Positions 1 through 64,000 of a stretch of 64,000 nt of DNA are shown here, in pieces. The notes under the pieces were generated by a model, which searched no databases, had not been told where the DNA came from, and worked only from the letters and a program-made list of their open reading frames with translations. The first letter of the stretch is position 1; the number at the start of each line of letters is the position of its first letter. A program made the translations under genes and the position numbers. Source of the stretch: Lacisediminihabitans profunda (GTDB lineage Bacteria > Actinomycetota > Actinomycetes > Actinomycetales > Microbacteriaceae); the NCBI RefSeq assembly GCF_008040105.1, contig NZ_VRMG01000004.1:62001-126000 (forward strand). The letters are read 5' to 3'.

Positions 1-106
1 CACAGGCTTGCTTTTTTGGAGGTCGAACGTCCCCGTCGGTGCGCATTAGGCCTGATATCGTCTCCTCACGATGGATCTCAATCCCGACGACGTGACGGAG
101 AATCAC

Positions 107-1582
107 ATGACGAAGAACAGCCCCACTGAGGTGGCCGAACCGGAGCACACCCCGGAGCACACCCTTCTGGCCGACGGAGTTTCCGCAGCCGGTTCAATTG
201 TGATGGCAGTCGCGGGGAGTGCCCCGGCGTACTCCATCGCGGCGACCACCGCCGCCCTTGTGGCGGCGGCCGGTCTTGCGAGTCCGGCCGCGCTGCTGTG
301 GTGCGGACTGCCAATGCTCGGCATCGCCTGGGCGTTCGCCTATCTGGGCAGGGCGGACGTGCACGCCGGCGCGGCGTATTCGTGGGTTGGTCGTGCACTG
401 CACCCGATTCTCGGCTTTCTTTCCGGCTGGGCGGTCGTGGTATCAGCGACGATCTTCATGGTGGCGGGCGCCCTGCCCGCCGGTGCGGCGACAGTCTCCC
501 TGTTCAGCCCGGAGAGCACCAGCAATGTGCCCCTGGTCACCGGGGTGGGCGCGATCTGGTTCCTCATCATGGCCGCGTGCGTGCTCGTAGGGGTGCGGAT
601 CACAGCCAGGGCCCAGTGGATCATGTCGACCGTGGAGGTGGCGATTCTCGCGATCTTCGCCGTGGTCGCGATCGTGCACGCCGCCACCGGCTCGCATGCC
701 GGTCCCTCCTTCTCCTGGAGCTGGCTCGGATTCGGCCACTTCCAGGGCACGGGGGCCTTCGTGGCGGCCGCCCTGATCGCGGCGTTCTATTACTGGGGCT
801 GGGACGTGAGCTCCAACCTGGGTGAGGAAACGAAGAACGGCCACAAGAGTTCTGGCGTCGGCGGCATCGTCGGCGTGATCATCGTCTTCCTGCTCTTCGA
901 GGTCTTCACCGTCGCGATCCTCGAGGTGCTCCCGGCGAAGACGATCCAGGCCAACAGCGGCAACGTGCTCGGCGTGCTCGGGGACGAGATCTGGCCGGGC
1001 ATCGGGGGCAAACTCCTCATCCTCGCGGTCATGCTGTCGACCATTGCGACGCTGGAGACGACGCTCATCCAGGTCACCCGCACCCTGTTCGCGATGGGCC
1101 GCGACCACACGATCCCGAAGGCATTCGGCCGGTCCCACAAGACCTGGCGCACCCCGGCGTTCGCCACTGTCGTGGTGACGGGGGTGTCGCTCATCCTGTT
1201 CATCGGCTCGAACTTCCTCGGCAGCATCGGCACGATCCTCAGCGACGCGATCAGCTCCATCGGGCTGCAGATCGCCTTCTACTACGCCCTGGCCGGAATC
1301 GCGGTCGTGGTCGCCTACCGCAACGTGATCTTCAAGTCGGTGAAGAACTTCATCTTCATCGGACTGTGGCCCGCGATCGGTGCCCTCTTCATGGCCTGGA
1401 TCTTCGGGGTCTCGATTCCCTCCTTGCCCACGATCGTCATCGTCATCGGTCTCGGCGCTCTCGCCCTGGGCATCGTGCCCATCATCGTGTTCTGGCGCAA
1501 GGGCAGCCGGTACTTCAGCCGACGGCCTCTCGAACTGCCGGACGAACTGACCGGCAGCATCCCCGTGGTGGAGGGCGACTAG
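107..1582 (+). CDS. APC-family amino acid/polyamine permease
   Basis: Predicted 491-residue inner-membrane permease of the amino acid-polyamine-organocation superfamily, probably a proton symporter or exchanger for an amino acid or amine. After a hydrophilic N-terminus the protein enters the typical first helix (GSIVMAVAGSAPAYSIAATT) and continues through about twelve hydrophobic segments. The conserved central part carries a YYWGWD stretch and an ETTLIQVTRTLFAMGRD stretch typical of the family. The ATG at 107 is preferred over the in-frame ATG at 71 because GGAG lies 6 nt before it. The substrate cannot be told from sequence. It stands alone, with the ABC pair starting 135 bp downstream behind its own box. 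Confidence 0.9.
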   Translation: MTKNSPTEVAEPEHTPEHTLLADGVSAAGSIVMAVAGSAPAYSIAATTAALVAAAGLASPAALLWCGLPMLGIAWAFAYLGRADVHAGAAYSWVGRALHPILGFLSGWAVVVSATIFMVAGALPAGAATVSLFSPESTSNVPLVTGVGAIWFLIMAACVLVGVRITARAQWIMSTVEVAILAIFAVVAIVHAATGSHAGPSFSWSWLGFGHFQGTGAFVAAALIAAFYYWGWDVSSNLGEETKNGHKSSGVGGIVGVIIVFLLFEVFTVAILEVLPAKTIQANSGNVLGVLGDEIWPGIGGKLLILAVMLSTIATLETTLIQVTRTLFAMGRDHTIPKAFGRSHKTWRTPAFATVVVTGVSLILFIGSNFLGSIGTILSDAISSIGLQIAFYYALAGIAVVVAYRNVIFKSVKNFIFIGLWPAIGALFMAWIFGVSIPSLPTIVIVIGLGALALGIVPIIVFWRKGSRYFSRRPLELPDELTGSIPVVEGD

Positions 1583-1613
1583 GCCCGGTCGGGCGACTCG
1601 CTCGCGCCACCCG

Positions 1614-1633
1614 GCGGGGACTTTCGGCACTGG
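1614..1633 (+). promoter_or_regulatory. DosR-like box A, upstream of the ABC pair
   Basis: GCGGGGACTTTCGGCACTGG resembles the palindromic DosR/DevR site of mycobacteria. It is followed by TAACCT at 1655-1660, a good -10 candidate 21 nt after the box. The next gene starts at 1718 behind its own Shine-Dalgarno sequence. Assigned by eye; regulator not in the window. Confidence 0.5.
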
Positions 1634-1717
1634 GCAGCCAGCGCCGCGCGCTCGTAACCTAGCGGCATCGGGCGTCGCTCAGGGGATCCCGCCGCGGCCG
1701 GCGTGAGGGGATGAGAG

Positions 1718-2401
1718 ATGATTCGAGTCGAGAACGTCTCGAAGATCTATACCCTCGGCACGGTGAAGGTGACCGCCCTGCGAGACGTCTCGTTCGCCGT
1801 GGACGACGGCGAGATGGTGTGCATCAGCGGTCGGAGCGGGTCGGGCAAGAGCACGCTCCTGCGCCAACTCAGCCTGATCGACAAGCCGACCGCCGGTCGC
1901 GTGATCTTCGACGGTCTTGATGTGGTGTCGCTCTCCGAGTCGCGACGATCCGCGCTTCGTCTCGACCGCCTCGGCTACGTGTTCCAGGAGTACGCCCTCA
2001 TCCCGGAGCTCACTGCCGAGGAGAACGTCTTTCTCCCGGCGATGATGCGCGGGGGCAGGTCCCGGGACTATCACGCCCGAGCGCGCAGTCTGCTCGAGCT
2101 CGTCGGCCTGGATGCGCGCGTCGCCCACCGTCCGAAGGAGCTGTCCGGCGGCGAACAGCAACGCGTCGCCATCGCGAGAGCACTCGTGAACGAGCCGTCG
2201 GCGATCTACGCGGACGAGCCGACGGCGAACCTCGACTCGTTCTCCGGGCAGGAGGTCATGCAGACTCTCACGAGACTGAACGCCGAACTGGGCGTCACCA
2301 TCCTCTTCGTGTCCCACGATCCGGACGACGGCCAGTACGCGTCGCGGATGATCCACCTGCGTGACGGCGAGCTCGTGGACGAGCCGGAGCCGGCCGGATG
2401 A
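1718..2401 (+). CDS. ABC transporter ATP-binding protein, LolD/MacB type
   Basis: Cytoplasmic ATPase of 227 residues that should power the permease encoded next to it. Walker A (GRSGSGKST) is at residues 38-46, the Q-loop near residue 90 (YVFQE), the signature LSGGEQ at 142-147, and Walker B (AIYADEP) at 162-168 followed by the D-loop. Length and motifs fit the LolD/MacB/FtsE-like subclass, which drives mechanotransmission or lipid and peptide export rather than nutrient uptake. A purine-rich GGGGATGAGAG stretch just before the ATG supplies the ribosome-binding site. The stop codon overlaps the permease start by four bases (ATGA), so the two are translationally coupled. A DosR-like box lies 85 bp upstream. 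Confidence 0.95.
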   Translation: MIRVENVSKIYTLGTVKVTALRDVSFAVDDGEMVCISGRSGSGKSTLLRQLSLIDKPTAGRVIFDGLDVVSLSESRRSALRLDRLGYVFQEYALIPELTAEENVFLPAMMRGGRSRDYHARARSLLELVGLDARVAHRPKELSGGEQQRVAIARALVNEPSAIYADEPTANLDSFSGQEVMQTLTRLNAELGVTILFVSHDPDDGQYASRMIHLRDGELVDEPEPAG

Positions 2402-3618
2402 CGCGGGTGGGGCGTTCCCTCAGGGTTGCCGTCTTCCTGGCGTTCAAGGGACTCATTCGCGGCAATTTCGGTGTCACGGCCATGACGATCCTGTTGATGG
2501 CCCTCATCTTCGTCGACGTGCTCTTTCTGCCCGCGCTCATCCGGGGCGCGGTGCGCACCATCGACGACCAGGTGATCAACACCGTCACGAGCGACCTCGT
2601 GATCACGGCCTCTGCGGGAGCCGGCACCATCGACAATCCGGGAGCGCTGCTCGCCGAAATCGAGCGGACGAATGGCGTGCGAGCGGCGACGGCCACGACG
2701 CGGGTGGGCACCCAGATCAGCCACGGCAGCGAGTCGAACGCGTGGTCGGTCGATGCGATCGACCCGTCCAGCTATCGCCGTGTATTCACAACTCCCGGCC
2801 ACCTCATCGAGGGCTCCTTCCTCCGCAGCGCCGACACGACCGGCATCGTGCTCGGGGTGGATGTCGCGGGCGCAGACAGGACTCACGAGCGCACGTACTC
2901 GCGTTCCCTCAAGACCGTGCACGCTGGCGACGTCGTGACCGTCACCCTCGCGGGCGGGGTGACCCGCCCGTTCACCGTGCGGGGCATTTACCAGAACCGG
3001 TTCCCGCTTTCGGACCAGGGGGCGTTCATCAGCGATGCCGCGGCGGCGGCGATCCTTCCGGGAGCGCCGGATCGTGCGACGGCGATCTACGTGAAGGCCG
3101 ACGCCGGGGTCTCGTCCGGCGCGCTGAAGGTGCGCCTCGAGCCGCTGAGAACCGGGGTGAACCTCCAGACTCCCGAGCAACTGACGGCGGCCATCCAGGA
3201 TCAGATCGACACCTTCGACCTGATCAACAACATTATGAGAGCGATGTCTCTCCTTGTCGCCGCCATCACCGTCTTCATCATCACCTATGTCGATCTCGTC
3301 AATCGGCGGAGGCAGATCGGCATCGAACGGGCCATCGGGATCACCGCCACGGCGATGGTCGGCAGCTACGTGATCAAGACCGTCGTGAACGCGATCGTCG
3401 GCACCCTCGTCGGCCTCGCGGTGTTCGTGTTCGCCCTCACGCCATTCGTGCAGAGCCACCCGTTCCAGTTCCCCAATGGACCGGTCACCCTCGTTCTGGA
3501 TGCCCAGGAGGCCGCCAGGAACATGGGCGTGCTCGTCGCCGTTGCCGTCGTTTCGGTGTTGATCCCGGCGGTGCGGGCGATGCGGATGAAGATCCTCGAC
3601 GCGATCTGGGGCACCTGA
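2398..3618 (+). CDS. ABC transporter permease, FtsX/MacB type
   Basis: Membrane partner (406 residues) of the preceding ATPase, with which it shares an ATGA overlap. There is one N-terminal transmembrane helix (about residues 20-45), then a large extracytoplasmic domain (about 50-270) that looks like a MacB periplasmic core domain, then three C-terminal helices of the FtsX type. The region after residue 270 carries RRRQIGIERAIGIT, typical of the FtsX cytoplasmic loop. MacB/FtsX-like pairs of this kind export peptides or sense envelope stress; the substrate here is unknown. The position behind a DosR-like box suggests stress-induced expression, which is inference. Confidence 0.9.
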   Translation: MTRVGRSLRVAVFLAFKGLIRGNFGVTAMTILLMALIFVDVLFLPALIRGAVRTIDDQVINTVTSDLVITASAGAGTIDNPGALLAEIERTNGVRAATATTRVGTQISHGSESNAWSVDAIDPSSYRRVFTTPGHLIEGSFLRSADTTGIVLGVDVAGADRTHERTYSRSLKTVHAGDVVTVTLAGGVTRPFTVRGIYQNRFPLSDQGAFISDAAAAAILPGAPDRATAIYVKADAGVSSGALKVRLEPLRTGVNLQTPEQLTAAIQDQIDTFDLINNIMRAMSLLVAAITVFIITYVDLVNRRRQIGIERAIGITATAMVGSYVIKTVVNAIVGTLVGLAVFVFALTPFVQSHPFQFPNGPVTLVLDAQEAARNMGVLVAVAVVSVLIPAVRAMRMKILDAIWGT

Positions 3619-3670
3619 TTACCGCCGTTCGGCGGAAGACGTCACGCGGTGGTTGCGTGGAGGTGAACAG

Positions 3671-3754
3671 ATGCTGAATACTGGTGCACGCCGAGCCAGT
3701 TCGGGTCTGTCACGGCGTGTCCTCGTGGAGGACGGGTGCGGGCTCGGTCACTGA
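3671..3754 (+). CDS. Possible 27-residue leader-like small ORF
   Basis: ATG at 3671 is preceded by GGAGGTG with 5 nt spacing, one of the best Shine-Dalgarno sequences in the window. The frame encodes a basic 27-residue peptide starting MLNTGARRASSG and ends at a TGA inside a perfect 13-bp hairpin. A peptide whose stop codon sits in a hairpin is the layout of a leader peptide or attenuator, but the next gene is 370 bp away, so a regulatory role is only a suggestion. No family is recognised. Confidence 0.3.
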   Translation: MLNTGARRASSGLSRRVLVEDGCGLGH

Positions 3755-3764
3755 CCGAGCCCGC
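3738..3764. terminator. Perfect 13-bp hairpin, possible terminator or attenuator
   Basis: GCGGGCTCGGTCA and its exact complement TGACCGAGCCCGC are separated by one base, so the tip of the stem must open. No T-run follows on either strand, which is common for actinobacterial terminators. It could end the ABC operon transcript 120 bp upstream. Confidence 0.45.
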
Positions 3765-4126
3765 ATTCGAGCCTCCGCGTGTGCGGGAATTCCCTCGTCG
3801 TCGGTCGGCTGGGCATCCGCGTCCCGGACCCCGCCTCGCACCGGCGTGCGAATGGGCCCGGTCTCCCCGAAGAATGCAGCCTGCACAGTGATCCCCTTCA
3901 CTACCAATGGCAAACGGATGCTGCGGCGTCGCGACGGACGTGCGGTCGCGACAGTGGTGGGCGCGGTCCGGAGGAAACCCCCTCCCCCGAATACTGCTGA
4001 GTATCGCGCTGAACCCGACCAATTGTCAATGGACAGGGCCCAATGGAGGCGGTCGTCGCCACCAAACTCGCAGCGGGCGATGCCAGAGTGGTCTAACACC
4101 CCGAACCGACGCAAGAAAGAAGCCCC

Positions 4127-4453
4127 ATGACTGTCATCAAGATCAACGCCATAACGGTTCCCAGCGACAGCGGCGACGAGTTGGCGCAACGGTTCGCCGC
4201 CCGTGCCGGCGCGGTCGACGATCAACCGGGCTTCGAGGGCTTCGAACTCCTCAAGCCCACCGACGACCGGACCACCTGGCTGGTCGTGACTCGCTGGTCG
4301 GACGAGGAATCGTTCCAGTCCTGGGTGAATTCGCCCGCGTTCGGCCACGGTCATCGCAGCGAGGCCGAGCGATCCGGCGGGTCGGCTCCGGCGCACGTCG
4401 GCGTCAGCAGCGAACTGTGGTCGTACGAGACCGCCGGCGGCACATCGCGCTGA
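4127..4453 (+). CDS. MhuD-like haem-degrading monooxygenase (ABM fold)
   Basis: A 108-residue cytoplasmic protein of the antibiotic-biosynthesis-monooxygenase fold, very similar in layout to mycobacterial MhuD, which cleaves haem to mycobilin and releases iron. Residues matching the MhuD active site are visible: Asn7 (VIKINAI), Arg26, Trp66 (RWSDEESFQSW region) and a histidine at 74 or 76 (FGHGHR) near the expected haem ligand. Length fits the family. The ATG follows a weak purine-rich AGAAAGAAG. The gene stands alone between two non-coding stretches and no iron box was recognised. Haem oxygenase activity is inferred from residue conservation; other ABM proteins act on quinones. Confidence 0.8.
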   Translation: MTVIKINAITVPSDSGDELAQRFAARAGAVDDQPGFEGFELLKPTDDRTTWLVVTRWSDEESFQSWVNSPAFGHGHRSEAERSGGSAPAHVGVSSELWSYETAGGTSR

Positions 4454-4509
4454 CGTCCCGGTCGCGCCCCGCGCCCCTCGCGCCCCGCGGCGGCCCCGTG
4501 CTGCCCACG

Positions 4510-4608
4510 CGCTGCTCCGGAGCATCCACGTTCTGCAGGCCGGAATCGGGCTTGTAGGCGGCAATTCGGGGCCGCGGTGAACCGAACCTCCGGAGAAACG
4601 CGTGTTGG
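4510..4608 (+). repeat. TIR element, copy 1
   Basis: Begins CGCTGCTCCGGAG and ends CTCCGGAGAAACGCG followed by TGTTGG. The ends are inverted copies of each other. The middle holds a small GC-rich hairpin (GGCGGC, AATTCGGG, GCCGC). This copy is the most diverged of the three. Confidence 0.8.
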
Positions 4609-4684
4609 ATGCGTCCGCGGGGGGCTTCCGCGCGCGGCGGAGCCGGGTGCCGTGGTCGCACCGCGCGCCCCGTCGCGCCCCACG

Positions 4685-4782
4685 CGCTTCTCCGGAGCTT
4701 CGGTGCTCGGCCGGCCGGAATCGGGCTTTTAGGCGGCAATTCGGGCCGCCGTGAACCGAACCTCCGGAGAAACGCGTGTTGG
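4685..4782 (+). repeat. TIR element, copy 2
   Basis: Left end CGCTTCTCCGGAG and right end CTCCGGAGAAACGCG are inverted repeats. The central hairpin GGCGGC, AATTCGG, GCCGCC is perfect. It is almost identical to copy 3. Confidence 0.85.
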
Positions 4783-4880
4783 ATGCGTCCGCGGGGGGCT
4801 TCCGCGCGCGGCGGAGCCGGGTGCCGTGGTCGCACCGCGCGCCCCGTCGCGCCCACCCTGCGCCCCGCGTGCTGCCCACG

Positions 4881-4978
4881 CGCTTCTCCGGAGCTTCGGC
4901 GCTCGGCCGGCCGGATTCGGGCTTGTAGGCGGCAATTCGGGCCGCCGTGAACCGAACCTCCGGAGAAACGCGTGTTGG
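4881..4978 (+). repeat. TIR element, copy 3
   Basis: Same terminal inverted repeats and central hairpin as copy 2, with only a few substitutions. The downstream flank differs from the other copies and leads into the FtsH promoter. Confidence 0.85.
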
Positions 4979-5080
4979 TGGACGGTCGAGGAGGGCGCCC
5001 GGGGCATCGAATGCACGCTCGGTGACGACGGACCGCGCGGAGAATTCTTCCGCTGGCAGCGTGCGCGGTCCGGCGCATTC

Positions 5081-5100
5081 GAGGGACTTTGGACCGTACG
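5081..5100 (+). promoter_or_regulatory. DosR-like box B, upstream of the FtsH paralogue
   Basis: GAGGGACTTTGGACCGTACG ends 30 nt before the ftsH-like ATG. CAGTCT at 5119-5124 occupies -12 to -7 relative to that ATG, and no Shine-Dalgarno precedes it. Together these predict a leaderless transcript starting at the ATG. Confidence 0.6.
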
Positions 5101-5130
5101 CCGTCGCACGCCTGCCGCCAGTCTTGAACA

Positions 5131-7008
5131 ATGGATGCCCCCGACTCGAATGACCAGCGAAAGCCGGGCTTCTTCGGCAGGCACCAGTGGATCCGCTGGG
5201 TGGCGCTCTCCGTATTGTTGATCGCCGCCGGTGTCTACCTTTTCTCGATCGCTCTGCCCGGGTCCTCCGCCGAGAACCTGAGCTACTCCAAGTTCATCAC
5301 GGCCGTCGAGGCAGGCAAGGTTTCCGAGGTGTCGATCTCGACGGACGGCGCGGCCGCGGGCAAATACGTGTCCGGCACGTTGTTCACCACTGCAATCCCG
5401 GTCATCGACGAGCCCCTACTCGAGACGCTCAAGGCGCAGAAGGTGGATGTGACCGCCGTTCCGGCCGCGACCTCGTCGATCTGGTCGACCCTCGCCGGTT
5501 GGGCCTTCACGCTGCTTCCCTTTGTGCTGCTCGGTTGGCTGTGGTGGCGCATGTCCAGGGCACAGGGAGACGCCCAGGGACTGTTCGGGTTCGCCCGCTC
5601 GAAGGGCAAGCTGTTCGAATCGACCGGACCGAGGACCACTTTCGCGGATGTCGCGGGATACGAGGGGGTGAAGGCCGAGGTTACGGAGATCGTCGATTTT
5701 CTCCGGACGCCCGATCGTTTTCGCAGACTGGGGGCGAAGATCCCCCGCGGTGCCCTCATGGTCGGTCCGCCGGGCACCGGCAAGACGCTGCTGGCGCGCG
5801 CGGTGGCCGGCGAAGCGGGAGTGCCGTTCTTCTCGGTCGACGGATCGAGTTTCGTCGAGATGTTCGTCGGCGTCGGGGCCTCACGCGTTCGCGACCTGTT
5901 CAAGGAGGCGCGCAGCCGGGCTCCGGCAATCGTCTTCATCGACGAGATCGACTCCATCGGTCAGCGGCGATCCGGCACGACGTCGTTCGTGTCGAACGAC
6001 GAGCGCGAGCAGACGCTCAACCAACTGTTGGCCGAGATGGATGGCTTCGACGCCGCCAGCGGCGTCGTGGTGCTCGCCGCCACGAACCGGCCGGATCTGC
6101 TCGATGCCGCCCTCCTGCGCCCGGGGCGCTTCGACCGCAGGATCAGCGTGCCGCTTCCGATGGTCTCCGAACGGCGCGCCATCCTCCTGGTCCACTGCCT
6201 GGGCAAGCCGATCGAGACGGGCGTGGACTTCGACGTGATCGCGCGCGGCACTCCCGGCTTCTCGGGTGCCGACCTGGCCAATCTCGCGAACGAGGCTGCG
6301 ATTGAGGCCGTGCGAAACTCCCGCGACAGCATCACCCAGGCCGATTTCGACGCCGCCCGCGATCGTTTGGTGTTGGGACGCCGGGACAACTCGACGGTGC
6401 TGCTTCCCGAGGAGAAGGAGGCCATCGCCGTTCACGAGTCCGGACACGCCCTCGTGGCCGCGCTGTGCCCCCGGGCCGACCCCGTCTCCAAGATCACCAT
6501 CCTGCCGGCCGGCGAGAGCCTGGGCGCCACGCATCAGTTGCCCGAGGTCGAGCGCCACCTCTACGGTCAGGACTACCTCGCCGACGACCTGGCCGTGCGG
6601 CTCGGCGGTCGGGCCGCGGAGATTGTGGCCTTCGGCCAGGGCTCGTCCGGCGCGAGCAACGACCTGCTGGGGGCGACTGCCCTGGCGACGAGGATGGTGC
6701 GGGAGTTCGGCCTGTCACCGCGCCTTGGTCCGGTGAGCTACTCACGAGCCGACAACGGAAGCGGTTCGGTCTTCGACCGGCCGTATTCCGATGAGACGCA
6801 GGCAACCGTCGACAGCGAGGTGGCCCGACTGCTGCGGGAGGCCGAGGCCCGCGCGATCCAGCTCATCACCGACCATCGCCGGGTTCTCGACCTGCTGTCG
6901 TCTCTGCTCGTCGAGCGCGAAACGGTCGACGGCAGCGTCGTCTACGACCTCATTGCGGCGGAGAGCTCGACCGTGACCGGCGCCGGCGACCAGCGCCGTC
7001 GAGCGTGA
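5131..7008 (+). CDS. FtsH-like ATP-dependent zinc metalloprotease (paralogue)
   Basis: Membrane-anchored AAA+ protease of 625 residues that should extract and degrade membrane and cytosolic proteins as a hexamer. Two transmembrane helices (about 23-43 and 124-141) flank a short extracytoplasmic part. The AAA module has Walker A (GPPGTGKT, 212-219), Walker B (IVFIDEID, 267-274) and the second region of homology ([20 protein letters not shown]). The protease domain has the zinc motif HESGH (435-439; HEAGH in most FtsH) and a likely third ligand Asp511. It is shorter at the C-terminus than housekeeping actinobacterial FtsH, which usually sits near folate genes; here the neighbours are stress-type genes, so this looks like a second, conditional copy. 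The last 59 bp overlap the convergent gene. Confidence 0.93.
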
Positions 7009-8020
7009 GCGAGAGGTAGGCAAGAAAGGACAGCGGGATCGGAAGCCAGTACTGGAGCAGGCGCCATCCGATCACTGCGAGGAGAGCCGTTGAACGCGGG
7101 GCACCGAACGCGACCGTCGCCGGAACGAGTACCCCCTCGACGATCCCCAGCCCGCCGGGTGTGATGGGCAACAGGGCGAGAATGCTGCCGACCCCGTACA
7201 CCGTGAGCAGAGGCCCGAGCCCGAGCGGATGCCCGAATGCCACGAAAAGCACCCCCAGCGCGGCGGCGTCGAGGAGCCAATTGGCCACCGCCAGTGAGAG
7301 AACGACGGCCATCCGCCTTGGGTCGGTGAGCAGTTCGCGCACCCGGCGGGCCATCGTGCGCACAAATCGCTCCGCGGCATCCTCGGTGACGATCGGCATC
7401 CGTCGGGCGACCCACCGCGCGGCGAGGACTGATCGATCGGTGTGCCTCGTGAGCGCCCACACCGCGATTGCCGCCGCGACAAGGAGCGCGAGCACGGTGG
7501 AGGCGGCCGCGACGTAGTAGTCGTTTTCGGCGAATTCCCTCAGGGACAACGCGATCCCGGTCGCGAACACAACACCGAGCACGATGTTCGAGCCGGTCGT
7601 CTCGATCGTGGCAGCGGTGAGGGCGTCTGCCGGGCGCACTCCCGCCTTGCCGAGAAGCCGAAACCGCGTCGCCGCCGAAGTGGCGCTGCCGCCGGGCAGG
7701 ACATGGTTCACACCGAGCGCCGTCACGTCGATGCGAAGCAGGGTGAAGTAGCGAGGTGATTCCGCACCGAGCAGGGACGAGGTGAGGGCACTATAGACCA
7801 GCAGCGAGGCGAGTTCGAGCGTCACGGCGGTCGCGGAGAGCGGCAGGGAGACGTGCGCTAGCGAGTCCAGAGCGCCTTCCGCGGCGATGAACTGCGGCAC
7901 GACGATGAACCAGACGACGATCACCAGCAGCACCGTCGGAGCACCGATCCGCAGCCAGATCGGAATCCGTAACCTGCCCTGACCTTGCCGCGCTGCCAGT
8001 CGAACCGACGGTATCCTCAT
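6950..8020 (-). CDS. Lysylphosphatidylglycerol synthase-TM (UPF0104) family membrane protein
   Basis: A 356-residue polytopic protein with about eight hydrophobic segments, matching the LPG_synthase_TM/AglD family. Members include the flippase half of MprF and stand-alone proteins of unknown role. The pattern LPGGSATSAATRFRLLGKAG is typical of the first cytoplasmic loop region, and PITPGGLGIVEG is the family hallmark near the C-terminus. There is no lysyl-transferase domain, so lipid translocation rather than aminoacylation is the more likely role. The gene converges on the FtsH gene and overlaps it by 59 bp, so transcription of one should interfere with the other. Confidence 0.85.
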   Translation of the reverse strand: MRIPSVRLAARQGQGRLRIPIWLRIGAPTVLLVIVVWFIVVPQFIAAEGALDSLAHVSLPLSATAVTLELASLLVYSALTSSLLGAESPRYFTLLRIDVTALGVNHVLPGGSATSAATRFRLLGKAGVRPADALTAATIETTGSNIVLGVVFATGIALSLREFAENDYYVAAASTVLALLVAAAIAVWALTRHTDRSVLAARWVARRMPIVTEDAAERFVRTMARRVRELLTDPRRMAVVLSLAVANWLLDAAALGVLFVAFGHPLGLGPLLTVYGVGSILALLPITPGGLGIVEGVLVPATVAFGAPRSTALLAVIGWRLLQYWLPIPLSFLAYLSLTLDGAGRRRRSRSSSPPQ

Positions 8021-8044
8021 CGCGGACTCTCGGCGGCGGCAGGG

Positions 8045-8311
8045 CTATCTCGGCGAGGCGAAATGAACGGAGAGCGGAGTGGTGGCCGTGATCAAGAGCA
8101 ATTCAACGCCCTCACGATGCAACAGCGGCACGAGTTGCGCGTCACCGTCGTCGATGAGCCGTTGGGCGTGATGCAAGAAGATCCCCGCCATCTCCGCTGA
8201 GGCGACGAACTTGCGTCCGCCGTGATGGATGCAGACGGGCCGGGTGTTCCTGGTCGCCGGGGTGCGCTCCTGTACTGTGTCGCCGAGCGTCGCTGCTGCC
8301 AAGCCGATCAC
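8045..8311 (-). CDS. Small protein of unknown function behind a DosR-like box
   Basis: The C-terminal 60 residues look like a genuine globular domain (VCIHHGGRKFVASAEMAGIF, then LHHAQRLIDDGDAQLVPLL), rich in histidine and ending in a beta-type segment (ELLLITATTPLSVHFA). No family is recognised. The start is uncertain. I chose GTG at 8311 (88 residues); an in-frame ATG at 8413 lies almost inside the upstream box and has its GGAGG directly abutting it. A predicted transcription start near 8393 makes the internal GTG more plausible. It faces the divergent small gene at 8613; both have boxes. Confidence 0.55.
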   Translation of the reverse strand: MIGLAAATLGDTVQERTPATRNTRPVCIHHGGRKFVASAEMAGIFLHHAQRLIDDGDAQLVPLLHREGVELLLITATTPLSVHFASPR

Positions 8312-8425
8312 GAGTCCACGTCCATGGTTCGCTCCACTCCGAGTGTCTGGGGAGATGTGGCCGAGCGGACGCAAATGCTCACTCCGCCGTGCACCTTCGA
8401 TCCTGCCGGACATCCTCCGGCCGAT

Positions 8426-8445
8426 TAGGGGCTTAGGTCCCCCTC
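8426..8445 (-). promoter_or_regulatory. DosR-like box C
   Basis: On the plus strand it reads TAGGGGCTTAGGTCCCCCTC, a near-perfect palindrome that on the minus strand contains GGGGGACCTAAGCCCC. CAGGAT at 8405-8400 (minus strand) lies 20 nt downstream and would serve as the -10 for the leftward gene. Confidence 0.55.
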
Positions 8446-8523
8446 GAAGGGGACGGGGGCGAACCGACGGTGGTTCCGCGGCCGGCCGGCGTCGTTCGGG
8501 TCGGCGGCCCGCTCGGCCCGGCA

Positions 8524-8543
8524 CGGTGTCCTAAGTCCCTGTC
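8524..8543 (+). promoter_or_regulatory. DosR-like box D
   Basis: CGGTGTCCTAAGTCCCTGTC; the minus-strand reading contains GGGACTTAGGACA. CACGAT at 8563-8568 follows 19 nt later, predicting a start near 8575 and a 38-nt leader that contains the strong Shine-Dalgarno of the gene at 8613. Confidence 0.55.
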
Positions 8544-8612
8544 GCAGGACCGACCCCGGTGGCACGATGGCCGTCACACGTTGACGAATTTCCGATAAGG
8601 AGGTCAGTGACC

Positions 8613-8822
8613 ATGAGAGACGAACCCGACGTCTTTTCACCGGGAAGTGCCGAATTGCCCGATCCAGAGTATCCGTTTGCCCCCGTGCCGGCCCTGTCGG
8701 CGCCCACGCTCCGCGTGGTCTCCTCGCAGCTCATCGATCAGATACAGCGCTCTCTCCAGAACGCTCGCCTCGTGCCGCATCCGTTGACCCACCGGCGGAG
8801 GGCGCATGGCTCACACGGCTAG
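8613..8822 (+). CDS. Small hypothetical protein (69 aa)
   Basis: Starts at ATG 8613 behind AAGGAGGT with 8 nt spacing. The peptide begins MRDEPDVFSPGSAELPDPEY, is proline- and acid-rich in the first 30 residues, and then has an amphipathic helix (SSQLIDQIQRSLQNARLV). No family recognised. Box D lies 69 bp upstream, so it is predicted to be co-regulated with FtsH and the BON gene. Its 3' end overlaps the next gene's 3' end by four bases (tail to tail). Confidence 0.6.
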   Translation: MRDEPDVFSPGSAELPDPEYPFAPVPALSAPTLRVVSSQLIDQIQRSLQNARLVPHPLTHRRRAHGSHG

Positions 8823-9109
8823 GCACGAGCGGTGGCGGAATCCGGCCCAGCGTCCTCCAGCACGGTGACGTCGAGTGAGGCGAGCCGCACAACATAGCGG
8901 ATCGCACTGTCGAAGTCGTCAAAGTATGGGCGCTCGGACGGGAAACGGACCGAGTTCGCGCCGTAGAGGTTGCCGATCTTGCGGACGTTCCCCATCAGCT
9001 GGCGTGGCGCGTCGGCCGTTCCGTGCAGATCATGGATGTTCCAGAGGATGTTCGAGACCTCGACGACGGCAACACCCTCGAGCATCCATTCGCCGGCCAC
9101 GGCAGTCAT
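8819..9109 (-). CDS. Hypothetical protein (96 aa)
   Basis: Begins at ATG 9109 with GGGAG five bases upstream; a GTG two codons earlier would overlap that ribosome-binding site. The product is a compact soluble protein with conserved-looking stretches (NILWNIHDLHGTAD, NLYGANSVRFPSERPYFDDF) and a hydrophobic C-terminal strand (VVRLASLDVTVLED). No family recognised. On the minus strand TACGGT at 9167-9162 lies 20 nt beyond box E, giving a short leader before the ATG. It shares box E with the divergent gene at 9297. Confidence 0.7.
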   Translation of the reverse strand: MTAVAGEWMLEGVAVVEVSNILWNIHDLHGTADAPRQLMGNVRKIGNLYGANSVRFPSERPYFDDFDSAIRYVVRLASLDVTVLEDAGPDSATARA

Positions 9110-9187
9110 CGCCACTCCCGTCTCGGGTCGAGAAGGCGACGCGACGCGCCGGCTCAGTCACACCGTATGACCACAGGGGGGATGCCC

Positions 9188-9207
9188 TCCGGGACTTTGG
9201 TCCGGCC
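9188..9207. promoter_or_regulatory. DosR-like box E, shared by two divergent genes
   Basis: TCCGGGACTTTGGTCCGGCC is a symmetric site midway between the genes starting at 9109 (minus) and 9297 (plus). A TANNNT hexamer is placed correctly only toward the minus-strand gene; toward the plus strand I see no clear -10. Confidence 0.55.
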
Positions 9208-9296
9208 AGTCGAGCCGGCGCGGCCCCAGGACGTGAGGCACTCGTCCCCCGCGCTCGATACGCTTCTCCCAGCGACCCACGCCGGCAGGAGCCCAT

Positions 9297-9947
9297 GTGC
9301 CTCATCCCTACCCACTCCATGTGGCAATCGACGCGGAGTGTCGCTGCTGCCGCATGGTTCAGCCCTTCAGGTTCGCCTCGCCGACCGACCAGGTCGTCTG
9401 CGCCTTCTGTGCGCGGCACGTCGGCGGGGACAAGGCGGAAAAGCGCGATGCGGATCACCTGGCGATGTGGTCCGAGCTTTACGGCGAGGCGATGGAGCAA
9501 CACGCTGGGTACGTCGCCGAGACAACCTCCGAGCTGCGTACCGCCGAGGCCACGATTGCAGAGCTCCGAGCGCGGGTGGCCGAACTCACCCGATCCGTTG
9601 CCGACTCGTTCGAGGGCTCAGACCTCGGCGGCGCGCGCAATCTTGTCGAGACCGAGGTCATCAGGCGGTCCGAAAGAAAGACCGAACTCGCCCAGCGCCA
9701 GAACGATCGGATCATGGCCGCGCTCTGGCGGGTCGAACGCCTGCACCGGGACGCGGACAGCGGAGGCAACTCGTGCACCTGCGGCAAGACCACGGCGACC
9801 TGCGCGGAATGGAAGGCGGTCGAGCCGCAACGCCGGACTCTTCGCGACTGGGAGGCCCGAAACCTGGCGTTGCTGAGGGGCGGCGAACGCCATGCCCTCC
9901 CCGAGGAGCATCCGGAGGTGCGGTCCATCGCGCCACCCCGCTCCTGA
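9297..9947 (+). CDS. Zinc-ribbon/coiled-coil protein of unknown function (216 aa)
   Basis: GTG start at 9297 with AGGAG five bases before it. The N-terminus holds paired cysteines (C15, C17, C18 and C35, C38, in CRCC and CAFC) that could bind zinc in a ribbon. Residues about 60-155 form a long charged heptad-rich helix (TSELRTAEATIAELRARVAE), probably a coiled coil. A second cysteine group follows (C160, C162, C169 in CTCGKTTATC). No family recognised. A metal- or redox-responsive scaffold is a possibility. It diverges from the 96-residue gene across box E. Confidence 0.65.
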   Translation: MPHPYPLHVAIDAECRCCRMVQPFRFASPTDQVVCAFCARHVGGDKAEKRDADHLAMWSELYGEAMEQHAGYVAETTSELRTAEATIAELRARVAELTRSVADSFEGSDLGGARNLVETEVIRRSERKTELAQRQNDRIMAALWRVERLHRDADSGGNSCTCGKTTATCAEWKAVEPQRRTLRDWEARNLALLRGGERHALPEEHPEVRSIAPPRS

Positions 9948-9961
9948 TCCCGCATCTCAGG

Positions 9962-9981
9962 GGCGGGACCTTCGACTCTCC
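9962..9981 (+). promoter_or_regulatory. DosR-like box F
   Basis: GGCGGGACCTTCGACTCTCC ends 32 nt before the ATG at 10014. GAGTCT occupies -12 to -7 relative to that ATG, and there is no Shine-Dalgarno, again predicting a leaderless mRNA. Confidence 0.55.
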
Positions 9982-10013
9982 GGGGCTCTCCTGGCGGGTG
10001 CGAGTCTTGGCAG

Positions 10014-10430
10014 ATGACCCCACCGACGAGCGCGTCCTCGACCAGCAGATCACGGATAATCATCGCCTTGGTGCTCGCGGCCGTGGCCATTCCCCTTCTG
10101 GTGCTCGGGTTGATCGACCCGCTCGAGGGCGGCCTCGCCCTGGTGGGCGTGGTCGTGCTCGGCGTCGCCGTGCGTCTCCTCTCGAAGGTTCGCGTTCCTC
10201 GACTGGCCTGGATCTCCATCATCGCCACGGTGGCCGTCGGCGCTCTCACCATTGTCCTCGCCGTGACCGCGCGCCCTCAGCCGGCTGTAGGGGGCACCGT
10301 GGCGTCGCCGGTCTCTGGGGTAATCCTCGGGCTGCTCTGGGTCTACCGCCTCGGCGTTCTCAGCACCCTGGCCGGCGGGGTGCTCTACATCGTGCGACTG
10401 GTTGGGTCGCTCGAGCGAAACCGGCGATGA
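10014..10430 (+). CDS. Small membrane protein of unknown function (138 aa)
   Basis: A 138-residue protein with four predicted transmembrane helices (about 14-34, 38-58, 65-85 and 103-127) and short polar loops; the C-terminus is basic. No family recognised. Upstream it has box F and a GAGTCT hexamer in exact leaderless geometry, while an ordinary ribosome-binding site is absent. It lies between the coiled-coil protein and the BON protein, in the same orientation. Confidence 0.65.
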   Translation: MTPPTSASSTSRSRIIIALVLAAVAIPLLVLGLIDPLEGGLALVGVVVLGVAVRLLSKVRVPRLAWISIIATVAVGALTIVLAVTARPQPAVGGTVASPVSGVILGLLWVYRLGVLSTLAGGVLYIVRLVGSLERNRR

Positions 10431-10454
10431 TCCCCTACCGGTGAAGCGGGAAGC

Positions 10455-10474
10455 TTGGGTCTTTGTTCCCTACG
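10455..10474 (+). promoter_or_regulatory. DosR-like box G, upstream of the BON gene
   Basis: TTGGGTCTTTGTTCCCTACG ends 31 nt before ATG 10506. CATCAT lies at -12 to -7 of that ATG and no Shine-Dalgarno is present. Confidence 0.55.
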
Positions 10475-10505
10475 CCGCCTGCCCGGTCGCGCGCATCATT
10501 GCGGC

Positions 10506-11189
10506 ATGAATACATCACCCAACTCCCCGAGCAACGACGATCTCACGGTGAAAGAGGAGGTCGAAGAGGAACTGTTGTGGAATCCGGAGGTGGATCCCGC
10601 CCGTATCGGCGTCTCCGTGCACGACGGCGTAGTGACTCTCACCGGCGAGGTGCGCACATTTGCCGAGAGAATCGCGGCCACCGAGGCCGCGATGGCGGTC
10701 CGTGGGGTCCTGAGCGTGGCTGACGACCTCACCGTGGATCTCGCGGACGAGGCGGCGCAGAGCGACACGCACGTCGCTCACGCCGTGTTGGACGCGCTCG
10801 CACGGGACACCGCGATCCCCGCGGGAGCGATCACCGTCGAGGTGCGGGACGGCACCGTCACTCTCAAGGGCGAGGTCGAGTGGAATCACCAGCGGGAAGG
10901 CGCGCGGCGAGACGTCGAACACCTGCCGGGTGTGCGCTTTCTCGACAGCCGCATCGAGCTGAGCAGACGGCCGTCGGCATCCGACACGGAGGAACGCATC
11001 CGCCGTGCCATCGTGCGCAACGCTCAATTGGACGCCAGCCACATCCACGTCTCGATCGACGGAACGGTGGCCACGATCACCGGGGAGGTGAGGTCCTGGG
11101 CGGAGAAGAGGCAGGCGTCGCTCTCCGCCTGGCGGTCGCCGCATGTCACGTCCGTTCACAACGAGATCAAGGTCAAGCCGAGCTACTGA
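10506..11189 (+). CDS. Triple BON-domain protein
   Basis: A 227-residue protein made of three consecutive BON domains (about residues 16-80, 85-150 and 155-222), each showing the pattern of a variable helix, then I-x-V-x-V-x-DG-x-V-T-L-x-GEV. BON proteins such as OsmY bind phospholipid or stabilise envelopes under stress. There is no signal peptide, so this one is probably cytoplasmic, like the BON proteins common in actinobacterial stress islands. I start it at ATG 10506 rather than the upstream in-frame GTG because box G and its -10 would otherwise lie inside the gene. Confidence 0.88.
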   Translation: MNTSPNSPSNDDLTVKEEVEEELLWNPEVDPARIGVSVHDGVVTLTGEVRTFAERIAATEAAMAVRGVLSVADDLTVDLADEAAQSDTHVAHAVLDALARDTAIPAGAITVEVRDGTVTLKGEVEWNHQREGARRDVEHLPGVRFLDSRIELSRRPSASDTEERIRRAIVRNAQLDASHIHVSIDGTVATITGEVRSWAEKRQASLSAWRSPHVTSVHNEIKVKPSY

Positions 11190-11375
11190 GAGAAGTCCGC
11201 GCAGGCACATCGCTTCTGCCTCACTGGAATCGTAAGGTCGAGGTGAATTCGAAGCGGGGCCAAAATGTGGCACTGGTGTCTCCCCAAGGTGGGACGTACT
11301 CTGGAAGGGAGTAACCCAAGACCCCGGTGGCTCCGAACCGTCGGGGGCGCCGTGTGCCCAGTGGCGGGAGTAGTC

Positions 11376-12428
11376 GTGTCTAACCAGTTGGCCCTGACCG
11401 ATGACAGAGCGCGTCGTCGATCCGCCGTTGGAGCTGCTGCTATTGCGGCTGCCGATGCCAGGCGGTTCGATTCGACGAGGATCGATGCTGCATCGGATGA
11501 TGGTGCTCCGTTGCACGTCGTGCTGAGACGACTCGTGACCGCTGCGGTGGATGCAGGGGGCGCAGATTCCGGTGCCCTCGCGCTGTTTTCGCCGAAGGGT
11601 GCTGTCACCAACTTCGTGTCTGTCGGCCGACCCGAGCAGGTTGATACAACCGGCACTCTCGACTCGCCGCTCGGCATCGTGGACCTCGTTCTCGACAATC
11701 CACGGCCGATCAGGCTCAGCGTGCCGGGCAACGCGTCAGGCAGCGTCCCCGAGCTTCGCACCGTCGAGAGCATCTTGGGGGTGCCGGTCGCGGTGGGCGA
11801 CGAGGTTCTCGGCTGTCTGTACCTCTGCAACCACGAGTCCGGTCTGTTCAGCGACCGCGACGAGAGGATTCTCGAGGAATGGGCACTGGCCGCCGCACTC
11901 GCCGCTGACCATGGTCGCGTGCTCGCGGAGGTGCGTCGCCGACGTGACTGGACGGCGATCTCGGCGGAGGTGGCGTCCGCCCTCGTGACGAGTACGGACA
12001 GCGAGGCGATGGACCTGTTCACCGACCGGCTGCTCGGCCTGACCGGCGCGGACTTCGTGGCGTTGCTCCAGGTGAGCCAGGTCACCGGTTCGCTCGTGGT
12101 GAGCGCCGTTCGCGGGCTCGAAGAGGAGGACCTGGATGCGGCGGTGCTCGCGGTGCCCGGCACACGGGCGCGCGGCATCTTCGAGGGTCGGCATCCGATC
12201 CTGATCGACGATTGTGTGGAGGTCGGACTCAGCATCCTGCGGGAGGGTGCGCTCGGGCCGGGCATGGTGATACCACTCACTGCTCCCAGTCGGGCGGTGT
12301 CGATCCTGCTGGTGGCGCGTTCATCCGGGGCGCCACCGTTCGGCGGTACCGATCTCGAGATGACGGCCGACTTCGCCGAGCTTGCCACGGTGGCACTCGC
12401 GCTCGCGACACCGCACGCGGCCCTCTGA
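11376..12428 (+). CDS. Double-GAF protein resembling the DosS/DevS sensor without a kinase
   Basis: A 350-residue soluble protein with two GAF domains. The first (about 40-185) contains LVLDNPRPIRL and ILGVPVAVGDEVLGCLYLCN, closely following the GAF-A of mycobacterial DosS/DosT; the second (about 200-345) is weaker. The protein ends right after GAF-B: there is no dimerisation helix, HisKA or ATPase domain. The segment before LGVPV lacks the histidine-rich stretch that supplies the haem ligand in DosS, so haem binding is doubtful. GTG 11376 is chosen because GGGAG precedes it. It follows the BON gene and precedes the GyrI gene. Probably a signal-binding partner that acts on another protein. 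Confidence 0.8.
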   Translation: MSNQLALTDDRARRRSAVGAAAIAAADARRFDSTRIDAASDDGAPLHVVLRRLVTAAVDAGGADSGALALFSPKGAVTNFVSVGRPEQVDTTGTLDSPLGIVDLVLDNPRPIRLSVPGNASGSVPELRTVESILGVPVAVGDEVLGCLYLCNHESGLFSDRDERILEEWALAAALAADHGRVLAEVRRRRDWTAISAEVASALVTSTDSEAMDLFTDRLLGLTGADFVALLQVSQVTGSLVVSAVRGLEEEDLDAAVLAVPGTRARGIFEGRHPILIDDCVEVGLSILREGALGPGMVIPLTAPSRAVSILLVARSSGAPPFGGTDLEMTADFAELATVALALATPHAAL

Positions 12429-12450
12429 GCAGACACTCGAGCCGGCAGTT

Positions 12451-12470
12451 CCGGGGCCGAAGGTCCCTCG
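12451..12470 (+). promoter_or_regulatory. DosR-like box I, upstream of the GyrI-like gene
   Basis: CCGGGGCCGAAGGTCCCTCG; the minus-strand reading contains GGGACCTTCGGCCCC, the best match in the window to the classical site. TAGGTT at 12491-12496 follows 20 nt later and is a strong -10, predicting a start near 12503. Confidence 0.65.
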
Positions 12471-12555
12471 TGGTTCCCGGCCGAACGGCCTAGGTTTGAG
12501 GGCATCGGCGTCGATCGATGCCGTGCCGCGGGTGACCGAGAAGCGGAGCATCACC

Positions 12556-13011
12556 ATGAACGTCCAACGAGTCGAGCTTGAGCCGCGCACAATCTACGGG
12601 GTGCACGAGGTCATTCCGATGAGTGAGCTGACCGACTTCTTCGGCCGCGCCCTCGCCGAGGCAGCCGCCGAAATGGGCAAGCAGGGCGCATTCCCCGGCG
12701 GGCCTCCCGTCGCCCTGTACCACGGGATGCCGACAGACACGATCGACGTGACCGCCGGCTTCCCGGTCTCGCGGGCGGTGGCTCCGGCCGGCAGAGTCGT
12801 CGTGGCGACCCTGCCCGGCGGCAGCGCGGTGGAGGCCACGCATGCCGGACCGTACGACACCCTCGCAGAGACGTACGGCGAGATCAGCGCGTGGATCGCG
12901 GATCAGAAACTCACTCCCGCCGAGGACATGTTCGAGGAGTATCTGGTGGGTCCGGATGGCGAATCCGATCCGGCGAACTGGCGCACCCGAATCGTGTTCC
13001 CGCTGGCCTGA
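12556..13011 (+). CDS. GyrI-like small-molecule-binding (AraC effector-binding) protein
   Basis: A stand-alone GyrI-like domain of 151 residues, the fold used by SbmC/GyrI and by effector domains of AraC/MerR regulators to hold small amphipathic ligands. Recognisable parts are the first strand with GVHEVIPMSELTDFFG, a central PVALYHGMPTD, the repeat strand VVVATLPGGSAVEATHAGPY, the helix TLAETYGEISAWI, and the C-terminal EEYLVGP with RTRIVFPL. GGAG lies 7 nt before the ATG. No DNA-binding domain is present. Box I and TAGGTT place it in the putative stress regulon; it could bind a stress metabolite or hydrolyse a small molecule. Confidence 0.85.
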   Translation: MNVQRVELEPRTIYGVHEVIPMSELTDFFGRALAEAAAEMGKQGAFPGGPPVALYHGMPTDTIDVTAGFPVSRAVAPAGRVVVATLPGGSAVEATHAGPYDTLAETYGEISAWIADQKLTPAEDMFEEYLVGPDGESDPANWRTRIVFPLA

Positions 13012-13017
13012 CGGCGG

Positions 13018-13656
13018 TCACGAGCAGTCGGCCGGCGCGCACACGATGATGGGCACCCGGTAGCTGAGCAAGCCGCTGTACAGGCGAATCAAGGCGGCGC
13101 GCGAATGAGACTCTGCGCAGTCCCCCGGGCAGCTCACCGGTCGCTGGTTCTCGACCGTCAGATGGGTGCTCGTGAGGATCGCCACCTGCAGGTCGTCCGG
13201 GAGCGCCGTCCACCGCCCGTCGGCATCCGGGCTCGCCCAGTCGAGGGCGTCGAAGCCGAGGGCTCGGAGGTTGTCGATCAGTTCCCGGGTCTGCTCGTTC
13301 GGAGTGGTCGTGAGCGCAAGCGAGACCGAGTTGCCCGCGGCGGCGCAGGCCGCAACGTGCAGGGCGATTCGCAGCGCGGCGACCTCGGGTCCTGCGACGA
13401 TCATCACTCGCCCGAGGGGGTGGACGTCGACTGCCTCGATGGCCTCCCCGTCGACGCGCAGAGCCCCCTCCACATTCCGGGCCATGTCGCTCTCGAGCAG
13501 GAAGATCTGGGCTGCCGCCTGCCGCAGAGCCGAGGCGTTACAGGAGGCGAGTCGGGTGGCGAAAACCTTGAGCATCCGGGAACGTGACCGCAATTCTTTC
13601 GGTGCCCGCTGACGGGATGCCGGTGGCCAGTCCTGGACCGCGGCAATGAACTCCAT
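13018..13656 (-). CDS. Hypothetical protein (212 aa) behind a DosR-like box
   Basis: A soluble alanine-rich protein with no firm family. The middle (PLGRVMIVAGPEVAALRIAL followed by HVAACAAAGNSVSLALTTTP) faintly recalls the cofactor-binding half of aldehyde dehydrogenases, but the catalytic half is missing, so this is only a hint. Several cysteines occur near the C-terminus (CPGDCAES, VCAPADC). The ATG at 13656 has no Shine-Dalgarno; CACGGT occupies -12 to -7 and box J ends 31 nt upstream, predicting a leaderless mRNA. It converges on the GyrI gene with a 6-bp gap. Confidence 0.65.
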   Translation of the reverse strand: MEFIAAVQDWPPASRQRAPKELRSRSRMLKVFATRLASCNASALRQAAAQIFLLESDMARNVEGALRVDGEAIEAVDVHPLGRVMIVAGPEVAALRIALHVAACAAAGNSVSLALTTTPNEQTRELIDNLRALGFDALDWASPDADGRWTALPDDLQVAILTSTHLTVENQRPVSCPGDCAESHSRAALIRLYSGLLSYRVPIIVCAPADCS

Positions 13657-13687
13657 GGGGCCACCGTGGCACCACCGTGGCGTGCTG

Positions 13688-13707
13688 ACAGTGCCATAGG
13701 TCCCCCG
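13688..13707 (-). promoter_or_regulatory. DosR-like box J
   Basis: The minus-strand reading is CGGGGGACCTATGGCACTGT. It ends 31 nt before the ATG at 13656, with CACGGT at -12 to -7 of that ATG. Confidence 0.6.
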
Positions 13708-13719
13708 CCGAATGCGGCG

Positions 13720-14109
13720 TTACCCGTCTTTGCCGTGTCCCTTGTCTCTCCCCTTGGGCTTGGTCGGAGTGGGCGAGGGAGTCGGAGTGGGGGTCGGTGT
13801 GGGGGTGGCCTTCGGCCCGAGGTCCGAACGCACCAGATCGATGGCGGCCTGGATGCGCGCGCCGCGATCGCGGCTCACGAGTCCGGCCGCCATGTCCCCC
13901 TCGAGTTGGCTCTGAAGCGAATCGAGCGATGCCAGGGCGGCCGAGTAGTCCCTCGAGGCGGCTTGCTCGGCCACGAGACGCACGGAACTCTGGAGGGACG
14001 TCGCGGCGTCCCTGCTCAGATCGGTGGTCGGCGCACATCCGGCGAGCATCACGCCGACGGTGATCACCGCCGCGAGAACCGGGATCCGCGTGCGGCGGGG
14101 GCCCATCAC
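13720..14109 (-). CDS. Small lipoprotein with Thr-Pro stalk
   Basis: A 129-residue exported lipoprotein. The signal peptide ends in a lipobox (VGVMLAGC), so the mature N-terminal cysteine should be lipidated. A helical domain (about 30-98) with repeated acidic and small residues follows, then a threonine-proline stalk (PTPTPTPTPSPTPT) and a basic lysine-rich tail. No enzymatic motif is visible. The ATG overlaps the stop codon of the kinase gene by four bases, so the two are translationally coupled and the lipoprotein is a plausible sensor or ligand partner for the kinase's outer tail. Confidence 0.8.
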   Translation of the reverse strand: MMGPRRTRIPVLAAVITVGVMLAGCAPTTDLSRDAATSLQSSVRLVAEQAASRDYSAALASLDSLQSQLEGDMAAGLVSRDRGARIQAAIDLVRSDLGPKATPTPTPTPTPSPTPTKPKGRDKGHGKDG

Positions 14110-15368
14110 TTGGTCACGCTCGCGAGAAGCTGGCGAAGGTGCGCGTCGAGTTGGCCGCCCACCGAGGGCAGGGAGGCGGTCGGAGCCGGAGCGGGATTGC
14201 CGTGGGCGAACAGCACGAGCACGACCACGACGGCCGCCAGCGCGAGCACGGTGAGCCCCACCGCCAGGACGCGTCGAGGGAGGCGTCGTCGAGGGCGCGG
14301 CATCTCTTCGTGACCGAAGACCTCGGTGCGCTGGCCGGTGTCGCCGGAGGGTCGGACGGCGGCCGCCGGCGCGGTGTGGCCGCCGAGAACGGCGGTCGGC
14401 GCATCCGTCATCAGTGCTGTCGGTGCGTTGTCCTGGCCGTCATCGGGCGTGGCGAAGGCCACGGTGTCGCTGCGGTCGAGCTGGGATCCCGCGCTGCGCT
14501 CGATGGCATGGGCCGACTCGGCGACCTCGAGCGCGGAAGGGCGCTCCGCCGGGCTCTGGGCCGTCATTGCCGTGAGCAGCTGAACCCAGTCGGTTCCGAG
14601 GCTCGCCGGTACCACCGGATCCCTGGCCAGCCGAGCACCGAGCGACTCGACCATGGAGCCGGGGAACTCGCGGGTACCCGTGAGCGTCTCGAGCAGCACC
14701 AGACCGAGGGCGTAGATGTCGGTGGGGGCGCCGGGCGCCTCTCCCTTGGCCTGCTCCGGGCTGACGTACGCCGCCGTGCCCACGACGGTGCCCGGGGTCG
14801 TGAGCCGCGTCGAGTCGATGAGGTGGGCGATGCCGAAGTCCGCGAGCTTTGCCCGGAATTCCCGGTTCGACACCGGGGACGGGGCGAGGAGGATGTTGGC
14901 CGGCTTGATGTCCCGGTGAACGACGCCCCGAGCGTGAACGACGTGCAACGCTTCGGCGAGGTCCGCGGCCATGGCCGCGACATCCGATTCGGCAACCGGG
15001 CCACGTTCGATCCTCGCCTGGAGGGTCGGTCCGTCCACAAGTTCCATCGCCAGGTAGGCACGTTGGTCCGACCTGTCATCTTCGACGTTGGCGTCGAACA
15101 GCGTGACCAGGGCGTGGTGGTTCAGCGAGGCGAGCAGCCGGATTTCGGAGGTCTCCCGCCTGAGGGCCTCGGCATCCGTGGCATTGCTGTCGAAGAGTTT
15201 GAGCGCTACCGTGCGACCGAGCGACTCGTCCCGCGCCCGGTAGACCGACGCCATTCCACCGCGGCCGATCAGGCCCTCGATGCGATAGCGATCGCCGACG
15301 AGGGTGCCTCGGAGGGCCGCGTCTCGTCCGTGGTTCTCTGGCACACTGCTCCTTCGCGACGATCTCAC
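14106..15368 (-). CDS. PknB-type Ser/Thr protein kinase, membrane anchored
   Basis: A 420-residue Hanks-type kinase. The catalytic domain (about 28-285) is complete: glycine loop GRGGMASVY (35-43), ATP-anchoring Lys57, catalytic loop HRDIKPAN (151-158), DFG (177-179) and activation-segment end YVSPEQ. A low-complexity juxtamembrane linker follows, then one transmembrane helix (about 368-390), and only about 30 extracytoplasmic residues rich in proline and serine. There are no PASTA domains. The downstream lipoprotein overlaps it by four bases. Proteins with this layout usually respond to envelope or osmotic cues; the substrate is unknown. Confidence 0.93.
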   Translation of the reverse strand: MRSSRRSSVPENHGRDAALRGTLVGDRYRIEGLIGRGGMASVYRARDESLGRTVALKLFDSNATDAEALRRETSEIRLLASLNHHALVTLFDANVEDDRSDQRAYLAMELVDGPTLQARIERGPVAESDVAAMAADLAEALHVVHARGVVHRDIKPANILLAPSPVSNREFRAKLADFGIAHLIDSTRLTTPGTVVGTAAYVSPEQAKGEAPGAPTDIYALGLVLLETLTGTREFPGSMVESLGARLARDPVVPASLGTDWVQLLTAMTAQSPAERPSALEVAESAHAIERSAGSQLDRSDTVAFATPDDGQDNAPTALMTDAPTAVLGGHTAPAAAVRPSGDTGQRTEVFGHEEMPRPRRRLPRRVLAVGLTVLALAAVVVVLVLFAHGNPAPAPTASLPSVGGQLDAHLRQLLASVTK

Positions 15369-15391
15369 TGCGAGTCGTCGCCGCCCCCATG

Positions 15392-15913
15392 CTAATTCAC
15401 GGGCCGGGCGGTGGGCTCCGATCCGGTGCGGCGCTTCGGCGGCCTGATCTGGCGGTACTCCCGGTAGACGAAGAAGATGATCAGTGCGTCGAGGACCGTG
15501 AAGAGGGCCAGCCCGATGCTCGGCGCGGTCACGAACGCATAGGCCTGATAGACGAGGAACACCCCGAGCACGCCGATCGCGATCGGATACACCCGATGGA
15601 ATTTGCGAAGCAGGCAGTAGACGAGCACGAGCTTCACGACCCCGTGGATGAGGAGAAACGCGATGAGGAACGCCAGGCCGCTGCGGGCCAGCTGCGCATC
15701 GAGTCTGGCCACGTAGTCGCTGACGAGGGCGGTGGTTGCCGAGCTGCCCTCTCTCGCCTCGGATGCCACCGCAGACAGGGCGGAATGGACGAGGCCGGGC
15801 GCCACCAGCAACAGGGTCCCCACCACGAATTCAATCGCGCCGTCGATTCCCTTGACGATGACGCCGATCGTGTAGGCGGCATCGATGAATCGCCGGGTGC
15901 GGTTGGCCATCAT
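15392..15913 (-). CDS. DUF2127 family membrane protein
   Basis: A 173-residue membrane protein with a DUF2127-type layout: an amphipathic N-terminus (RRFIDAAYTIGVIVKGIDG), a first helix, a soluble segment (about 50-85), then three more helices ending in FFVYREYRQI. The motif LIHGVVKLVLVYCLLRKF in the middle is typical of the family. Function is unknown. It sits 23 bp upstream of the kinase gene in the same orientation and may be co-transcribed with the kinase and lipoprotein. Confidence 0.8.
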   Translation of the reverse strand: MMANRTRRFIDAAYTIGVIVKGIDGAIEFVVGTLLLVAPGLVHSALSAVASEAREGSSATTALVSDYVARLDAQLARSGLAFLIAFLLIHGVVKLVLVYCLLRKFHRVYPIAIGVLGVFLVYQAYAFVTAPSIGLALFTVLDALIIFFVYREYRQIRPPKRRTGSEPTARPVN

Positions 15914-15993
15914 GGCAGTGACACTAACGCTCCTTGCGGCTCGGCGCGAGGAAGCGGTGACCGGGCGGGTCGTGAAGCTGGCAGAATCGGCGG

Positions 15994-16587
15994 ATGCGAG
16001 ACTCCAGCCCGACCGTGACGACGAGCGCGCTGCGCCGTCGCGGCCTCGGGCTGGAATGGGCGACGCTGGCCTGGAACGTCGTCGGTCTTGCGGTGCTCGC
16101 GGTGCTGGCCATTCGCGCCTCGTCGGTGGCGCTGGCCGGGTTCGGGCTCGACAGCCTGATCGAGATCGGCGCGAGCACCGTCGTGATCTGGGAGCTCAGG
16201 GGAACCGGGGAGGCTCGACAGCGCCGGGCCCTGCGCATCATCGGCATCGCCTTCGTCTGCCTGGCCGCCTATCTGCTGGTGCAGTCGCTTGTCGCCATCC
16301 TGGCCCGGCACCACGCGACACCCAGCGTGGGCGGAATCGCCTGGACCGGGGTGACCGCGGTGGTCATGTTCACTCTGGCCTTCGCCAAGCGACGCACGGG
16401 CCTGGCCCTGGGCAATCCGGTGCTCGTGAGCGAGGGCTCGGTCACCTTCATCGACGGGCTGCTGGCGGTCGCCGTGCTCGTGGGCCTCGCGCTCAACCAA
16501 CTCGCCGGATGGTGGTGGGCCGATCCGGCCGCCGGGCTCGTGATCGTCTTCTACGCGCTGCGCGAGGCGGCCCACCTGCTGCGCTGA
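15994..16587 (+). CDS. CDF-like cation transporter lacking the cytoplasmic domain
   Basis: A 197-residue protein with six predicted transmembrane helices resembling the membrane half of cation diffusion facilitators. The metal-site helix pattern is visible as GFGLDSLIE (helix 2) and EGSVTFIDGLLA (helix 5), which keep one acidic metal-ligand position each. It stops immediately after helix 6 (YALREAAHLLR), so the usual cytoplasmic metal-sensing domain is absent. Short forms of this kind are frequent in actinobacteria. The metal is not predictable. It diverges from the DUF2127 gene. Confidence 0.75.
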   Translation: MRDSSPTVTTSALRRRGLGLEWATLAWNVVGLAVLAVLAIRASSVALAGFGLDSLIEIGASTVVIWELRGTGEARQRRALRIIGIAFVCLAAYLLVQSLVAILARHHATPSVGGIAWTGVTAVVMFTLAFAKRRTGLALGNPVLVSEGSVTFIDGLLAVAVLVGLALNQLAGWWWADPAAGLVIVFYALREAAHLLR

Positions 16588-16616
16588 GGTATCCGGAGGG
16601 CAGCGGACAGGGCGAA

Positions 16617-16967
16617 CTAGGCGCTCACGAGCAGCCGGGCGACCGAGTCGAGTGCGCCGGGCACGAGGGCGAAATACGCCCACGTGCCGCGCTGGGTGCG
16701 GCTGAGAAAGCCCGCATCGGTGAGCACCTTGAGGTGGTGCGACACGGTGGGCTGGCTCAGTCCGACCGGCGCGGTGAGGTCGCACGCGCATGCCTCCTGC
16801 CCCTCGGAAGCGGCGACGATCGAGATGAGTCGCAGTCTCGTGGGATCGGCGAGTGCCTTGAGCGACCGGGCGAGGTCTTCCGCGTTCTCGGCAGGAAGAG
16901 TCTGCCGGGTGAGGGGCGAACAGCACGCCGTCACGTCGACGACGGGGAGCAGGGTTGTCGTGGTCAC
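16617..16967 (-). CDS. ArsR/SmtB-family metal(loid)-responsive repressor
   Basis: A 116-residue winged-helix repressor. The recognition helix is LSQPTVSHHLKVL (70-82). Candidate As(III)-binding cysteines are C15 and C16 near the N-terminus and C60 and C62 in EACACDL, an arrangement like that of actinobacterial arsenic repressors with an N-terminal Cys pair. It is transcribed away from a flavoprotein gene across a 92-bp gap that holds two palindromic operators, so it probably represses both promoters until arsenite or a related metalloid binds. Confidence 0.88.
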   Translation of the reverse strand: MTTTTLLPVVDVTACCSPLTRQTLPAENAEDLARSLKALADPTRLRLISIVAASEGQEACACDLTAPVGLSQPTVSHHLKVLTDAGFLSRTQRGTWAYFALVPGALDSVARLLVSA

Positions 16968-16983
16968 GCAGCAATCCTAGCCT

Positions 16984-17005
16984 TATATTGACAGAGGTCG
17001 ATATA
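16984..17005. promoter_or_regulatory. ArsR operator 1
   Basis: TATATTGAC, AGAG, GTCGATATA: nine-base arms with one mismatch around a 4-bp spacer, 17 bp from the repressor start codon. Confidence 0.7.
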
Positions 17006-17019
17006 GTCGCGCATACTCG

Positions 17020-17041
17020 AATATCGACCATCATCGATACA
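17020..17041. promoter_or_regulatory. ArsR operator 2
   Basis: ATATCGACC then ATCATCGATAC gives half-sites TATCGA and TCGATA around a 6-bp spacer, about 18 bp from the flavoprotein ATG at 17060. Its half-sites match operator 1. Confidence 0.6.
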
Positions 17042-17059
17042 AGGATGGATTGCACCCCG

Positions 17060-18373
17060 ATGACTCTGATAGACCTCTCCCCCACCGTGCTGCGCTCGCC
17101 GCGTCTGGATGGCCTTCCCGTGGCCATCATCGGCTCCGGTCCGATCGGGCTGGCCGCGGCAGCGAACCTCGTCGAACGCGGGATCGACTTCGTGGTCTAC
17201 GAGGCCGGGGGCGCGGCCGCGAGCAGCCTCGCCGCGTGGGGCCACATCCGCCTCTTCTCGCCCTGGCGGCACCTCATCGACCCGGCAGCGCGTCGGCTGC
17301 TGGGCGCCACGGGATGGACAGAACCCGATCCCGACGTCGCTCCGTACGCCGCCCAGCTCATTGACCTGTACCTCGCCCCCCTGGCGGCCCTGCCCGAGAT
17401 CCGGTCGCGGATTCGCTTCGGGTCGAGGGTGCAGGCGGTGACCAGGCAGGGAATGGATCGCACGCGTTCGGCCGGGCGATCGTCGGTGCCCTTCGCGCTT
17501 CGGCTGCAGCACGACTCCGGGGAGGCCTCCGAGGTCCTCGCGCGCGCCGTGATCGACGCATCAGGGACTTACTCGACGCCGAAACCGCTCGGCTCGAACG
17601 GACTCGCCCCGCTCGGGCTCGTCGACGTCGCCGATTGGATCAGTTCCGCCCTCCCCGATGTGCTCGGTCGGGACCGCGCGCGCTTTGCCGGCCGCCACAC
17701 CGTTGTGGTCGGTGCCGGGCACTCAGCGGCGAACACGCTCATCGCCCTCGCCAAACTCGCCCGAGAGGAAGACGGCACGACCATCACCTGGCTCATTCGC
17801 AACGACACGGCCGCGCGCGTGTCGGCCACCGTAGGCGATGAGCTCCCCGGACGCGCCTCACTGGCCGATCGGGTGCGACGCCTCATCGACGCGGGCGCGA
17901 TCGGTGTGGTCGACGGCTTCGAGATCGATCGGGTCGCCCGCACACCGCGCGGAGTCGCCATCGGGGGCAGTCGCCACGGTACGACCGCCACGGTGGAGGC
18001 GGACGAGATTGTCGCGGCGACGGGCTTCAGGCCCGACCTCGGGATGCTGAGCGAGATCCGTCTCGACCTCGACGACATCGTGGAGGCACCTCGACGCCTC
18101 GCCCCACTGATCGACCCCAACGTGCATAGTTGCGGCACGGTCGAGCCGCACGGCTTCGCCGAGCTTCAGCACCCGGAGCCCAACTTCTTCATCGCCGGAA
18201 TGAAGAGCTACGGCAGGGCGCCAACCTTCCTTCTCGCGACGGGGTACGAACAGGTGCGCTCGATCGTGGCCTGGCTCGATGGAGACTTCGCCGGCGCATC
18301 CGCGGTGAAGCTCGTGCTCCCCGCGACGGGTGTGTGCTCCACCGGAGACGCGAGCTCGCAGTCCTGCTGCTAG
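17060..18373 (+). CDS. FAD/NAD(P)-dependent oxidoreductase, ArsO-like
   Basis: A 437-residue two-dinucleotide-binding flavoprotein. The FAD motif GSGPIG is at 25-30 and the NAD(P) motif GAGHSA at 218-223, with an ATG-type motif (IVAATGF) further on. Size, order and pairing with an ArsR gene fit ArsO, a putative flavin monooxygenase of arsenic operons. The C-terminus ends in a cysteine-bearing tail (CSTGDASSQSCC) that could bind metal or form a disulphide. No arsenite pump or arsenate reductase lies next to it, so this is a minimal arsR-arsO pair. The start at 17060 keeps the operators outside the gene. Confidence 0.78.
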   Translation: MTLIDLSPTVLRSPRLDGLPVAIIGSGPIGLAAAANLVERGIDFVVYEAGGAAASSLAAWGHIRLFSPWRHLIDPAARRLLGATGWTEPDPDVAPYAAQLIDLYLAPLAALPEIRSRIRFGSRVQAVTRQGMDRTRSAGRSSVPFALRLQHDSGEASEVLARAVIDASGTYSTPKPLGSNGLAPLGLVDVADWISSALPDVLGRDRARFAGRHTVVVGAGHSAANTLIALAKLAREEDGTTITWLIRNDTAARVSATVGDELPGRASLADRVRRLIDAGAIGVVDGFEIDRVARTPRGVAIGGSRHGTTATVEADEIVAATGFRPDLGMLSEIRLDLDDIVEAPRRLAPLIDPNVHSCGTVEPHGFAELQHPEPNFFIAGMKSYGRAPTFLLATGYEQVRSIVAWLDGDFAGASAVKLVLPATGVCSTGDASSQSCC

Positions 18374-18404
18374 TGGAGCCGCCGGCGGAGCGCCAGAGCG
18401 GGGG

Positions 18405-20795
<2,391 letters not shown>

Positions 20796-20976
20796 GGTCT
20801 TCAGGCTAAGCCTTGGGCACGGGCCGGCGCTTCTCCCCGCCTGCTCGACAATCGCGGTAACGAAGGATCCTCATTCCGCGCTTAAGCTGGGGGCGCGAGG
20901 GATCAGCTCTACGCCCGGTGGATGCGCCGGAACACGCTCCGCCGAAGCCGCGCCGCGTGCGCACGAAGGGCAATCC

Positions 20977-22449
20977 GTGTTCGACTTTCTGTTCTCCCCC
21001 GTGCCGGCGATCATTCTCGGTGTCATCGTCCTCTTCTTCGTCGTTCTCATCTACGCGAAGTCCGTCTACAAAAACGCCGGCCCGGACGAGGCGATCCTGA
21101 TCACCGGAAAGCGCTCGAAGGTGAAGACCGTCGGCGGTGTCGCTACCGAGGAGTCCGGCATCCGCATCGTCGTGGGCTCGGGCGTGTTCATCACGCCGTT
21201 CTTTCAGAAGGCCTTCAAGATCAGCCTCCGCTCACGGGCCATCGAGCTCGCCGCCGTCGCGCAGGATGCCCGCGGGATCACCCTCACGGTCGAGGCCGTC
21301 GCCATCGTGAAGGTCGGCGACACTCACTCCGCGATCCTCGCGGCCGGCCAGCGCTTCATCGGCAACGACAAGAACATCGATGGCTTCGCCCTCGAGGTGC
21401 TGTCCGGATCTCTTCGCTCGTCGATCGGCGGCACGGACGTGCAGACCATCATCCAGAAGCGGGACGAACTCGGCGCCGCGGTTCTCTCCACCGCCCGCGA
21501 GTCGCTGCTCAGCCAGGGACTCGACGTCGACTCCTTCGAAATCAAGGGCATCTCCGACGACAACGACTACATCCGCAACATGGGGCGCGCCGAGCAGGCC
21601 GCGGTGTTGAGGGCAGCCGAGGTGGCGGAGGCCCAGGCCGGGCAGGCGTCCCAGGAGGCGGCGATCGCCGCCGAGCAGGCCGTGGCCATCGCCCAGAACA
21701 CGTTGGCCCTCAAGCGTGCCGCACTCCAGCTTGACACGGACAAGGCCACGGCGGAGGCCGCGGGAGCAAAGCCGCTGGCCGAGGCCAAGACGCGGCAGAA
21801 CATCGTGCACGAGCAGGAGGTCACCGCGCAGGCGGCCGCCAAGCTCCGCACCGCGGAACTCGCGTCCGAGGTCAACGCGGTGGCCGACGCCGACGCATAC
21901 AAGGTGAAGGTGGCGGCAACCGCAGAGGCTCAGGCGCGCGTCATCGCGGCCAACGCCGAGCGCGACAGCCGCATTGCGAACGCCGACGCCATCCGCGCCG
22001 AAGGCCAGGCGACCGCCGACGCGATTCTCGCCAAGGGCACGGCCGAGGCAGAGGCGACCAAGCTTGCGGCGGCCGCCGTCGCGCAGCGTTCGGAGGCGCT
22101 CATCCAGCTTCGCCTGGTCGAAATGCTCCCGCAGATCGCGCACGAGCTCGCCGCGCCGCTGGGCAATATCGACCAGCTGACGGTCGTGTCCACGGACGGC
22201 GCGAGCCAACTCAGCAAGAACGTGGCCGGCGGATTCTCCGAGATCGACGCGGTGTTGAAGTCGACCACGGGACTCGACATCCGGAGCCTCCTCGGGAGCT
22301 TCGTCGGCGGGGCGGCGGCCGGCACGGTCGCGGCCCACGCCGCGCGGCCCACCGCAACGGTCACCATTCCGAGCGAGGTGAGCGTGGAACTGCCGAAGAT
22401 TCGGCTCGAGTCGGCCCTGGCGGTGCCGACCACCTCTGTGGAGGAGTAG
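20977..22449 (+). CDS. Flotillin-like SPFH/band 7 membrane scaffold protein
   Basis: A 490-residue flotillin. A single N-terminal membrane segment (PVPAIILGVIVLFFVVLIY) is followed by the SPFH domain (about 30-210, with YKNAGPDEAILITGK at its start) and a long alanine- and glutamate-rich coiled coil (about 210-390) typical of flotillins, then a C-terminal oligomerisation part. Such proteins organise fluid membrane domains and support secretion and cell-wall synthesis. The GTG at 20977 is preferred because the membrane helix should begin at the N-terminus; AAGGG lies 6-7 nt before it. No NfeD partner is adjacent. Confidence 0.92.
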   Translation: MFDFLFSPVPAIILGVIVLFFVVLIYAKSVYKNAGPDEAILITGKRSKVKTVGGVATEESGIRIVVGSGVFITPFFQKAFKISLRSRAIELAAVAQDARGITLTVEAVAIVKVGDTHSAILAAGQRFIGNDKNIDGFALEVLSGSLRSSIGGTDVQTIIQKRDELGAAVLSTARESLLSQGLDVDSFEIKGISDDNDYIRNMGRAEQAAVLRAAEVAEAQAGQASQEAAIAAEQAVAIAQNTLALKRAALQLDTDKATAEAAGAKPLAEAKTRQNIVHEQEVTAQAAAKLRTAELASEVNAVADADAYKVKVAATAEAQARVIAANAERDSRIANADAIRAEGQATADAILAKGTAEAEATKLAAAAVAQRSEALIQLRLVEMLPQIAHELAAPLGNIDQLTVVSTDGASQLSKNVAGGFSEIDAVLKSTTGLDIRSLLGSFVGGAAAGTVAAHAARPTATVTIPSEVSVELPKIRLESALAVPTTSVEE

Positions 22450-22467
22450 ACGCCCTGGGCCCGACCG

Positions 22468-23322
22468 CTACCCGGCGGTGTGTTCGTTCACGAAGTCGAG
22501 GGCGATCTTGGCGACCTCTTCCCATCCGCTGTCGATAGTGAGCGAGTGGCCGCGGTGCGGGACGGAGACGATCTCCGTCACTCCCACGCTTCGCTTCTGC
22601 CGGTTGTACGAGGCGTTGACGATCGCCCACGGCACGGTGTGGTCGTCGGCGCCAGAGATGAGAAGAAGCGGCCCGCGGTCGGGGTTGGTGGTGTCCACCT
22701 TGTCGTCGGACCACGGGTTGAAGTTGGCGGTGGCGGCCGAGAAGAGGGGGCGGCCGGGGGCGGCGACGTGGTACCGCTCGTAGATCTCCCTCGCCTCGTC
22801 CTCCTCGAGCGCGTTGGCCCAGCCGTAGGCGAATTGCTCGAAGGTGAGGGTGACCGCCCGGTCGAAGTTGGCCGGATTGGCCAGCACCGCGGACGATGAC
22901 CTGAGGGAGGACACCGGCAGCGGAAGCACCCCCTGGAACGGGGCGGGGTCGATAGCGACGGTGGCGCGCGATGCGCCGTCACCGGCGAGTTTCTGGGCGA
23001 TCACCCCGCCGAACGAGTGGCCCACGATCGCCGGCTTGGAGTTGAGCTTCGCGATGGCCTCGAGATAGTGGCTGGTGACGGCGCCGATCGACTTCCTGGC
23101 GAAGACCTCCGGATGCTCGCGGGCCTCCCCCACGGTCTCCGGGTCGTCCGGCCACCCGGGAGCGATCGTGGCGAAGCCGTTCTCTTCGAAGAGCGCGCGC
23201 CACTCGTCCCAACTGCTCGGCAGGAGCCAGAGGCCGTGAACGAAGACCACGGGAGTGAGTCCCGTCGAATTCGCTCGGTCGATCTGTTTCAGTTCCTGGT
23301 CGGTGATCGTCGCCACGGCCAC
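22468..23322 (-). CDS. Alpha/beta hydrolase
   Basis: A 284-residue cytosolic hydrolase. The oxyanion-hole region VFVHGLWLLPSSW (26-38), nucleophile elbow GHSFGG with Ser103, acidic residue in ISGADDHTVPW and the catalytic histidine in PHRGHSLT form a complete triad. A lid-type helical insertion is visible around residues 135-190. The substrate is unknown; close relatives in actinobacteria are annotated as esterases or haloperoxidase-like hydrolases. It converges on flotillin with an 18-bp gap. Confidence 0.88.
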   Translation of the reverse strand: MAVATITDQELKQIDRANSTGLTPVVFVHGLWLLPSSWDEWRALFEENGFATIAPGWPDDPETVGEAREHPEVFARKSIGAVTSHYLEAIAKLNSKPAIVGHSFGGVIAQKLAGDGASRATVAIDPAPFQGVLPLPVSSLRSSSAVLANPANFDRAVTLTFEQFAYGWANALEEDEAREIYERYHVAAPGRPLFSAATANFNPWSDDKVDTTNPDRGPLLLISGADDHTVPWAIVNASYNRQKRSVGVTEIVSVPHRGHSLTIDSGWEEVAKIALDFVNEHTAG

Positions 23323-23534
23323 ACCTCCAAACGAATGGGATACCTCGATCGTCCTCGCACCGGGGCCTCCGGGTCAAGGATGTCTGCTGCGTCGCAGATC
23401 CGGAGCCGGCCCGACGTGCCCGCCCGGGGGTTCCTTACCGCCCCCGAGGCGTCTATCGTGACGAATAGCGGCCCGAACCGAGGTGCGGAGTTCGACTGCC
23501 GACAACTCGACGACGAGAGCAGGAGAAGAAGCTG

Positions 23535-23819
23535 ATGGCTGAAAGCACTGGCGAACGCGACGCCAAGGGCGGGTACCAGGACGAGCAATTGCCCGACGGA
23601 ACCCGCTCGACCTCATCCGGTGGAGAAGGCATGTACACCGACGAACAGCTGCCCGATGGATCGCGCAGCACCTCCACCGACGAGCGCGGGGCCTACACCG
23701 ACGAAGAGTTGCGGGATGGCTCCCGCACTCGCGAAGAGCAGACCGAGCCCGACATGGGCAGCTACACGGAATCGGAGACTCGCGAGGGCGAGAAGGAGCG
23801 CAAAGACCGGCAGGACTGA
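23535..23819 (+). CDS. Small acidic repeat protein with YxDEQLPDG motifs
   Basis: A 94-residue, highly charged and probably disordered protein. It carries three consecutive units of the type Y-x-DE-(Q/E)-L-x-DG-(T/S)-RS or RT (YQDEQLPDGTRST, YTDEQLPDGSRST, YTDEELRDGSRT), followed by a KERKDRQD tail. AGGAG precedes the ATG. No family recognised; the repeats suggest a hydrophilin-like stress protectant or a multivalent binding peptide. A strong hairpin lies 84 bp after the stop codon. Confidence 0.7.
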   Translation: MAESTGERDAKGGYQDEQLPDGTRSTSSGGEGMYTDEQLPDGSRSTSTDERGAYTDEELRDGSRTREEQTEPDMGSYTESETREGEKERKDRQD

Positions 23820-23902
23820 CACCGCCGTGTCTGCACGATGGTCGTTCGCTGCCCGTGAGCGGCTCGACGAGGGGGCGGCAGAGTCCCGCGTTCTGGGGTA
23901 AG

Positions 23903-23934
23903 ACGGGCATCGCTGTGCCATGAGCAATGCCCGT
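23903..23934. terminator. Long imperfect hairpin
   Basis: ACGGGCAT and ATGCCCGT pair over 8 bp; inside, GCT and AGC pair after one C-A mismatch, leaving an 8-nt loop. It may end the acidic repeat gene transcript or shape the leader of the DUF2510 gene 50 bp downstream. Confidence 0.4.
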
Positions 23935-23983
23935 AAACTCCTGAAAGGGTCCGTATGGGGCTTTGTTATCGGGGGATGTCAGC

Positions 23984-25339
23984 GTGTCAACGAATGTGCA
24001 GTCCGAGGCGGTGTCGGCTGGCTGGTACGCCGACCCCGAGGACGTCGGTCGGCTGCGCTGGTGGAACGGCGCCGCCTGGACGGCCGACGTCATCGCGGCG
24101 GCGGTGGCGATTCCTGAGGCCGCGCCGGAGACTCGGCCGGACGCCGTGCCGGTGGATCCGTCAAGGATCGTGCCGGATGCCGAGCCCGAGACCCCGCCCG
24201 AGACCTCGCAGGAGGCCGTACCGGCCGCCGTGCACGAGGATCTGCCGGACGCCGTACCGGACGCCATAGCCGGGGCGGGGGTATTTCTCAGCCGTCGGCA
24301 ACTGCGGGAGAAGAACGGTCCACTCACCACGGAGTCGGCGGAAGAGCCGGAGGCGACCGGTCCGCAGGGGCCGGTTCCTCCCACTGATGAGTCGCGGCCT
24401 CCCACGCCGCCCGATCCGGAGGTACCGCCCCTCGAGCGACGCCCGCTGAGTGTCCCGGCGGGCTGGTACGACGACCCGACGGGTCTCGAATTGAACCGAT
24501 GGTGGAATGGAATCGAGTGGACCGAGCACACGGCGCCGAAACCGGCCGAGCCGGTCGCTGCCGAGCCGGTCGCTGCCGAGCCGGTCGCTGCCGAATCGCC
24601 CGCCACGGCCTTCCGCCCCCGCGCGCCCGAGATCGAAACGCTCCCCCAGGATCTGACCCACGCCTACGTGCCGTTCGGCGACCACCGCTCCTGGCAGGCC
24701 CACGTGCCGCCGATCGTGACGGCACCGACCAGGTGGAATACCCCGGGCGCCATCGCTGTCGGCTTCACTCCGTGGGTGGGCCTGATGGCCTCGGTGGGTC
24801 TTGTTGTGCTCACCCTTCTGGGCTCCGGAGCGTGGTGGTGGCTCATCGGAGCCGCGCTTCTGCCACTGCTCTGGTCGATCGCCTTCGCGTTGCGGGACCG
24901 CAACAAGCTGGACGTGTGGGGCTACGAGGCGCGGGCAAGCCTGGGCTGGCTCTTTCTCGGCCCGCTCGCCTACCTCATCGCTCGCACGGTTCGGGTCCAC
25001 CAGCGGGTTCGCCGGGGGTCGTTCCCGCTGTGGCTGTTCATCATCAATTCGGTGCTCATCTCGGCGCTCGCTGTCGGCGCGGGCGTCGGCCTCGGGGCGA
25101 GCGTCGCCGCCCGGGGCACCGCGGCGATAGAACAGCAGACCGAGGGCGCACTCCACGCCCAGGGCCACAACTATTCGGTGGTCTGCCCGGCGTCCTTGAC
25201 CATTTTCGTGGTCGGCTCGACGTTCGATTGCGTCGCCTCCGACGCCGCGGGAACGGTCGGCACGGTATCGGTGAAGATCATTGGCGCGAACGGCAGGTTC
25301 GCCTACCGCTTCACGCCGTCGCCCTCGACCGGGGCGTGA
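23984..25339 (+). CDS. DUF2510 membrane protein with DUF4333-like tail
   Basis: A 451-residue protein. Two DUF2510 modules (AGWYADPEDVGRLRWWNGAA near residue 12 and AGWYDDPTGLELNRWWNG near 160), small tryptophan-rich actinobacterial domains of unknown role, are joined by an acidic proline-rich linker. A 15-bp repeat encoding AEPVA three times follows, then several transmembrane helices (about 255-380) and an extracytoplasmic C-terminal domain of DUF4333 type (VVCPASLTIFVVGSTFDCVA). GTG 23984 has GGGGG 8 nt upstream. Function is unknown; membrane-bound with a cytoplasmic binding part. Confidence 0.82.
   Translation: MSTNVQSEAVSAGWYADPEDVGRLRWWNGAAWTADVIAAAVAIPEAAPETRPDAVPVDPSRIVPDAEPETPPETSQEAVPAAVHEDLPDAVPDAIAGAGVFLSRRQLREKNGPLTTESAEEPEATGPQGPVPPTDESRPPTPPDPEVPPLERRPLSVPAGWYDDPTGLELNRWWNGIEWTEHTAPKPAEPVAAEPVAAEPVAAESPATAFRPRAPEIETLPQDLTHAYVPFGDHRSWQAHVPPIVTAPTRWNTPGAIAVGFTPWVGLMASVGLVVLTLLGSGAWWWLIGAALLPLLWSIAFALRDRNKLDVWGYEARASLGWLFLGPLAYLIARTVRVHQRVRRGSFPLWLFIINSVLISALAVGAGVGLGASVAARGTAAIEQQTEGALHAQGHNYSVVCPASLTIFVVGSTFDCVASDAAGTVGTVSVKIIGANGRFAYRFTPSPSTGA
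24551..24595 (+). repeat. 15-bp in-frame tandem repeat (3 copies)
   Basis: CCGGTCGCTGCCGAG three times in a row inside the DUF2510 gene linker; it encodes the five-residue unit PVAAE and keeps the frame. Confidence 0.9.
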
Positions 25340-25345
25340 CGGCGG

Positions 25346-25831
25346 CTACCTGCCCGAGACCGACCCGAACCGATTGTCCGGGTCGAGACGGGCGAGCATC
25401 CTCGCCATGATGCGGTCGAGATCCGCCACGTCGTCGTCATCGAGAACGTCGATCACGTTTTCGCGCACGGTGCGCACGTGGCCGGGGGCCGTGGCGACCA
25501 CCTTCTCCCAACCCGCCTCCGAGAGCACGGCGTTCGTCGCGCGACGGTCCTCCGGACATGGGACGCGGTCGAGGTAACCGCGGGTCTCGAGTCGCGAGAC
25601 GACGTGCGACAGGCGCGGCAGGGTCGCGTTCGTCTCGCCGGCCAGCTGCGTCATCCGGAGCGTTCGCCCGGGTGCCTCGGAGAGCATCGCGAGCACGAAG
25701 TACTCAAAGTGGCTCAGTTCGGCGTCCCGCTGCAGCTGAGAATCGAGCGCTCCGGGAAGCAGCTCGACAACGGAGATGAACTTCCTCCACGCGTCGAGCT
25801 GGGGGGCGGTGAGCCAGACGGTGTCTTCCAT
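25346..25831 (-). CDS. MarR-family transcriptional regulator
   Basis: A 161-residue winged-helix dimer-type regulator. The DNA-binding part spans about residues 50-115 (RMTQLAGETNATLPRLSHVV as helix-turn-helix, then LETRGYLDRVPCPEDRRATN as the wing), with helical dimerisation segments on both ends. The DRR motif in the wing is the family hallmark. The target is unknown; the upstream region is filled by a minisatellite and no clear palindromic operator stands out. It abuts the convergent DUF2510 gene (6-bp gap). Confidence 0.9.
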   Translation of the reverse strand: MEDTVWLTAPQLDAWRKFISVVELLPGALDSQLQRDAELSHFEYFVLAMLSEAPGRTLRMTQLAGETNATLPRLSHVVSRLETRGYLDRVPCPEDRRATNAVLSEAGWEKVVATAPGHVRTVRENVIDVLDDDDVADLDRIMARMLARLDPDNRFGSVSGR

Positions 25832-25891
25832 CTGCCCATCCTAGCGGAATCACTTGACGCTACAACTAAACTGGAGCACACTGGTGCGCCC

Positions 25892-26012
25892 CGTTCGTCC
25901 GGCCCCTCGCTTCTCCGGCCCTCGTTTCTCCGGCCCTCGTTTGTCCGGCCATCGTTTCTCCGGCCATCGTTTCTCCGGCCATCGTTTGTCTGGCCATCGT
26001 TTCTCTGGCCAT
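25892..26012 (+). repeat. 15-bp minisatellite, 8 units
   Basis: Consensus CGTTTCTCCGGCCAT, first unit 16 bp, with substitutions mostly in the first three and last unit positions. The core CGTTTCTCCGG equals the terminal repeat of the adjacent element, so the array looks like expansion of that end. Confidence 0.9.
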
Positions 26013-26117
26013 CGTTTTCTCCGGAGGTTTCGCATCCCGAGCTCGACTTGCACGTTCCATTGAGCCGTTTCGGCCCAGAATCCCGCATTCGACGCAAGAC
26101 CTCCGGAGAAGCGTTGG
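26013..26117 (+). repeat. TIR element, dispersed fourth copy
   Basis: Left end CGTTTTCTCCGGAGGTTT and right end ACCTCCGGAGAAGCGTTGG are inverted repeats matching the ends of the 4.5-5.0 kb elements. The interior is diverged but keeps a short central hairpin (GCCGTTTCGGC) and similar length. Confidence 0.7.
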
Positions 26118-26147
26118 CCGACTGAACGTCTTCGACGGTGTGGCGGC

Positions 26148-27101
26148 TCAGACGAAGCGGATCTTCTCCTGGAGCTTGGCGCGGACCTCGAACAATTCGG
26201 CTCCCCCGGCGAGTGCGCGACCAGGCAGGCCATCGCGGAGGAGCGCCGAGAGGTACGACCGCTGCACGGCGACCCCCGCGGCCCCGCGCACATTGCCCAG
26301 GGAGACGATCGGCGCGTCCAGTTCGTCGTCGGGGAGCACAATCACAAGGGCGGTGAAGCGCACACGAACAGCGCGGACGAGGGCCTTGGCTCGAAGGCCG
26401 AGCTGGTGCATGGGGCGATCCTCGGTGAGGTCGAAGGTGTCGACGGCGCCGACCAGCTCGCCGCGCCGCACGCGCACCGGGGCGCCGTAGTCCTCGGAGA
26501 GGATCGCGAAGAGCCCTGTCGGGCCCAGCACGACGTGATCGATCTTGTTCTCCGGGTCGCCGGTGGCCACGTCGTGCCAGATCGTATAGCCGATACCGAG
26601 CAACGAGAGAGTGCGGGCCGTGGCCTCCTCGGCGAGAGCGTCGGCGAGAATGTGGCGGATCTCTCGCGGCGCGCCCCTGACGAGGGCCGGGTCGTAGGGG
26701 TTCGCGAGTTCTTCGCCGCGGCCCACCCATTCGCGCATGAGGGCAAGGTAGCGTTCGCGTCGCCAGCCCCCGGGATGTCCGTAGGCGCGAGCACGCGGAC
26801 GGGTGTCCCGCTGCTTCGGTGCAGATCGGGGTGCCCAGGTGAACGAGCCGTCCCCCTCCGCGTCCTGGTCGACCGTCGTGGTTCGTGAGAAGCCGCCGCG
26901 ATCGTAGGCCTCGCGATCGGCCGGCGTGCCGATCCGCTCCCAGGCCAGCTGTACGGCGACGAAGCGTGCCGTACTCCCCCCGGTGTCCGGGTGGGACTCC
27001 CGCAGCAGCCTTCGATACGCGCGCCGGAGGTCGTCCTCGCTCGCGGAGGGGCTCACCCCGAGCACCTCGTACGGCGTTGCCGAGATTGGGCTGTCTGGCA
27101 T
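26148..27101 (-). CDS. J-domain protein fused to a NERD-like domain
   Basis: A 317-residue protein. The N-terminus is a J domain (about 9-66) with the HPD tripeptide at 37-39, which would stimulate a DnaK ATPase. After a basic linker the C-terminal half (about 130-300) resembles the NERD nuclease-related domain: ENKIDHVVLGPTGLFAI matches its core strand. The lysine that normally follows in the PD-(D/E)xK motif is replaced (ILSEDYG), so nuclease activity is doubtful. ATG 27101 is preferred because an AGAAAG stretch precedes it and the J domain starts there. A chaperone adaptor directed to nucleic acid is one reading of the fusion. Confidence 0.78.
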   Translation of the reverse strand: MPDSPISATPYEVLGVSPSASEDDLRRAYRRLLRESHPDTGGSTARFVAVQLAWERIGTPADREAYDRGGFSRTTTVDQDAEGDGSFTWAPRSAPKQRDTRPRARAYGHPGGWRRERYLALMREWVGRGEELANPYDPALVRGAPREIRHILADALAEEATARTLSLLGIGYTIWHDVATGDPENKIDHVVLGPTGLFAILSEDYGAPVRVRRGELVGAVDTFDLTEDRPMHQLGLRAKALVRAVRVRFTALVIVLPDDELDAPIVSLGNVRGAAGVAVQRSYLSALLRDGLPGRALAGGAELFEVRAKLQEKIRFV

Positions 27102-27415
27102 GGGTTCTTTCTGGCCGGGGCGCGTCGGTCGCGCCGGGAACGCTGTCGAGAATATCGAACCGACCCTGTGACCCGGATGGCGGGGAGCGGTCCCAGCGTA
27201 GGGCATTCGATTGCGGTCTCCCCGCCCGCGCGACCGGATCATAGTTCCGAACCGCTCACGGGGATATCACAGTTACCCGAGAGAAAGCATCCTCAACATT
27301 GGAGTCCTCACACGAATGGCGCGTGCCCTTTTCCTGCCCCCGGGCGTGCGATTAGCGTCGAAAGGGTAAGTAACCACATCGGAATGTACAGAGATTCGCT
27401 GAGTCAGGGGAAACA
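27102..27415. other. 314-bp divergent intergenic region
   Basis: Separates the J-domain/NERD gene from the membrane protein at 27416. I see no repeat, operator or small gene. The right side is noticeably less GC-rich, as expected for promoters. Confidence 0.5.
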
Positions 27416-27913
27416 ATGACATCGAGTACTGAAACCGCAGAACGAACGACCGCCGAAACCTTATCGGCACAGGAAGCATCGAGCGAGCACGTAACCACGC
27501 AACTGCACGCCAGAGCGCTTCGCCTCCAATTGGAAAGTCGGCGCGCGGCGATGGGGATCGGGGTGGCCGCGATAGCGGCGATCCACGTTCTCGACCTTCC
27601 GGGCAAGCTCAAGGAAACGCCGTACCTCGGGTACCTCTACATTGTTCTCATTGTGGCGGCGCTCGTGATCGCGGAACGGCTGTTCACCGTCGCGACGAAG
27701 CTCGACTACCTCGCGGCCGGGGCCCTCGCGGCCGCGGTCATCGTGGCATTCGTGATCAATCGCACGGTCGGGATGCCGGGCGCGACGGACGACATCGGCA
27801 ACTGGCTCGAGCCGCTCGGACTTCTCTCCCTCGTAGTTGAAGTGTTCGTGGTGTGGCAGTCCGTCGCCGCGGTGAGGGCGATACGTCGCCTCCGCGCACT
27901 CGAGATCGCCTGA
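27416..27913 (+). CDS. Hypothetical four-helix membrane protein
   Basis: A 165-residue protein with a polar Thr/Glu-rich N-terminus (about 1-45), then four hydrophobic segments (about 46-60, 71-91, 97-117 and 127-150) and a basic C-terminal tail (RAIRRLRALE). AGGGG precedes the ATG. Codon use is typical of the window. No family recognised; the neighbours give no clue. Confidence 0.7.
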   Translation: MTSSTETAERTTAETLSAQEASSEHVTTQLHARALRLQLESRRAAMGIGVAAIAAIHVLDLPGKLKETPYLGYLYIVLIVAALVIAERLFTVATKLDYLAAGALAAAVIVAFVINRTVGMPGATDDIGNWLEPLGLLSLVVEVFVVWQSVAAVRAIRRLRALEIA

Positions 27914-28019
27914 CCGAAGGGTCGCACGGCCGAACGGCCGCGTCAGACCGGCATCTCCCGAACACTCGGATATCTCGAATTCTGGGAATACCGGCCGAGG
28001 CGCGGCCGTTCGCTATCGC

Positions 28020-28502
28020 ATGGCCATCAACGACATCCCCATCACCACCATCGACGGACAGACCACCTCGCTTGGCGCCTATCAGGACAAGGTGTTGCTC
28101 ATCGTGAACGTCGCCTCCCGGTGCGGGCTTGCCCCGCAGTACGAGAAGCTCGAGGCCTTGCAGAAGAAGTATGGCGAGAAGGGTTTCACCGTGCTGGGCT
28201 TCCCCAGCAACCAGTTCCTGCAGGAGCTGAGCAGCGAGGACGCCATCAAGGAGTATTGCTCCACCACGTGGGGTGTCACCTTCCCGATGTTCGAAAAAAT
28301 CAAGGTGAACGGCCGCTCGCAGCACCCGCTTTACGCGGAACTCGTCAAGACCGCGGATGCTGACGGCCACGCGGGCAAGGTCAAGTGGAATTTCGAGAAG
28401 TTCGTCGTTACCCCGTCCGGGGACGTGCACCGCTTCCGTTCGGCCACGGAGCCGGACGACCCGGCCATCGTGGGACTGATCGAGGAATCGCTCCCTCAGT
28501 AG
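28020..28502 (+). CDS. Glutathione peroxidase-family thiol peroxidase
   Basis: A 160-residue peroxidase of the GPx/BtuE family, which in bacteria usually reduces H2O2 or lipid hydroperoxides with thioredoxin or mycothiol-linked thiols rather than glutathione. The peroxidatic Cys35 lies in VASRCGLAPQY. Gln65 in GFPSNQF and the Trp-Asn of KVKWNFEKF complete the catalytic tetrad. Cys80 is a candidate resolving cysteine. No selenocysteine. The gene stands alone; its stop codon lies within the first unit of a small tandem repeat. Confidence 0.93.
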   Translation: MAINDIPITTIDGQTTSLGAYQDKVLLIVNVASRCGLAPQYEKLEALQKKYGEKGFTVLGFPSNQFLQELSSEDAIKEYCSTTWGVTFPMFEKIKVNGRSQHPLYAELVKTADADGHAGKVKWNFEKFVVTPSGDVHRFRSATEPDDPAIVGLIEESLPQ

Positions 28503-28545
28503 CGAGCCGGGCTGTAGCGAGCCGGGCTCAGTAGCGAGCCGGGCT
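28499..28545 (+). repeat. 15-bp tandem repeat at the 3' end of the peroxidase gene
   Basis: GTAGCGAGCCGGGCT occurs three times, the last separated by two extra bases. The first copy supplies the TAG stop codon. Confidence 0.9.
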
Positions 28546-28617
28546 GTCCCTGCGCTCGCGCGGAGCGGCGGGGGGACCCCGCACAAGGTGTGTCAAGTCA
28601 CGGACGCGCACGCCCGA

Positions 28618-29058
28618 TCATCGGTCGCTCCCCCGCACCGGAAACCTGTAGTCATCGGGTGCCAGCCAGCGCACACCGCGGCGATGGCTGAGAAGGAAGC
28701 CGCGCACCCGCACGCCCGTTTCGCCGAATTGTTCGTCGATGGCCCGTGCCCACGCCGTGTCGGCCGGGGTGACGGCCTGGTCGGCGAACCGCTCGATCAC
28801 GACGATGACCGAGGACGCGGCCACAGACTCCATGGCGGCGGAGATGCCCTCAGCGAGGGTGCTGACCGATGCGTCCGGACGAGTCGGCGGATCTCCGACG
28901 GGGATGATGAGCGGCAGTTGGACCTGATGCTCGTCGAGGAAGAGGAACCAGAGCTGCCTCCGGCAGGCGCGCCCCACGAGAGCGGAGACCCTCTGCTCGA
29001 CAAGGGCGTCGGTGGTGAGCGGCTGCAGGAGCGACTCGTTGTAGGTCGGTGGCTTCAT
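28618..29058 (-). CDS. Hypothetical protein (146 aa)
   Basis: A soluble protein from the ATG at 29058. The sequence alternates strands and helices (QLWFLFLDEHQVQLPLIIPV, then SVIVVIERFADQAVTPADTA) and ends with RRGVRWLAPDDYRF. High third-position GC in this frame supports coding. The pattern resembles short actinobacterial proteins that report a value with an upper and lower bound, but no family can be named. It is followed downstream by the peroxidase-side repeat and converges on the peroxidase gene. Confidence 0.6.
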   Translation of the reverse strand: MKPPTYNESLLQPLTTDALVEQRVSALVGRACRRQLWFLFLDEHQVQLPLIIPVGDPPTRPDASVSTLAEGISAAMESVAASSVIVVIERFADQAVTPADTAWARAIDEQFGETGVRVRGFLLSHRRGVRWLAPDDYRFPVRGSDR

Positions 29059-29352
29059 GGCGCAATGATGGTCGCCGCGGTGACACGGCGGAGGCTCCCG
29101 GGCGGGATCGGTGCACGGGCAGCGCCCAAAGCGTAACTGGGAGGAGGAGGCCGCCTGCACGCAGCCGAGGACCGTCGATCTGATTCCCGTCGCGAAGCGT
29201 CAGCAGCGTCGTGCGTTTGAGCGGCAGCGGAGCGGGGCGGAGAGCTTCCTCGCGTCGTCGCGTCCGACGGATGAGGCGTGGGTGACGAGGGCGACGACCG
29301 CGGCGCCCCCGGTGCGGGCGCGAGGCGATCCCGTCCGTCGCCGGGCGCTCGG

Positions 29353-29718
29353 TCAGTTCGGGCCGGGGACGCTCGCGAAGACGAGGGACACGGCGCCCCA
29401 CCAGACGAGCAGCTCGACCACGATGCCGGTCAGGGGCAGCCACCAGGTCATCCGTCGTCGCACCAGGCGAACGACCGTGAGCACGAGGGTGACGAGCATG
29501 ACGACGCTCGGCCCGATCATGGCGATGAGCCAGCCGCCGGTGAGCTGCGGCAGGTTGCACTCCCTGCTGCCTCCGCACGAGTCGGCGGCCATCACGAGGA
29601 AGATCGACGACAGCGAGACGAGCGCGCCGATCCCGAGCCCGAGCAGCGTGAGCAGGATCGACAGCACGAGGTCCCAGACGATGATGGGGCGACGCAGGGC
29701 GGGAACGATGACACTCAC
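29353..29718 (-). CDS. Hypothetical three-to-four-helix membrane protein
   Basis: A 121-residue membrane protein with hydrophobic segments at about 13-45, 62-85 and 92-115. Between the first two is a short extracytoplasmic loop with two cysteines (ADSCGGSRECN) that may form a disulphide. No family recognised. It lies 83 bp downstream of a 51-codon gene in the same orientation and may be co-transcribed. Confidence 0.7.
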   Translation of the reverse strand: MSVIVPALRRPIIVWDLVLSILLTLLGLGIGALVSLSSIFLVMAADSCGGSRECNLPQLTGGWLIAMIGPSVVMLVTLVLTVVRLVRRRMTWWLPLTGIVVELLVWWGAVSLVFASVPGPN

Positions 29719-29801
29719 TTCTGGTTGACGCTCACTTCCGCTCGACGGTGCCGGTCGGATCTGGCGGCCGGATGCTCCACCCTACGACAGGCGTCGTCGG
29801 A

Positions 29802-29957
29802 TCAGTCCGTGGAGTACCAAGAGGGATCGTCCGCCTCGCGATCCTCCGATTCCAGGGCCCCGTCCGGCACGTACGCGCCCACGATCGCCTCGAATTGTGC
29901 CGTCGTCGTCGGCACCTGGAGGAGCGGCGTCGGAGCGTCGTCGAAATGCTTGCCCAT
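29802..29957 (-). CDS. Small acidic hypothetical protein (51 aa)
   Basis: ATG at 29957 with GAGAGACGAGAG just upstream. The peptide starts MGKHFDDAPTPLLQVPTTTA, continues QFEAIVGAYVPDGALESEDR and ends DDPSWYSTD. Third positions are GC-rich only in this frame, and the peptide is not repetitive, unlike the overlapping frames. No family recognised. It shares orientation with the membrane protein gene downstream. Confidence 0.5.
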   Translation of the reverse strand: MGKHFDDAPTPLLQVPTTTAQFEAIVGAYVPDGALESEDREADDPSWYSTD

Positions 29958-30105
29958 GGCTCTCGTCTCTCACTGGGGTTGACCGCTCTCGGCGGCAACA
30001 ATTCTGCTGGTCATTGCACCCTGCGCCACTGGGCCCTGTTGCCGCAACGGTTGTCACATGAACACGGGGTGAATTCGGAGGGGATTCGGTGCTACCAAGA
30101 CCGGC

Positions 30106-31872
30106 TCAGACGCCGCCTCCGCCCCCGCCGCCTCCCCCGCCGCCAGACACCGCACCGCCACCCGATCCGCCGCTCGACGCACTGTAGGCGGATGAGGCGC
30201 TCACCGAAACCGAGCCGATGCTGTTGGCGAAGAGCGCGGCGTTGAAGGCGCTTCGGCCCGCGTACCAGGTGGGCTGCTGGCCGAGCTCCTCGTAGTAGCG
30301 GCCGAGCTCCCTGGCCCACTCCTTCTCGTTGCCGAACAGGACGGCATAGGGAAGCAGCCTCTCGTTGAGCTTCACGAGCTGGGCCTTGTCGTCGGTGGCT
30401 ATCGGCGCCCGCTCTGCGCCCTGCGGGGACTGGAGGTAGCGCAGCCGGTCGGCCTCGGCGAGCGAGATGTACATGTCCAGGCCCTTGAGGTACTCGCGCA
30501 GTTCCGCGCCTCGCGGCTCGAGCGGAACGTGGGAGACGGCGACGACCGTGACGACGAAACCGAGGATGCCGACGCCGATGAACACGCCGGGCGCGATGCC
30601 TCCCACGGCGTCGCCGAGGGCCAGGGCACCGAAGAGGAAGCTGACGGCGCCAGCGGCGACGGAGGCCGCGACGACCAGGAACATGCGCGCGGCGGGGAGT
30701 CGTCGACGGTACCCGTCGGATGTCGCATCCGAACGCACCCTGCGCATGAGGGCCGTGATGCGTTTCACAGCCCGCTGGTCGGGCTTCTTCAGAGTTCGCT
30801 GCTCGCCCGGGGTGAGCGAATCCCCGAAGAGCGCATGCAGGAATTCCGTCTCGTCGGGGTTGGCCCCCTTGGCAGTGATGAACTCGAGCGCGAATCCCGG
30901 CTTGCTACTGAAGCCGGTGGGCTCCACCTCCAGCACGCGCAGCCTGCCAGACACCGCGAGGTCGAGGATCTGGGCCGGGTTCGCCTTCGCCGCCTTGCCC
31001 GCGATCGTGGAAGACAGAAGCAGCGGCACTCCCTTCGGCGGAAGGTACTCGGGAATGATGATGCCCCGGCCGGGTGCATCGCGCAGGCGGGTGAGCCTCA
31101 GCACGATGGCCCCGATCGCCGCAGCGATCGCACCGAGGGCGCCCAGCAGCGACAGGCTCGGCCAGGGGGCGGCGAAGAACCCGCTGTCACGCGGGGTGAA
31201 GGTGCCGGGGGCGAAGCCGATTGCGAAGGTGAGATTCTGCCGCGGTCCGAGGTTCTTCGCCGTGAAGGCGAATCCGTCGTCGGTCCTGGCGATCGTCGCC
31301 GGGCCGGTTGCGCCCGCGACGCCGGAGGCGGCATCCGCCTTGCCCGTGAGTCTGGGCAGGAGCGACGGCGCCAGGTGCACCGTGGCGGTGACCTCCCCGA
31401 ACGGCTGTGCCCAGCCGGTACCGTTGGTGTCCCAGTAGAACTCGTCGGCCTTGGTGTCGGCGAAGTAGCGGGTCACGTTGTGCTGGGTGTAGGTGATCAC
31501 ATAGGTCTGCGAGCCGTGCACGAATGAGTCGGCGGCGATCGTCACGTCGAGGAACTCGTTGTTGCTCTTCGTCGTGAAGCCGCGCGGCCTGCCGTTGCCG
31601 TCGGTCACCGACGCGATCGCGAGGTCGGTGGGGTGCCCGTCGTAGGTGTCGACGAGCTCCCGGCGGATGCCGTGGTTCTGATCGGTCTGCGGGAAGACCG
31701 CCACGAGGGTCTCGACGACAGTGAGCACCGAGCGTCCAGCGTCGTCCCGACCGAGTGTGTACTGGCCATCGAAGCTCGAGAACGAGAAGTCGTCGACTCC
31801 GGCGGAGGCGGGGGCCGCGACCCCGAGCAGGATCGCCGCCGCGAGCATCGCCGTGACAATGAGTCGCTTCAT
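30106..31872 (-). CDS. DUF2207 family exported membrane protein
   Basis: A 588-residue protein of the DUF2207 type. The signal peptide (LIVTAMLAAAILLGVAAPAS) is followed by a beta-rich extracytoplasmic domain (about 25-230), one transmembrane helix, a cytoplasmic segment with DUF2207 features (VPLLLSSTIAGKAAKANPAQ), two further helices (about 395-445) and a C-terminal part ending in a serine- and glycine-rich tail (GGSGGG, then a run of eleven glycines). Family members are widespread and uncharacterised; a role in envelope quality control has been suggested by context only. Codon use is normal. Confidence 0.88.
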   Translation of the reverse strand: MKRLIVTAMLAAAILLGVAAPASAGVDDFSFSSFDGQYTLGRDDAGRSVLTVVETLVAVFPQTDQNHGIRRELVDTYDGHPTDLAIASVTDGNGRPRGFTTKSNNEFLDVTIAADSFVHGSQTYVITYTQHNVTRYFADTKADEFYWDTNGTGWAQPFGEVTATVHLAPSLLPRLTGKADAASGVAGATGPATIARTDDGFAFTAKNLGPRQNLTFAIGFAPGTFTPRDSGFFAAPWPSLSLLGALGAIAAAIGAIVLRLTRLRDAPGRGIIIPEYLPPKGVPLLLSSTIAGKAAKANPAQILDLAVSGRLRVLEVEPTGFSSKPGFALEFITAKGANPDETEFLHALFGDSLTPGEQRTLKKPDQRAVKRITALMRRVRSDATSDGYRRRLPAARMFLVVAASVAAGAVSFLFGALALGDAVGGIAPGVFIGVGILGFVVTVVAVSHVPLEPRGAELREYLKGLDMYISLAEADRLRYLQSPQGAERAPIATDDKAQLVKLNERLLPYAVLFGNEKEWARELGRYYEELGQQPTWYAGRSAFNAALFANSIGSVSVSASSAYSASSGGSGGGAVSGGGGGGGGGGGV

Positions 31873-31929
31873 GGCTGCCAGCGTAACGGCGTTCGCGGAC
31901 GGCGACAGGCCTTACGGCTCATGATCCAC

Positions 31930-31949
31930 GGGTGACTTTCGGCCCACGA
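31930..31949 (+). promoter_or_regulatory. DosR-like box K, upstream of the flavodoxin
   Basis: GGGTGACTTTCGGCCCACGA keeps the CTTTCGGCCC half exactly. CAGGGT at 31968-31973 follows 18 nt later as a -10 candidate; the flavodoxin starts at 32018 with a Shine-Dalgarno. Confidence 0.55.
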
Positions 31950-32017
31950 CGCGGTGCCGGGCGCTGTCAGGGTAGGGAAGGGTCGAGCGGCCCGTGCACC
32001 GAGCCTGAGGAGGAGCA

Positions 32018-32563
32018 ATGTCAGTTCTCATCGCCTACGCGAGCAAGTACGGTTCGACGGCGGAGATCGCCGAGCGCATCGCGGGGAAGCTCTGCGATCT
32101 CGGCCAGAACGCGCTCGCCGTGCCCGCCGAGGCGGCCGGCGACCCGACCGCCTACGACGCGATCATCGTCGGCAGCGCGGTCTATCTGGGCTCCTGGCGC
32201 AAGGAAGCCACCGACTTCGTGCGGCACAACCGCGCGACCCTGTCCGCTCGCCCCGTCTGGCTGTTCAGCAGCGGGCCGCTCGGCACGGAAACCACGGACA
32301 TCAACGGCAAGGACCTCGAGGTCGAGGCCAGGCCCAAGGAGATCGATGAGTTCGAGAGCGAGATCTCCCCGCGGGGATCGCACGTCTTCTTCGGCGTGCT
32401 CGATCCAGAGAAGCTCGCGGGGCGGGACCGGCTCATGCGGCGGTTGCCGCCCGTGCGAGAGATCCTGCCCGAGGGCGACTTCCGCAACTGGGACGAGGTG
32501 GATGCATGGGCGACCTCGATCGCCGACGAGCTCGCCCGGTCCACACCGTCGTCTACCGAGTGA
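32018..32563 (+). CDS. Flavodoxin-domain protein (HemG-like)
   Basis: A 181-residue flavodoxin. The FMN phosphate loop is YASKYGSTAEIAERIA (8-23), followed by typical strands DAIIVGSAVYLGSW and PVWLFSSGPLG. This is the long-chain menaquinone-dependent protoporphyrinogen oxidase/flavodoxin type common in actinobacteria. GAGGAG precedes the ATG. Members of this family appear in hypoxia or stress regulons, and box K upstream agrees. It overlaps the convergent GH4 gene by 11 bp. Confidence 0.9.
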   Translation: MSVLIAYASKYGSTAEIAERIAGKLCDLGQNALAVPAEAAGDPTAYDAIIVGSAVYLGSWRKEATDFVRHNRATLSARPVWLFSSGPLGTETTDINGKDLEVEARPKEIDEFESEISPRGSHVFFGVLDPEKLAGRDRLMRRLPPVREILPEGDFRNWDEVDAWATSIADELARSTPSSTE

Positions 32564-33911
32564 GCACTGCGGCGACCTCGGGGATGCGGTCGATGTAGCC
32601 GGCGAGCAGGCTTCGCGCCACCGTCACGGAGTCCACCAGCGGGTGCAGGGCGAAGGCCTTGAGGGCCTCATCACACGACCCCGTGATGGCGGCGGAGATC
32701 GTGTGCCGCTCGACCGCCTTCACCTGCTGCATGAGACCGATCTGGGCGAGTTCCGGCTGCGCGGTGGTCTGCGGATGCACGCCGTTGGCGTCCACCGTCG
32801 TCGGCACCTCGATCACGGCATCCGCCGGAAGCCCCTGGATGGTCGTGCCGTTGCGCACGTTGAGGATCATGGTCGCCCGCTCGTTGCGGGTGATCGCGGC
32901 CATCACGCCGAGCGCCACGCCCGCGTAGCCCTGGTGGCTGGGGTCCGTCTCGTGTTCGCGCGAGCTCGTCGGTGCGCCCTGCACGCCGCCCTTCGCCTCG
33001 GCCATGTAACTGGCACTGCGCGTCTCGACGGTCTCCCGCCACAGCTCAGCCGCCCCGTTGCCCGCCGCGATGGCGCGGTCGAAGAATTCGCCCTGGGTCT
33101 TCGCCAGGAAGTCTCCGCGCGTGATCTTCGAGTCCACGATGTTCCGCACGGCGTCGCGGTTGAAGTAGTAGTAGTACAGGTATTCGTTGGGGATCGCGCC
33201 CAGGCTGCGGATCCAGTCCGTGCCGAAGACGTGCCCCTCTTCCATCAGACCGAGTTTGGCGTCATCGGCGAGCAGTCCGGGCAGCACGTCCTCGCCGTTG
33301 TACATCACGCGGCGCATCCAGCCGAGGTGGTTGAGGCCCACGTAGTCCATCTGCACACGGGTGTGGTCGAGGCCGAGGAGCCCGGCGACGCGGCGGCCGA
33401 GCCCGGATGGCGTGTCGCAGATGCCGAGTACCCGGTCGCCCAGCACCGACTGCATGGCCTCGGTGATGATGCCGGCCGGGTTGGTGAAGTTCATCACGTA
33501 GGCGTTCGGCGCGAGCTCGCGCACGACCCGGGCGATGTTCATCATGACCGGGATGGTGCGGATCGCGTAGGCGAGTCCGCCCGGTCCCGTCGTCTCCTGA
33601 CCGAGCAGGTTGAGATCGAGTGCGACGTGCTCGTCGCAGCGGCGGGCCTCGAGTCCCCCGACCCGGATCGCGGCGAAGACGAAGTCGCTGCCCTCGATCG
33701 CTTTCTCGAGCGACAGCGTGGGGACGAGCCGCGGGGCGTCCTCGAATCCGGCCGCGAACTGTTCGAGGATCGCCGTCATCGACCGGAGCCGGTGCTCGTC
33801 GACATCGTAGAGCGCCACCTCGGTCACCCGCGGAAAGCCGCGGTCGCGAAGCAGGGCCTGGTAGACGTACGGGGTGCGGAAACCTCCGCCGCCGAGGATG
33901 CACAGTTTCAT
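32553..33911 (-). CDS. Glycoside hydrolase family 4 enzyme, 6-phospho-glycosidase-like
   Basis: A 452-residue NAD- and metal-dependent glycosidase of family GH4, acting by C3 oxidation and elimination. The NAD loop GGGGFRTPYVYQALL is at residues 7-21, the NFTNPAG motif at 141-147, and the diagnostic metal/substrate motif at 165-168 reads CDTP. Known GH4 signatures are CNVP (6-phospho-beta-glucosidase), CDMP (phospho-alpha-glucosidase) and CHSV/CHEV (alpha-galactosidase/glucuronidase); CDTP sits between these, so specificity is uncertain. The ATG overlaps the DeoR stop (ATGA). With the divergent PfkB kinase and ABC transporter it probably cleaves a phosphorylated glycoside. Confidence 0.88.
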   Translation of the reverse strand: MKLCILGGGGFRTPYVYQALLRDRGFPRVTEVALYDVDEHRLRSMTAILEQFAAGFEDAPRLVPTLSLEKAIEGSDFVFAAIRVGGLEARRCDEHVALDLNLLGQETTGPGGLAYAIRTIPVMMNIARVVRELAPNAYVMNFTNPAGIITEAMQSVLGDRVLGICDTPSGLGRRVAGLLGLDHTRVQMDYVGLNHLGWMRRVMYNGEDVLPGLLADDAKLGLMEEGHVFGTDWIRSLGAIPNEYLYYYYFNRDAVRNIVDSKITRGDFLAKTQGEFFDRAIAAGNGAAELWRETVETRSASYMAEAKGGVQGAPTSSREHETDPSHQGYAGVALGVMAAITRNERATMILNVRNGTTIQGLPADAVIEVPTTVDANGVHPQTTAQPELAQIGLMQQVKAVERHTISAAITGSCDEALKAFALHPLVDSVTVARSLLAGYIDRIPEVAAVLTR

Positions 33912-34684
33912 GCGATGATCACCTTTCCACCGGCTTCGCGGCATTTGTTCAGGGTCTGCTCGTTCGCGCCGGCGGTGGTGATGACCACGTCGACGTCGGC
34001 AAGGGAGCACAGCCGAAGGGCGCCGTTGCCCGGGAACTTGGCTTCGGAGGCGAGCAGGACGACCTTGTCGGCCGATTTGATCATCAAGTGTTTGATCGGT
34101 GCCTCGACCGCCATGTTGTCGACGACATGGCCGGAGGCCCGCACGCCGGTGCAGCTGAGGAACACGATGTCCGCGCTCACCTGGGCGAGGGCGAGTTCCG
34201 TGAGAGAGCCCACGAAGGAGCGATAGTTGCGTCGGAGAACACCCCCGAGCATCACGAGTCTCACGGTCGTGTCGTCCCTCAACTCGTCGAGAACGGCGAG
34301 GTTGCTGGTGATGATGGTGACCGGCCGACCGCGCAGCTCACGCGCGACGAGCGGCGTGGTGGTTCCGATATCCAGGATGATGACGCTCTCGTCTTCGACG
34401 AGGGCCGCCGCCTCCCGGGCGATCGCCTTCTTGAGCTGGAGGTCGGTGTCGATCGCGAAGGTGCCCTCGAGCGGGTCCTCCCCCGGTTCGCGCACGGTCT
34501 CGCCCGGGCGCAGCACCGCTCCGCCGTAGGTGCGGGTGAGTTCGCCGTTGCGGTCCAGCATGTCGAGATCGCGGCGGATGGTGGATTCGCTCACATCGAG
34601 CGCGCGGGCGAGTTCACTCACCGAGGCACCGCCGCCGGAGCGAAGCGCCTTGACAATCCGGTCCTGCCGCTGTTTGCCGATCAT
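33908..34684 (-). CDS. DeoR-family sugar-responsive repressor
   Basis: A 258-residue regulator. The N-terminal winged helix (about 5-57) includes ASVSELARALDVSESTIRRD, the DeoR signature; the C-terminal DeoRC domain (about 80-235) has the sugar-phosphate-binding DIGTT (IILDIGTTTP) and a following GG loop. Such repressors sense a phosphosugar of the pathway they control. It is coupled to the GH4 gene by an ATGA overlap and faces the kinase-transporter operon across a region with several inverted motifs. Confidence 0.92.
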   Translation of the reverse strand: MIGKQRQDRIVKALRSGGGASVSELARALDVSESTIRRDLDMLDRNGELTRTYGGAVLRPGETVREPGEDPLEGTFAIDTDLQLKKAIAREAAALVEDESVIILDIGTTTPLVARELRGRPVTIITSNLAVLDELRDDTTVRLVMLGGVLRRNYRSFVGSLTELALAQVSADIVFLSCTGVRASGHVVDNMAVEAPIKHLMIKSADKVVLLASEAKFPGNGALRLCSLADVDVVITTAGANEQTLNKCREAGGKVIIA

Positions 34685-34710
34685 GGGATCAGCCTACGGG
34701 ACGGATGAAG

Positions 34711-34737
34711 GAGTTTGCTCGTTCATGATCGAGTTTC
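34711..34737. promoter_or_regulatory. Candidate DeoR operator 1
   Basis: GAGTTTGCTCGTTCATGATC then GAGTTTC: contains CTCG/CGAG arms around a near-symmetric TTCATGAT core and the motif TGATCGAGTTT. It lies just upstream of the regulator start at 34684. Confidence 0.45.
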
Positions 34738-34749
34738 TGGGCCAAGATG

Positions 34750-34770
34750 GTCAAACTTTACAAACTTGAC
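34750..34770. promoter_or_regulatory. Candidate operator with GTCAA/TTGAC arms
   Basis: GTCAA and TTGAC flank ACTTTACAAAC. It lies in the middle of the divergent region and may belong to a promoter or to the DeoR or a LacI-like site. Confidence 0.35.
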
Positions 34771-34825
34771 GCAGTTTCGACGTACGATCGTCACATCAGA
34801 TCCGCAGACTGGATAAAACCTGCGC

Positions 34826-34836
34826 AAACTCGATCA
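34826..34836. promoter_or_regulatory. Candidate DeoR operator 2
   Basis: AAACTCGATCA is the exact inverse of TGATCGAGTTT in operator 1. The two sites bracket the divergent promoters about 90 bp apart, suggesting looping. Confidence 0.45.
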
Positions 34837-34872
34837 CCGATGATTGCGCCGATCTCATACCTCTGGAGTCTC

Positions 34873-35943
34873 GTGCTCAGTGAAGACTCGGCAACCGCCG
34901 CGACGCCACACCTCGACCTGCTCTTCGCAGGGTCGGTCTTCTGCGATCTCGTCTTCGCCGGTGTGCCGTTGCCGGAGCCAGGGGCGGAGGTGTTCGCCGA
35001 CGCGTTCATGCTCACCCCGGGCGGCACTGCCAACCGGGCCGTCGCCGCCTCCCGGCTCGGAGCATCCACCGCCCTGCTCTCGCAACTCGGCGACGACGCC
35101 CTCGGCAGCCGGGTCGATGACATCCTCTCCGCCGAGCCGGAACTCGACCTCACCTGGCTGAGAAGGGTCCCCGGATTCCAGAGCCCGGTCTCGGTGTCGC
35201 TCACCGGGCAGCACGAGCGCAGCTTCATCACCTACGAGGAGGATGCGCTGCCGCTCGACTGGCCGGAGGACGGGCCCACCGTGGGTGCGACCCACGTGGG
35301 AGTGCAGGCGGAGCTTCCCGCCTGGGTGCGGCGGATCCGGGCGGAGGGAACCGTCGTCTTCGGCGGCGTCGGCTGGGATTCGAGCGGTGAGTGGTCGCCG
35401 TCTGTGCTGCGAAGGCTGCGGGAGATCGACGTCTTCGTGCCCAACGACCTCGAGGCGATGCGGTACACCCAGACCGACAGCGCCGAGGATGCGGCACGGG
35501 CGCTCGGCGAGTACGTCGACCTGGCCGTCGTCACCCGAGGCGCCCGAGGCGTGGTCGCCTTCGAACGCGCGACCGGCACGCTCACCGAGGTGGACACGAT
35601 CGTGGTCGACACGATCGACCCGACCGGGGCCGGTGACGTCTTCGTGGCCTCGCTCATGGCGACCGAACGGTTCGGTTGGCCGCTCGACGTGCGACTCAGG
35701 CTCGCCTGCCTCTGCGCCTCGCTCTCGGTGCGCACACTCGGTGGCGCGGCCAGTGCGCCCCGCCCGGCCGAGATACTGCGCTTCCTCGACGCCGAGGCTC
35801 CGGTCGGCGACTGGTCGATGATCCGCCGGTGGGCCGAGGCCGCGGCCGACGTGTCGGCGGCATCCGTGCAATCGCCCTCCCCCGAGCTCCACCACTCCAC
35901 TCACCATGCCGGACCCATTCACACCCCCGAGGAGAACCTATGA
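34873..35943 (+). CDS. PfkB-family carbohydrate kinase
   Basis: A 356-residue ribokinase-like sugar kinase. The first signature is TPGGTANRAVAASRLG and the second, with the catalytic aspartate, DTIDPTGAGDVFVASLM. A glycine-rich GTVVFGGVGWDSSGEW stretch and the acidic PNDLEAMRY region also fit the family. The substrate sugar is unknown; as first gene of the transporter operon it may phosphorylate the imported sugar that GH4 then acts on. GTG 34873 has GGAG four bases before it; an ATG at 34840 is the alternative. Its stop codon overlaps the ATG of the binding-protein gene. Confidence 0.85.
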   Translation: MLSEDSATAATPHLDLLFAGSVFCDLVFAGVPLPEPGAEVFADAFMLTPGGTANRAVAASRLGASTALLSQLGDDALGSRVDDILSAEPELDLTWLRRVPGFQSPVSVSLTGQHERSFITYEEDALPLDWPEDGPTVGATHVGVQAELPAWVRRIRAEGTVVFGGVGWDSSGEWSPSVLRRLREIDVFVPNDLEAMRYTQTDSAEDAARALGEYVDLAVVTRGARGVVAFERATGTLTEVDTIVVDTIDPTGAGDVFVASLMATERFGWPLDVRLRLACLCASLSVRTLGGAASAPRPAEILRFLDAEAPVGDWSMIRRWAEAAADVSAASVQSPSPELHHSTHHAGPIHTPEENL

Positions 35944-37292
35944 TCCGCCATCCGAAGAAACTGACGGTCGCGCTGGCGGCAGCAGTCGCCATCGCTCTCA
36001 CCCTGAGCGCGTGCGCCCCAGGGAGTTCCGCGACCACGACCGGCTCGACCGGCCCGGTCTCGAAGGACGTCGCGGGTGCCGGAAAGGTGTCGATCACGGT
36101 GTGGGACCAGAACACCGACGGTGGCATCGACGTGGCCCAGAAGAAGCTCAACGCCCAGTTCGAGAAGAAGTACCCGAACGTGACGATCGACCGGGTGAGC
36201 CGCTCCTTCGCCGACCTCAAGACCACCCTCAAGCTCGCGCTGACCTCGAAGGATGCCCCGGACGTCGTGCAGGCGAACCAGGGTTACCCGGACATGGGCG
36301 CGTTCGTCGGCGGCGGGCTGCTGCGCCCGGTGGACGACTACTCGACCCTCTATGGCTGGGACAAGTACTTTCCGAAGCAACTTCTCGACCTCAACACCTT
36401 CTCCGCCAACGGCAAGGATTGGCAGACCGGCCACCTCTACGGGGTCTCTCAGACCGGCGAGATCGTGGGCGTGTACTACAACAAGAAGATCCTCTCCTCG
36501 CTCGGCCTCACCCCGCCGAAGACGATCGGCGATTTCGAGACCGACCTCGCCGCGGTGAAGAAGGCCGGCATTCTGCCGATCGCCTACGGCGACGTGGAGA
36601 AGAGCCCGGGCATCCACCTCTACGGGGTCGTGCAGGCCGCGATCGCCGGCTCGAAGGCCGTGAACAACCTCGTGCGCGCCAAGAGCGGCGCGTGGACCGA
36701 CACGAGTTCGGTCGAGGCGGCCACGATTCTCACGAACTGGGTCGACAAGGGCTACCTCACGCCGGACGCCAACGGGATCTCGCGCGACGACGCCCTCGCC
36801 GCCTTCATGGCGGGCAAGGCAGCGTTCACCATCACGGGAACCTGGCAGCTTCAGACAGTGACCGAGGGGCTCGGGGCCGACGCCGGCTTCCTCGCGCTCG
36901 GGCCGAACGGCTCGACCACTCCCGTGACCACGGGAGGCGAGGGCCTGGCCTGGGCGATGACCTCGGCGACGAAGCATCCGGATGTCGCCGCCGCGTACAT
37001 CGACTTCGTCAGCAACGCGAAGGCCAGCCAGGTTCTCGTCGACACCGGGAACCTCCCCACAGTGCCGCCGGCCGACTGGGCGCCCGCCAAGGGCACCCTC
37101 GCGGCGGACGTCGCGAGCGAGTGGAAGCGCGTCAATGCGAGCTCCGGCCTGGTGCCGTATCTCGACTACTCCACGCCCACCTTCTACGACACGCTGACCG
37201 CCGCCGTGCAGGAGCTCACCGCCGGGAAGGCGACGCCGCAGCAGTTTGCCACGACGCTCCAGGCCGACTACGCGGCATTCACCGGTCGCTGA
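35940..37292 (+). CDS. ABC sugar transporter substrate-binding lipoprotein
   Basis: A 450-residue family 1 extracellular solute-binding protein. The signal peptide ends in the lipobox TLSAC (cysteine near residue 24), after which comes a mature type-2 periplasmic-binding fold with typical WDQNTDGGIDVAQKK start and GVYYNKKILSSLGL motif. It should capture a glycoside or oligosaccharide outside the cell and pass it to the two permeases encoded next. The ATG overlaps the kinase stop (ATGA). Sugar identity is not predictable. Confidence 0.93.
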   Translation: MIRHPKKLTVALAAAVAIALTLSACAPGSSATTTGSTGPVSKDVAGAGKVSITVWDQNTDGGIDVAQKKLNAQFEKKYPNVTIDRVSRSFADLKTTLKLALTSKDAPDVVQANQGYPDMGAFVGGGLLRPVDDYSTLYGWDKYFPKQLLDLNTFSANGKDWQTGHLYGVSQTGEIVGVYYNKKILSSLGLTPPKTIGDFETDLAAVKKAGILPIAYGDVEKSPGIHLYGVVQAAIAGSKAVNNLVRAKSGAWTDTSSVEAATILTNWVDKGYLTPDANGISRDDALAAFMAGKAAFTITGTWQLQTVTEGLGADAGFLALGPNGSTTPVTTGGEGLAWAMTSATKHPDVAAAYIDFVSNAKASQVLVDTGNLPTVPPADWAPAKGTLAADVASEWKRVNASSGLVPYLDYSTPTFYDTLTAAVQELTAGKATPQQFATTLQADYAAFTGR

Positions 37293-37293
37293 C

Positions 37294-38229
37294 ATGCGCC
37301 TGGCGACCACGAACCGCACCATACCGGGCGCGAGCACCACTCGCGCCCGGTCGGGCCGTCGACCGCGCGTGCAGTGGAAGGCCTACCTCTACGTGCTGCC
37401 GGCCTTCGTCGTGTTCGCGGTCTTCCTCGGCATCCCCGTCGTGCAGACGGCGCAGTATTCGCTCTTCGAGTGGAACGGAATCGGGCCATCCACCTGGGTG
37501 GGCCTGCAGAACTACGTCGCTCTCTTCACCGACGTGAAGTTGCGGGACTCCTTCCTGCACGCCGGGGTGATGATCTTCTTCTACTCGGTCGTGCCGGTCA
37601 CCCTGGCGCTCGTGCTCACCGCCGTCATCTCCCGCGCCGCCCACCTGCGGGGCATGTCCGTATTCCGCACCCTGCTCTTCCTGCCCCAGGTGGTCTCCTC
37701 GGTCGTGGTTGCCACGACGTGGATCTCGATCTACTCCCCCGAGGGTCTCGCCAACCAGGTGCTGCGCGCCATCGGCCTCGGCTCGATCACCCGGGCGTGG
37801 CTCGGCGACTTCGACACCGCGCTGCCGGCGATCGGCCTCATCGGCAGCTGGCTCGGCATCGGGCTGTGCCTGGTGCTGTTTCTGAGCGGCGTCGCCAACA
37901 TCCCCCGGGAACTGTTCGAGGCCGCACGCATGGACGGCGCTGGCGCCCTTCGCGAGTTCTTCGGCATCACCCTCCCCGCTCTGCGTGGCCAGATCGCCGT
38001 GGCTCTCACGCTCACCGTGGTCGCGGCCCTCAAGACCTTCGACCTCGTCTACGTGACCACCAGGGGCGGACCGGGAAACAGCACATCGCTGCCCGCCTTC
38101 GAGGCCTACAACCGGGCATTCACCACCGGGCAGGTCGGCTCGGCGGCGGCCGTGGCGATCGGGCTGAGCGTGCTCATCCTCGTGATCACCGCCGTCATCC
38201 AGAAGATCCAGCCGGAGGATGTCGAATGA
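37294..38229 (+). CDS. ABC sugar transporter permease, MalF-like
   Basis: A 311-residue permease with six transmembrane helices. The N-terminal cytoplasmic stretch is basic (TTRARSGRRPRVQWK). The EAA loop that docks the ATPase is ELFEAARMDGAGALREFFGI. It begins one base after the stop of the binding-protein gene. An in-frame GTG upstream is inside that gene and was rejected. Works with the next permease as a heterodimer. Confidence 0.93.
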   Translation: MRLATTNRTIPGASTTRARSGRRPRVQWKAYLYVLPAFVVFAVFLGIPVVQTAQYSLFEWNGIGPSTWVGLQNYVALFTDVKLRDSFLHAGVMIFFYSVVPVTLALVLTAVISRAAHLRGMSVFRTLLFLPQVVSSVVVATTWISIYSPEGLANQVLRAIGLGSITRAWLGDFDTALPAIGLIGSWLGIGLCLVLFLSGVANIPRELFEAARMDGAGALREFFGITLPALRGQIAVALTLTVVAALKTFDLVYVTTRGGPGNSTSLPAFEAYNRAFTTGQVGSAAAVAIGLSVLILVITAVIQKIQPEDVE

Positions 38230-39050
38230 GAATCGCCCGGCGGGAGGCCGCGCTCAACTACCTCGTACTCGGTGTCTTCAGCCTCTTCGCCGTCGTGCCG
38301 ATGGTCGGCGTGCTGCTGTCGGCGGTCACCCCGACCACCGATCCGCAGGCCGGCTTCCACCTGCCCTCGAGCTTCGACCTGGGCAACTTCGTCGAGGCGT
38401 GGAACCGCGGCCAATTCTCGACCTACCTCCGCTCGAGCCTCACCGTGACGATCTCCGTCGTGATCCTCACGAGCATCCTGAGCATCTTCGCCGGCTTCGC
38501 CTTCGCCCGCCTGCACTTCCCGGGCAAGAACGTGCTGTTCTTCCTGCTGCTCGCCGGGCTGATGCTCCCCGCCGAGGCGTTCATCATCCCGCTCTACTAC
38601 GACCTGCGCGGGGCCGGCCTCACCGACAGCTACTGGGCACTGATCCTCCCGCAGACCGCCCAGTCGCTCGCCTTCGGAGTGTTCTGGATGCGCAACCAGT
38701 TCCGCACCTTCCCCGGCGAGATCATGGAGGCCGGAAAGATGGATGGCGCGAGCGACCTGCGCGTGCTCTGGCGCATCGTGGTTCCGCCGTCGGTGCCGGC
38801 GATCACGACGATGTGCCTGCTCGTGGCGATGTGGACGTGGAATGAGTTCCTGATCCCGCTCATCATGGTCTCGAGCGAGAACTTGCGCACCGCGCCCCTC
38901 GGGCTCGCCTTCTTCCAGGGTCAGCACATCACCGAATACTCTCTGCTCGCCGCGGCGGGAACCATCGTGGCATTGCCGATCGTGCTGCTCTACTTCTTCC
39001 TGCAGCGCCGGTTCATCTCCGGCATGCTCAACGGGATCTCGAGCCGCTGA
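38226..39050 (+). CDS. ABC sugar transporter permease, MalG-like
   Basis: A 274-residue permease with six transmembrane helices and EAA loop GEIMEAGKMDGASDLRVLW. Its ATG overlaps the stop of the MalF-like gene by four bases. No ATP-binding gene follows, so the transporter probably uses a shared MsiK-type ATPase encoded elsewhere, as in many actinobacteria. Confidence 0.93.
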   Translation: MRIARREAALNYLVLGVFSLFAVVPMVGVLLSAVTPTTDPQAGFHLPSSFDLGNFVEAWNRGQFSTYLRSSLTVTISVVILTSILSIFAGFAFARLHFPGKNVLFFLLLAGLMLPAEAFIIPLYYDLRGAGLTDSYWALILPQTAQSLAFGVFWMRNQFRTFPGEIMEAGKMDGASDLRVLWRIVVPPSVPAITTMCLLVAMWTWNEFLIPLIMVSSENLRTAPLGLAFFQGQHITEYSLLAAAGTIVALPIVLLYFFLQRRFISGMLNGISSR

Positions 39051-39062
39051 TCCCGACCGGCG

Positions 39063-39989
39063 TCAGCCCGGCGGGAACGGCACATCGATAGCCTGGCGCG
39101 CGAGCAGGGCCTCGCCCGCCACGGTGACCGACACCAGCACGGGTCCGGGCGCCCGGCGGAGCAGGTCCAGGATTCGGGCGGGGTTGGCGTCGGCGTAACG
39201 GTCGTGCGCGTCCCGCACCTCAGACCGCCGGCCGAAGACGGCATCCGCCTCGTCGAAGAACAGGATGGCGCCGCCCCGATCCGCGCGCTCGAACAGCCCG
39301 GCGAGGTTGTGCTCCGTCTCGCCGATGTACTTGCTCACGACCTGGCCCAGATCCACGTCGAGCAGTGGGCGCCCGAGAGTGGTCGCGATCGCGGCTGCCG
39401 CCGCCGGCTTGGCTGCGGCATCCGCGCCGGAGAGCACGGCTATCACCCCCGGCCCGGCGACTGCGGTGAGGTCGGCGATCGACGCCGTGGCAGCCCGCAC
39501 ACCGACCGTGCTGAGATCGACGGTCGCGATTATCACGAACGAGAGGCGCATGGGCGCGTCGGAGGCGATCCAGAGCGCGGTGTGCTCGACGATTCCGAGG
39601 GACGTGGTGCTGAGGCGTACCTGCCGAACCATCCCCGACGGCAGGGTCACCGACATCACCGGGTTGTTCTCTACGGCGCCCCGCGACGCCCCGTAGAGTA
39701 CCTGGCTCGAGGCGTCCGGATCGGTCTTATGCGCCGGATACGCGGTGACCAGGTAGCGAAGTTCGGTGCCGATGACGCTGCCGGGACTCGCGGGCTCGCC
39801 GCCGACGCGATAGCGGGTGGGAGCGTCCTCGTAGAGGAAGAGGTTGACGGATGCCCCGGACTGGCCGGCGCGGGCGGTGACCGGCATGCGGGCCGTGACC
39901 TCTGCCGGTGCCGTCGTGCCGGCGATGATGTCCGCGATGCCGGCGGTGACGGCGGCGATGGTCTGCCCATAGTCCGTGAGGTAAGCCAT
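39063..39989 (-). CDS. Orphan Pvc16 N-terminal (DUF4255)-like domain fused to a AAA module with a degenerate P-loop
   Basis: A 308-residue protein starting MAYLTDYGQTIAAVTAGIAD. The first half (about 1-165) resembles DUF4255/Pvc16-N, a tail-terminator-like part of contractile injection systems, with ELRYLVTAYPAHK near its middle. The second half (about 175-305) resembles the AAA ATPase of eCIS: strand LLDVDLGQVVSKYIGETEHN, Walker B AILFFDEADAVFGRRSEV and arginine-containing ANPARILDLLRR. The P-loop, expected before LGRPLL, reads LSGADAAAKPAAAA and lacks the GK(S/T) triplet, so ATP hydrolysis is unlikely. No other eCIS gene is nearby. The start at 39989 is chosen because homologous sequence begins there. 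Confidence 0.7.
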   Translation of the reverse strand: MAYLTDYGQTIAAVTAGIADIIAGTTAPAEVTARMPVTARAGQSGASVNLFLYEDAPTRYRVGGEPASPGSVIGTELRYLVTAYPAHKTDPDASSQVLYGASRGAVENNPVMSVTLPSGMVRQVRLSTTSLGIVEHTALWIASDAPMRLSFVIIATVDLSTVGVRAATASIADLTAVAGPGVIAVLSGADAAAKPAAAAAIATTLGRPLLDVDLGQVVSKYIGETEHNLAGLFERADRGGAILFFDEADAVFGRRSEVRDAHDRYADANPARILDLLRRAPGPVLVSVTVAGEALLARQAIDVPFPPG

Positions 39990-40057
39990 GCCCGATGGTA
40001 TCGCCGAGCCGGGTTCCTCCGCTCGGTGGCGGAGCACGTCCCGGCCCGCGCGGCGGG

Positions 40058-43000
40058 CTACTCCGTCCGCGGCGCGGCCGGCAGCTCCACGAGGGTGATG
40101 AACGCGCTCAGTCGGGCCACGCCCTCCGGCGTGGGCGGAAGGTACTCGGTGAGCGCCGGCGAATAGACGAGGTAGGCGGCCCACTGCGCGCGCGAGATGG
40201 CCACGTTGAGCCGGTTCGCGAGCAGCAGGAACTCGAGACCGCGGGGCACGTCGTCCGCGGACGACGCGGCGAGGGAAACGATCGAGACCGCGGCCTCCTT
40301 GCCCTGGAACCGGTCGACAGTGCCGACCGCCACCTTGCCGAGGCCGGCCGCCGTCAGGGCCGTTCGCAGGAGCGCTACCTGGGCGTTGTACGGCGCGACG
40401 ACGATCACGTCGTCCTGGGCGAGCGGCGCCGTCGTGCCACCGCTCGCCCACGGCCTGCCGATCACGTCCCGCACGAGAGCGACCACGGCATCCGCCTCCT
40501 CGGTCGACGAGGTCGAGTTGTCGACGTGGGGCACGGCCACCGGGTGCAGGCCGGGCTCGACGCCGTGGAGGCGGCGGTCAGACGGGTGGGAAAAGAGCTT
40601 GCCCTCGTAGGAGAGCGCAGACACCGGCGCGCACACCGCGGGATGCATGCGCCAACTCGTGTCGAGGAAGTAGCCGAGGTCGGGCGGCAGCACCTGATGA
40701 CCGTCGGCGAGCCAGCCGAGCGCCGACACGTCGACGGGTTCTGGATGCGTGCCCTGGCTCACCTGCGGAAGCTGCTGCGGGTCGCCGAGCAGCAGAAGAC
40801 GCTGCGCGGATACGGCCGCGGCGATCGTGCTGGCCAGCGAATACTGCCCGGCCTCGTCGACCACGAGCAGGTCCAGCGAGCCGCGCGGCACCGAGCCGGC
40901 GTTGCTGAAGGTCCAGGCCGTGCCGCCGAGCACGAAGCCGCCGGACTGGCGGCCGAAGCCGGCGGTCGTTCCGTCGGTCGGGCCGGTCCACGGCACCTCG
41001 ACCTGCTCGTCGCCGCCCTTGGGCTTCTTGCCGATCAGCTCGGGGTCGAGGCCGGCCTTCACCACGCCCTCGAGCATGTTCTGCACCGACGCGTGCGACT
41101 GCGCGACCACGCCGACGCGCCAGCCGTGGTTGGCCACCAGATCCGCGATGACCCTCGACCCGGTGAACGTCTTGCCGGTGCCCGGCGGCCCCTGCACGGC
41201 GAGGTACGACCGGTCGAGCCCGAGCAGGGTGTCCCGGATCGCGGAGGCCGTGTCGCCGTCCGTGACGGGAAGGAGCGCGCCTCGGGGCGGTACGCGCCTC
41301 AGGATGTCGAGCGCTGCATCCGGCAGCGCCCGCGGGAGAGCGTCGAGCACCTCGCGACCCCACTCGGAGATGGCGCCGACCTGGCTGCCGGGGTCGGGCG
41401 GCGTCGCCGGGGTGAGAGCCATGGGCAGCTCGGAGTAGCGCGGTGCGCCCTTCTCGAGCCGTTCCTCGACGAGGAACCCGCTCCCGCCAAGGTCATCGAC
41501 GACGATCGCACGGTTGTGGGCCGTGCGGGACCCGGGCGCCGAACTCCGGGCGATCGGCGGGTAGGGCGCGTCGTAGAGCAGAAAGGGCTTGCCGCCGATC
41601 CCGAGGGAGCTGCCAGGAGCGAGCGTGCCGGTGAGGCGAAGGAGGCGACGGTCGGAGAGCTGCCTGCCCTCGCGATACCAGTCCCGTTCGATGCCGGCCG
41701 ACGAAACGACGAAGACGTCACGAGTGTCGGCCCAGTCCTCGACGGGAGTGGCCAGGCGGTTGAAGTGATCCCACCAGAAGCTCTTGAGTTCGCGCCGGTG
41801 GTAGTCGATCGCGGCAGAGGCGAGGGCGAGGGCGGTCTGATCCGTCGTGCGGTCGACCGGGGACGTGTCGGCGAGCAATTCGACGAGTTCGAGATACACC
41901 GGGTCGGGCTCGCGGGCAGGAACGTCCAACTCGAGGTCGCGAGGGGTCGCGAGCGGCACGGCGTTCTCGGTGGCGCGGGCGAGAAGCCAGTCCCGCAGCC
42001 GAAGCGTCGAGACGCAGTCATACGCGTTGTAGCGGGCTATGTCGTCGAGAACGACGGCGGCCTCTGCCGGCTCGCCCGCATCCCGAAGCTCCTGATAGTG
42101 CACGTATTCCGCAATCGAGTCCGCGGCATTGTCAACACCTTGACGGGCTTGGTCCATGTAGAGGGGCTCGAGCTTCTTGAGCGAATAGCTGCGGCTGCCG
42201 ATCCTCAGCGACTGCTTGACCACCGGGTAGAGGTCGACGAGCACGTTATTGCGAAGCAGGTCGTCCACGACCTCCTCGCCCACGCCGTGGCGCGCGGCGA
42301 GCGAGAGCAGGTGGGTGCGCTCGTAGGCGGCGTAGTGGTAGACGTGCATCCCGGGGTGAGCGGCCCGCCGCGCGGTCACATAGGCGAGGAATTCGTCGAG
42401 GGCACGGCGCTCCTCGGCGAGGTCGTGCGCCCAGAACGCGCGGAAGGTGGTGTCGGTTTCCACGAGTCCGAACAGGTAGTCGAGGCCCCACACCGGGCCG
42501 TCCTGGTGGAGCGGGTCGCCCTCGAAGTCGAAGAAGATGTCGCCGTCGTCCGGCGCGGGAAGCGCCGCGAGGGCGAGCGGGTTGATCACCGTCCAGGCGG
42601 GCCCGGCACCCGAGTGCGTGTCGAGCTGCAGCGTCGCCTGCTGCCTCAGGGCGGCGAGCGTCGAATCCGAGATTCCGTCCACGGCGCCGGATGCCGCGGC
42701 CAGCGCGTCGATCGTGGTCACGCCAGCGGCGCGCAGCCTCGCCCGCTGGCTCACGCGCAGCCCGGCGACCAGCAGCACGTCCCGGGTCGACTGCACCTCG
42801 GCCTCGCAGGCGTCGCATCGCCCGCACGCCGCGTAGCGCGGGTCGCCCCAGCGCACGGGTTCGTGGGCGGCGAGGCGTTCCTCGATGATCGCGCCGAGAA
42901 GCCCGCGGCGACGGCGATACACCGGCAGGATGTCGCCCAACCGGTGCTCGCTCACGCTTCCGTCGCCGAGGAGGAGCTCCACGGTGTCGCTCACCCGCAC

Positions 43001-43480
43001 TCCGATTCGGTCAAGTTGCTCGGCGTAGGCGGCGAGCTGCAACAGCGCGGTGACCTTGGCGTGCCGGGCGAGCTTGGTGTCCTGCACACGGTATCGACCG
43101 TCGGCTGTGCGCACGATGAAGTCCGCGAACCCGACGAAGCTGCCGTCGAAGAACGTCGCCTGGAAGACGACGGCGGCCCCACTCGCGAAGGCCGCACCGG
43201 TGGCGGCGACCGCAGCCTCGAGCGACCCGGGGTCCCGCAGGTCCGGTCGCTCCACCTCGACGACTCCCGCACCGAATCTCTCGCGGTACGCCTCCAGGAC
43301 TCGCAGCTCGTGCGCGTCGCCCAGACGAGACGTGCGGGCGAGCATCGCATCCGGCTCGACCTCGGCCGCCTCGATGCGGCCGAGACGCACATCGATCGCC
43401 CGGGCGAAGGCGAACTCGCAGCTGGAGGCCGAGGTGAGATCGCTCGCGCTCGTGACCACGGTGCCATCGAGCAGGAACAT
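40058..43480 (-). CDS. TM0106-family RecB-like nuclease fused to an SF1 helicase
   Basis: An 1140-residue protein. The N-terminal third holds a RecB-family PD-(D/E)xK nuclease of TM0106 type (VQDTKLARHAKV carries the catalytic D-x-K), followed by a cysteine cluster (CGRCDACEAE) likely to bind Zn or Fe-S, then an RNase H-like/ribonuclease segment. The C-terminal half is a superfamily 1 helicase: Walker [17 protein letters not shown], motif II LDLLVVDEAGQYSLAS, and later GDPQQLPQVSQ and DRFQGKEAAVSIVS. Such fusions are widespread and probably process DNA or RNA ends. It is transcribed in the same direction as the Pvc16-like gene 68 bp downstream, which may be in its operon. Confidence 0.9.
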   Translation of the reverse strand: MFLLDGTVVTSASDLTSASSCEFAFARAIDVRLGRIEAAEVEPDAMLARTSRLGDAHELRVLEAYRERFGAGVVEVERPDLRDPGSLEAAVAATGAAFASGAAVVFQATFFDGSFVGFADFIVRTADGRYRVQDTKLARHAKVTALLQLAAYAEQLDRIGVRVSDTVELLLGDGSVSEHRLGDILPVYRRRRGLLGAIIEERLAAHEPVRWGDPRYAACGRCDACEAEVQSTRDVLLVAGLRVSQRARLRAAGVTTIDALAAASGAVDGISDSTLAALRQQATLQLDTHSGAGPAWTVINPLALAALPAPDDGDIFFDFEGDPLHQDGPVWGLDYLFGLVETDTTFRAFWAHDLAEERRALDEFLAYVTARRAAHPGMHVYHYAAYERTHLLSLAARHGVGEEVVDDLLRNNVLVDLYPVVKQSLRIGSRSYSLKKLEPLYMDQARQGVDNAADSIAEYVHYQELRDAGEPAEAAVVLDDIARYNAYDCVSTLRLRDWLLARATENAVPLATPRDLELDVPAREPDPVYLELVELLADTSPVDRTTDQTALALASAAIDYHRRELKSFWWDHFNRLATPVEDWADTRDVFVVSSAGIERDWYREGRQLSDRRLLRLTGTLAPGSSLGIGGKPFLLYDAPYPPIARSSAPGSRTAHNRAIVVDDLGGSGFLVEERLEKGAPRYSELPMALTPATPPDPGSQVGAISEWGREVLDALPRALPDAALDILRRVPPRGALLPVTDGDTASAIRDTLLGLDRSYLAVQGPPGTGKTFTGSRVIADLVANHGWRVGVVAQSHASVQNMLEGVVKAGLDPELIGKKPKGGDEQVEVPWTGPTDGTTAGFGRQSGGFVLGGTAWTFSNAGSVPRGSLDLLVVDEAGQYSLASTIAAAVSAQRLLLLGDPQQLPQVSQGTHPEPVDVSALGWLADGHQVLPPDLGYFLDTSWRMHPAVCAPVSALSYEGKLFSHPSDRRLHGVEPGLHPVAVPHVDNSTSSTEEADAVVALVRDVIGRPWASGGTTAPLAQDDVIVVAPYNAQVALLRTALTAAGLGKVAVGTVDRFQGKEAAVSIVSLAASSADDVPRGLEFLLLANRLNVAISRAQWAAYLVYSPALTEYLPPTPEGVARLSAFITLVELPAAPRTE

Positions 43481-43624
43481 GCGCAGACTCCCCTGGTGTC
43501 GAGCGAGTGCCCGGTGCGCGGGCCGCTGCGGTGGTTGCAGCAGGTCCGTGGATGAAGACTAGCCCGAGGGTCCGACGCCCGGCCGGGCGACCGCTGGCGC
43601 CCCCGACCGAGGCTGTGCGGGCGA

Positions 43625-44650
43625 CTACACCGCGCTCGACTCCGCCCACAGGTTGATGCCCATGTCCACGGCGTGCTCATCGATGGCGGCGAGCTCCTCG
43701 GCGGTGAAGGCCAGGTTGCTCACGGCCGCGAGATTGGCCTCGAGCTGCTGCACGGACGACGCGCCGACGAGCGCCGATGTCACGCCGGTGTTGCGCAGAG
43801 TCCAGGCGATGGCGAGTTGGGCCAGGGTCTGGCCGCGGCCCGCGGCGATGTCGGTGAGGGCCCGGATGGCGGCCAGGGTGTCTTCGTTGATCATGCTCTT
43901 CTGCATCGAACCCGCGCGCGCGGCCCGGGCGTTCTGCGGAATTCCCGCGAGGTAACGGTCGGTGAGCAGGCCCTGCGCGAGCGGCGAGAACGCGATGCAG
44001 CCGACGCCGAGCTCGCCGAGGGTGTCGAGCAGGTCATCCTCGATCCAACGGTTGAACATCGAATAGGAGGGCTGGTGGATGAGCAGGGGCGTGCCGAGTT
44101 CGGCGAGGATCGCGGCCGCCTCCCTGGTACGCGCCGGCGAGTACGAGGAGATGCCGGCGTAGAGCGCCTTGCCCGAGACCACGGCGGAGTGCAGCGCGCC
44201 CATCGTCTCTTCGAGCGGGGTGTTCGGGTCGGCGCGGTGCGAGTAGAAGATGTCCACGTAGTCGATCCCCAGGCGCGCCAGCGACTGGTCGAGGCTCGCG
44301 GTGAGGTACTTGCGCGACCCGAAGTTGCCGTACGGACCAGGCCACATGTCATAGCCCGCCTTGCTGGAGATGACCAGCTCGTCGCGGTAGGGCGCGAAGT
44401 CACGCCGCAGGTGCTCGCCGAAGTTGGCCTCGGCGCTGCCGTAGGGCGGCCCGTAGTTGTTCGCGAGGTCGATGTGGGTCACGCCGAGGTCGAAGGCGCG
44501 ACGCAGGATCTGTTGCTGGCGCTCCATCGGAACGTCGTGGCCGAAGTTCTGCCAGAGCCCGAGCGACACGGCGGGCAACTGAAGCCCGCTTCGTCCGGTG
44601 CGGCGGTACGGCATGAAGTCATAGCGGGAGTCGGATGCGAGATAGGTCAC
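43625..44650 (-). CDS. Aldo/keto reductase, YghZ/Gpr-like
   Basis: A 341-residue NADPH-dependent reductase of the subfamily typified by L-glyceraldehyde-3-phosphate reductase. Catalytic residues are visible: Asp and Tyr in THIDLANNYGPPYG, Lys in VISSKAGYDMW and His in FYSHRADP. The NADPH-binding end (ALVGASSVQQLEANL) is also typical. It would detoxify small aldehydes such as methylglyoxal or L-GAP. Transcribed alone; the helicase gene starts 144 bp further left. Confidence 0.93.
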   Translation of the reverse strand: MTYLASDSRYDFMPYRRTGRSGLQLPAVSLGLWQNFGHDVPMERQQQILRRAFDLGVTHIDLANNYGPPYGSAEANFGEHLRRDFAPYRDELVISSKAGYDMWPGPYGNFGSRKYLTASLDQSLARLGIDYVDIFYSHRADPNTPLEETMGALHSAVVSGKALYAGISSYSPARTREAAAILAELGTPLLIHQPSYSMFNRWIEDDLLDTLGELGVGCIAFSPLAQGLLTDRYLAGIPQNARAARAGSMQKSMINEDTLAAIRALTDIAAGRGQTLAQLAIAWTLRNTGVTSALVGASSVQQLEANLAAVSNLAFTAEELAAIDEHAVDMGINLWAESSAV

Positions 44651-44688
44651 CAGTCCATACTGCCTGACCGATGACCGGGCCGCGCGTC

Positions 44689-44880
44689 CTAGGTGTGCTG
44701 GTCGTGCGCGATCTCGAAGTCCGACCCGGGCTGGATCACGCTCTCGTGGCCGTCGTCGAATCGGATCACATACGGTGGCCCACCGCCCTCGCCCCGGACC
44801 TCGATGACCTCGCCGTGGCGATCCGGTGATTCGACCGTGCGTCCGCGAATGACGATTCGGTCACCTGTTTTTGCCTGCAT
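44689..44880 (-). CDS. DUF1918 protein
   Basis: A 63-residue SH3-like protein of the DUF1918 family, almost confined to actinobacteria. It begins MQAKTGDRIVIRGRTV, has the family-typical RHGEVIEVRGEGGGPPY and ends in FDDGHESVIQPGSDFEI. GGAGGTGTTGGCA supplies the ribosome-binding site. Function unknown; such proteins are often stress- or stationary-phase-induced. It diverges from the phosphoribosyltransferase gene, and box L lies between them. Confidence 0.9.
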   Translation of the reverse strand: MQAKTGDRIVIRGRTVESPDRHGEVIEVRGEGGGPPYVIRFDDGHESVIQPGSDFEIAHDQHT

Positions 44881-44928
44881 TGCCAACACCTCCAGACTGT
44901 CAGGGTACGCCGATGGACGGCCGAATCC

Positions 44929-44948
44929 ACAGGGCCTTTCGACCTTTG
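44929..44948 (+). promoter_or_regulatory. DosR-like box L
   Basis: ACAGGGCCTTTCGACCTTTG ends 31 nt before ATG 44980, with CAAACT at -12 to -7 of that ATG and no Shine-Dalgarno. It may also serve the divergent DUF1918 gene. Confidence 0.55.
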
Positions 44949-44979
44949 CGGCCGTGCGGCGCAGGCACAAACTTGGGTC

Positions 44980-45669
44980 ATGGCCGCCATTTTCGAGGAC
45001 CGCTCCGACGCCGGGGCACGTCTTGCCAGCGCCCTGGCGGACTATCGCGGTTCCGACACGGTCGTGCTCGCGATTCCCCGCGGTGGGGTGCCGGTGGCGC
45101 GCCGTGTCGCGGATGCGCTCGGGGCACCCCTCGACATCATCGGCACGCGCGGACCGCGTCGCTCGTCGGAGTCCACCGCGACACCGACGCCCGGCGAGGG
45201 GCCGCACCGGGACCCCGCTGCCGGGCCGGATCTGCCCGGTGCTCGGGACCTCCCCGGTGCTCGGGACCTCACGGGCGCGCGGGTGATCATCGTGGACGAT
45301 GGCGTGGCAACCGGCGCGACCGCGCGGCGAGCCTGCCGCACTGCGCGCCGACTCGGCGCCCTCGAGGTCGTGCTCGCCGTACCGGTCGCTCCGCCCGAGT
45401 GGACTCGTATGCTCGCGGGCGAAGCCGATGCCTTCGTGGCGGTCGCCACCCCGCATCCGTTTTGGTCGGTTGGCCAGTGGTACACGCGCTTCGACCCTGT
45501 CACGGATGCCGAAGTGGCGGCCTGCCTGGTGGCCGCCGGGCCAGAATCCGGGCGAGCCAGTGCCGCTGTGGCCAACTTGCGCGTACAGTGCGAATCAGCA
45601 TACGGACACGGTGAACAGCACACCCCGGGGGCTCAGATGACAGCGAACTCGCACCTCGAGTTGCGGTGA
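44980..45669 (+). CDS. Type I phosphoribosyltransferase-family protein with altered core
   Basis: A 229-residue protein. The N-terminus (TVVLAIPRGGVPVARRVADA) and the PRPP motif (VIIVDDGVATGATARRA) match the phosphoribosyltransferase family found in mycobacterial DosR-regulon genes such as Rv0571c. Between them the usual hood segment of roughly 70 residues is replaced by about 45 low-complexity residues, including a duplicated PGARDL unit from an 18-bp DNA repeat. The C-terminus (FWSVGQWYTRFDPVTDAEVA) is again typical. Catalysis may be lost while PRPP-type ligand binding is kept. Box L and CAAACT give leaderless geometry. The PBP gene follows after 6 bp and may be co-transcribed. Confidence 0.8.
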   Translation: MAAIFEDRSDAGARLASALADYRGSDTVVLAIPRGGVPVARRVADALGAPLDIIGTRGPRRSSESTATPTPGEGPHRDPAAGPDLPGARDLPGARDLTGARVIIVDDGVATGATARRACRTARRLGALEVVLAVPVAPPEWTRMLAGEADAFVAVATPHPFWSVGQWYTRFDPVTDAEVAACLVAAGPESGRASAAVANLRVQCESAYGHGEQHTPGAQMTANSHLELR

Positions 45670-45675
45670 GATCAG

Positions 45676-47832
45676 ATGAGCGCGCCTGCCCTTCCCTCAC
45701 GGTTGCCCCCCTCGATCGGGACGGTGTCCGTCACCGACTTCGACTCGCGGATCGGCGTGTTCGGCTCCGCGCTGGGCTTCCTGTTCTTCAGCCTGTTGGC
45801 GGGTCTGCTCGTGGCCTCGCTCGCCGTGCCGTCCATCATCGTGGTGAGTCGAGGGGCCAATTTCACCGTCGGCTACTTCGACTCCCTGCCTGACTACCTC
45901 ACCCTCGACCAGCAATCCCAGCGCAACACCATCTACGCCAATCGTGATGGCCAGCCGGTGCCGATCGCCAGCATCTACGACCAGAACCGCGAGGTGGTGG
46001 GGTGGGACGCGATCTCCCAGTACATCAAGGATGCGACGGTCGCCGGCGAGGACCGTCGCTTCTACCAGCACGGTGGGGTGGACCTGAAGTCGGTCGTCAG
46101 GGCGGCCGTCGGCAACATCGTTCACAAGGGGATCACGAGCGGCAGTTCCACCATCGCGATGCAATTGGTGAAGAACACTCTCATCCAGCGGGCCCTGCAG
46201 ATCGAGGACCCTCGCATCAAGAAGATCGCCTATCAGGCGGCGATCGACGACACGCTCAACCGCAAAATCCGGGAAATGAAGCTCGCGATCGGACTCGAGA
46301 AGCGCTACTCGAAAAAGGAGATCCTGCTCGGCTATCTCAACATTGCCGGCTTCGGCGGGACCACCTATGGAGTGGAGGCCGCAGCGCAGAAGTACTTCAG
46401 CGTGAGCGCGAAAGACGTGACTCTGCCACAGGCGGCAAGCCTGATTGCGATGGTGCAGCAGCCGAACCTCCGCAACCTCAGCAGCCCGACCCTGTACGCC
46501 GCAAACAAGGTGCGGCGGGACTTCATCCTGGGCGACATGCGTGACCTGGGGTACATCACGACCACCCAGTTCCGTGAAGCGGTGGCGACGCCGATCCAAC
46601 CCAAGCTGCAGGGGCCGAGCAATGGCTGCCTCTACGCCAGCGACGCCAAGTTCGCTTGCGATTACGCGCAACGGCTGGTGCCCACTCTCGATGCGCTCGG
46701 CCCGACCGAGGCCGTTCGCAAGGTGGCCTGGGCGAGAGGCGCGTACAAGATCTACCTGAGCATCGACCTCAACCAGCAGGATGTCGCCCAGCAGGCCCTG
46801 AATGCCAGCGCGCCGGCAACCGAGACACGATTCGCCCTCGGGGCGTCCGCCGTCTCGGTGCAACCGGGCACCGGACGCATCCTGGTGATGGCGGAGAACA
46901 AGGAATTCGACAATTCGGGCGCGGGAAGCGGCTCCACGGCGACGGCGGTGAACTACAACACCGACAGGAACTTCGGAGGGTCGTCTGGGTTTGCGACCGG
47001 ATCGACCTACAAGATCTTCACCCTCACCGAGTGGTTCCAGCAGGGGCACACCCTCAGCGAGGTGGTGGATGGCACGGTCCGGCCGTTCCCCATGCAGAGT
47101 TTCAAGGCCTCCTGTGCACGGTTCTCGGGCAAGCCGTACTCGCCGAAGAACGACTCGCCGGGCGAGGGTGGGCCGTGGACGATCGCCGCGGCGACCAACG
47201 CATCGGTCAACGTCGCCTTCATTACCATGGCCCAGAAGCTCGACCTGTGCCGCATCCGCGCCGCGGCCATGGCGATGGGAGTCCATCGCGCCGACGGGCG
47301 GCCACTCGACGTGTACCCGTCGGCGACGATCGGCACCAACGAGATCGCACCGCTCTCGATGGCGGGGGCGATCGCCACAATCGGCGCGAACGGCACGTAC
47401 TGCGCGCCGACGATCGTCGACAAGGTCGTCGGACCCGACGGCAAGGAGGCCTCGGGGCAGCCCCGGCAGTGCTCGAAGGCCATGGAGCCGAACATCGCCA
47501 GCACGGTCGCCTACGCGCTGTCCGGGGTGATGAAGGTCGGGACCGGGCGGGCAGGAAACCCGGAGGATGGTGTACCGATCGTGGGCAAGACCGGCACGAC
47601 CAACTACGCGGACCAGAACTGGCTGATCGGCACCACCACCAAGGTGGCACTCGCGGTGTGGGTGGGCAACACCGATGGCGGGCAACGCAACCTGAGGCAC
47701 ATCACTCTCGCGGGCACCAACGGCTACAACACCAAGTTCAATATTTTCCGCACCACTATGCGTTCGCTCGATACGAACCCGGAATACCGGGGAGGGGCAT
47801 TCCCCGGGCCGGATCCCGCTCTTGTGCGGTAG
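45676..47832 (+). CDS. Class A penicillin-binding protein (bifunctional)
   Basis: A 718-residue peptidoglycan synthase. After a short cytoplasmic part and one transmembrane helix (about 30-57), the GT51 transglycosylase domain carries catalytic Glu125 in AGEDRRFYQHGGVD, and GSSTIAMQLVKNT and KRYSKKEILLGYLNIAGFG. The transpeptidase domain has SxxK as STYK (Ser443), SxN as SVN (Ser510) and KTG (Lys638). No PASTA domains or long C-terminal tail. GTG/ATG choice: ATG 45676 immediately follows the upstream stop by 6 bp. A strong hairpin terminator follows at 47878. Confidence 0.95.
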   Translation: MSAPALPSRLPPSIGTVSVTDFDSRIGVFGSALGFLFFSLLAGLLVASLAVPSIIVVSRGANFTVGYFDSLPDYLTLDQQSQRNTIYANRDGQPVPIASIYDQNREVVGWDAISQYIKDATVAGEDRRFYQHGGVDLKSVVRAAVGNIVHKGITSGSSTIAMQLVKNTLIQRALQIEDPRIKKIAYQAAIDDTLNRKIREMKLAIGLEKRYSKKEILLGYLNIAGFGGTTYGVEAAAQKYFSVSAKDVTLPQAASLIAMVQQPNLRNLSSPTLYAANKVRRDFILGDMRDLGYITTTQFREAVATPIQPKLQGPSNGCLYASDAKFACDYAQRLVPTLDALGPTEAVRKVAWARGAYKIYLSIDLNQQDVAQQALNASAPATETRFALGASAVSVQPGTGRILVMAENKEFDNSGAGSGSTATAVNYNTDRNFGGSSGFATGSTYKIFTLTEWFQQGHTLSEVVDGTVRPFPMQSFKASCARFSGKPYSPKNDSPGEGGPWTIAAATNASVNVAFITMAQKLDLCRIRAAAMAMGVHRADGRPLDVYPSATIGTNEIAPLSMAGAIATIGANGTYCAPTIVDKVVGPDGKEASGQPRQCSKAMEPNIASTVAYALSGVMKVGTGRAGNPEDGVPIVGKTGTTNYADQNWLIGTTTKVALAVWVGNTDGGQRNLRHITLAGTNGYNTKFNIFRTTMRSLDTNPEYRGGAFPGPDPALVR

Positions 47833-47877
47833 TCGTCTTCGCGGGTCCGCGCTTCGTCCTCGTGGAGTGACTTAGGG

Positions 47878-47897
47878 CAGGGGGCCGAGGCCCCCTG
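47878..47897. terminator. Strong GC hairpin terminator
   Basis: CAGGGGGCC, GA, GGCCCCCTG: perfect 9-bp arms, 46 bp after the PBP stop. No T-run, as usual in actinobacteria. It could terminate in both directions. Confidence 0.7.
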
Positions 47898-48183
47898 TGT
47901 TCGGGGGTCTTTCGACCGTCGTCAATCGGTAGTCGGTCGATTCTTGGCGGTCTCGGGTCGCCGCCATCAGCTCAGCCCTCGGAGACGGTGTTCGGCCTCC
48001 GTAATGTCCCGCGACGCCCCGCCGCGCCTTGCCGAGAACGTTGCAGCGGACCGGTTGAGTCCCTGAGAGTTGTAGGCGCCGGCGGCGGGCGCTGTGGTCG
48101 AATCCGCTGGTCGGCAGTACCGGGCACGTCTCGTGCCGGTCCAGGTGAGAAGCCTGCCTGGCCCCTCTCGAGCGCCTGCCCGA

Positions 48184-48214
48184 GACCCTGCCCAAGACCC
48201 TGCCCAAGACCCTG
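48184..48214 (+). repeat. 12-bp tandem repeat, 2.6 copies
   Basis: GACCCTGCCCAA twice, then GACCCTG. It lies just beyond the 3' end of the HNH gene. Confidence 0.85.
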
Positions 48215-48252
48215 TCGAGCCGATGACCGAGCCACTGCCCAGCCGCCGACCC

Positions 48253-49896
48253 CTACCCTCCACCCGCGGCCGGCGATGTCTCGGTGGAGAACGATGGGCC
48301 TGCGCCGGAGGGTCTTGCACCGGATTGGCCTGCGCCGAATTGGCCTGTGCCGGACTGGCTCGACCGGAAACCTCGTTCCTCGGCCCGACCCGCCGGTGGG
48401 TCGACAGCACGCGACTGGGCAGCGCGGGAGGGCAGATCCCACAGGTCGGGATTCTTGCTGGGGAGCGGAATCCTCACCTGAAGTGGGTCGACACTGCGAG
48501 GCGGCACGAGCCAGTAGCTTCCGTGCTCACGAACTATTTCCCAACCGTTGTTGTGCAGGAGGAGATGATGTCGGCGGCAGAGCAGCACGCCGTCAGCGAC
48601 ATTGGTGTTGCCGCGATCTCGAGCCCAGAAGTTGATGTGGTGGGCCTCGCAGAACGAGGGAGGCCTGCCGCAGTTCGGGAACAGGCAACCTCCGTCGCGC
48701 ACGGCTAGAGCTATGCGCTGCCGGCTGGTGAACAGACGCTGGTCACGCCCGACATTCACGCACTGACCCTCGTCATCGAACGCGACGGGGACCGCGCCCG
48801 TGTCGCACAGGTACCGTTCGACGGTCGCGATCGAAACCGGATCCAGCACTCCCTCGATTCGGCCGTGGCCCGGTTGCGGGGATGAAGGCGAGATCCGCGT
48901 GGTGTGCTCCGCGCCCCTCGCAGGATCGTCCGCCGCCGCGCGAACGGCGTGGTCGGTCACGATGATCCGTACGCTGGGGCGACGGTGACCGACCATTGTG
49001 GCCGGGTTGATGTCGAGCGCGCTTCGAAAGAGATCGAAGAAGGCGTCGGCTGCAATCTGTTCGTTGGTGCGTGAGTCCGCGAGCAGGGCCGTCGCCTCGC
49101 GCTGGGCAGCAGGATCGGTGAATCGCGGCCCGCCCCGGCGCGGCCCGAGCGCGTCGTGGTACCAGGCGAGCAGAGGTTCGCCCTCTTCGGGATGGGCGAC
49201 CAGGCTGGTCTGGATCATCCCGTCTCGGCGCCTCCATACCCGCAGGGAGCGCTCGCCATATTGCCGCGCTTCGCGCTCGGAAATGCCTGCCTCGTCGATC
49301 TGGTCGCGGACCTGTCGAGCACGCCGGAACATCTGGTCGGCGTTGCGGGTGGCGGCGTCCGAGATGAGCCGTTCGCAGGCCTCCCTCACGACCGAGTTAG
49401 GAACGCGATCGGCGATCTCAGCGAGTGTCGTGCGGATGGCTTCCGCGACGTCGAGCGCAAGCGCGCTGTCCGAGACCGCACGGGCGATCGGCGAGTGCCA
49501 GGACGGCCCCGATGGCTCCGCCTGCTCAGGAACAGGTTTGGTCGCGGATCCCTCGGCTTCCTCTGCCGCCTGGCTCTCCGCCATCAGCAGACCCACCTTG
49601 ACCAGCTTTGACGCCTCGGAGCGCGACGACCCGGACAGGGACTGGATGAGCTCCTCAGGGCTGAAGAAGCCCTGCTTCTGGGCCAGTCCGAGGTAGCCGA
49701 GTCCGTGTGAGGATCGCCGCGCCAACTCCCCCGCGATCCAGGCGCCGTGGAGATCAACCTGATGTTTCAGCGCGCTGTGCCGACGCTGCACCTCGAGAAG
49801 GGTGACGTCGTCGAGTGCCACGAAGTCCTCCGGGCGCCACCCCAACTCGGCGACGCTGGCGGCCGCTCGAACCAGGTGGGAGGAGGAGAATTCCAT
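48253..49896 (-). CDS. DUF222/13E12-family HNH endonuclease-like protein
   Basis: A 547-residue protein. The N-terminal DUF222 domain (about 20-330) is typical of the multicopy 13E12-like family of actinobacteria. The HNH module near residues 410-470 reads CLFPNCGRPPSFCEAHHINF, then GNTNVADGVLLCRRHHLLLH, with paired cysteines for zinc and the HH/H active site intact. The C-terminal tail (about 500-547) is low-complexity and built from five-residue units (GQFGA, GQSGA, RPSGA) encoded by 15-bp repeats, probably a recent expansion. The family is thought to be mobile-element-associated, but no element boundaries are seen. Confidence 0.9.
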   Translation of the reverse strand: MEFSSSHLVRAAASVAELGWRPEDFVALDDVTLLEVQRRHSALKHQVDLHGAWIAGELARRSSHGLGYLGLAQKQGFFSPEELIQSLSGSSRSEASKLVKVGLLMAESQAAEEAEGSATKPVPEQAEPSGPSWHSPIARAVSDSALALDVAEAIRTTLAEIADRVPNSVVREACERLISDAATRNADQMFRRARQVRDQIDEAGISEREARQYGERSLRVWRRRDGMIQTSLVAHPEEGEPLLAWYHDALGPRRGGPRFTDPAAQREATALLADSRTNEQIAADAFFDLFRSALDINPATMVGHRRPSVRIIVTDHAVRAAADDPARGAEHTTRISPSSPQPGHGRIEGVLDPVSIATVERYLCDTGAVPVAFDDEGQCVNVGRDQRLFTSRQRIALAVRDGGCLFPNCGRPPSFCEAHHINFWARDRGNTNVADGVLLCRRHHLLLHNNGWEIVREHGSYWLVPPRSVDPLQVRIPLPSKNPDLWDLPSRAAQSRAVDPPAGRAEERGFRSSQSGTGQFGAGQSGARPSGAGPSFSTETSPAAGGG

Positions 49897-49996
49897 GAAC
49901 CAATTTTCTCACATTCGAACATAGATTCGACGAGACCGCCCCAAATCTGTGGAGAAGTCTTATCCACAGATCGGGAAAGGAGAGGAGGCGCGAGAG

Positions 49997-50045
49997 CAGG
50001 ACGGGCAACACAGGACGGGCAACACAGGACGGGCAACGCAGGACG
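49997..50045 (+). repeat. 14-bp tandem repeat, 3.5 copies
   Basis: CAGGACGGGCAACA repeated three times with one change in the last copy. Confidence 0.9.
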
Positions 50046-50095
50046 CCAGCGAGAGGGCGCGAAGCCAGAGACCCAGGAGAGTCGGACCCGCACGC

Positions 50096-50280
50096 GAGCG
50101 GCGCAGCACGACGGGTGCGCAACCCGGGAGCGGCGCAGCACTACGGGTGCGCAACCCGCGAGCGGCGCACCACGACAGGTGCGCCACCCGGCAACGCCGC
50201 ACGACGACAGGTGCGTCACCCGGGAACGACGCACCCCGACAGGCGCGCCATCCGGGAACGCCGCCCCACGCGAGCGTGCC
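50096..50280 (+). repeat. 32-bp direct tandem repeat, about 5.8 copies
   Basis: Units start at 50096, 50128, 50160, 50192, 50224 and 50256, each beginning GAGCGGCGCA or CAACGCCGCA and ending GTGCGCAACCCG(G/C) or a variant. Divergence increases to the right. There are no spacers between units. Confidence 0.9.
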
Positions 50281-50413
50281 TATACGTGTACCCCCTCCGC
50301 GGGTAGACCGATCGGGTGTTGACCAGTGCTGTGGCTAGTCGTAGGGTTCGAAGGGTGAGTCGCGGGCAGGCTCGGTACGTTCTTGAAGACGGGATTCTCA
50401 CAGAGGAGACATC

Positions 50414-53400
50414 GTGATTCGACGCGGATTCGTTGTGCCGGCAGCCATTGTCGCCTTCGCCCTTGCGGCAGTGTCCCTCGGCACATCCACTGCCACGGCG
50501 CTGCCCGGTGCGGCAGGAACGGAAGCCGTCGGATCCCCCGGCGTCGTGGGTCATCAGGGCCAGTCGCGCAAGGACTGCGTGGGCACCGCCCGCAACACCG
50601 AATCCAGGATCTGGTTCACCGTGGCGAACGGCATCCTCTCCGACGTCTACGCCCCGACGGTCGATGCCACGAACGTGGAGACGATGCAATTCCTCGTCAC
50701 CGACGGGTCGACATTCACCGATCTGCAGGCCCGAGACATGACGTACACCGTGTCATCCGATCCGACGGGCATGGTCTGCACCGTGACGTCGACGGCGAAG
50801 AGTGGCAAGTACAGGCTGGTGAACACCTACCTCACCGACCCCTCCCGCAACAGCGTGGTGGTGAGCACGAGGCTCGTCGGGCTCGCCCAGGGGTCGAAAG
50901 ACTTCAAGCTCTTCGTGCGGCTGGATGCGAATGCCGGCGGCAATGGCGGTGGAGGGTCGGCGAACGGCGGGGCGGATACCGCCGTCGTCGACATGTCCAC
51001 CGGATCCGCGGTGCCCGTCTCGTTCGACACGAAGACCACGAGCCAGGCCAACCGCACCGCCTACGCCGTGCCGTCCTATCTCGCGCTGAAGGCCGATCGG
51101 CCATTCGACACGGTCGGCAGCGGATTCGTCGGCACCTCGAGCGACGGTCTCACCCAGCTCGATTCCGCCCACGCGCTCGGGCCGGTGGCGACGACGGCGA
51201 CCGACGGCAACGTCGAACAAACGGCGGGTGTGCGGCTGGACCGCGACGGCCGGGCGACGATCGCCCTCGGTTTCGGCACGAGCCAGGTCGATGCGGTGAA
51301 GACCGCGAGCGACACGGCGAAGACCTCGGTCGCTCGCCTGACCGCGGGCTACCTCTCCGGCTGGGCGCGATACGACGCGGCCCTCACTCCCCCGATCCTC
51401 ACGGCGAAGGGTCTCACGGGCACGCAGCGTCTCACCGCCATCAAGAACTACTACCAGTCGGCGAATGTGGTGAAGGCATCCGAGGACAAGAAGTATCCGG
51501 GAGCCATCGTCGCCGGTCTGGATGCCCCGTGGGGCCAGTCCATCCCGGCCAACGACCCCAACAACCTGTTCGTCGGCGGCTACAAGGAGGTGTTCGCGCG
51601 CGACCTCTACGAGGCGTGGACCGCGCTCTACACCGACGGCGACACCCAGACCGCGCGGGACACCGTGCGCTACCTGCTTCTGAAGAGCCAGCAGGCGAAC
51701 GGGTCGCAGCCGCGCAACTCCCTTCTCGACGGCACGAAGGCCGCCGACGCGTTCAACGACCAGCTGGACGAGACGGCCTATCCCATCCTGATGGCGCTTC
51801 AGTCGGGCCTCGCCGGCGATAACGCGCTCTGGCCGAAGGTGAGGTCCGCCGCGAACTTCCTGATCAGCCACGGGCCGAGCTTCGGAGTGGAGCGCTGGGA
51901 GGAGCAGACCGGGTACTCCCCCTCGACGATCGCCGCGGAGATCGCCGGTCTCGTCGCCGCCGCCACCATCGCCGATCAGCACAGTGACCCGGCCAGCGCC
52001 CGCGTCTGGCGCGCCACGGCGGACCAGTACCAGCGCACGATCAAGGCCTGGGGCGTCACGACGAACGGCCCGCTCTCGGCCGATCCGTACTTCATCCGGC
52101 TCTCCAAGACCGGCGACCCGAACGCGGCGATCAGCTACAACGTGGGCAACGGCGGCCCCACCCTCGACCAGCGGGCGGTGGCGGATGCCGGTTTCCTCGA
52201 ATATGTGCGTCTCGGAATACTTCCCGCGACCGATCCTGTGGTGCTCAATTCGCTCACCGTCACCGATGCCACCATCCAGCGGCCGACCGACAGCGGGGCG
52301 GGCTGGCTGCGGTACAACGGCGACGGCTACGGCGACTGCCTCGTCGGGGCGGGCACGAGCTGTGCGGTGACCGGGGCGCCTTGGACCAACAATTTCTCGG
52401 GCCTCGGGCACCCGTGGCCGGTGCTCGGCGCCGAACGTGCCCAGCAGTACCTCGCGCAGGGCCAGGCGAGCGCGGCCTCCGGTGTTCTGCTGTCGATCAA
52501 CCGGATGAACTCGGGCCCGGGGCTCGTTCCCGAACAGGTCTGGGACCGAGCGGATGTGCCGGCCTCGCCCTACGGGTCGGACCCGGCGACGGCCTCCATC
52601 GGCTTCGTCAACGGCAAGGCGGACGGCTCGGCCTCGCCTCTCACCTGGGGCTCGGCGTCTCAGGTGCGGCTCACCGCTGACCTCGCGGCCGGCCGCAGCC
52701 TCGAGCAGCCGGCCCAGGTACGCGACCGCTACGTGACGCACACGCAGGGCGCGACTCCGCTCACCGTCACCTCCCCCGTCGACGGTTCGGCGACCGGCGC
52801 CACCACCACCGTGGCGGGCACTGCGGCGCCCGGGGCGACCATCGACATCGCGGACGTCGCGACCGACGCCAACAGCGCCACGACGCTTACGAAGACCGCC
52901 GCCGCCGCGGACGGCTCGTTCAGCGTGGACGTGACATCGGCGGCGGGCACCAATGTGTTCGTCGTTTCGAGCACGACCAAGGACGGCACCGCGCAACTCG
53001 TTCGCTCCGTCGTGAACGACGTCGTCAACGGCACGCTCATCTTCAGCGCGGACGACCCGACCGGCGACGACAACGGGCCGGGCAACTACGCCTATCCCAC
53101 CGCCGGTGACTTCCACGCCGGTGCCTTCGATCTCACGAAGTTCCAGGTCTACGACACCGGCTCGACGGTGACGTTCCGCGTGCAGACCCGTGACCTCACC
53201 CCCACATTCGGCTCGTCGAACGGGGCCCAGCTCGTTGACGTCTATGTGCACGCTCCCGGTGCGTCGCCCACGTCGACAGCCTCGTCGTACGACGGCATGA
53301 AGTACGCCGTGTCGCCGTGGAGCAGACTCATCGAGGCGCAGGGCTTCGGCAACAACCGGTTCGTCGACACGACGGGAACGAGCGCGGGCACGGTGACCGT

Positions 53401-53731
53401 GGCCGCCAACTCGGTCTCGCGTTACATCACGTTCAGCGTCGACACGGCCGCGCTCGGTGGTACTCCAGCGAGCGGGTGGACTTTCGCCGTTGCCCTCACC
53501 GGTCAGGACGGCACTCACGGTTTCGACCAGACCCGCGCGTTCACCAGCACGCCGGGCCAATACAGCTTCGGTGTCTGCGCCACGGCCAGCGCTTCACCGC
53601 TCTGCACGGCCGATCCGAATTCTGTTCCCAAGGTGCTGGACACGATCACTCCGAGCGGAGTGAGTCAATCGACCGAACTCGACTACACGGCGACGACCCC
53701 GGTGACGCTGCAGGCGCTCGTGATTCCCTAG
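50414..53731 (+). CDS. Secreted glucodextranase-like GH15 enzyme
   Basis: An 1105-residue exported enzyme. After a signal peptide (VVPAAIVAFALAAVSLGTS region) come a GH15 N-terminal beta-sandwich domain (about 45-305), the (alpha/alpha)6 catalytic barrel (about 310-750), a Big/FN-like domain (about 760-860) and a glucodextranase C-terminal binding domain (from about 870, DPTGDDNGPGNYAYPTAGDF). The likely general acid is Glu496 or Glu497 in ERWEEQTGYSPS, and the base Glu707 in LVPEQVWD. This order is that of Arthrobacter glucodextranase, which releases glucose from dextran; a glucoamylase role on starch is also possible. GTG start with GAGGAG upstream. Confidence 0.9.
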   Translation: MIRRGFVVPAAIVAFALAAVSLGTSTATALPGAAGTEAVGSPGVVGHQGQSRKDCVGTARNTESRIWFTVANGILSDVYAPTVDATNVETMQFLVTDGSTFTDLQARDMTYTVSSDPTGMVCTVTSTAKSGKYRLVNTYLTDPSRNSVVVSTRLVGLAQGSKDFKLFVRLDANAGGNGGGGSANGGADTAVVDMSTGSAVPVSFDTKTTSQANRTAYAVPSYLALKADRPFDTVGSGFVGTSSDGLTQLDSAHALGPVATTATDGNVEQTAGVRLDRDGRATIALGFGTSQVDAVKTASDTAKTSVARLTAGYLSGWARYDAALTPPILTAKGLTGTQRLTAIKNYYQSANVVKASEDKKYPGAIVAGLDAPWGQSIPANDPNNLFVGGYKEVFARDLYEAWTALYTDGDTQTARDTVRYLLLKSQQANGSQPRNSLLDGTKAADAFNDQLDETAYPILMALQSGLAGDNALWPKVRSAANFLISHGPSFGVERWEEQTGYSPSTIAAEIAGLVAAATIADQHSDPASARVWRATADQYQRTIKAWGVTTNGPLSADPYFIRLSKTGDPNAAISYNVGNGGPTLDQRAVADAGFLEYVRLGILPATDPVVLNSLTVTDATIQRPTDSGAGWLRYNGDGYGDCLVGAGTSCAVTGAPWTNNFSGLGHPWPVLGAERAQQYLAQGQASAASGVLLSINRMNSGPGLVPEQVWDRADVPASPYGSDPATASIGFVNGKADGSASPLTWGSASQVRLTADLAAGRSLEQPAQVRDRYVTHTQGATPLTVTSPVDGSATGATTTVAGTAAPGATIDIADVATDANSATTLTKTAAAADGSFSVDVTSAAGTNVFVVSSTTKDGTAQLVRSVVNDVVNGTLIFSADDPTGDDNGPGNYAYPTAGDFHAGAFDLTKFQVYDTGSTVTFRVQTRDLTPTFGSSNGAQLVDVYVHAPGASPTSTASSYDGMKYAVSPWSRLIEAQGFGNNRFVDTTGTSAGTVTVAANSVSRYITFSVDTAALGGTPASGWTFAVALTGQDGTHGFDQTRAFTSTPGQYSFGVCATASASPLCTADPNSVPKVLDTITPSGVSQSTELDYTATTPVTLQALVIP

Positions 53732-53756
53732 CCTGGGACGCCTAAACTGGGCGCAC

Positions 53757-54419
53757 ATGCGACTCCTCCTTATCCGTCACGGCCAGACGCCGGCCAATGT
53801 GCTCGGGCAACTCGACACCGCGAGCCCCGGCCCCGGTCTCACTGAACTGGGCGCGCGCCAGGCGGCGGTGATCCCGGATGCGATGCGCTTCGAGTCGATC
53901 GATGCCATCTTCGCGTCGACGCTGGTGCGAACCCAGCTCACGGCCGAGCCGCTTTCGCTCGATCGGCGACTGGAGGTGCGGGTGGGGCGCGGCCTGCACG
54001 AGATCGAGGCCGGGGCGCTCGAGGGGCGAAGCGATCGCGAGTCGGTTCGCGCGTACCTCGAGACGATCTTCGCCTGGGGCACGGGGAACCTGGACGCCAC
54101 GATGCCGGGCGCCGCGGACGGTCATTCCTTCTTCCAGCGCTTCGACGCCGACATCGAGATCGCGGCCGCGGAAGCCGACACGGCCGCGGTGTTCAGCCAC
54201 GGCGCGGCTATCAGGGTGTGGACGGCGGCTCGGGCGCACAATGTGCCGCCCACCTTCGCGGGCACGAACGAGCTCGGCAACACCGGGGTGGTCGAGTTGA
54301 TCGGGTCGCCACAGGATGGCTGGACCCTCGTCTCCTGGGCAGGGCTGCCGGTGGGCGGGGCGCGACTCGCCGACGAATCCGCGCAGGATCCGACCGGCGG
54401 GCCGGTCTCGAACGCCTAG
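53757..54419 (+). CDS. Histidine phosphatase (phosphoglycerate mutase-like)
   Basis: A 220-residue phosphatase of the histidine superfamily. The catalytic RHG motif is at LLIRHGQTPANV (His8), the conserved ASTLVRTQLTAEPL follows, the acid Glu lies in GLHEIEAGALEG, and the second histidine in AAVFSHGAAIRVW. The substrate is unknown. It starts 25 bp after the glucodextranase gene. Confidence 0.9.
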   Translation: MRLLLIRHGQTPANVLGQLDTASPGPGLTELGARQAAVIPDAMRFESIDAIFASTLVRTQLTAEPLSLDRRLEVRVGRGLHEIEAGALEGRSDRESVRAYLETIFAWGTGNLDATMPGAADGHSFFQRFDADIEIAAAEADTAAVFSHGAAIRVWTAARAHNVPPTFAGTNELGNTGVVELIGSPQDGWTLVSWAGLPVGGARLADESAQDPTGGPVSNA

Positions 54420-54481
54420 GTCAGGTGGCCTGGACCGCCGACCGCCGGGCCGCCGGGTGGCACCCCTGTTAGGGTTGCCGC

Positions 54482-54970
54482 GTGAGTGTACGAGTCGAGA
54501 AGGTCGATCTGCCGGGCATCGGCACGCGTCATGACGTGATCACCAAGAAGGGCAGACGCATCGGCGTCGTCTCCCATCGGTCGGGTGAGCGGGAGCTCGC
54601 GCTGTTCGGGGTCGAGGACCCGGACGAGGCCATCGACTCCATCGCGCTCACCGACGACGAGGCCGCAGCCCTCGCCGACGTCCTCGGCGCCTCGCTCATG
54701 CTGGGCCAGCTCGCCGGCATCCGGGAGCAGGCCGCCGGCCTCTTCACCGAACAGCTGCTCATCTCGGCCGGATCCCCCTACGCGGGAGAGGTGCTCGGCG
54801 CCACGAAGGCCCGCACCCGGACGCACACCTCGATTGTCGCCATCGTGAGAGGCGCGGACGTGATCCCGTCCCCCACCCCCGATTCGCCTTTGCAAGCAGG
54901 CGACACCATCATCGCCGTGGGTACCAGGCCGGGTCTCGACGCGCTCGCCCGCGTGCTCACCGACGGCTGA
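54482..54970 (+). CDS. khtT: KhtT-like TrkA-C regulatory subunit of a K+/H+ antiporter
   Basis: A 162-residue soluble protein. The N-terminal part (VRVEKVDLPGIGTRHDV) and the C-terminal TrkA-C/RCK-C fold (about 85-155, with AGSPYAGEVLGATKARTRTH and LQAGDTIIAVGT) match KhtT, which gates KhtU in response to nucleotides and pH. GTG start at 54482. The KhtU-like gene follows 16 bp later, so the two form an operon for cation/proton exchange. Confidence 0.88.
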   Translation: MSVRVEKVDLPGIGTRHDVITKKGRRIGVVSHRSGERELALFGVEDPDEAIDSIALTDDEAAALADVLGASLMLGQLAGIREQAAGLFTEQLLISAGSPYAGEVLGATKARTRTHTSIVAIVRGADVIPSPTPDSPLQAGDTIIAVGTRPGLDALARVLTDG

Positions 54971-54986
54971 AAGGCAGCCATCACCC

Positions 54987-56192
54987 ATGCATGACGCCGC
55001 CCTCCTCCTCATCGAAGTCGGGGCCGTGCTGCTGGGACTGAGTCTGCTTTCCCGGTTCGCCGACAAGATCGGCATTTCCGCGATTCCGCTGTACCTCATC
55101 GCGGGGCTCGCCTTCGGTGTCGGCGGCTTCGCTCCCCTCGACGCCGGCAACGAGTTCTTCCGCTTCGGCAGCGAGCTCGGCGTGATCCTGTTGCTGGCGA
55201 TGCTCGGCCTCGAATACTCGCCGACCGAGCTCATCACGAGTCTCAAGCGTTCGAGGCTCGCCGGCATCCTGGATGCAGTGCTCAACGCCCTGCCCGGCGC
55301 GGCCTGCGCGCTCATCCTCGGCTGGGGGCCGATCGCCGCCGTCGCCCTGGCCGGCATCACGTGGGTCTCTTCCTCCGGGGTGATCGCCAAGGTGTTGCGC
55401 GACCTTCGCCGGCTCGGTAACCGGGAGACCCCCACCATCCTCTCCATCCTCGTGATCGAGGACCTCGCGATGGCGTTCTACCTGCCGGTGCTCTCGGCCC
55501 TCGTGATCGGCGCCGGTTTCCTGGCCGGTGCGACGGCCCTCGTGGTGGCCGTGCTCGTGGTGGTGGTGATCCTCTACGTGGCGCTCCGCCACGGCAAGGT
55601 CATCTCGCGGCTGTTCGCCGCCCACCACCCGGAGTCGTTGCTGCTCGGGGTGCTCGGTCTCACGATGCTCGTGGCCGGTGTCGCCCAGCAGGTGAACGTG
55701 TCGGCGGCGGTCGGCGCCTTCCTGGTGGGCATCGCCCTGTCCGGGCGCGTCGCGCACAATTCGCAACAGCTCCTCGCGCCGCTCCGCGACCTGTTCGCCG
55801 CCGTCTTCTTCGTCTTCTTCGGCCTCTCGACCGAGCCCGCCAGCATCCTCCCGGTGCTGCTGCCGGCGGCGATCCTCGCCGTCGTCACGATCGCCACCAA
55901 GACGCTCACCGGGTATCGTGCTGCGGCCGCGGCGGGCATCGGAATCCCCGGCCGATGGCGCACCGGGTTCGCCCTCACCCCGCGCGGCGAGTTCTCGATC
56001 GTGATCGCTGGCCTCGCCGCCGGGTCGGGCATCGAACCGCGGCTCGCGCCGCTCGCGACGGCGTACGTTCTGCTCACCGTGGTCGCAGGTCCCCTCCTGG
56101 CCAGGATGACGGACACCGCTTGGTTCCGCCGCCTGCTGGCGGCCCGTGGCACTCGGGCGGCAACCATCGCGCAGAGCGTGGACGGACACTAG
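54987..56192 (+). CDS. khtU: CPA2-family monovalent cation:proton antiporter, KhtU-like
   Basis: A 401-residue membrane protein with about 12-13 transmembrane helices of the CPA2 type. The conserved segments GVILLLAMLGLEYSPTEL and VAQQVNVSAAVGAFLVGIAL are visible. There is no C-terminal RCK domain; regulation is supplied by the KhtT-like protein upstream. It should export K+ or another monovalent cation in exchange for protons under alkaline or osmotic stress. Confidence 0.92.
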   Translation: MHDAALLLIEVGAVLLGLSLLSRFADKIGISAIPLYLIAGLAFGVGGFAPLDAGNEFFRFGSELGVILLLAMLGLEYSPTELITSLKRSRLAGILDAVLNALPGAACALILGWGPIAAVALAGITWVSSSGVIAKVLRDLRRLGNRETPTILSILVIEDLAMAFYLPVLSALVIGAGFLAGATALVVAVLVVVVILYVALRHGKVISRLFAAHHPESLLLGVLGLTMLVAGVAQQVNVSAAVGAFLVGIALSGRVAHNSQQLLAPLRDLFAAVFFVFFGLSTEPASILPVLLPAAILAVVTIATKTLTGYRAAAAAGIGIPGRWRTGFALTPRGEFSIVIAGLAAGSGIEPRLAPLATAYVLLTVVAGPLLARMTDTAWFRRLLAARGTRAATIAQSVDGH

Positions 56193-56235
56193 CCTTTACC
56201 TGTTCGTGCCAACTCCATATCGAAGGGAATCTGCC

Positions 56236-57375
56236 ATGCACACGAGATCCCGCCTCACGGCCGTCGCCACGGCGGCCGTCGCGGTACTCGCACTGACCGC
56301 CACCGCGGCCAGTGCAGCTCCCCATCAAGACGCATCCGAGGGTGCGTCGGCCCATCACGACGGGCCGTCCTTCGACCACATCTTCGTGATCATGCTCGAG
56401 AACCACTCCCAGTCGAGCGTCATCGGTGACGCGAATGCGCCGTACCTGACCAGCCTCGCCAGCCAGTATTCGACGGCCGACAACTACTACGGCGTCACCC
56501 ATCCCTCCATGCCCAACTACATCGCCACCATCGCCGGTGACAACTTCGGCATCCAGGACGACAACGACCAGAACGTGGTCAACCTCAACAGGATGAACCT
56601 CGTGGATCAGCTCGAGTCTCGTCACATCGGCTGGGGCGCCTACCTCGAGACCCTTCCGGCCAACAAGCTGGACCGGTTCGGCCCGGCTCTCCCCGACGGC
56701 ACCGTCGCGTCGCTCTATGCGAAGAAGCACAACCCGTTCGTGCTCTTCGACGACGTGAAGAACAACCCGGCACGGATGGCGCAGGTGAAGGACTACTCCC
56801 AGCTCTCCGCCGACCTCAACGGACCGAAGGCGCCGCAGTTCGTCTGGATCAGCCCCAACCAGTGCAACGACATGCACGGTGGGGTCTACGCGACGATCGC
56901 CGGGCATCCGGAGACACCGTGCCCGTACGGAAGCGTCAAGGACGACGCCAACGACGCCGCGCTGAAGCAGAAGGCCGACACCTTCGTGAAGACGGCGGTC
57001 GCCACCATCACCGGGTCTCAGGCGTGGACTAAGCGCTCGGCGATCGTGATCGTCACCGACGAGAACGACTACACCGGTAACACCACGACCGGTGGCTGGG
57101 AGAGCGCGGCCGGATGCTGCGACTCACCGTACGTGAGTGCCGCCGACCCGCGGATCAGCGCGAGCTGGCCGGGCGGAACCTACGGTGGCGGGCTCATCCC
57201 CGCGATCGTGGTGACCGCGTCCGGACCCCGGCACTTCGTGGACCACACGGCGTACAACCACTACTCGCTGCTCACCACCATCGAGCAGAACTTCGGCCTG
57301 GGCTACCTCGGCCATGCCGGGGACACGGCGGGTGGAGTGGTGCCGATGTGGCCGATGTTCACCGGCAAGCGGTAG
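56236..57375 (+). CDS. Secreted phosphoesterase (acid phosphatase/phospholipase C-like)
   Basis: A 379-residue exported phosphoesterase of the PF04185 family. The signal peptide (LTAVATAAVAVLALTATAAS) ends near residue 28. The N-terminal metal-site region is HIFVIMLENHSQSSVIGD, the loop GVTHPSMPNYIA follows, and the second metal region is IVIVTDENDYTGN with later PHFVDHTAYNHYS-type residues. These ligands suit a phosphatase or phospholipase releasing phosphate outside the cell. AAGGGAA precedes the ATG at 56236. Confidence 0.88.
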   Translation: MHTRSRLTAVATAAVAVLALTATAASAAPHQDASEGASAHHDGPSFDHIFVIMLENHSQSSVIGDANAPYLTSLASQYSTADNYYGVTHPSMPNYIATIAGDNFGIQDDNDQNVVNLNRMNLVDQLESRHIGWGAYLETLPANKLDRFGPALPDGTVASLYAKKHNPFVLFDDVKNNPARMAQVKDYSQLSADLNGPKAPQFVWISPNQCNDMHGGVYATIAGHPETPCPYGSVKDDANDAALKQKADTFVKTAVATITGSQAWTKRSAIVIVTDENDYTGNTTTGGWESAAGCCDSPYVSAADPRISASWPGGTYGGGLIPAIVVTASGPRHFVDHTAYNHYSLLTTIEQNFGLGYLGHAGDTAGGVVPMWPMFTGKR

Positions 57376-57423
57376 GGCGCCCGGCCCTGCGCCGTCATCG
57401 GGCGGGAGCGCCTGTGGCGGCGA

Positions 57424-59202
57424 TCAGAGGTCGCTGAGCTCGCCGGCGAGCTGCCGGCCGTCGTTGGATTCCGCCTCCGTGGACTCGGTCGTGTCCACGG
57501 GGGCGGTGTCCGCGTGCACGTACTTGCCGCCGGCCGACAGGGAGGCGACCGCACCGATCAGCGACATGATCACCGCGGCGATGAACACGATGACGAGTCC
57601 GGAGTGGAACGGCTGTGAGATCAGTTCGGGAAAGAAGGTCTTGCCGGTGAGGGCCGCCGCGTTCGAGGCCGACAGGTTCTTGAGCGCCCCGGTGGGTCCG
57701 AGGATGCTCTCGATCGGGTTGTAGCCCAGGAACGCGGCGAACAGGCTGCCGACCGGCGGGGTCGCGGCGACGTGGTTGGCCACGGCTGTGCCGACTCCGT
57801 GCGAGGTGAGCCCGCTGCGGAGGGCGTTGGGAAGGGTGTCCGCGAGGCCCGCGATCATCAGGGAGAAGAAGATGCCGATCGAGAGAGAGTTTCCCGCGTT
57901 CTGGAAGGTGCCGGTCATGCCCGATGCCGCGCCGCGCTGGTTCGCCGGCACGCTGTTCATGATGGCCGTGCGGTTGGGTGCGGCGAACATGCCCGACCCG
58001 ATTCCGTTGAGGAAGGTCAGGAGGGCGAAGACCGGGTAGCTGAAGTCGACCGGGATGAGCAGCAAGGCAATGAAGGTCACCGCGACGAGCACGAGGCCTC
58101 CGGTGGCGAAGAGGCGTGCGCCGAACCGGTCGCTCAGCGTGCCAGAGATCGGTCCGGAGACGAGAAACCCGACCGTGAGCGGGAGGAGGTAGATGCCCGC
58201 CCAGAGCGGTGTGCTTTCGTAGGAGAACCCGTGCAGCGGTAGCCAGATGCCCTGCAGCCAGATGATGAGCATGAACTGGAGTCCCCCTCGTCCGACCGAC
58301 GCGAGCAGCCCGGCGAAGTTGCCCCAGGCGAAGGTCTGGATGCGGAACAGCCGCATGTTGAACATGGGCTCCGCGGTGTGCAGCTGCAGGAACACGAACC
58401 CGATGAGCAGCGCGATGCCGCCGATGATCCCGGTGAGCACCCAGGGGTTCAGCCAGCCGGTGGAGCTCGAGCCGTAGGGCTGGATCCCGTAGGTGATTCC
58501 CGCGAGCAGGGCGGTGAGTCCGACGGCGAAGACGATGTTGCCCGGCCAGTCCACCCTGCCCGAACTCTTCACGCCGATCTCGTGCAGGGACTTGTAAGAC
58601 CAGATGGTGCCGAGGATGCCGAACGGCACGCTCACGAGGAAGATCGCGCGCCAGTCGATCTCGGCGAGCACCCCGCCGATGATTAGGCCTAGGAAGGTGC
58701 CTGCGATGGCCGCGATCTGGTTGATGCCGATGGCCATGCCGCGCTTGTTGGCCGGGAACGCATCGGTGAGGATGGCCGTCGAGTTGGCGAAGATCATCGA
58801 CCCGCCAACGGCCTGGAGCACACGCCAGCCGATCAGCCACATCGCGCCGGCGCCCGACGTGAACGGGTCGAAGACGAGCGCGATCGCGGCCACCGTGAAG
58901 ATCACGAATCCGAGGTTGTAGATGCGCACGCGCCCATAGAGGTCGCCGAGGCGTCCGAAGCTCACCACGAGCACGGCCGTGACCAGGATGTAGCCCATCA
59001 GCATCCAGAGCAGGTAGCTCACATTGCCTGGTTGCAGCGGGTCGAGCTTGATGCCCGTGAAGATCGCCGGGAGCGAGATGAGTACGATCGACCCGTTGAT
59101 GGTGGCCATGAGCATGCCGAGCGTCGTGTTGCTCAGTGCGACCCACTTGTAGCGGGGGTGATCCTTGTTGAACATTCCGTTGCGCGTCGCGGTTGCGGTC
59201 AC
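57424..59202 (-). CDS. MFS drug transporter, EmrB/QacA (DHA2) type
   Basis: A 592-residue exporter with 14 predicted transmembrane helices. The first helix begins [20 protein letters not shown]; the motif in the second-third loop is [18 protein letters not shown], and motif C-like glycines occur in helix 5. GTG at 59202 is preferred because GGAGG lies five bases before it; longer frames would add a long non-homologous N-terminus. The C-terminus is polar and acidic. Substrate unknown; a repressor is not adjacent. Confidence 0.92.
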
Positions 59203-59395
59203 GGGGGCCTCCAGGCTGCAGGGGCGGCGTCGTTGAGCGCCAATAGTTACTTGCTGTGTGTTAACAATACGCTCGTCACGGGCTCGCGCCGACGGGGTGG
59301 GGGTCCGGCTCTCGAGCTCCTCCCGCAAGGCGACTGGATTCGATGGCGGTGGACGTCCGTTGCTGGCACAGTGGGTGCAAGGGATCGGAGCGGTG

Positions 59396-59746
59396 ATGAG
59401 ATTCATGATCATGGTGTTCGGCGAACGGGCGGAACTGCACGCGAAACCGACAGAGTGGATCGAGCGGATGGTGGCCTTCATGGTGCGCCTCGACGACGAG
59501 CTGGCCCGGAGCGGCGAACTGGTCTACTCCGAGGTGCTGGAGGCGGCCGACGCCGCGACTCTCGTCGGCCAGGACGCTGCGACGAGCCGCGGCCCGTTCA
59601 ACCGCTCGGACGCACCGCTCTCGCGCTATTGGGTGGTGAAGGTGCCTGACGAGTCCCGCGCGATCGCCATCGCCGCGAGCGTCGCCGCGATGGTCGAGTC
59701 CCCGGTCGAGGTCCGCCAGTGCATGGAGCAGTCCCTGCGGCCCTGA
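59396..59746 (+). CDS. YCII-related (DGPF) protein
   Basis: A 116-residue YCII/DGPF-fold protein beginning [20 protein letters not shown], with a conserved helix [18 protein letters not shown] and C-terminal strand-helix ending [10 protein letters not shown]. These ferredoxin-like dimers are of uncertain function; some act in chlorinated-aromatic turnover, and many accompany sigma-70 factors. GGAG precedes the ATG. No sigma factor is adjacent. Confidence 0.88.
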
Positions 59747-59757
59747 GGATTCGCGTG

Positions 59758-59976
59758 TTATTCCACTCGGGCGAACCGGGGCACGCTCTGCCCCTCGACC
59801 TCGACGGTCTCCCGGAACATCGCGAACGGTCGCACCCACAGTCCCTGGTCGCCGTACAGCGCCCGGTACACGACCAGCTTCTCCTCGGTCTCGGAGTGGG
59901 TGGCGGTGTCGACGACCTCGTAGAGGTTGCCCTTGTAGTGACGGTAGAGGCCGGGCTCGAGTTCGGACATCTGCAC
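59758..59976 (-). CDS. DUF1653 protein
   Basis: A 72-residue protein of the DUF1653 family: PGLYRHYKGNLYEVVDTATH at the start, LVVYRALYGDQGLWVRPFAM in the middle and PRFARVE at the end. Function unknown; the fold is SH3-like. The first codon is GTG; an ATG two codons on is equally possible. It converges on the YCII gene with an 11-bp gap. Confidence 0.85.
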   Translation of the reverse strand: MQMSELEPGLYRHYKGNLYEVVDTATHSETEEKLVVYRALYGDQGLWVRPFAMFRETVEVEGQSVPRFARVE

Positions 59977-60058
59977 ACGGTACCGGAGTCATCCGCCGGG
60001 TGATGTCCCCCGCGCTGACGACATTGACGGCGGGTCCGCACCAGCTATGCCGGACGTG

Positions 60059-60844
60059 CTACACGATCCCCAGCAGCCGGGATGCCACGGCCATGCCGGC
60101 ACCGACGAGCAGCACGACCCCGCCGCCGGCCCAGAGCGTCTGACGCTGCGCGGCGGAGCGCACTGCGGCGTCGAGCGCCGCGAAGCGGATGGGGGTGTCC
60201 ACCGCCGGCTCGGCGGTCTCCCGCCAGACGGCCGGATTGTCGAGGAGATGGGCGAGATCCGCAATCTCGGCTGGACCGAGCGCTACCGGCTGCTTCACGA
60301 GCCAGCGCACCAGGTGCCGCGCGTCGATCACCGTGACGAACTCGGGCCGCTCCCGGATTCTGATCGACCCGGGGTCGACGAGAACGATCATCGACCGCAC
60401 GAGGGTGCCGCCCGGCAGGTGGCTGGCGATCAGCCGGCCGAGGCTCGCGGCCTCGGACTCCGCACCGTCGATGTACGACGTGCCCCGCCCGGACACGAAG
60501 AATCCGCGCCCGCCCACCCAGATCCTCTTGCCGCTGTGGTGCTTGGTGCTGATGGTGAAGACGCCCGCCGGGCCGACGAGCACGTGGTCGATGTCACCCT
60601 CGTCCTTGCCCACGGGCACGGAATGCAGCACGGTCCATGCAGTCGGAAGGCTCCCGAGGGCTCGCGCCACCGCGATCTCGCCTCGCGCGCCCACATACCA
60701 GGGCATTTCCGTGGCGTTCAGCGGATGCAGTCCGAAGAGCTTCGCCAGCCCGGACTGTGCCGGCCGCGCGTCGTGCAGCGCGAGCAGCTTCTCGATGAGC
60801 GATTGGGCGGCCGGACGTGACCGCATCGTGCTGAACTCAGTCAT
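60059..60844 (-). CDS. NERD-domain protein with C-terminal membrane anchor
   Basis: A 261-residue protein. The NERD (nuclease-related) domain (about 45-195) shows the core strand DEGDIDHVLVGPAGVFTIST followed by KHHSGK, keeping the aspartate and lysine of a PD-(D/E)xK nuclease. The C-terminal segment (QTLWAGGGVVLLVGAGMAVA) is a membrane helix. NERD proteins often link to restriction or stress responses; here the second NERD protein of the window (26148-27101) carries a J domain. Start at 60844 is near the stop of a possible small upstream ORF. Confidence 0.82.
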   Translation of the reverse strand: MTEFSTMRSRPAAQSLIEKLLALHDARPAQSGLAKLFGLHPLNATEMPWYVGARGEIAVARALGSLPTAWTVLHSVPVGKDEGDIDHVLVGPAGVFTISTKHHSGKRIWVGGRGFFVSGRGTSYIDGAESEAASLGRLIASHLPGGTLVRSMIVLVDPGSIRIRERPEFVTVIDARHLVRWLVKQPVALGPAEIADLAHLLDNPAVWRETAEPAVDTPIRFAALDAAVRSAAQRQTLWAGGGVVLLVGAGMAVASRLLGIV

Positions 60845-61091
60845 CGAGCATCTTCCTCGGGTGTTGATCGCCGACCACTGTGATGTCGTCTACGCGCGCC
60901 TTGGGAGCCTTGCCATCCTCCGCTTCGGACGCGTCGACAGGTTTCGACGTTAGCGACTTTCCCTCCGCCCCTGAATCCCCAGTGCGAGGGGTGTCGGCTG
61001 TCGAGGGGCTCGGCGCTAGCTCTGCAAGTTGGCAGAGCGGGCCAATCGCCGCCCCCGGGAATTCCTGCACACCTGCGCCGGTTACGCCTGA
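60837..61091 (-). CDS. Possible small ORF overlapping the NERD gene start
   Basis: A minus-strand frame ends at 60837, 8 bp inside the NERD gene, a layout typical of coupling. Translation from the ATG at 61091 begins MSGVTGAGVQEFPGAAIG and ends VVGDQHPRKMLDD. Third-position GC is lower than for neighbouring genes, no ribosome-binding site stands out, and no family is recognised, so it may be chance. Confidence 0.25.
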   Translation of the reverse strand, partial: SGVTGAGVQEFPGAAIGPLCQLAELAPSPSTADTPRTGDSGAEGKSLTSKPVDASEAEDGKAPKARVDDITVVGDQHPRKMLDD

Positions 61092-61092
61092 C

Positions 61093-61341
61093 ATGAGCAC
61101 ACCCATCACGATGTACGGCGCCGACTGGTGCACAGACTGCCGCCGGTCGAAGCGCGTCCTCGACGAATTGGGCGTGGACTATGACTACGTGGACCTCGAG
61201 GCCGACATCACGGGAGCCGATCGGGCATACGCCATCAGCGGGCGCACCAACATCCCGGTGATCGTGTTTGCCGACGACAGCCACGTTGTAGAGCCCAGTG
61301 ATGCGGAGTTGCGCTCGCGAATCGCGGCGCTCTCGGTCTAG
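61093..61341 (+). CDS. Glutaredoxin-like (mycoredoxin-type) protein
   Basis: An 82-residue thioredoxin-fold protein with active site CTDC (GADWCTDCRRSKRV) and the cis-proline TNIPVIVF. The short size and CxxC after a Y-G-A-D-W context match the mycoredoxin-like glutaredoxins of actinobacteria, which reduce mycothiol mixed disulphides. An ATG at 61093 is preferred over an upstream in-frame ATG at 60880 because the thioredoxin fold starts there. Confidence 0.85.
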   Translation: MSTPITMYGADWCTDCRRSKRVLDELGVDYDYVDLEADITGADRAYAISGRTNIPVIVFADDSHVVEPSDAELRSRIAALSV

Positions 61342-61389
61342 CACGCGGGAAGTATTCCCTGTGCGCGGCCTGAGGAAGGCGGCGATGCC

Positions 61390-62361
61390 TCAGTGCGTCG
61401 CGGGCGACAGCCGCGCCTCGAGGTCTACCACGTCGTCGGGTCGACAGAGGTCCGTGGCCGGCGTCATCGTGGTGGCGGTCCCCGCCGCGACGGCCGTGCG
61501 GAAGGCGGCCTCCGGGTCGCGACCCTGGGCGAGCCGCAACACGAAGGCGCCGAGGAAGCCGTCGCCGGCTCCGACCGTGCTCACCACGTGCACCGGCGGA
61601 ACGGTCAGCCGGGAGATGCCCGCGGATGACGCGAGCAGCGCGCCCTCCGCGCCGCGGGTGAGGGCCACGAGCTCGGTGGATCCCTTGGCCACGAGTTCGG
61701 ATGCCGCATCCGCCTCGCTCTGTTCGCTCTCGAGATGCTCGCCGAGGAGCTCGCCGAGTTCCCGCCGGCTCGGTTTGACCAGGTAGACGCCCTCGGAGAG
61801 CGCCTCGCGCAGGGAGTCGCCCGAGGCATCCAGCACCAGTCGCGCGTCACGGTCGCGGGCCAGCCGCGCGACTCGAGCGTAGAAATCGTCGGGCACCCCC
61901 GGCGGCAGGCTGCCGCTCGCCACGACGTAGCCGCCAGTCACGATGGTCTGTTCGAGAGCGGAGAGACAGGAGCGCCATTCGGCCTCCGTGAGCTCGGGAC
62001 CCTGCAACACGAATCGGAACTGCTTGCCGGTTTCCGTCTCGTCCACGGTGAAGCTCTGCCGGGTGGTGCCGGCGATGGGGATGGCGCGGCTGGAGATTCC
62101 CTCGGTATCGAGCATGCGGCGCAGGGACTCCCCGGTGAGCCCGCCCACCGCGAAGATGGCGAGCGACTCCCCGCCGAGCCGATGCACGACACGCGACACG
62201 TTGATGCCGCCGCCTCCGGGGTCGAGCCGGGTCGGGCCGCACCGGAGCTTGTGCTCGCTCACGACCGTCGCCGTCGAGGTGCTGAGGTCGAGCGCCGGGT
62301 TGACCGTGATCGTGACGATCGCCCGCGTCGCGCCGTGGGTCGTGCCCGGGATCGATGCCAT
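61390..62361 (-). CDS. PfkB-family hexose kinase (1-phosphofructokinase/Pfk-2-like)
   Basis: A 323-residue kinase of the 1-phosphofructokinase/tagatose-6-P kinase subfamily. It begins with TITVNPALDLS, then DPGGGGINVSRVVHRLGG (substrate-binding) and the catalytic VSTVGAGDGFLGAFVLRLAQ. It would phosphorylate fructose 1-phosphate or fructose 6-phosphate. A related pfkB is a known DosR-regulon gene in mycobacteria, but I found no convincing box upstream here. It converges on the glutaredoxin gene with a 48-bp gap. Confidence 0.9.
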   Translation of the reverse strand: MASIPGTTHGATRAIVTITVNPALDLSTSTATVVSEHKLRCGPTRLDPGGGGINVSRVVHRLGGESLAIFAVGGLTGESLRRMLDTEGISSRAIPIAGTTRQSFTVDETETGKQFRFVLQGPELTEAEWRSCLSALEQTIVTGGYVVASGSLPPGVPDDFYARVARLARDRDARLVLDASGDSLREALSEGVYLVKPSRRELGELLGEHLESEQSEADAASELVAKGSTELVALTRGAEGALLASSAGISRLTVPPVHVVSTVGAGDGFLGAFVLRLAQGRDPEAAFRTAVAAGTATTMTPATDLCRPDDVVDLEARLSPATH

Positions 62362-62494
62362 GCCCTTACTGTAAGACGCTCGTCCGTGGCGCGGCGGGAT
62401 TTCCGAGTTGTCGGCACGACCCGCGCACTGGGACTGACCGTTCCGGCGATCCGCCTCTAGGTTCGACTGAGGACAACTAAAGAAAAGCGAGCCG

Positions 62495-63496
62495 ATGCCC
62501 GACAGTTCCGAACCCGTGCATGTCTCGCGCTACTTCACTCGTCCGAGATTCTGGGTACTCGTCGTGGCGGCGTCGGTGTTCGCCGCCATCGTCGGCGGGG
62601 CGCTGGTGCCGGCCGCGCACCGCGCGGACTCGGCGGCCCGGACTGGTGCCTCCGCCTCGACGCAGTCTCGGTTCGGCTCGGCGACGACGGGCACCGCACT
62701 GGTGGCGATTGCCGATTCGTCCAGCACCGACACGACTGCACTCGCTCTTCTCGCCACGCTGCCGGTGAAGGGTAAGTCGCCGATGACGGGTTATACCAGA
62801 ACGGTGATGTTCGGCGCGGCCTGGATCGACCAGGATCGAAACGGATGCGACACCCGCAACGACATCCTGAGCCGCGACCTCGTGAAGGTCGTCAAGTCGG
62901 GCAGCTGTCGGGTGCTGAGCGGCAAGCTGGTCTCGCCGTACACGGGGAAGACGATCGACTTCGTGCGTGGGAACCGCACCTCCACCGCCGTGCAGATCGA
63001 CCATGTCGTGTCGCTCGGCGACGCGTGGCGCACCGGGGCGCAGCGCCTCAGCCAGGGGCAGCGGGTTGCCCTGGCGAACGATCCGATCAACCTGTTCGCC
63101 GTGGACGGCCGCTCCAACGAGCAGAAGAGCGACGGTGACACCGCCACCTGGCTGCCCGCCGCGAAAGCATTCCGCTGCGAGTATGTAAGCCACCAGGTGT
63201 CGGTGAAGGCGACCTACGGGCTCTGGGTGACGCCGGCGGAGCATGCCGCGATGCTGCGAGTGTTGTCCGCGTGCCCGGCCGAGGCTGCCGTCTCGTCGCC
63301 GTTCGCGTCGGCTCCCGCACCCGCTCCGGTTCCACCCGCTCCGGTTGCTCCTGCTCCTGCTCCGGCACCGGCCGGCGTCGTCCATCCCGGGGCCTTCTGT
63401 TCGACGGCGGGGGCAACAGGCGTGACCGTGAAGGGCGCCGCCATGCGCTGCACGACCACCCCCACCGATCCGCGCCTGCGCTGGCGTGCCGCCTAG
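62495..63496 (+). CDS. Exported HNH/DUF1524-type nuclease
   Basis: A 333-residue secreted or membrane-anchored protein. The N-terminal helix (FWVLVVAASVFAAIVGGALV) is a signal anchor. The nuclease part (about 120-260) contains WIDQDRNGCDTRNDIL and the catalytic IDHVVSLGDAWRTGA, plus the conserved LANDPINLFAVDGRSNEQK, typical of DUF1524/GmrSD-like HNH nucleases. A proline-alanine linker and a short Cys-containing C-terminal region follow (PGAFCSTAGATGVTVKG, an Excalibur-like start). It may degrade extracellular DNA. TAGGTT at 62458 is a possible -10. Confidence 0.85.
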   Translation: MPDSSEPVHVSRYFTRPRFWVLVVAASVFAAIVGGALVPAAHRADSAARTGASASTQSRFGSATTGTALVAIADSSSTDTTALALLATLPVKGKSPMTGYTRTVMFGAAWIDQDRNGCDTRNDILSRDLVKVVKSGSCRVLSGKLVSPYTGKTIDFVRGNRTSTAVQIDHVVSLGDAWRTGAQRLSQGQRVALANDPINLFAVDGRSNEQKSDGDTATWLPAAKAFRCEYVSHQVSVKATYGLWVTPAEHAAMLRVLSACPAEAAVSSPFASAPAPAPVPPAPVAPAPAPAPAGVVHPGAFCSTAGATGVTVKGAAMRCTTTPTDPRLRWRAA

Positions 63497-63515
63497 GGGC
63501 TGAGAGACTGGGGGC

Positions 63516-64000
63516 ATCGATACTTCCACTTCTCTCACCGACTGGGCTGCGTTATTCGCCAGGACCGCCCCGGTCCCGATCTCCCCTCCCCTGCTGCTCG
63601 GCATCCTGGTCGCCGCGGCGGCGCTGAGCATTCCCCGCGCCACCTGGCAGTATTTCGGGTTGTTCACCACCCTCGTGCACGAACTCGGCCACGCCCTCGC
63701 CGCGGTGCTGTCCGGCCGGGTGGTGCACGGCATCCGCATCCGGCGCAACCATTCCGGTGACGCGCTCAGTAGCGGTCGCGGCGCGTTCGGCACCGTCGTG
63801 AGCGGCGTGCTCGGCTATCCGGCACCCGCCATCGTGGGGGCAGCACAGCTGTTGAGTGTGTTCAACGGCTATACGGCCATCGCGCTGGTCGCGGGCGGAG
63901 TGGTGCTTCTGCTGACGCTTCTGGTAATCCGCAACCTGTTCGGCACCCTCGTCGTGCTCGCCTCGGCGGCGGTGAGCGCGGCCCTCTGGGTCTACGCCAC
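63516..64000 (+). CDS. M50 family metallopeptidase, partial (runs off the window)
   Basis: An open frame that begins after a stop at 63501 and continues to the end of the window. It includes a hydrophobic helix, the zinc motif HELGHALAAVL (HELGH at 63678-63692) and further membrane segments (FGTVVSGVLGYPAPAIVGAA, then ALVAGGVVLLLTLLVIRNL). This fits the M50B-like membrane metallopeptidases. No ATG, GTG or TTG is found in frame before the conserved part (a TTG at 63660 is too late), so the start is unclear; an ATC at 63516 or a sequencing error are options. The C-terminus is missing. Confidence 0.75.
   Translation, partial: MDTSTSLTDWAALFARTAPVPISPPLLLGILVAAAALSIPRATWQYFGLFTTLVHELGHALAAVLSGRVVHGIRIRRNHSGDALSSGRGAFGTVVSGVLGYPAPAIVGAAQLLSVFNGYTAIALVAGGVVLLLTLLVIRNLFGTLVVLASAAVSAALWVYA

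What the first reader, a model, noticed from the sequence alone, without database searches (positions are those of the whole stretch)
1614..44948. A DosR-like regulon: eleven palindromic boxes upstream of stress-type and unknown genes
Eleven sites of about 20 bp share a GGGAC-type half, a central TTCGG, TTTGG or TTAGG, and a GGCCC- or GGTCC-type half (for example CGAGGGACCTTCGGCCCC at 12451-12470, minus strand, and TCCGGGACTTTGGTCCGG at 9188). They resemble the DosR/DevR site. They precede the MacB-type ABC pair, an FtsH paralogue, five small unknown genes, a triple-BON protein, a GyrI-like protein, a flavodoxin and a phosphoribosyltransferase, which are gene types known or plausible in dormancy regulons. 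Nine of the eleven cluster within 1.6-13.7 kb.
Basis: partly seen in the sequence, partly recalled or inferred. Interest (0 to 1): 0.78.

Follow-up and report, generated by a model that had tools for sequence, protein, structure and literature searches.

The report
A predicted DosR low-oxygen regulon
Eleven short DNA boxes in this actinobacterium look like promoter switches of the DosR low-oxygen/nitric-oxide dormancy system known from mycobacteria, here placed before a local set of stress genes, several apparently read as messages that begin at the start codon itself.

Summary
The genome (4.0 Mb, apparently Microbacteriaceae) has a DosS-DosR pair on another contig (DosR vs DevR E 8e-70; DosS keeps heme and phospho-acceptor histidines). 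A matrix trained on other genomes' sites ranks all eleven reader sites in the window's top 15. Of 62 genome-wide consensus matches, 27 of 29 with matrix score 12 or more lie between genes, against 2 of 13 below 5. Across 398 family genomes the exact box co-occurs with DosS (73 of 116 versus 29 of 282; reversed pattern, no association). Aligned on the box, a -10 hexamer lies 29-31 bp downstream of the centre in 94 of 138 sites, and an ATG at 41-42 bp in 37 of 138 (4.3 expected): a box near -42 and many leaderless messages. All eleven window boxes have the hexamer on at least one side (eight on the usual side, three only on the other, where the family shows little excess); none of the next eleven matrix hits does. 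Nearby lies a kinase-less, heme-ligand-less twin-GAF relative of DosS with no counterpart found. New member of a known kind; induction and binding untested.

The parts
1617..1630 (+). DosR-type box for the ABC transporter pair; -10 TAACCT at 1655-1660; ATG at offset 94
1718..3618 (+). MacB-type ABC ATPase (1718-2401) and FtsX-like permease (2398-3618)
   Evidence: Pfam ABC_tran, FtsX
5083..5096 (+). DosR-type box; -10 CAGTCT 5119-5124; ATG of FtsH paralogue at offset 41 (leaderless geometry)
5131..7008 (+). FtsH paralogue (FtsH_ext, AAA, Peptidase_M41); best matches in the 12 other genus genomes are 46-52% identical, like this genome's second FtsH (51%)
8428..8441 (-). weak DosR-type box, NAnnnT on both sides (8405-8400 minus, 8466-8471 plus); target uncertain (small minus-strand ORF within 8045-8413?)
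8526..8539 (-). weak DosR-type box; -10 CACGAT 8563-8568 (+), on the less usual side, facing a 69-aa ORF
8613..8822 (+). 69-aa unknown ORF preceded by AAGGAGG
   Evidence: no Pfam
9191..9204 (+). DosR-type box; -10 TACGGT on the minus strand (9167-9162), on the less usual side, facing the 96-aa gene
8819..9109 (-). 96-aa unknown protein
9965..9978 (+). DosR-type box (top matrix hit of the window); -10 GAGTCT 10002-10007; leaderless geometry (ATG at 42)
10014..10430 (+). 138-aa protein, sub-threshold HlyIII similarity (E 0.006)
10457..10470 (+). DosR-type box; -10 CATCAT 10494-10499; leaderless geometry (ATG at 42)
10506..11189 (+). triple-BON protein; its relative elsewhere in the genome and the one in genus genome G102 also have boxes upstream
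11376..12428 (+). kinase-less twin-GAF protein related to DosS (40% to own DosS); lacks the heme-ligand His and the kinase; no box of its own, possibly read from the BON promoter (inference)
12454..12467 (-). DosR-type box; -10 TAGGTT 12491-12496 (+), on the less usual side, facing the GyrI-like gene
12556..13011 (+). GyrI-like protein
13691..13704 (-). DosR-type box; -10 CACGGT (13668-13663, minus); leaderless geometry (ATG at 41)
13018..13656 (-). 212-aa unknown protein
31932..31945 (+). DosR-type box; -10 CAGGGT 31968-31973; facing flavodoxin (ATG at 79)
32018..32563 (+). flavodoxin
   Evidence: Pfam Flavodoxin_5
44932..44945 (+). weak DosR-type box with NAnnnT on both sides: CAAACT 44968-44973 towards the phosphoribosyltransferase (leaderless, ATG at 41), TACCCT 44907-44902 towards DUF1918
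44980..45669 (+). phosphoribosyltransferase-domain protein
44689..44880 (-). DUF1918 protein

Best explanation
The eleven boxes are operator sites of the genome's own DosR-type response regulator. Inferred chain: the GAF-GAF kinase DosS senses low O2 or NO/CO through heme, phosphorylates DosR, and DosR~P binds GGGACYTTNGGYCC centred about 42 bp upstream of the transcription start, overlapping -35, where it helps RNA polymerase use a weak NAnnnT -10. In about a quarter of family sites (37 of 138), and at five of the eleven here, the predicted transcription start coincides with the ATG, giving leaderless mRNA. In this strain the system also controls an accessory block (ABC exporter, FtsH-like protease, BON, GyrI-like, small proteins, perhaps the kinase-less DosS relative). 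Shown: regulator genes, box, box/-10/ATG spacing, co-occurrence. Inferred: binding, signal, direction of regulation, transcript ends.
For: DosRS present with conserved HTH and catalytic/heme residues. Boxes around dosR/dosS in other species (29 of 37 DosS loci of other genomes have a hit at >=12); box and DosS co-occur across 398 genomes, 73/116 vs 29/282. 27/29 good matches intergenic. Classic dormancy-type targets of this genome have boxes upstream: universal stress proteins, Hsp20, phosphoketolase, cytochrome bd, zinc alcohol dehydrogenase, pyridoxamine-oxidase-like (positions; Pfam). -10 hexamer at 29-31 bp and ATG at 41-42 bp; 11 of 11 window sites with the hexamer on at least one side. 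Same motif as the mycobacterial consensus GGGACTTNNGNCCCT quoted in PMC6448022 (passage).
Against: No expression, start-site or binding data. DosRS lies on another contig, not beside the window genes. 43 of 116 genomes with DosS lack an exact box, and 29 of 282 without a DosS call have one (4 of these 29 had weak DosS-like hits, which saw only 100 genomes). At moderate scores window hits do not exceed the reversed-matrix control. In 8526, 9191 and 12454 the hexamer is on the side where other-genome sites show it only slightly above background (27 of 200 against 9.3%). The 8428 box has no clear target. Matrix 2 was seeded through matrix 1, whose 17 training sites (16 called intergenic) I picked from own-genome matches, so one search is not wholly independent; the spacing and the 398-genome tests do not use it that way. 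Gene starts come from a crude caller of mine.
Confidence: 0.9

Rival explanations
1. The boxes belong to another NarL/LuxR-type regulator that shares the GGGAC..CC motif class; DosR is a bystander.
For: Sixteen GerE-domain places exist in this genome; NarL-family sites look alike in general (recalled).
Against: The boxes cluster at dosRS itself and co-occur with DosS across the family; the DosR stretch LAEKTVKNYVS is identical to DevR in the alignment and the box equals the DevR/DosR consensus.
Confidence: 0.06
2. Only the seven boxes ranked first to seventh by matrix 2 are real; the weak ones (8428, 8526, 9191, 44932) are chance matches picked by eye.
For: By box score they are within the reversed-matrix range; for 8526 and 9191 the hexamer is on the side with little excess in the family (27 of 200).
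Against: All four have the hexamer at the family spacing; 44932 also has an ATG at 41 bp. For 8428 both sides match and no gene start fits, so it is the least certain.
Confidence: 0.3
3. Chance: GC-rich intergenic DNA yields such palindromes.
For: A loose consensus is not enriched genome-wide.
Against: as above; 19 FtsH/AAA control loci (72 kb) have 0 hits at >=12.
Confidence: 0.01

Closest known systems
DosR/DevR regulon of Mycobacterium tuberculosis
   Same: Orthologous regulator and GAF-GAF sensor kinase; same box; start-proximal box overlapping -35 (PMC3029386, passages). Rv0569 and Rv0571c appear among the DosR-regulon transcription units of PMC2275270 (passages); by recall they are a DUF1918 protein and a phosphoribosyltransferase, the kinds of gene that flank the 44932 box.
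   Different: Another family; FtsH/ABC/BON/GyrI-type targets; marked leaderless geometry.
OsdKR regulon of Streptomyces coelicolor
   Same: DevR functional orthologue outside mycobacteria, palindromic box, universal stress protein, alcohol dehydrogenase and pyridoxamine-oxidase targets, sites around osdR (PMC5069765, abstract and passages).
   Different: Consensus AGGGCCGATCGGCCCT; different accessory targets.
PolS-PolR of Microlunatus phosphovorus
   Same: DevSR-like pair (PMC6754071, passages).
   Different: Reported site GTTCACnnnnnGTTCaC, unlike this box.
DosS/DevS GAF domains
   Same: The window protein (searched as the frame 11265-12425) aligns to DevS GAF-A (2y79, E 8e-15) and, with its second half, to GAF family protein 2vjw (E 3e-6).
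   Different: No kinase, no proximal heme histidine.

Membership tests
DosR/DevR regulon | NarL-type response regulator orthologous to DevR | tested here: met
   3c3w E 7.8e-70 over 1-203; next best is VraR at 6.5e-41; no reciprocal test made
DosR/DevR regulon | GAF-GAF heme sensor kinase next to it | tested here: met
   2vzw/2y8h/2w3d GAF-A and DosT/DevS ATPase hits; heme His, Tyr and phospho-His columns kept in own DosS; heme binding itself not tested
DosR/DevR regulon | box GGGACTTNNGNCCCT | tested here: met
   matrix columns of 88 sites from other genomes; consensus quoted in PMC6448022
DosR/DevR regulon | promoter-proximal box overlapping -35 | tested here: met
   -10 hexamer at 29-31 bp in 94 of 138 sites, ATG at 41-42 bp in 37 of 138; transcript starts not mapped
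DosR/DevR regulon | boxes near the regulator genes | tested here: met
   46 vs 0 in 16 named Microbacteriaceae dosR loci; own dosRS locus has boxes at L049 8463, 9989 and 12507
DosR/DevR regulon | induction by hypoxia/NO through DosR | not testable with these tools
   no expression data
DosS/DosT sensor kinase (for the protein at 11376-12428) | histidine kinase module | tested here: not met
   no HisKA_3/HATPase match, protein ends after the second GAF
DosS/DosT sensor kinase (for the protein at 11376-12428) | proximal heme histidine in GAF-A | tested here: not met
   His in 35 of 40 rows, not in this one; the other non-His rows are L080, L084 and two loci cut at a contig end that my script extracted wrongly (L085, L095)

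The most novel reading that the evidence does not exclude
In this family the DosR regulon is built as a leaderless regulon: box, -10 and ATG are locked in register so that DosR-driven messages start at the AUG, letting dormancy proteins be made by ribosomes that no longer favour Shine-Dalgarno messages; and in this strain a kinase-less, heme-less DosS derivative encoded inside the regulon feeds back on DosS (for instance by mixed dimers).
Probability: 0.15. Interest if true: 0.7.

Novelty: new member of a known kind. Interest (0 to 1): 0.48.

Why it matters
It extends a dormancy circuit known from mycobacteria and Streptomyces to another actinobacterial family, with a quantified promoter geometry that helps to predict DosR targets from genome sequence alone, and it names new candidate dormancy genes (an FtsH-like protease, BON and GyrI-like proteins, a kinase-less DosS relative). 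The rows listed by my paper searches (lists capped, e.g. 25 of 55 and 15 of 195) showed no DosR-regulon study in Microbacteriaceae and no title or abstract start on the box-to-ATG spacing; I read only passages of the papers named, and most subscription papers are not in the library.

Tried and rejected
Counting loose consensus hits genome-wide: not enriched over the backwards control; abandoned for matrices and geometry. Own-trained matrix at moderate cut-offs: no excess over the reversed matrix in the window; against shuffled windows 7 hits vs a mean of 2.6 at >=12 (where the printed 'obs 0' is a placeholder of my script). Footprinting of single window genes in the 12 other genus genomes: BON relative in 1, flavodoxin relative in 1, and for the FtsH paralogue only 46-52% matches, so these genes look accessory; the G102 BON relative has two strong boxes upstream (matrix 1: 22.6 and 19.6), the G110 flavodoxin relative has none at >=12. 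Kinase-less twin-GAF relatives elsewhere: none recognised in 12 other genus genomes, in 116 of 398 family genomes with a match at 1e-20 (5 candidates per genome scored), in the matches of 297 order genomes at 1e-25 (21 with a match), or by pattern scan of genome contigs (147 pattern matches, 0 relatives). Short frames met: G009 (440 aa; the kinase motif lies in another frame), G228 (464 aa, at a contig start), G097 (451 aa, partial match, not examined) and weak partial matches in 259- and 254-aa frames of G103 and G104 (not examined). Tree of GAF regions: the window protein is a 2.4-long branch, so its origin stays open. RNA element before the GAF gene: no Rfam match at gathering score, fold z -0.77. 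First pass of DosS extraction forgot strand and was redone. Distances were rounded to even numbers; onwards uses exact offsets.
Full report
What was claimed. Eleven DosR-like palindromes upstream of stress-type genes in 1.6-45 kb.

Regulator. The genome (4,016,580 bases, 171 contigs; window = C106:62001-126000) has 16 GerE matches. One, at C2:96850-97488, is a DosR ortholog: its best solved relative is DevR 3c3w, E 7.8e-70, with the stretch LAEKTVKNYVS identical. Just upstream is a 561-aa GAF-GAF-HisKA_3-HATPase protein whose GAF-A best matches DevS-type structures (2vzw 2e-43; 2y8h, 2w3d) and whose ATPase matches DosT/DevS. It keeps the heme-site His and Tyr and the phospho-acceptor His (residue roles recalled from M. 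tuberculosis DosS). Around it lie universal stress proteins, a flavodoxin, cytochrome bd subunits I and II with ABC transporter genes (CydCD by position and reading), a pyridoxamine-oxidase-like protein and a phosphoketolase. The nearest named DosR loci are Microbacteriaceae (77% to a Microbacterium MAG, 75% to a Glaciihabitans MAG), hence the family assignment, which is inferred; membership of the named genera in that family is recalled.

Box. A loose consensus is no better than its backwards control genome-wide (62 vs 74). I trained matrix 1 on 17 sites outside the window, 16 of them called intergenic. Applied to other species it gives 46 hits vs 0 for the reversed matrix at score >=15 in 16 named Microbacteriaceae dosR loci (322 kb), 108 vs 3 in all 80 dosR loci, and 0 vs 0 at >=12 in 19 FtsH/AAA loci (72 kb); 29 of 37 DosS loci from other genomes have at least one hit at >=12 (44 hits vs 5 reversed). 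In the window it gives 6 vs 0 at >=15, 7 vs 5 at >=12, 14 vs 11 at >=9.5. Matrix 2, from 88 distinct sites of other genomes found with matrix 1, ranks 9965, 1617, 5083, 13691, 12454, 10457, 31932 first to seventh in the window and all eleven within the top 15. Its commonest letters read GGGACYTTCGGCCCT, the mycobacterial GGGACTTNNGNCCCT (PMC6448022, passage).

All 62 consensus matches in the genome were put in gene context and scored with matrix 2: score >=15, 24 of 26 between genes; 12-15, 3 of 3; 9-12, 2 of 4; 5-9, 8 of 16; below 5, 2 of 13. One of the two high-scoring exceptions (C2:87520) is at the very end of a gene, 35 bp before the next start. Gene starts came from a crude caller of mine, and matrix 2 was seeded indirectly by own-genome intergenic sites, so this test is not wholly independent.

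Link to DosRS. In 398 family genomes (own included), the exact pattern GGGACYTTHGGYCC occurs in 73 of 116 with a DosS match (E <=1e-20) and 29 of 282 without (Fisher 3.6e-26); the reversed pattern in 33 of 116 and 85 of 282 (p 0.81) (handles copied by hand). In the 13 genus genomes (own included): 17 copies vs 1 reversed.

Promoter geometry. I aligned 233 distinct sites (33 own, 200 other) on the box centre without using gene calls. In the orientation of GGGAC..GGYCC, ATG peaks at offset 42 (40 of 233; mean 3.3 per offset), and TAnnnT, though rare, peaks at 29-31 (15 in all; mean 0.3 per offset); on the other side there is no ATG peak and a smaller TAnnnT one. For the 138 own plus family sites: ATG at 41 or 42 in 37 (expected 4.3; P 3e-24), 33 of 132 without the window's sites; NAnnnT at offset 30 in 58, at 29 in 27, at 31 in 13, against 0-8 at other offsets from 15 to 59, 94 of 138 sites having at least one (89 of 132 without the window); the peak persists in the 98 sites without an ATG at 41-43 (20, 32, 11). 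With +1 at offset 42, the hexamer is at -12 to -7 and the box at about -42. In M. tuberculosis the start-proximal Dev box overlaps -35 (PMC3029386, passages), and leaderless messages are common in mycobacteria (PMC3898074, PMC8022548, passages). Non-family actinobacteria in the set also show ATG peaks at 42 and 43 (11 and 10 of 95; mean elsewhere 1.25).

The eleven sites under this test. All 11 have NAnnnT at 29-31 on at least one side (background 9.3% per side among noncoding anchors; 5e-9 for either side in all eleven). None of the next 11 matrix-2 hits of the window (score >=6.3; ten inside called genes, where base rates may differ) has it on either side; the twelfth (31980, 6.0) does. Eight have it on the usual side; 8526, 9191 and 12454 only on the other, where other-genome sites show it in 27 of 200, so it weighs less there, although two of the three are full TAnnnT (TACGGT, TAGGTT) facing a gene. 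ATG at 41-42: 5083, 9965, 10457, 13691, 44932. So three of the five boxes that are weak by matrix 1 (10457, 13691, 44932) are supported by spacing; 8526 less so; 8428 remains uncertain because both sides match and no start fits. The 9191 box points to the minus strand.

Targets. ABC ATPase and FtsX permease, FtsH paralogue, 69-, 96-, 138- and 212-aa unknowns, triple BON, GyrI-like, flavodoxin, phosphoribosyltransferase with divergent DUF1918. The last two resemble by name the M. tuberculosis regulon members Rv0571c and Rv0569 (regulon membership: PMC2275270 passages; their domain names are recalled). BON, FtsH paralogue and flavodoxin are nearly absent from the genus genomes held: an accessory block.

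Kinase-less DosS relative. The 350-aa protein at 11376-12425 is not in the finding. It is 40% identical to own DosS (whose GAF region is up to 72% identical to other DosS), matches DevS GAF-A and 2vjw, and ends before any kinase. The heme-His column is His in 35 of 40 rows; here not. No kinase-less twin-GAF relative was recognised in the searches listed under Tried and rejected. Third-codon GC is 0.76 against 0.88 +/- 0.04 in 124 long genes, so it is atypical. It has no box of its own and lies 187 bp after BON. A decoy, a mixed-dimer partner, or a decaying copy are all open.

Verdict. Real, and best explained as a DosR regulon: ordinary in kind, apparently undescribed in this family, with two features worth following: the locked leaderless geometry and the kinase-less DosS relative. 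All steps from sensing to transcription are inferred.

Noticed in passing
window 11376-12428: Kinase-less twin-GAF DosS relative lacking the heme-ligand His; no counterpart recognised in the genomes sampled; atypical third-codon GC.
   Followed up: partly
window 11190-11375: GC-rich 187-bp stretch between BON and the GAF gene that looks able to fold; no Rfam match, fold z -0.77.
   Followed up: yes
L050 9988-10022 (C65:116588-116622): Two boxes back to back between a divergent universal stress protein and a second triple-BON protein; the BON relative in genus genome G102 (L114) also has a pair of boxes upstream.
   Followed up: partly
window 14106-15368: Serine/threonine protein kinase beside the boxed block; no box of its own seen. 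PMC12919924 (search listing and start of abstract only) reports STPK phosphorylation of DosR in M. tuberculosis.
   Followed up: no
   Followed up: yes
233 sites: A second ATG peak at offset 34-35 on the box (16 and 8), probably the AT of a TAnnAT -10 followed by G.
   Followed up: no
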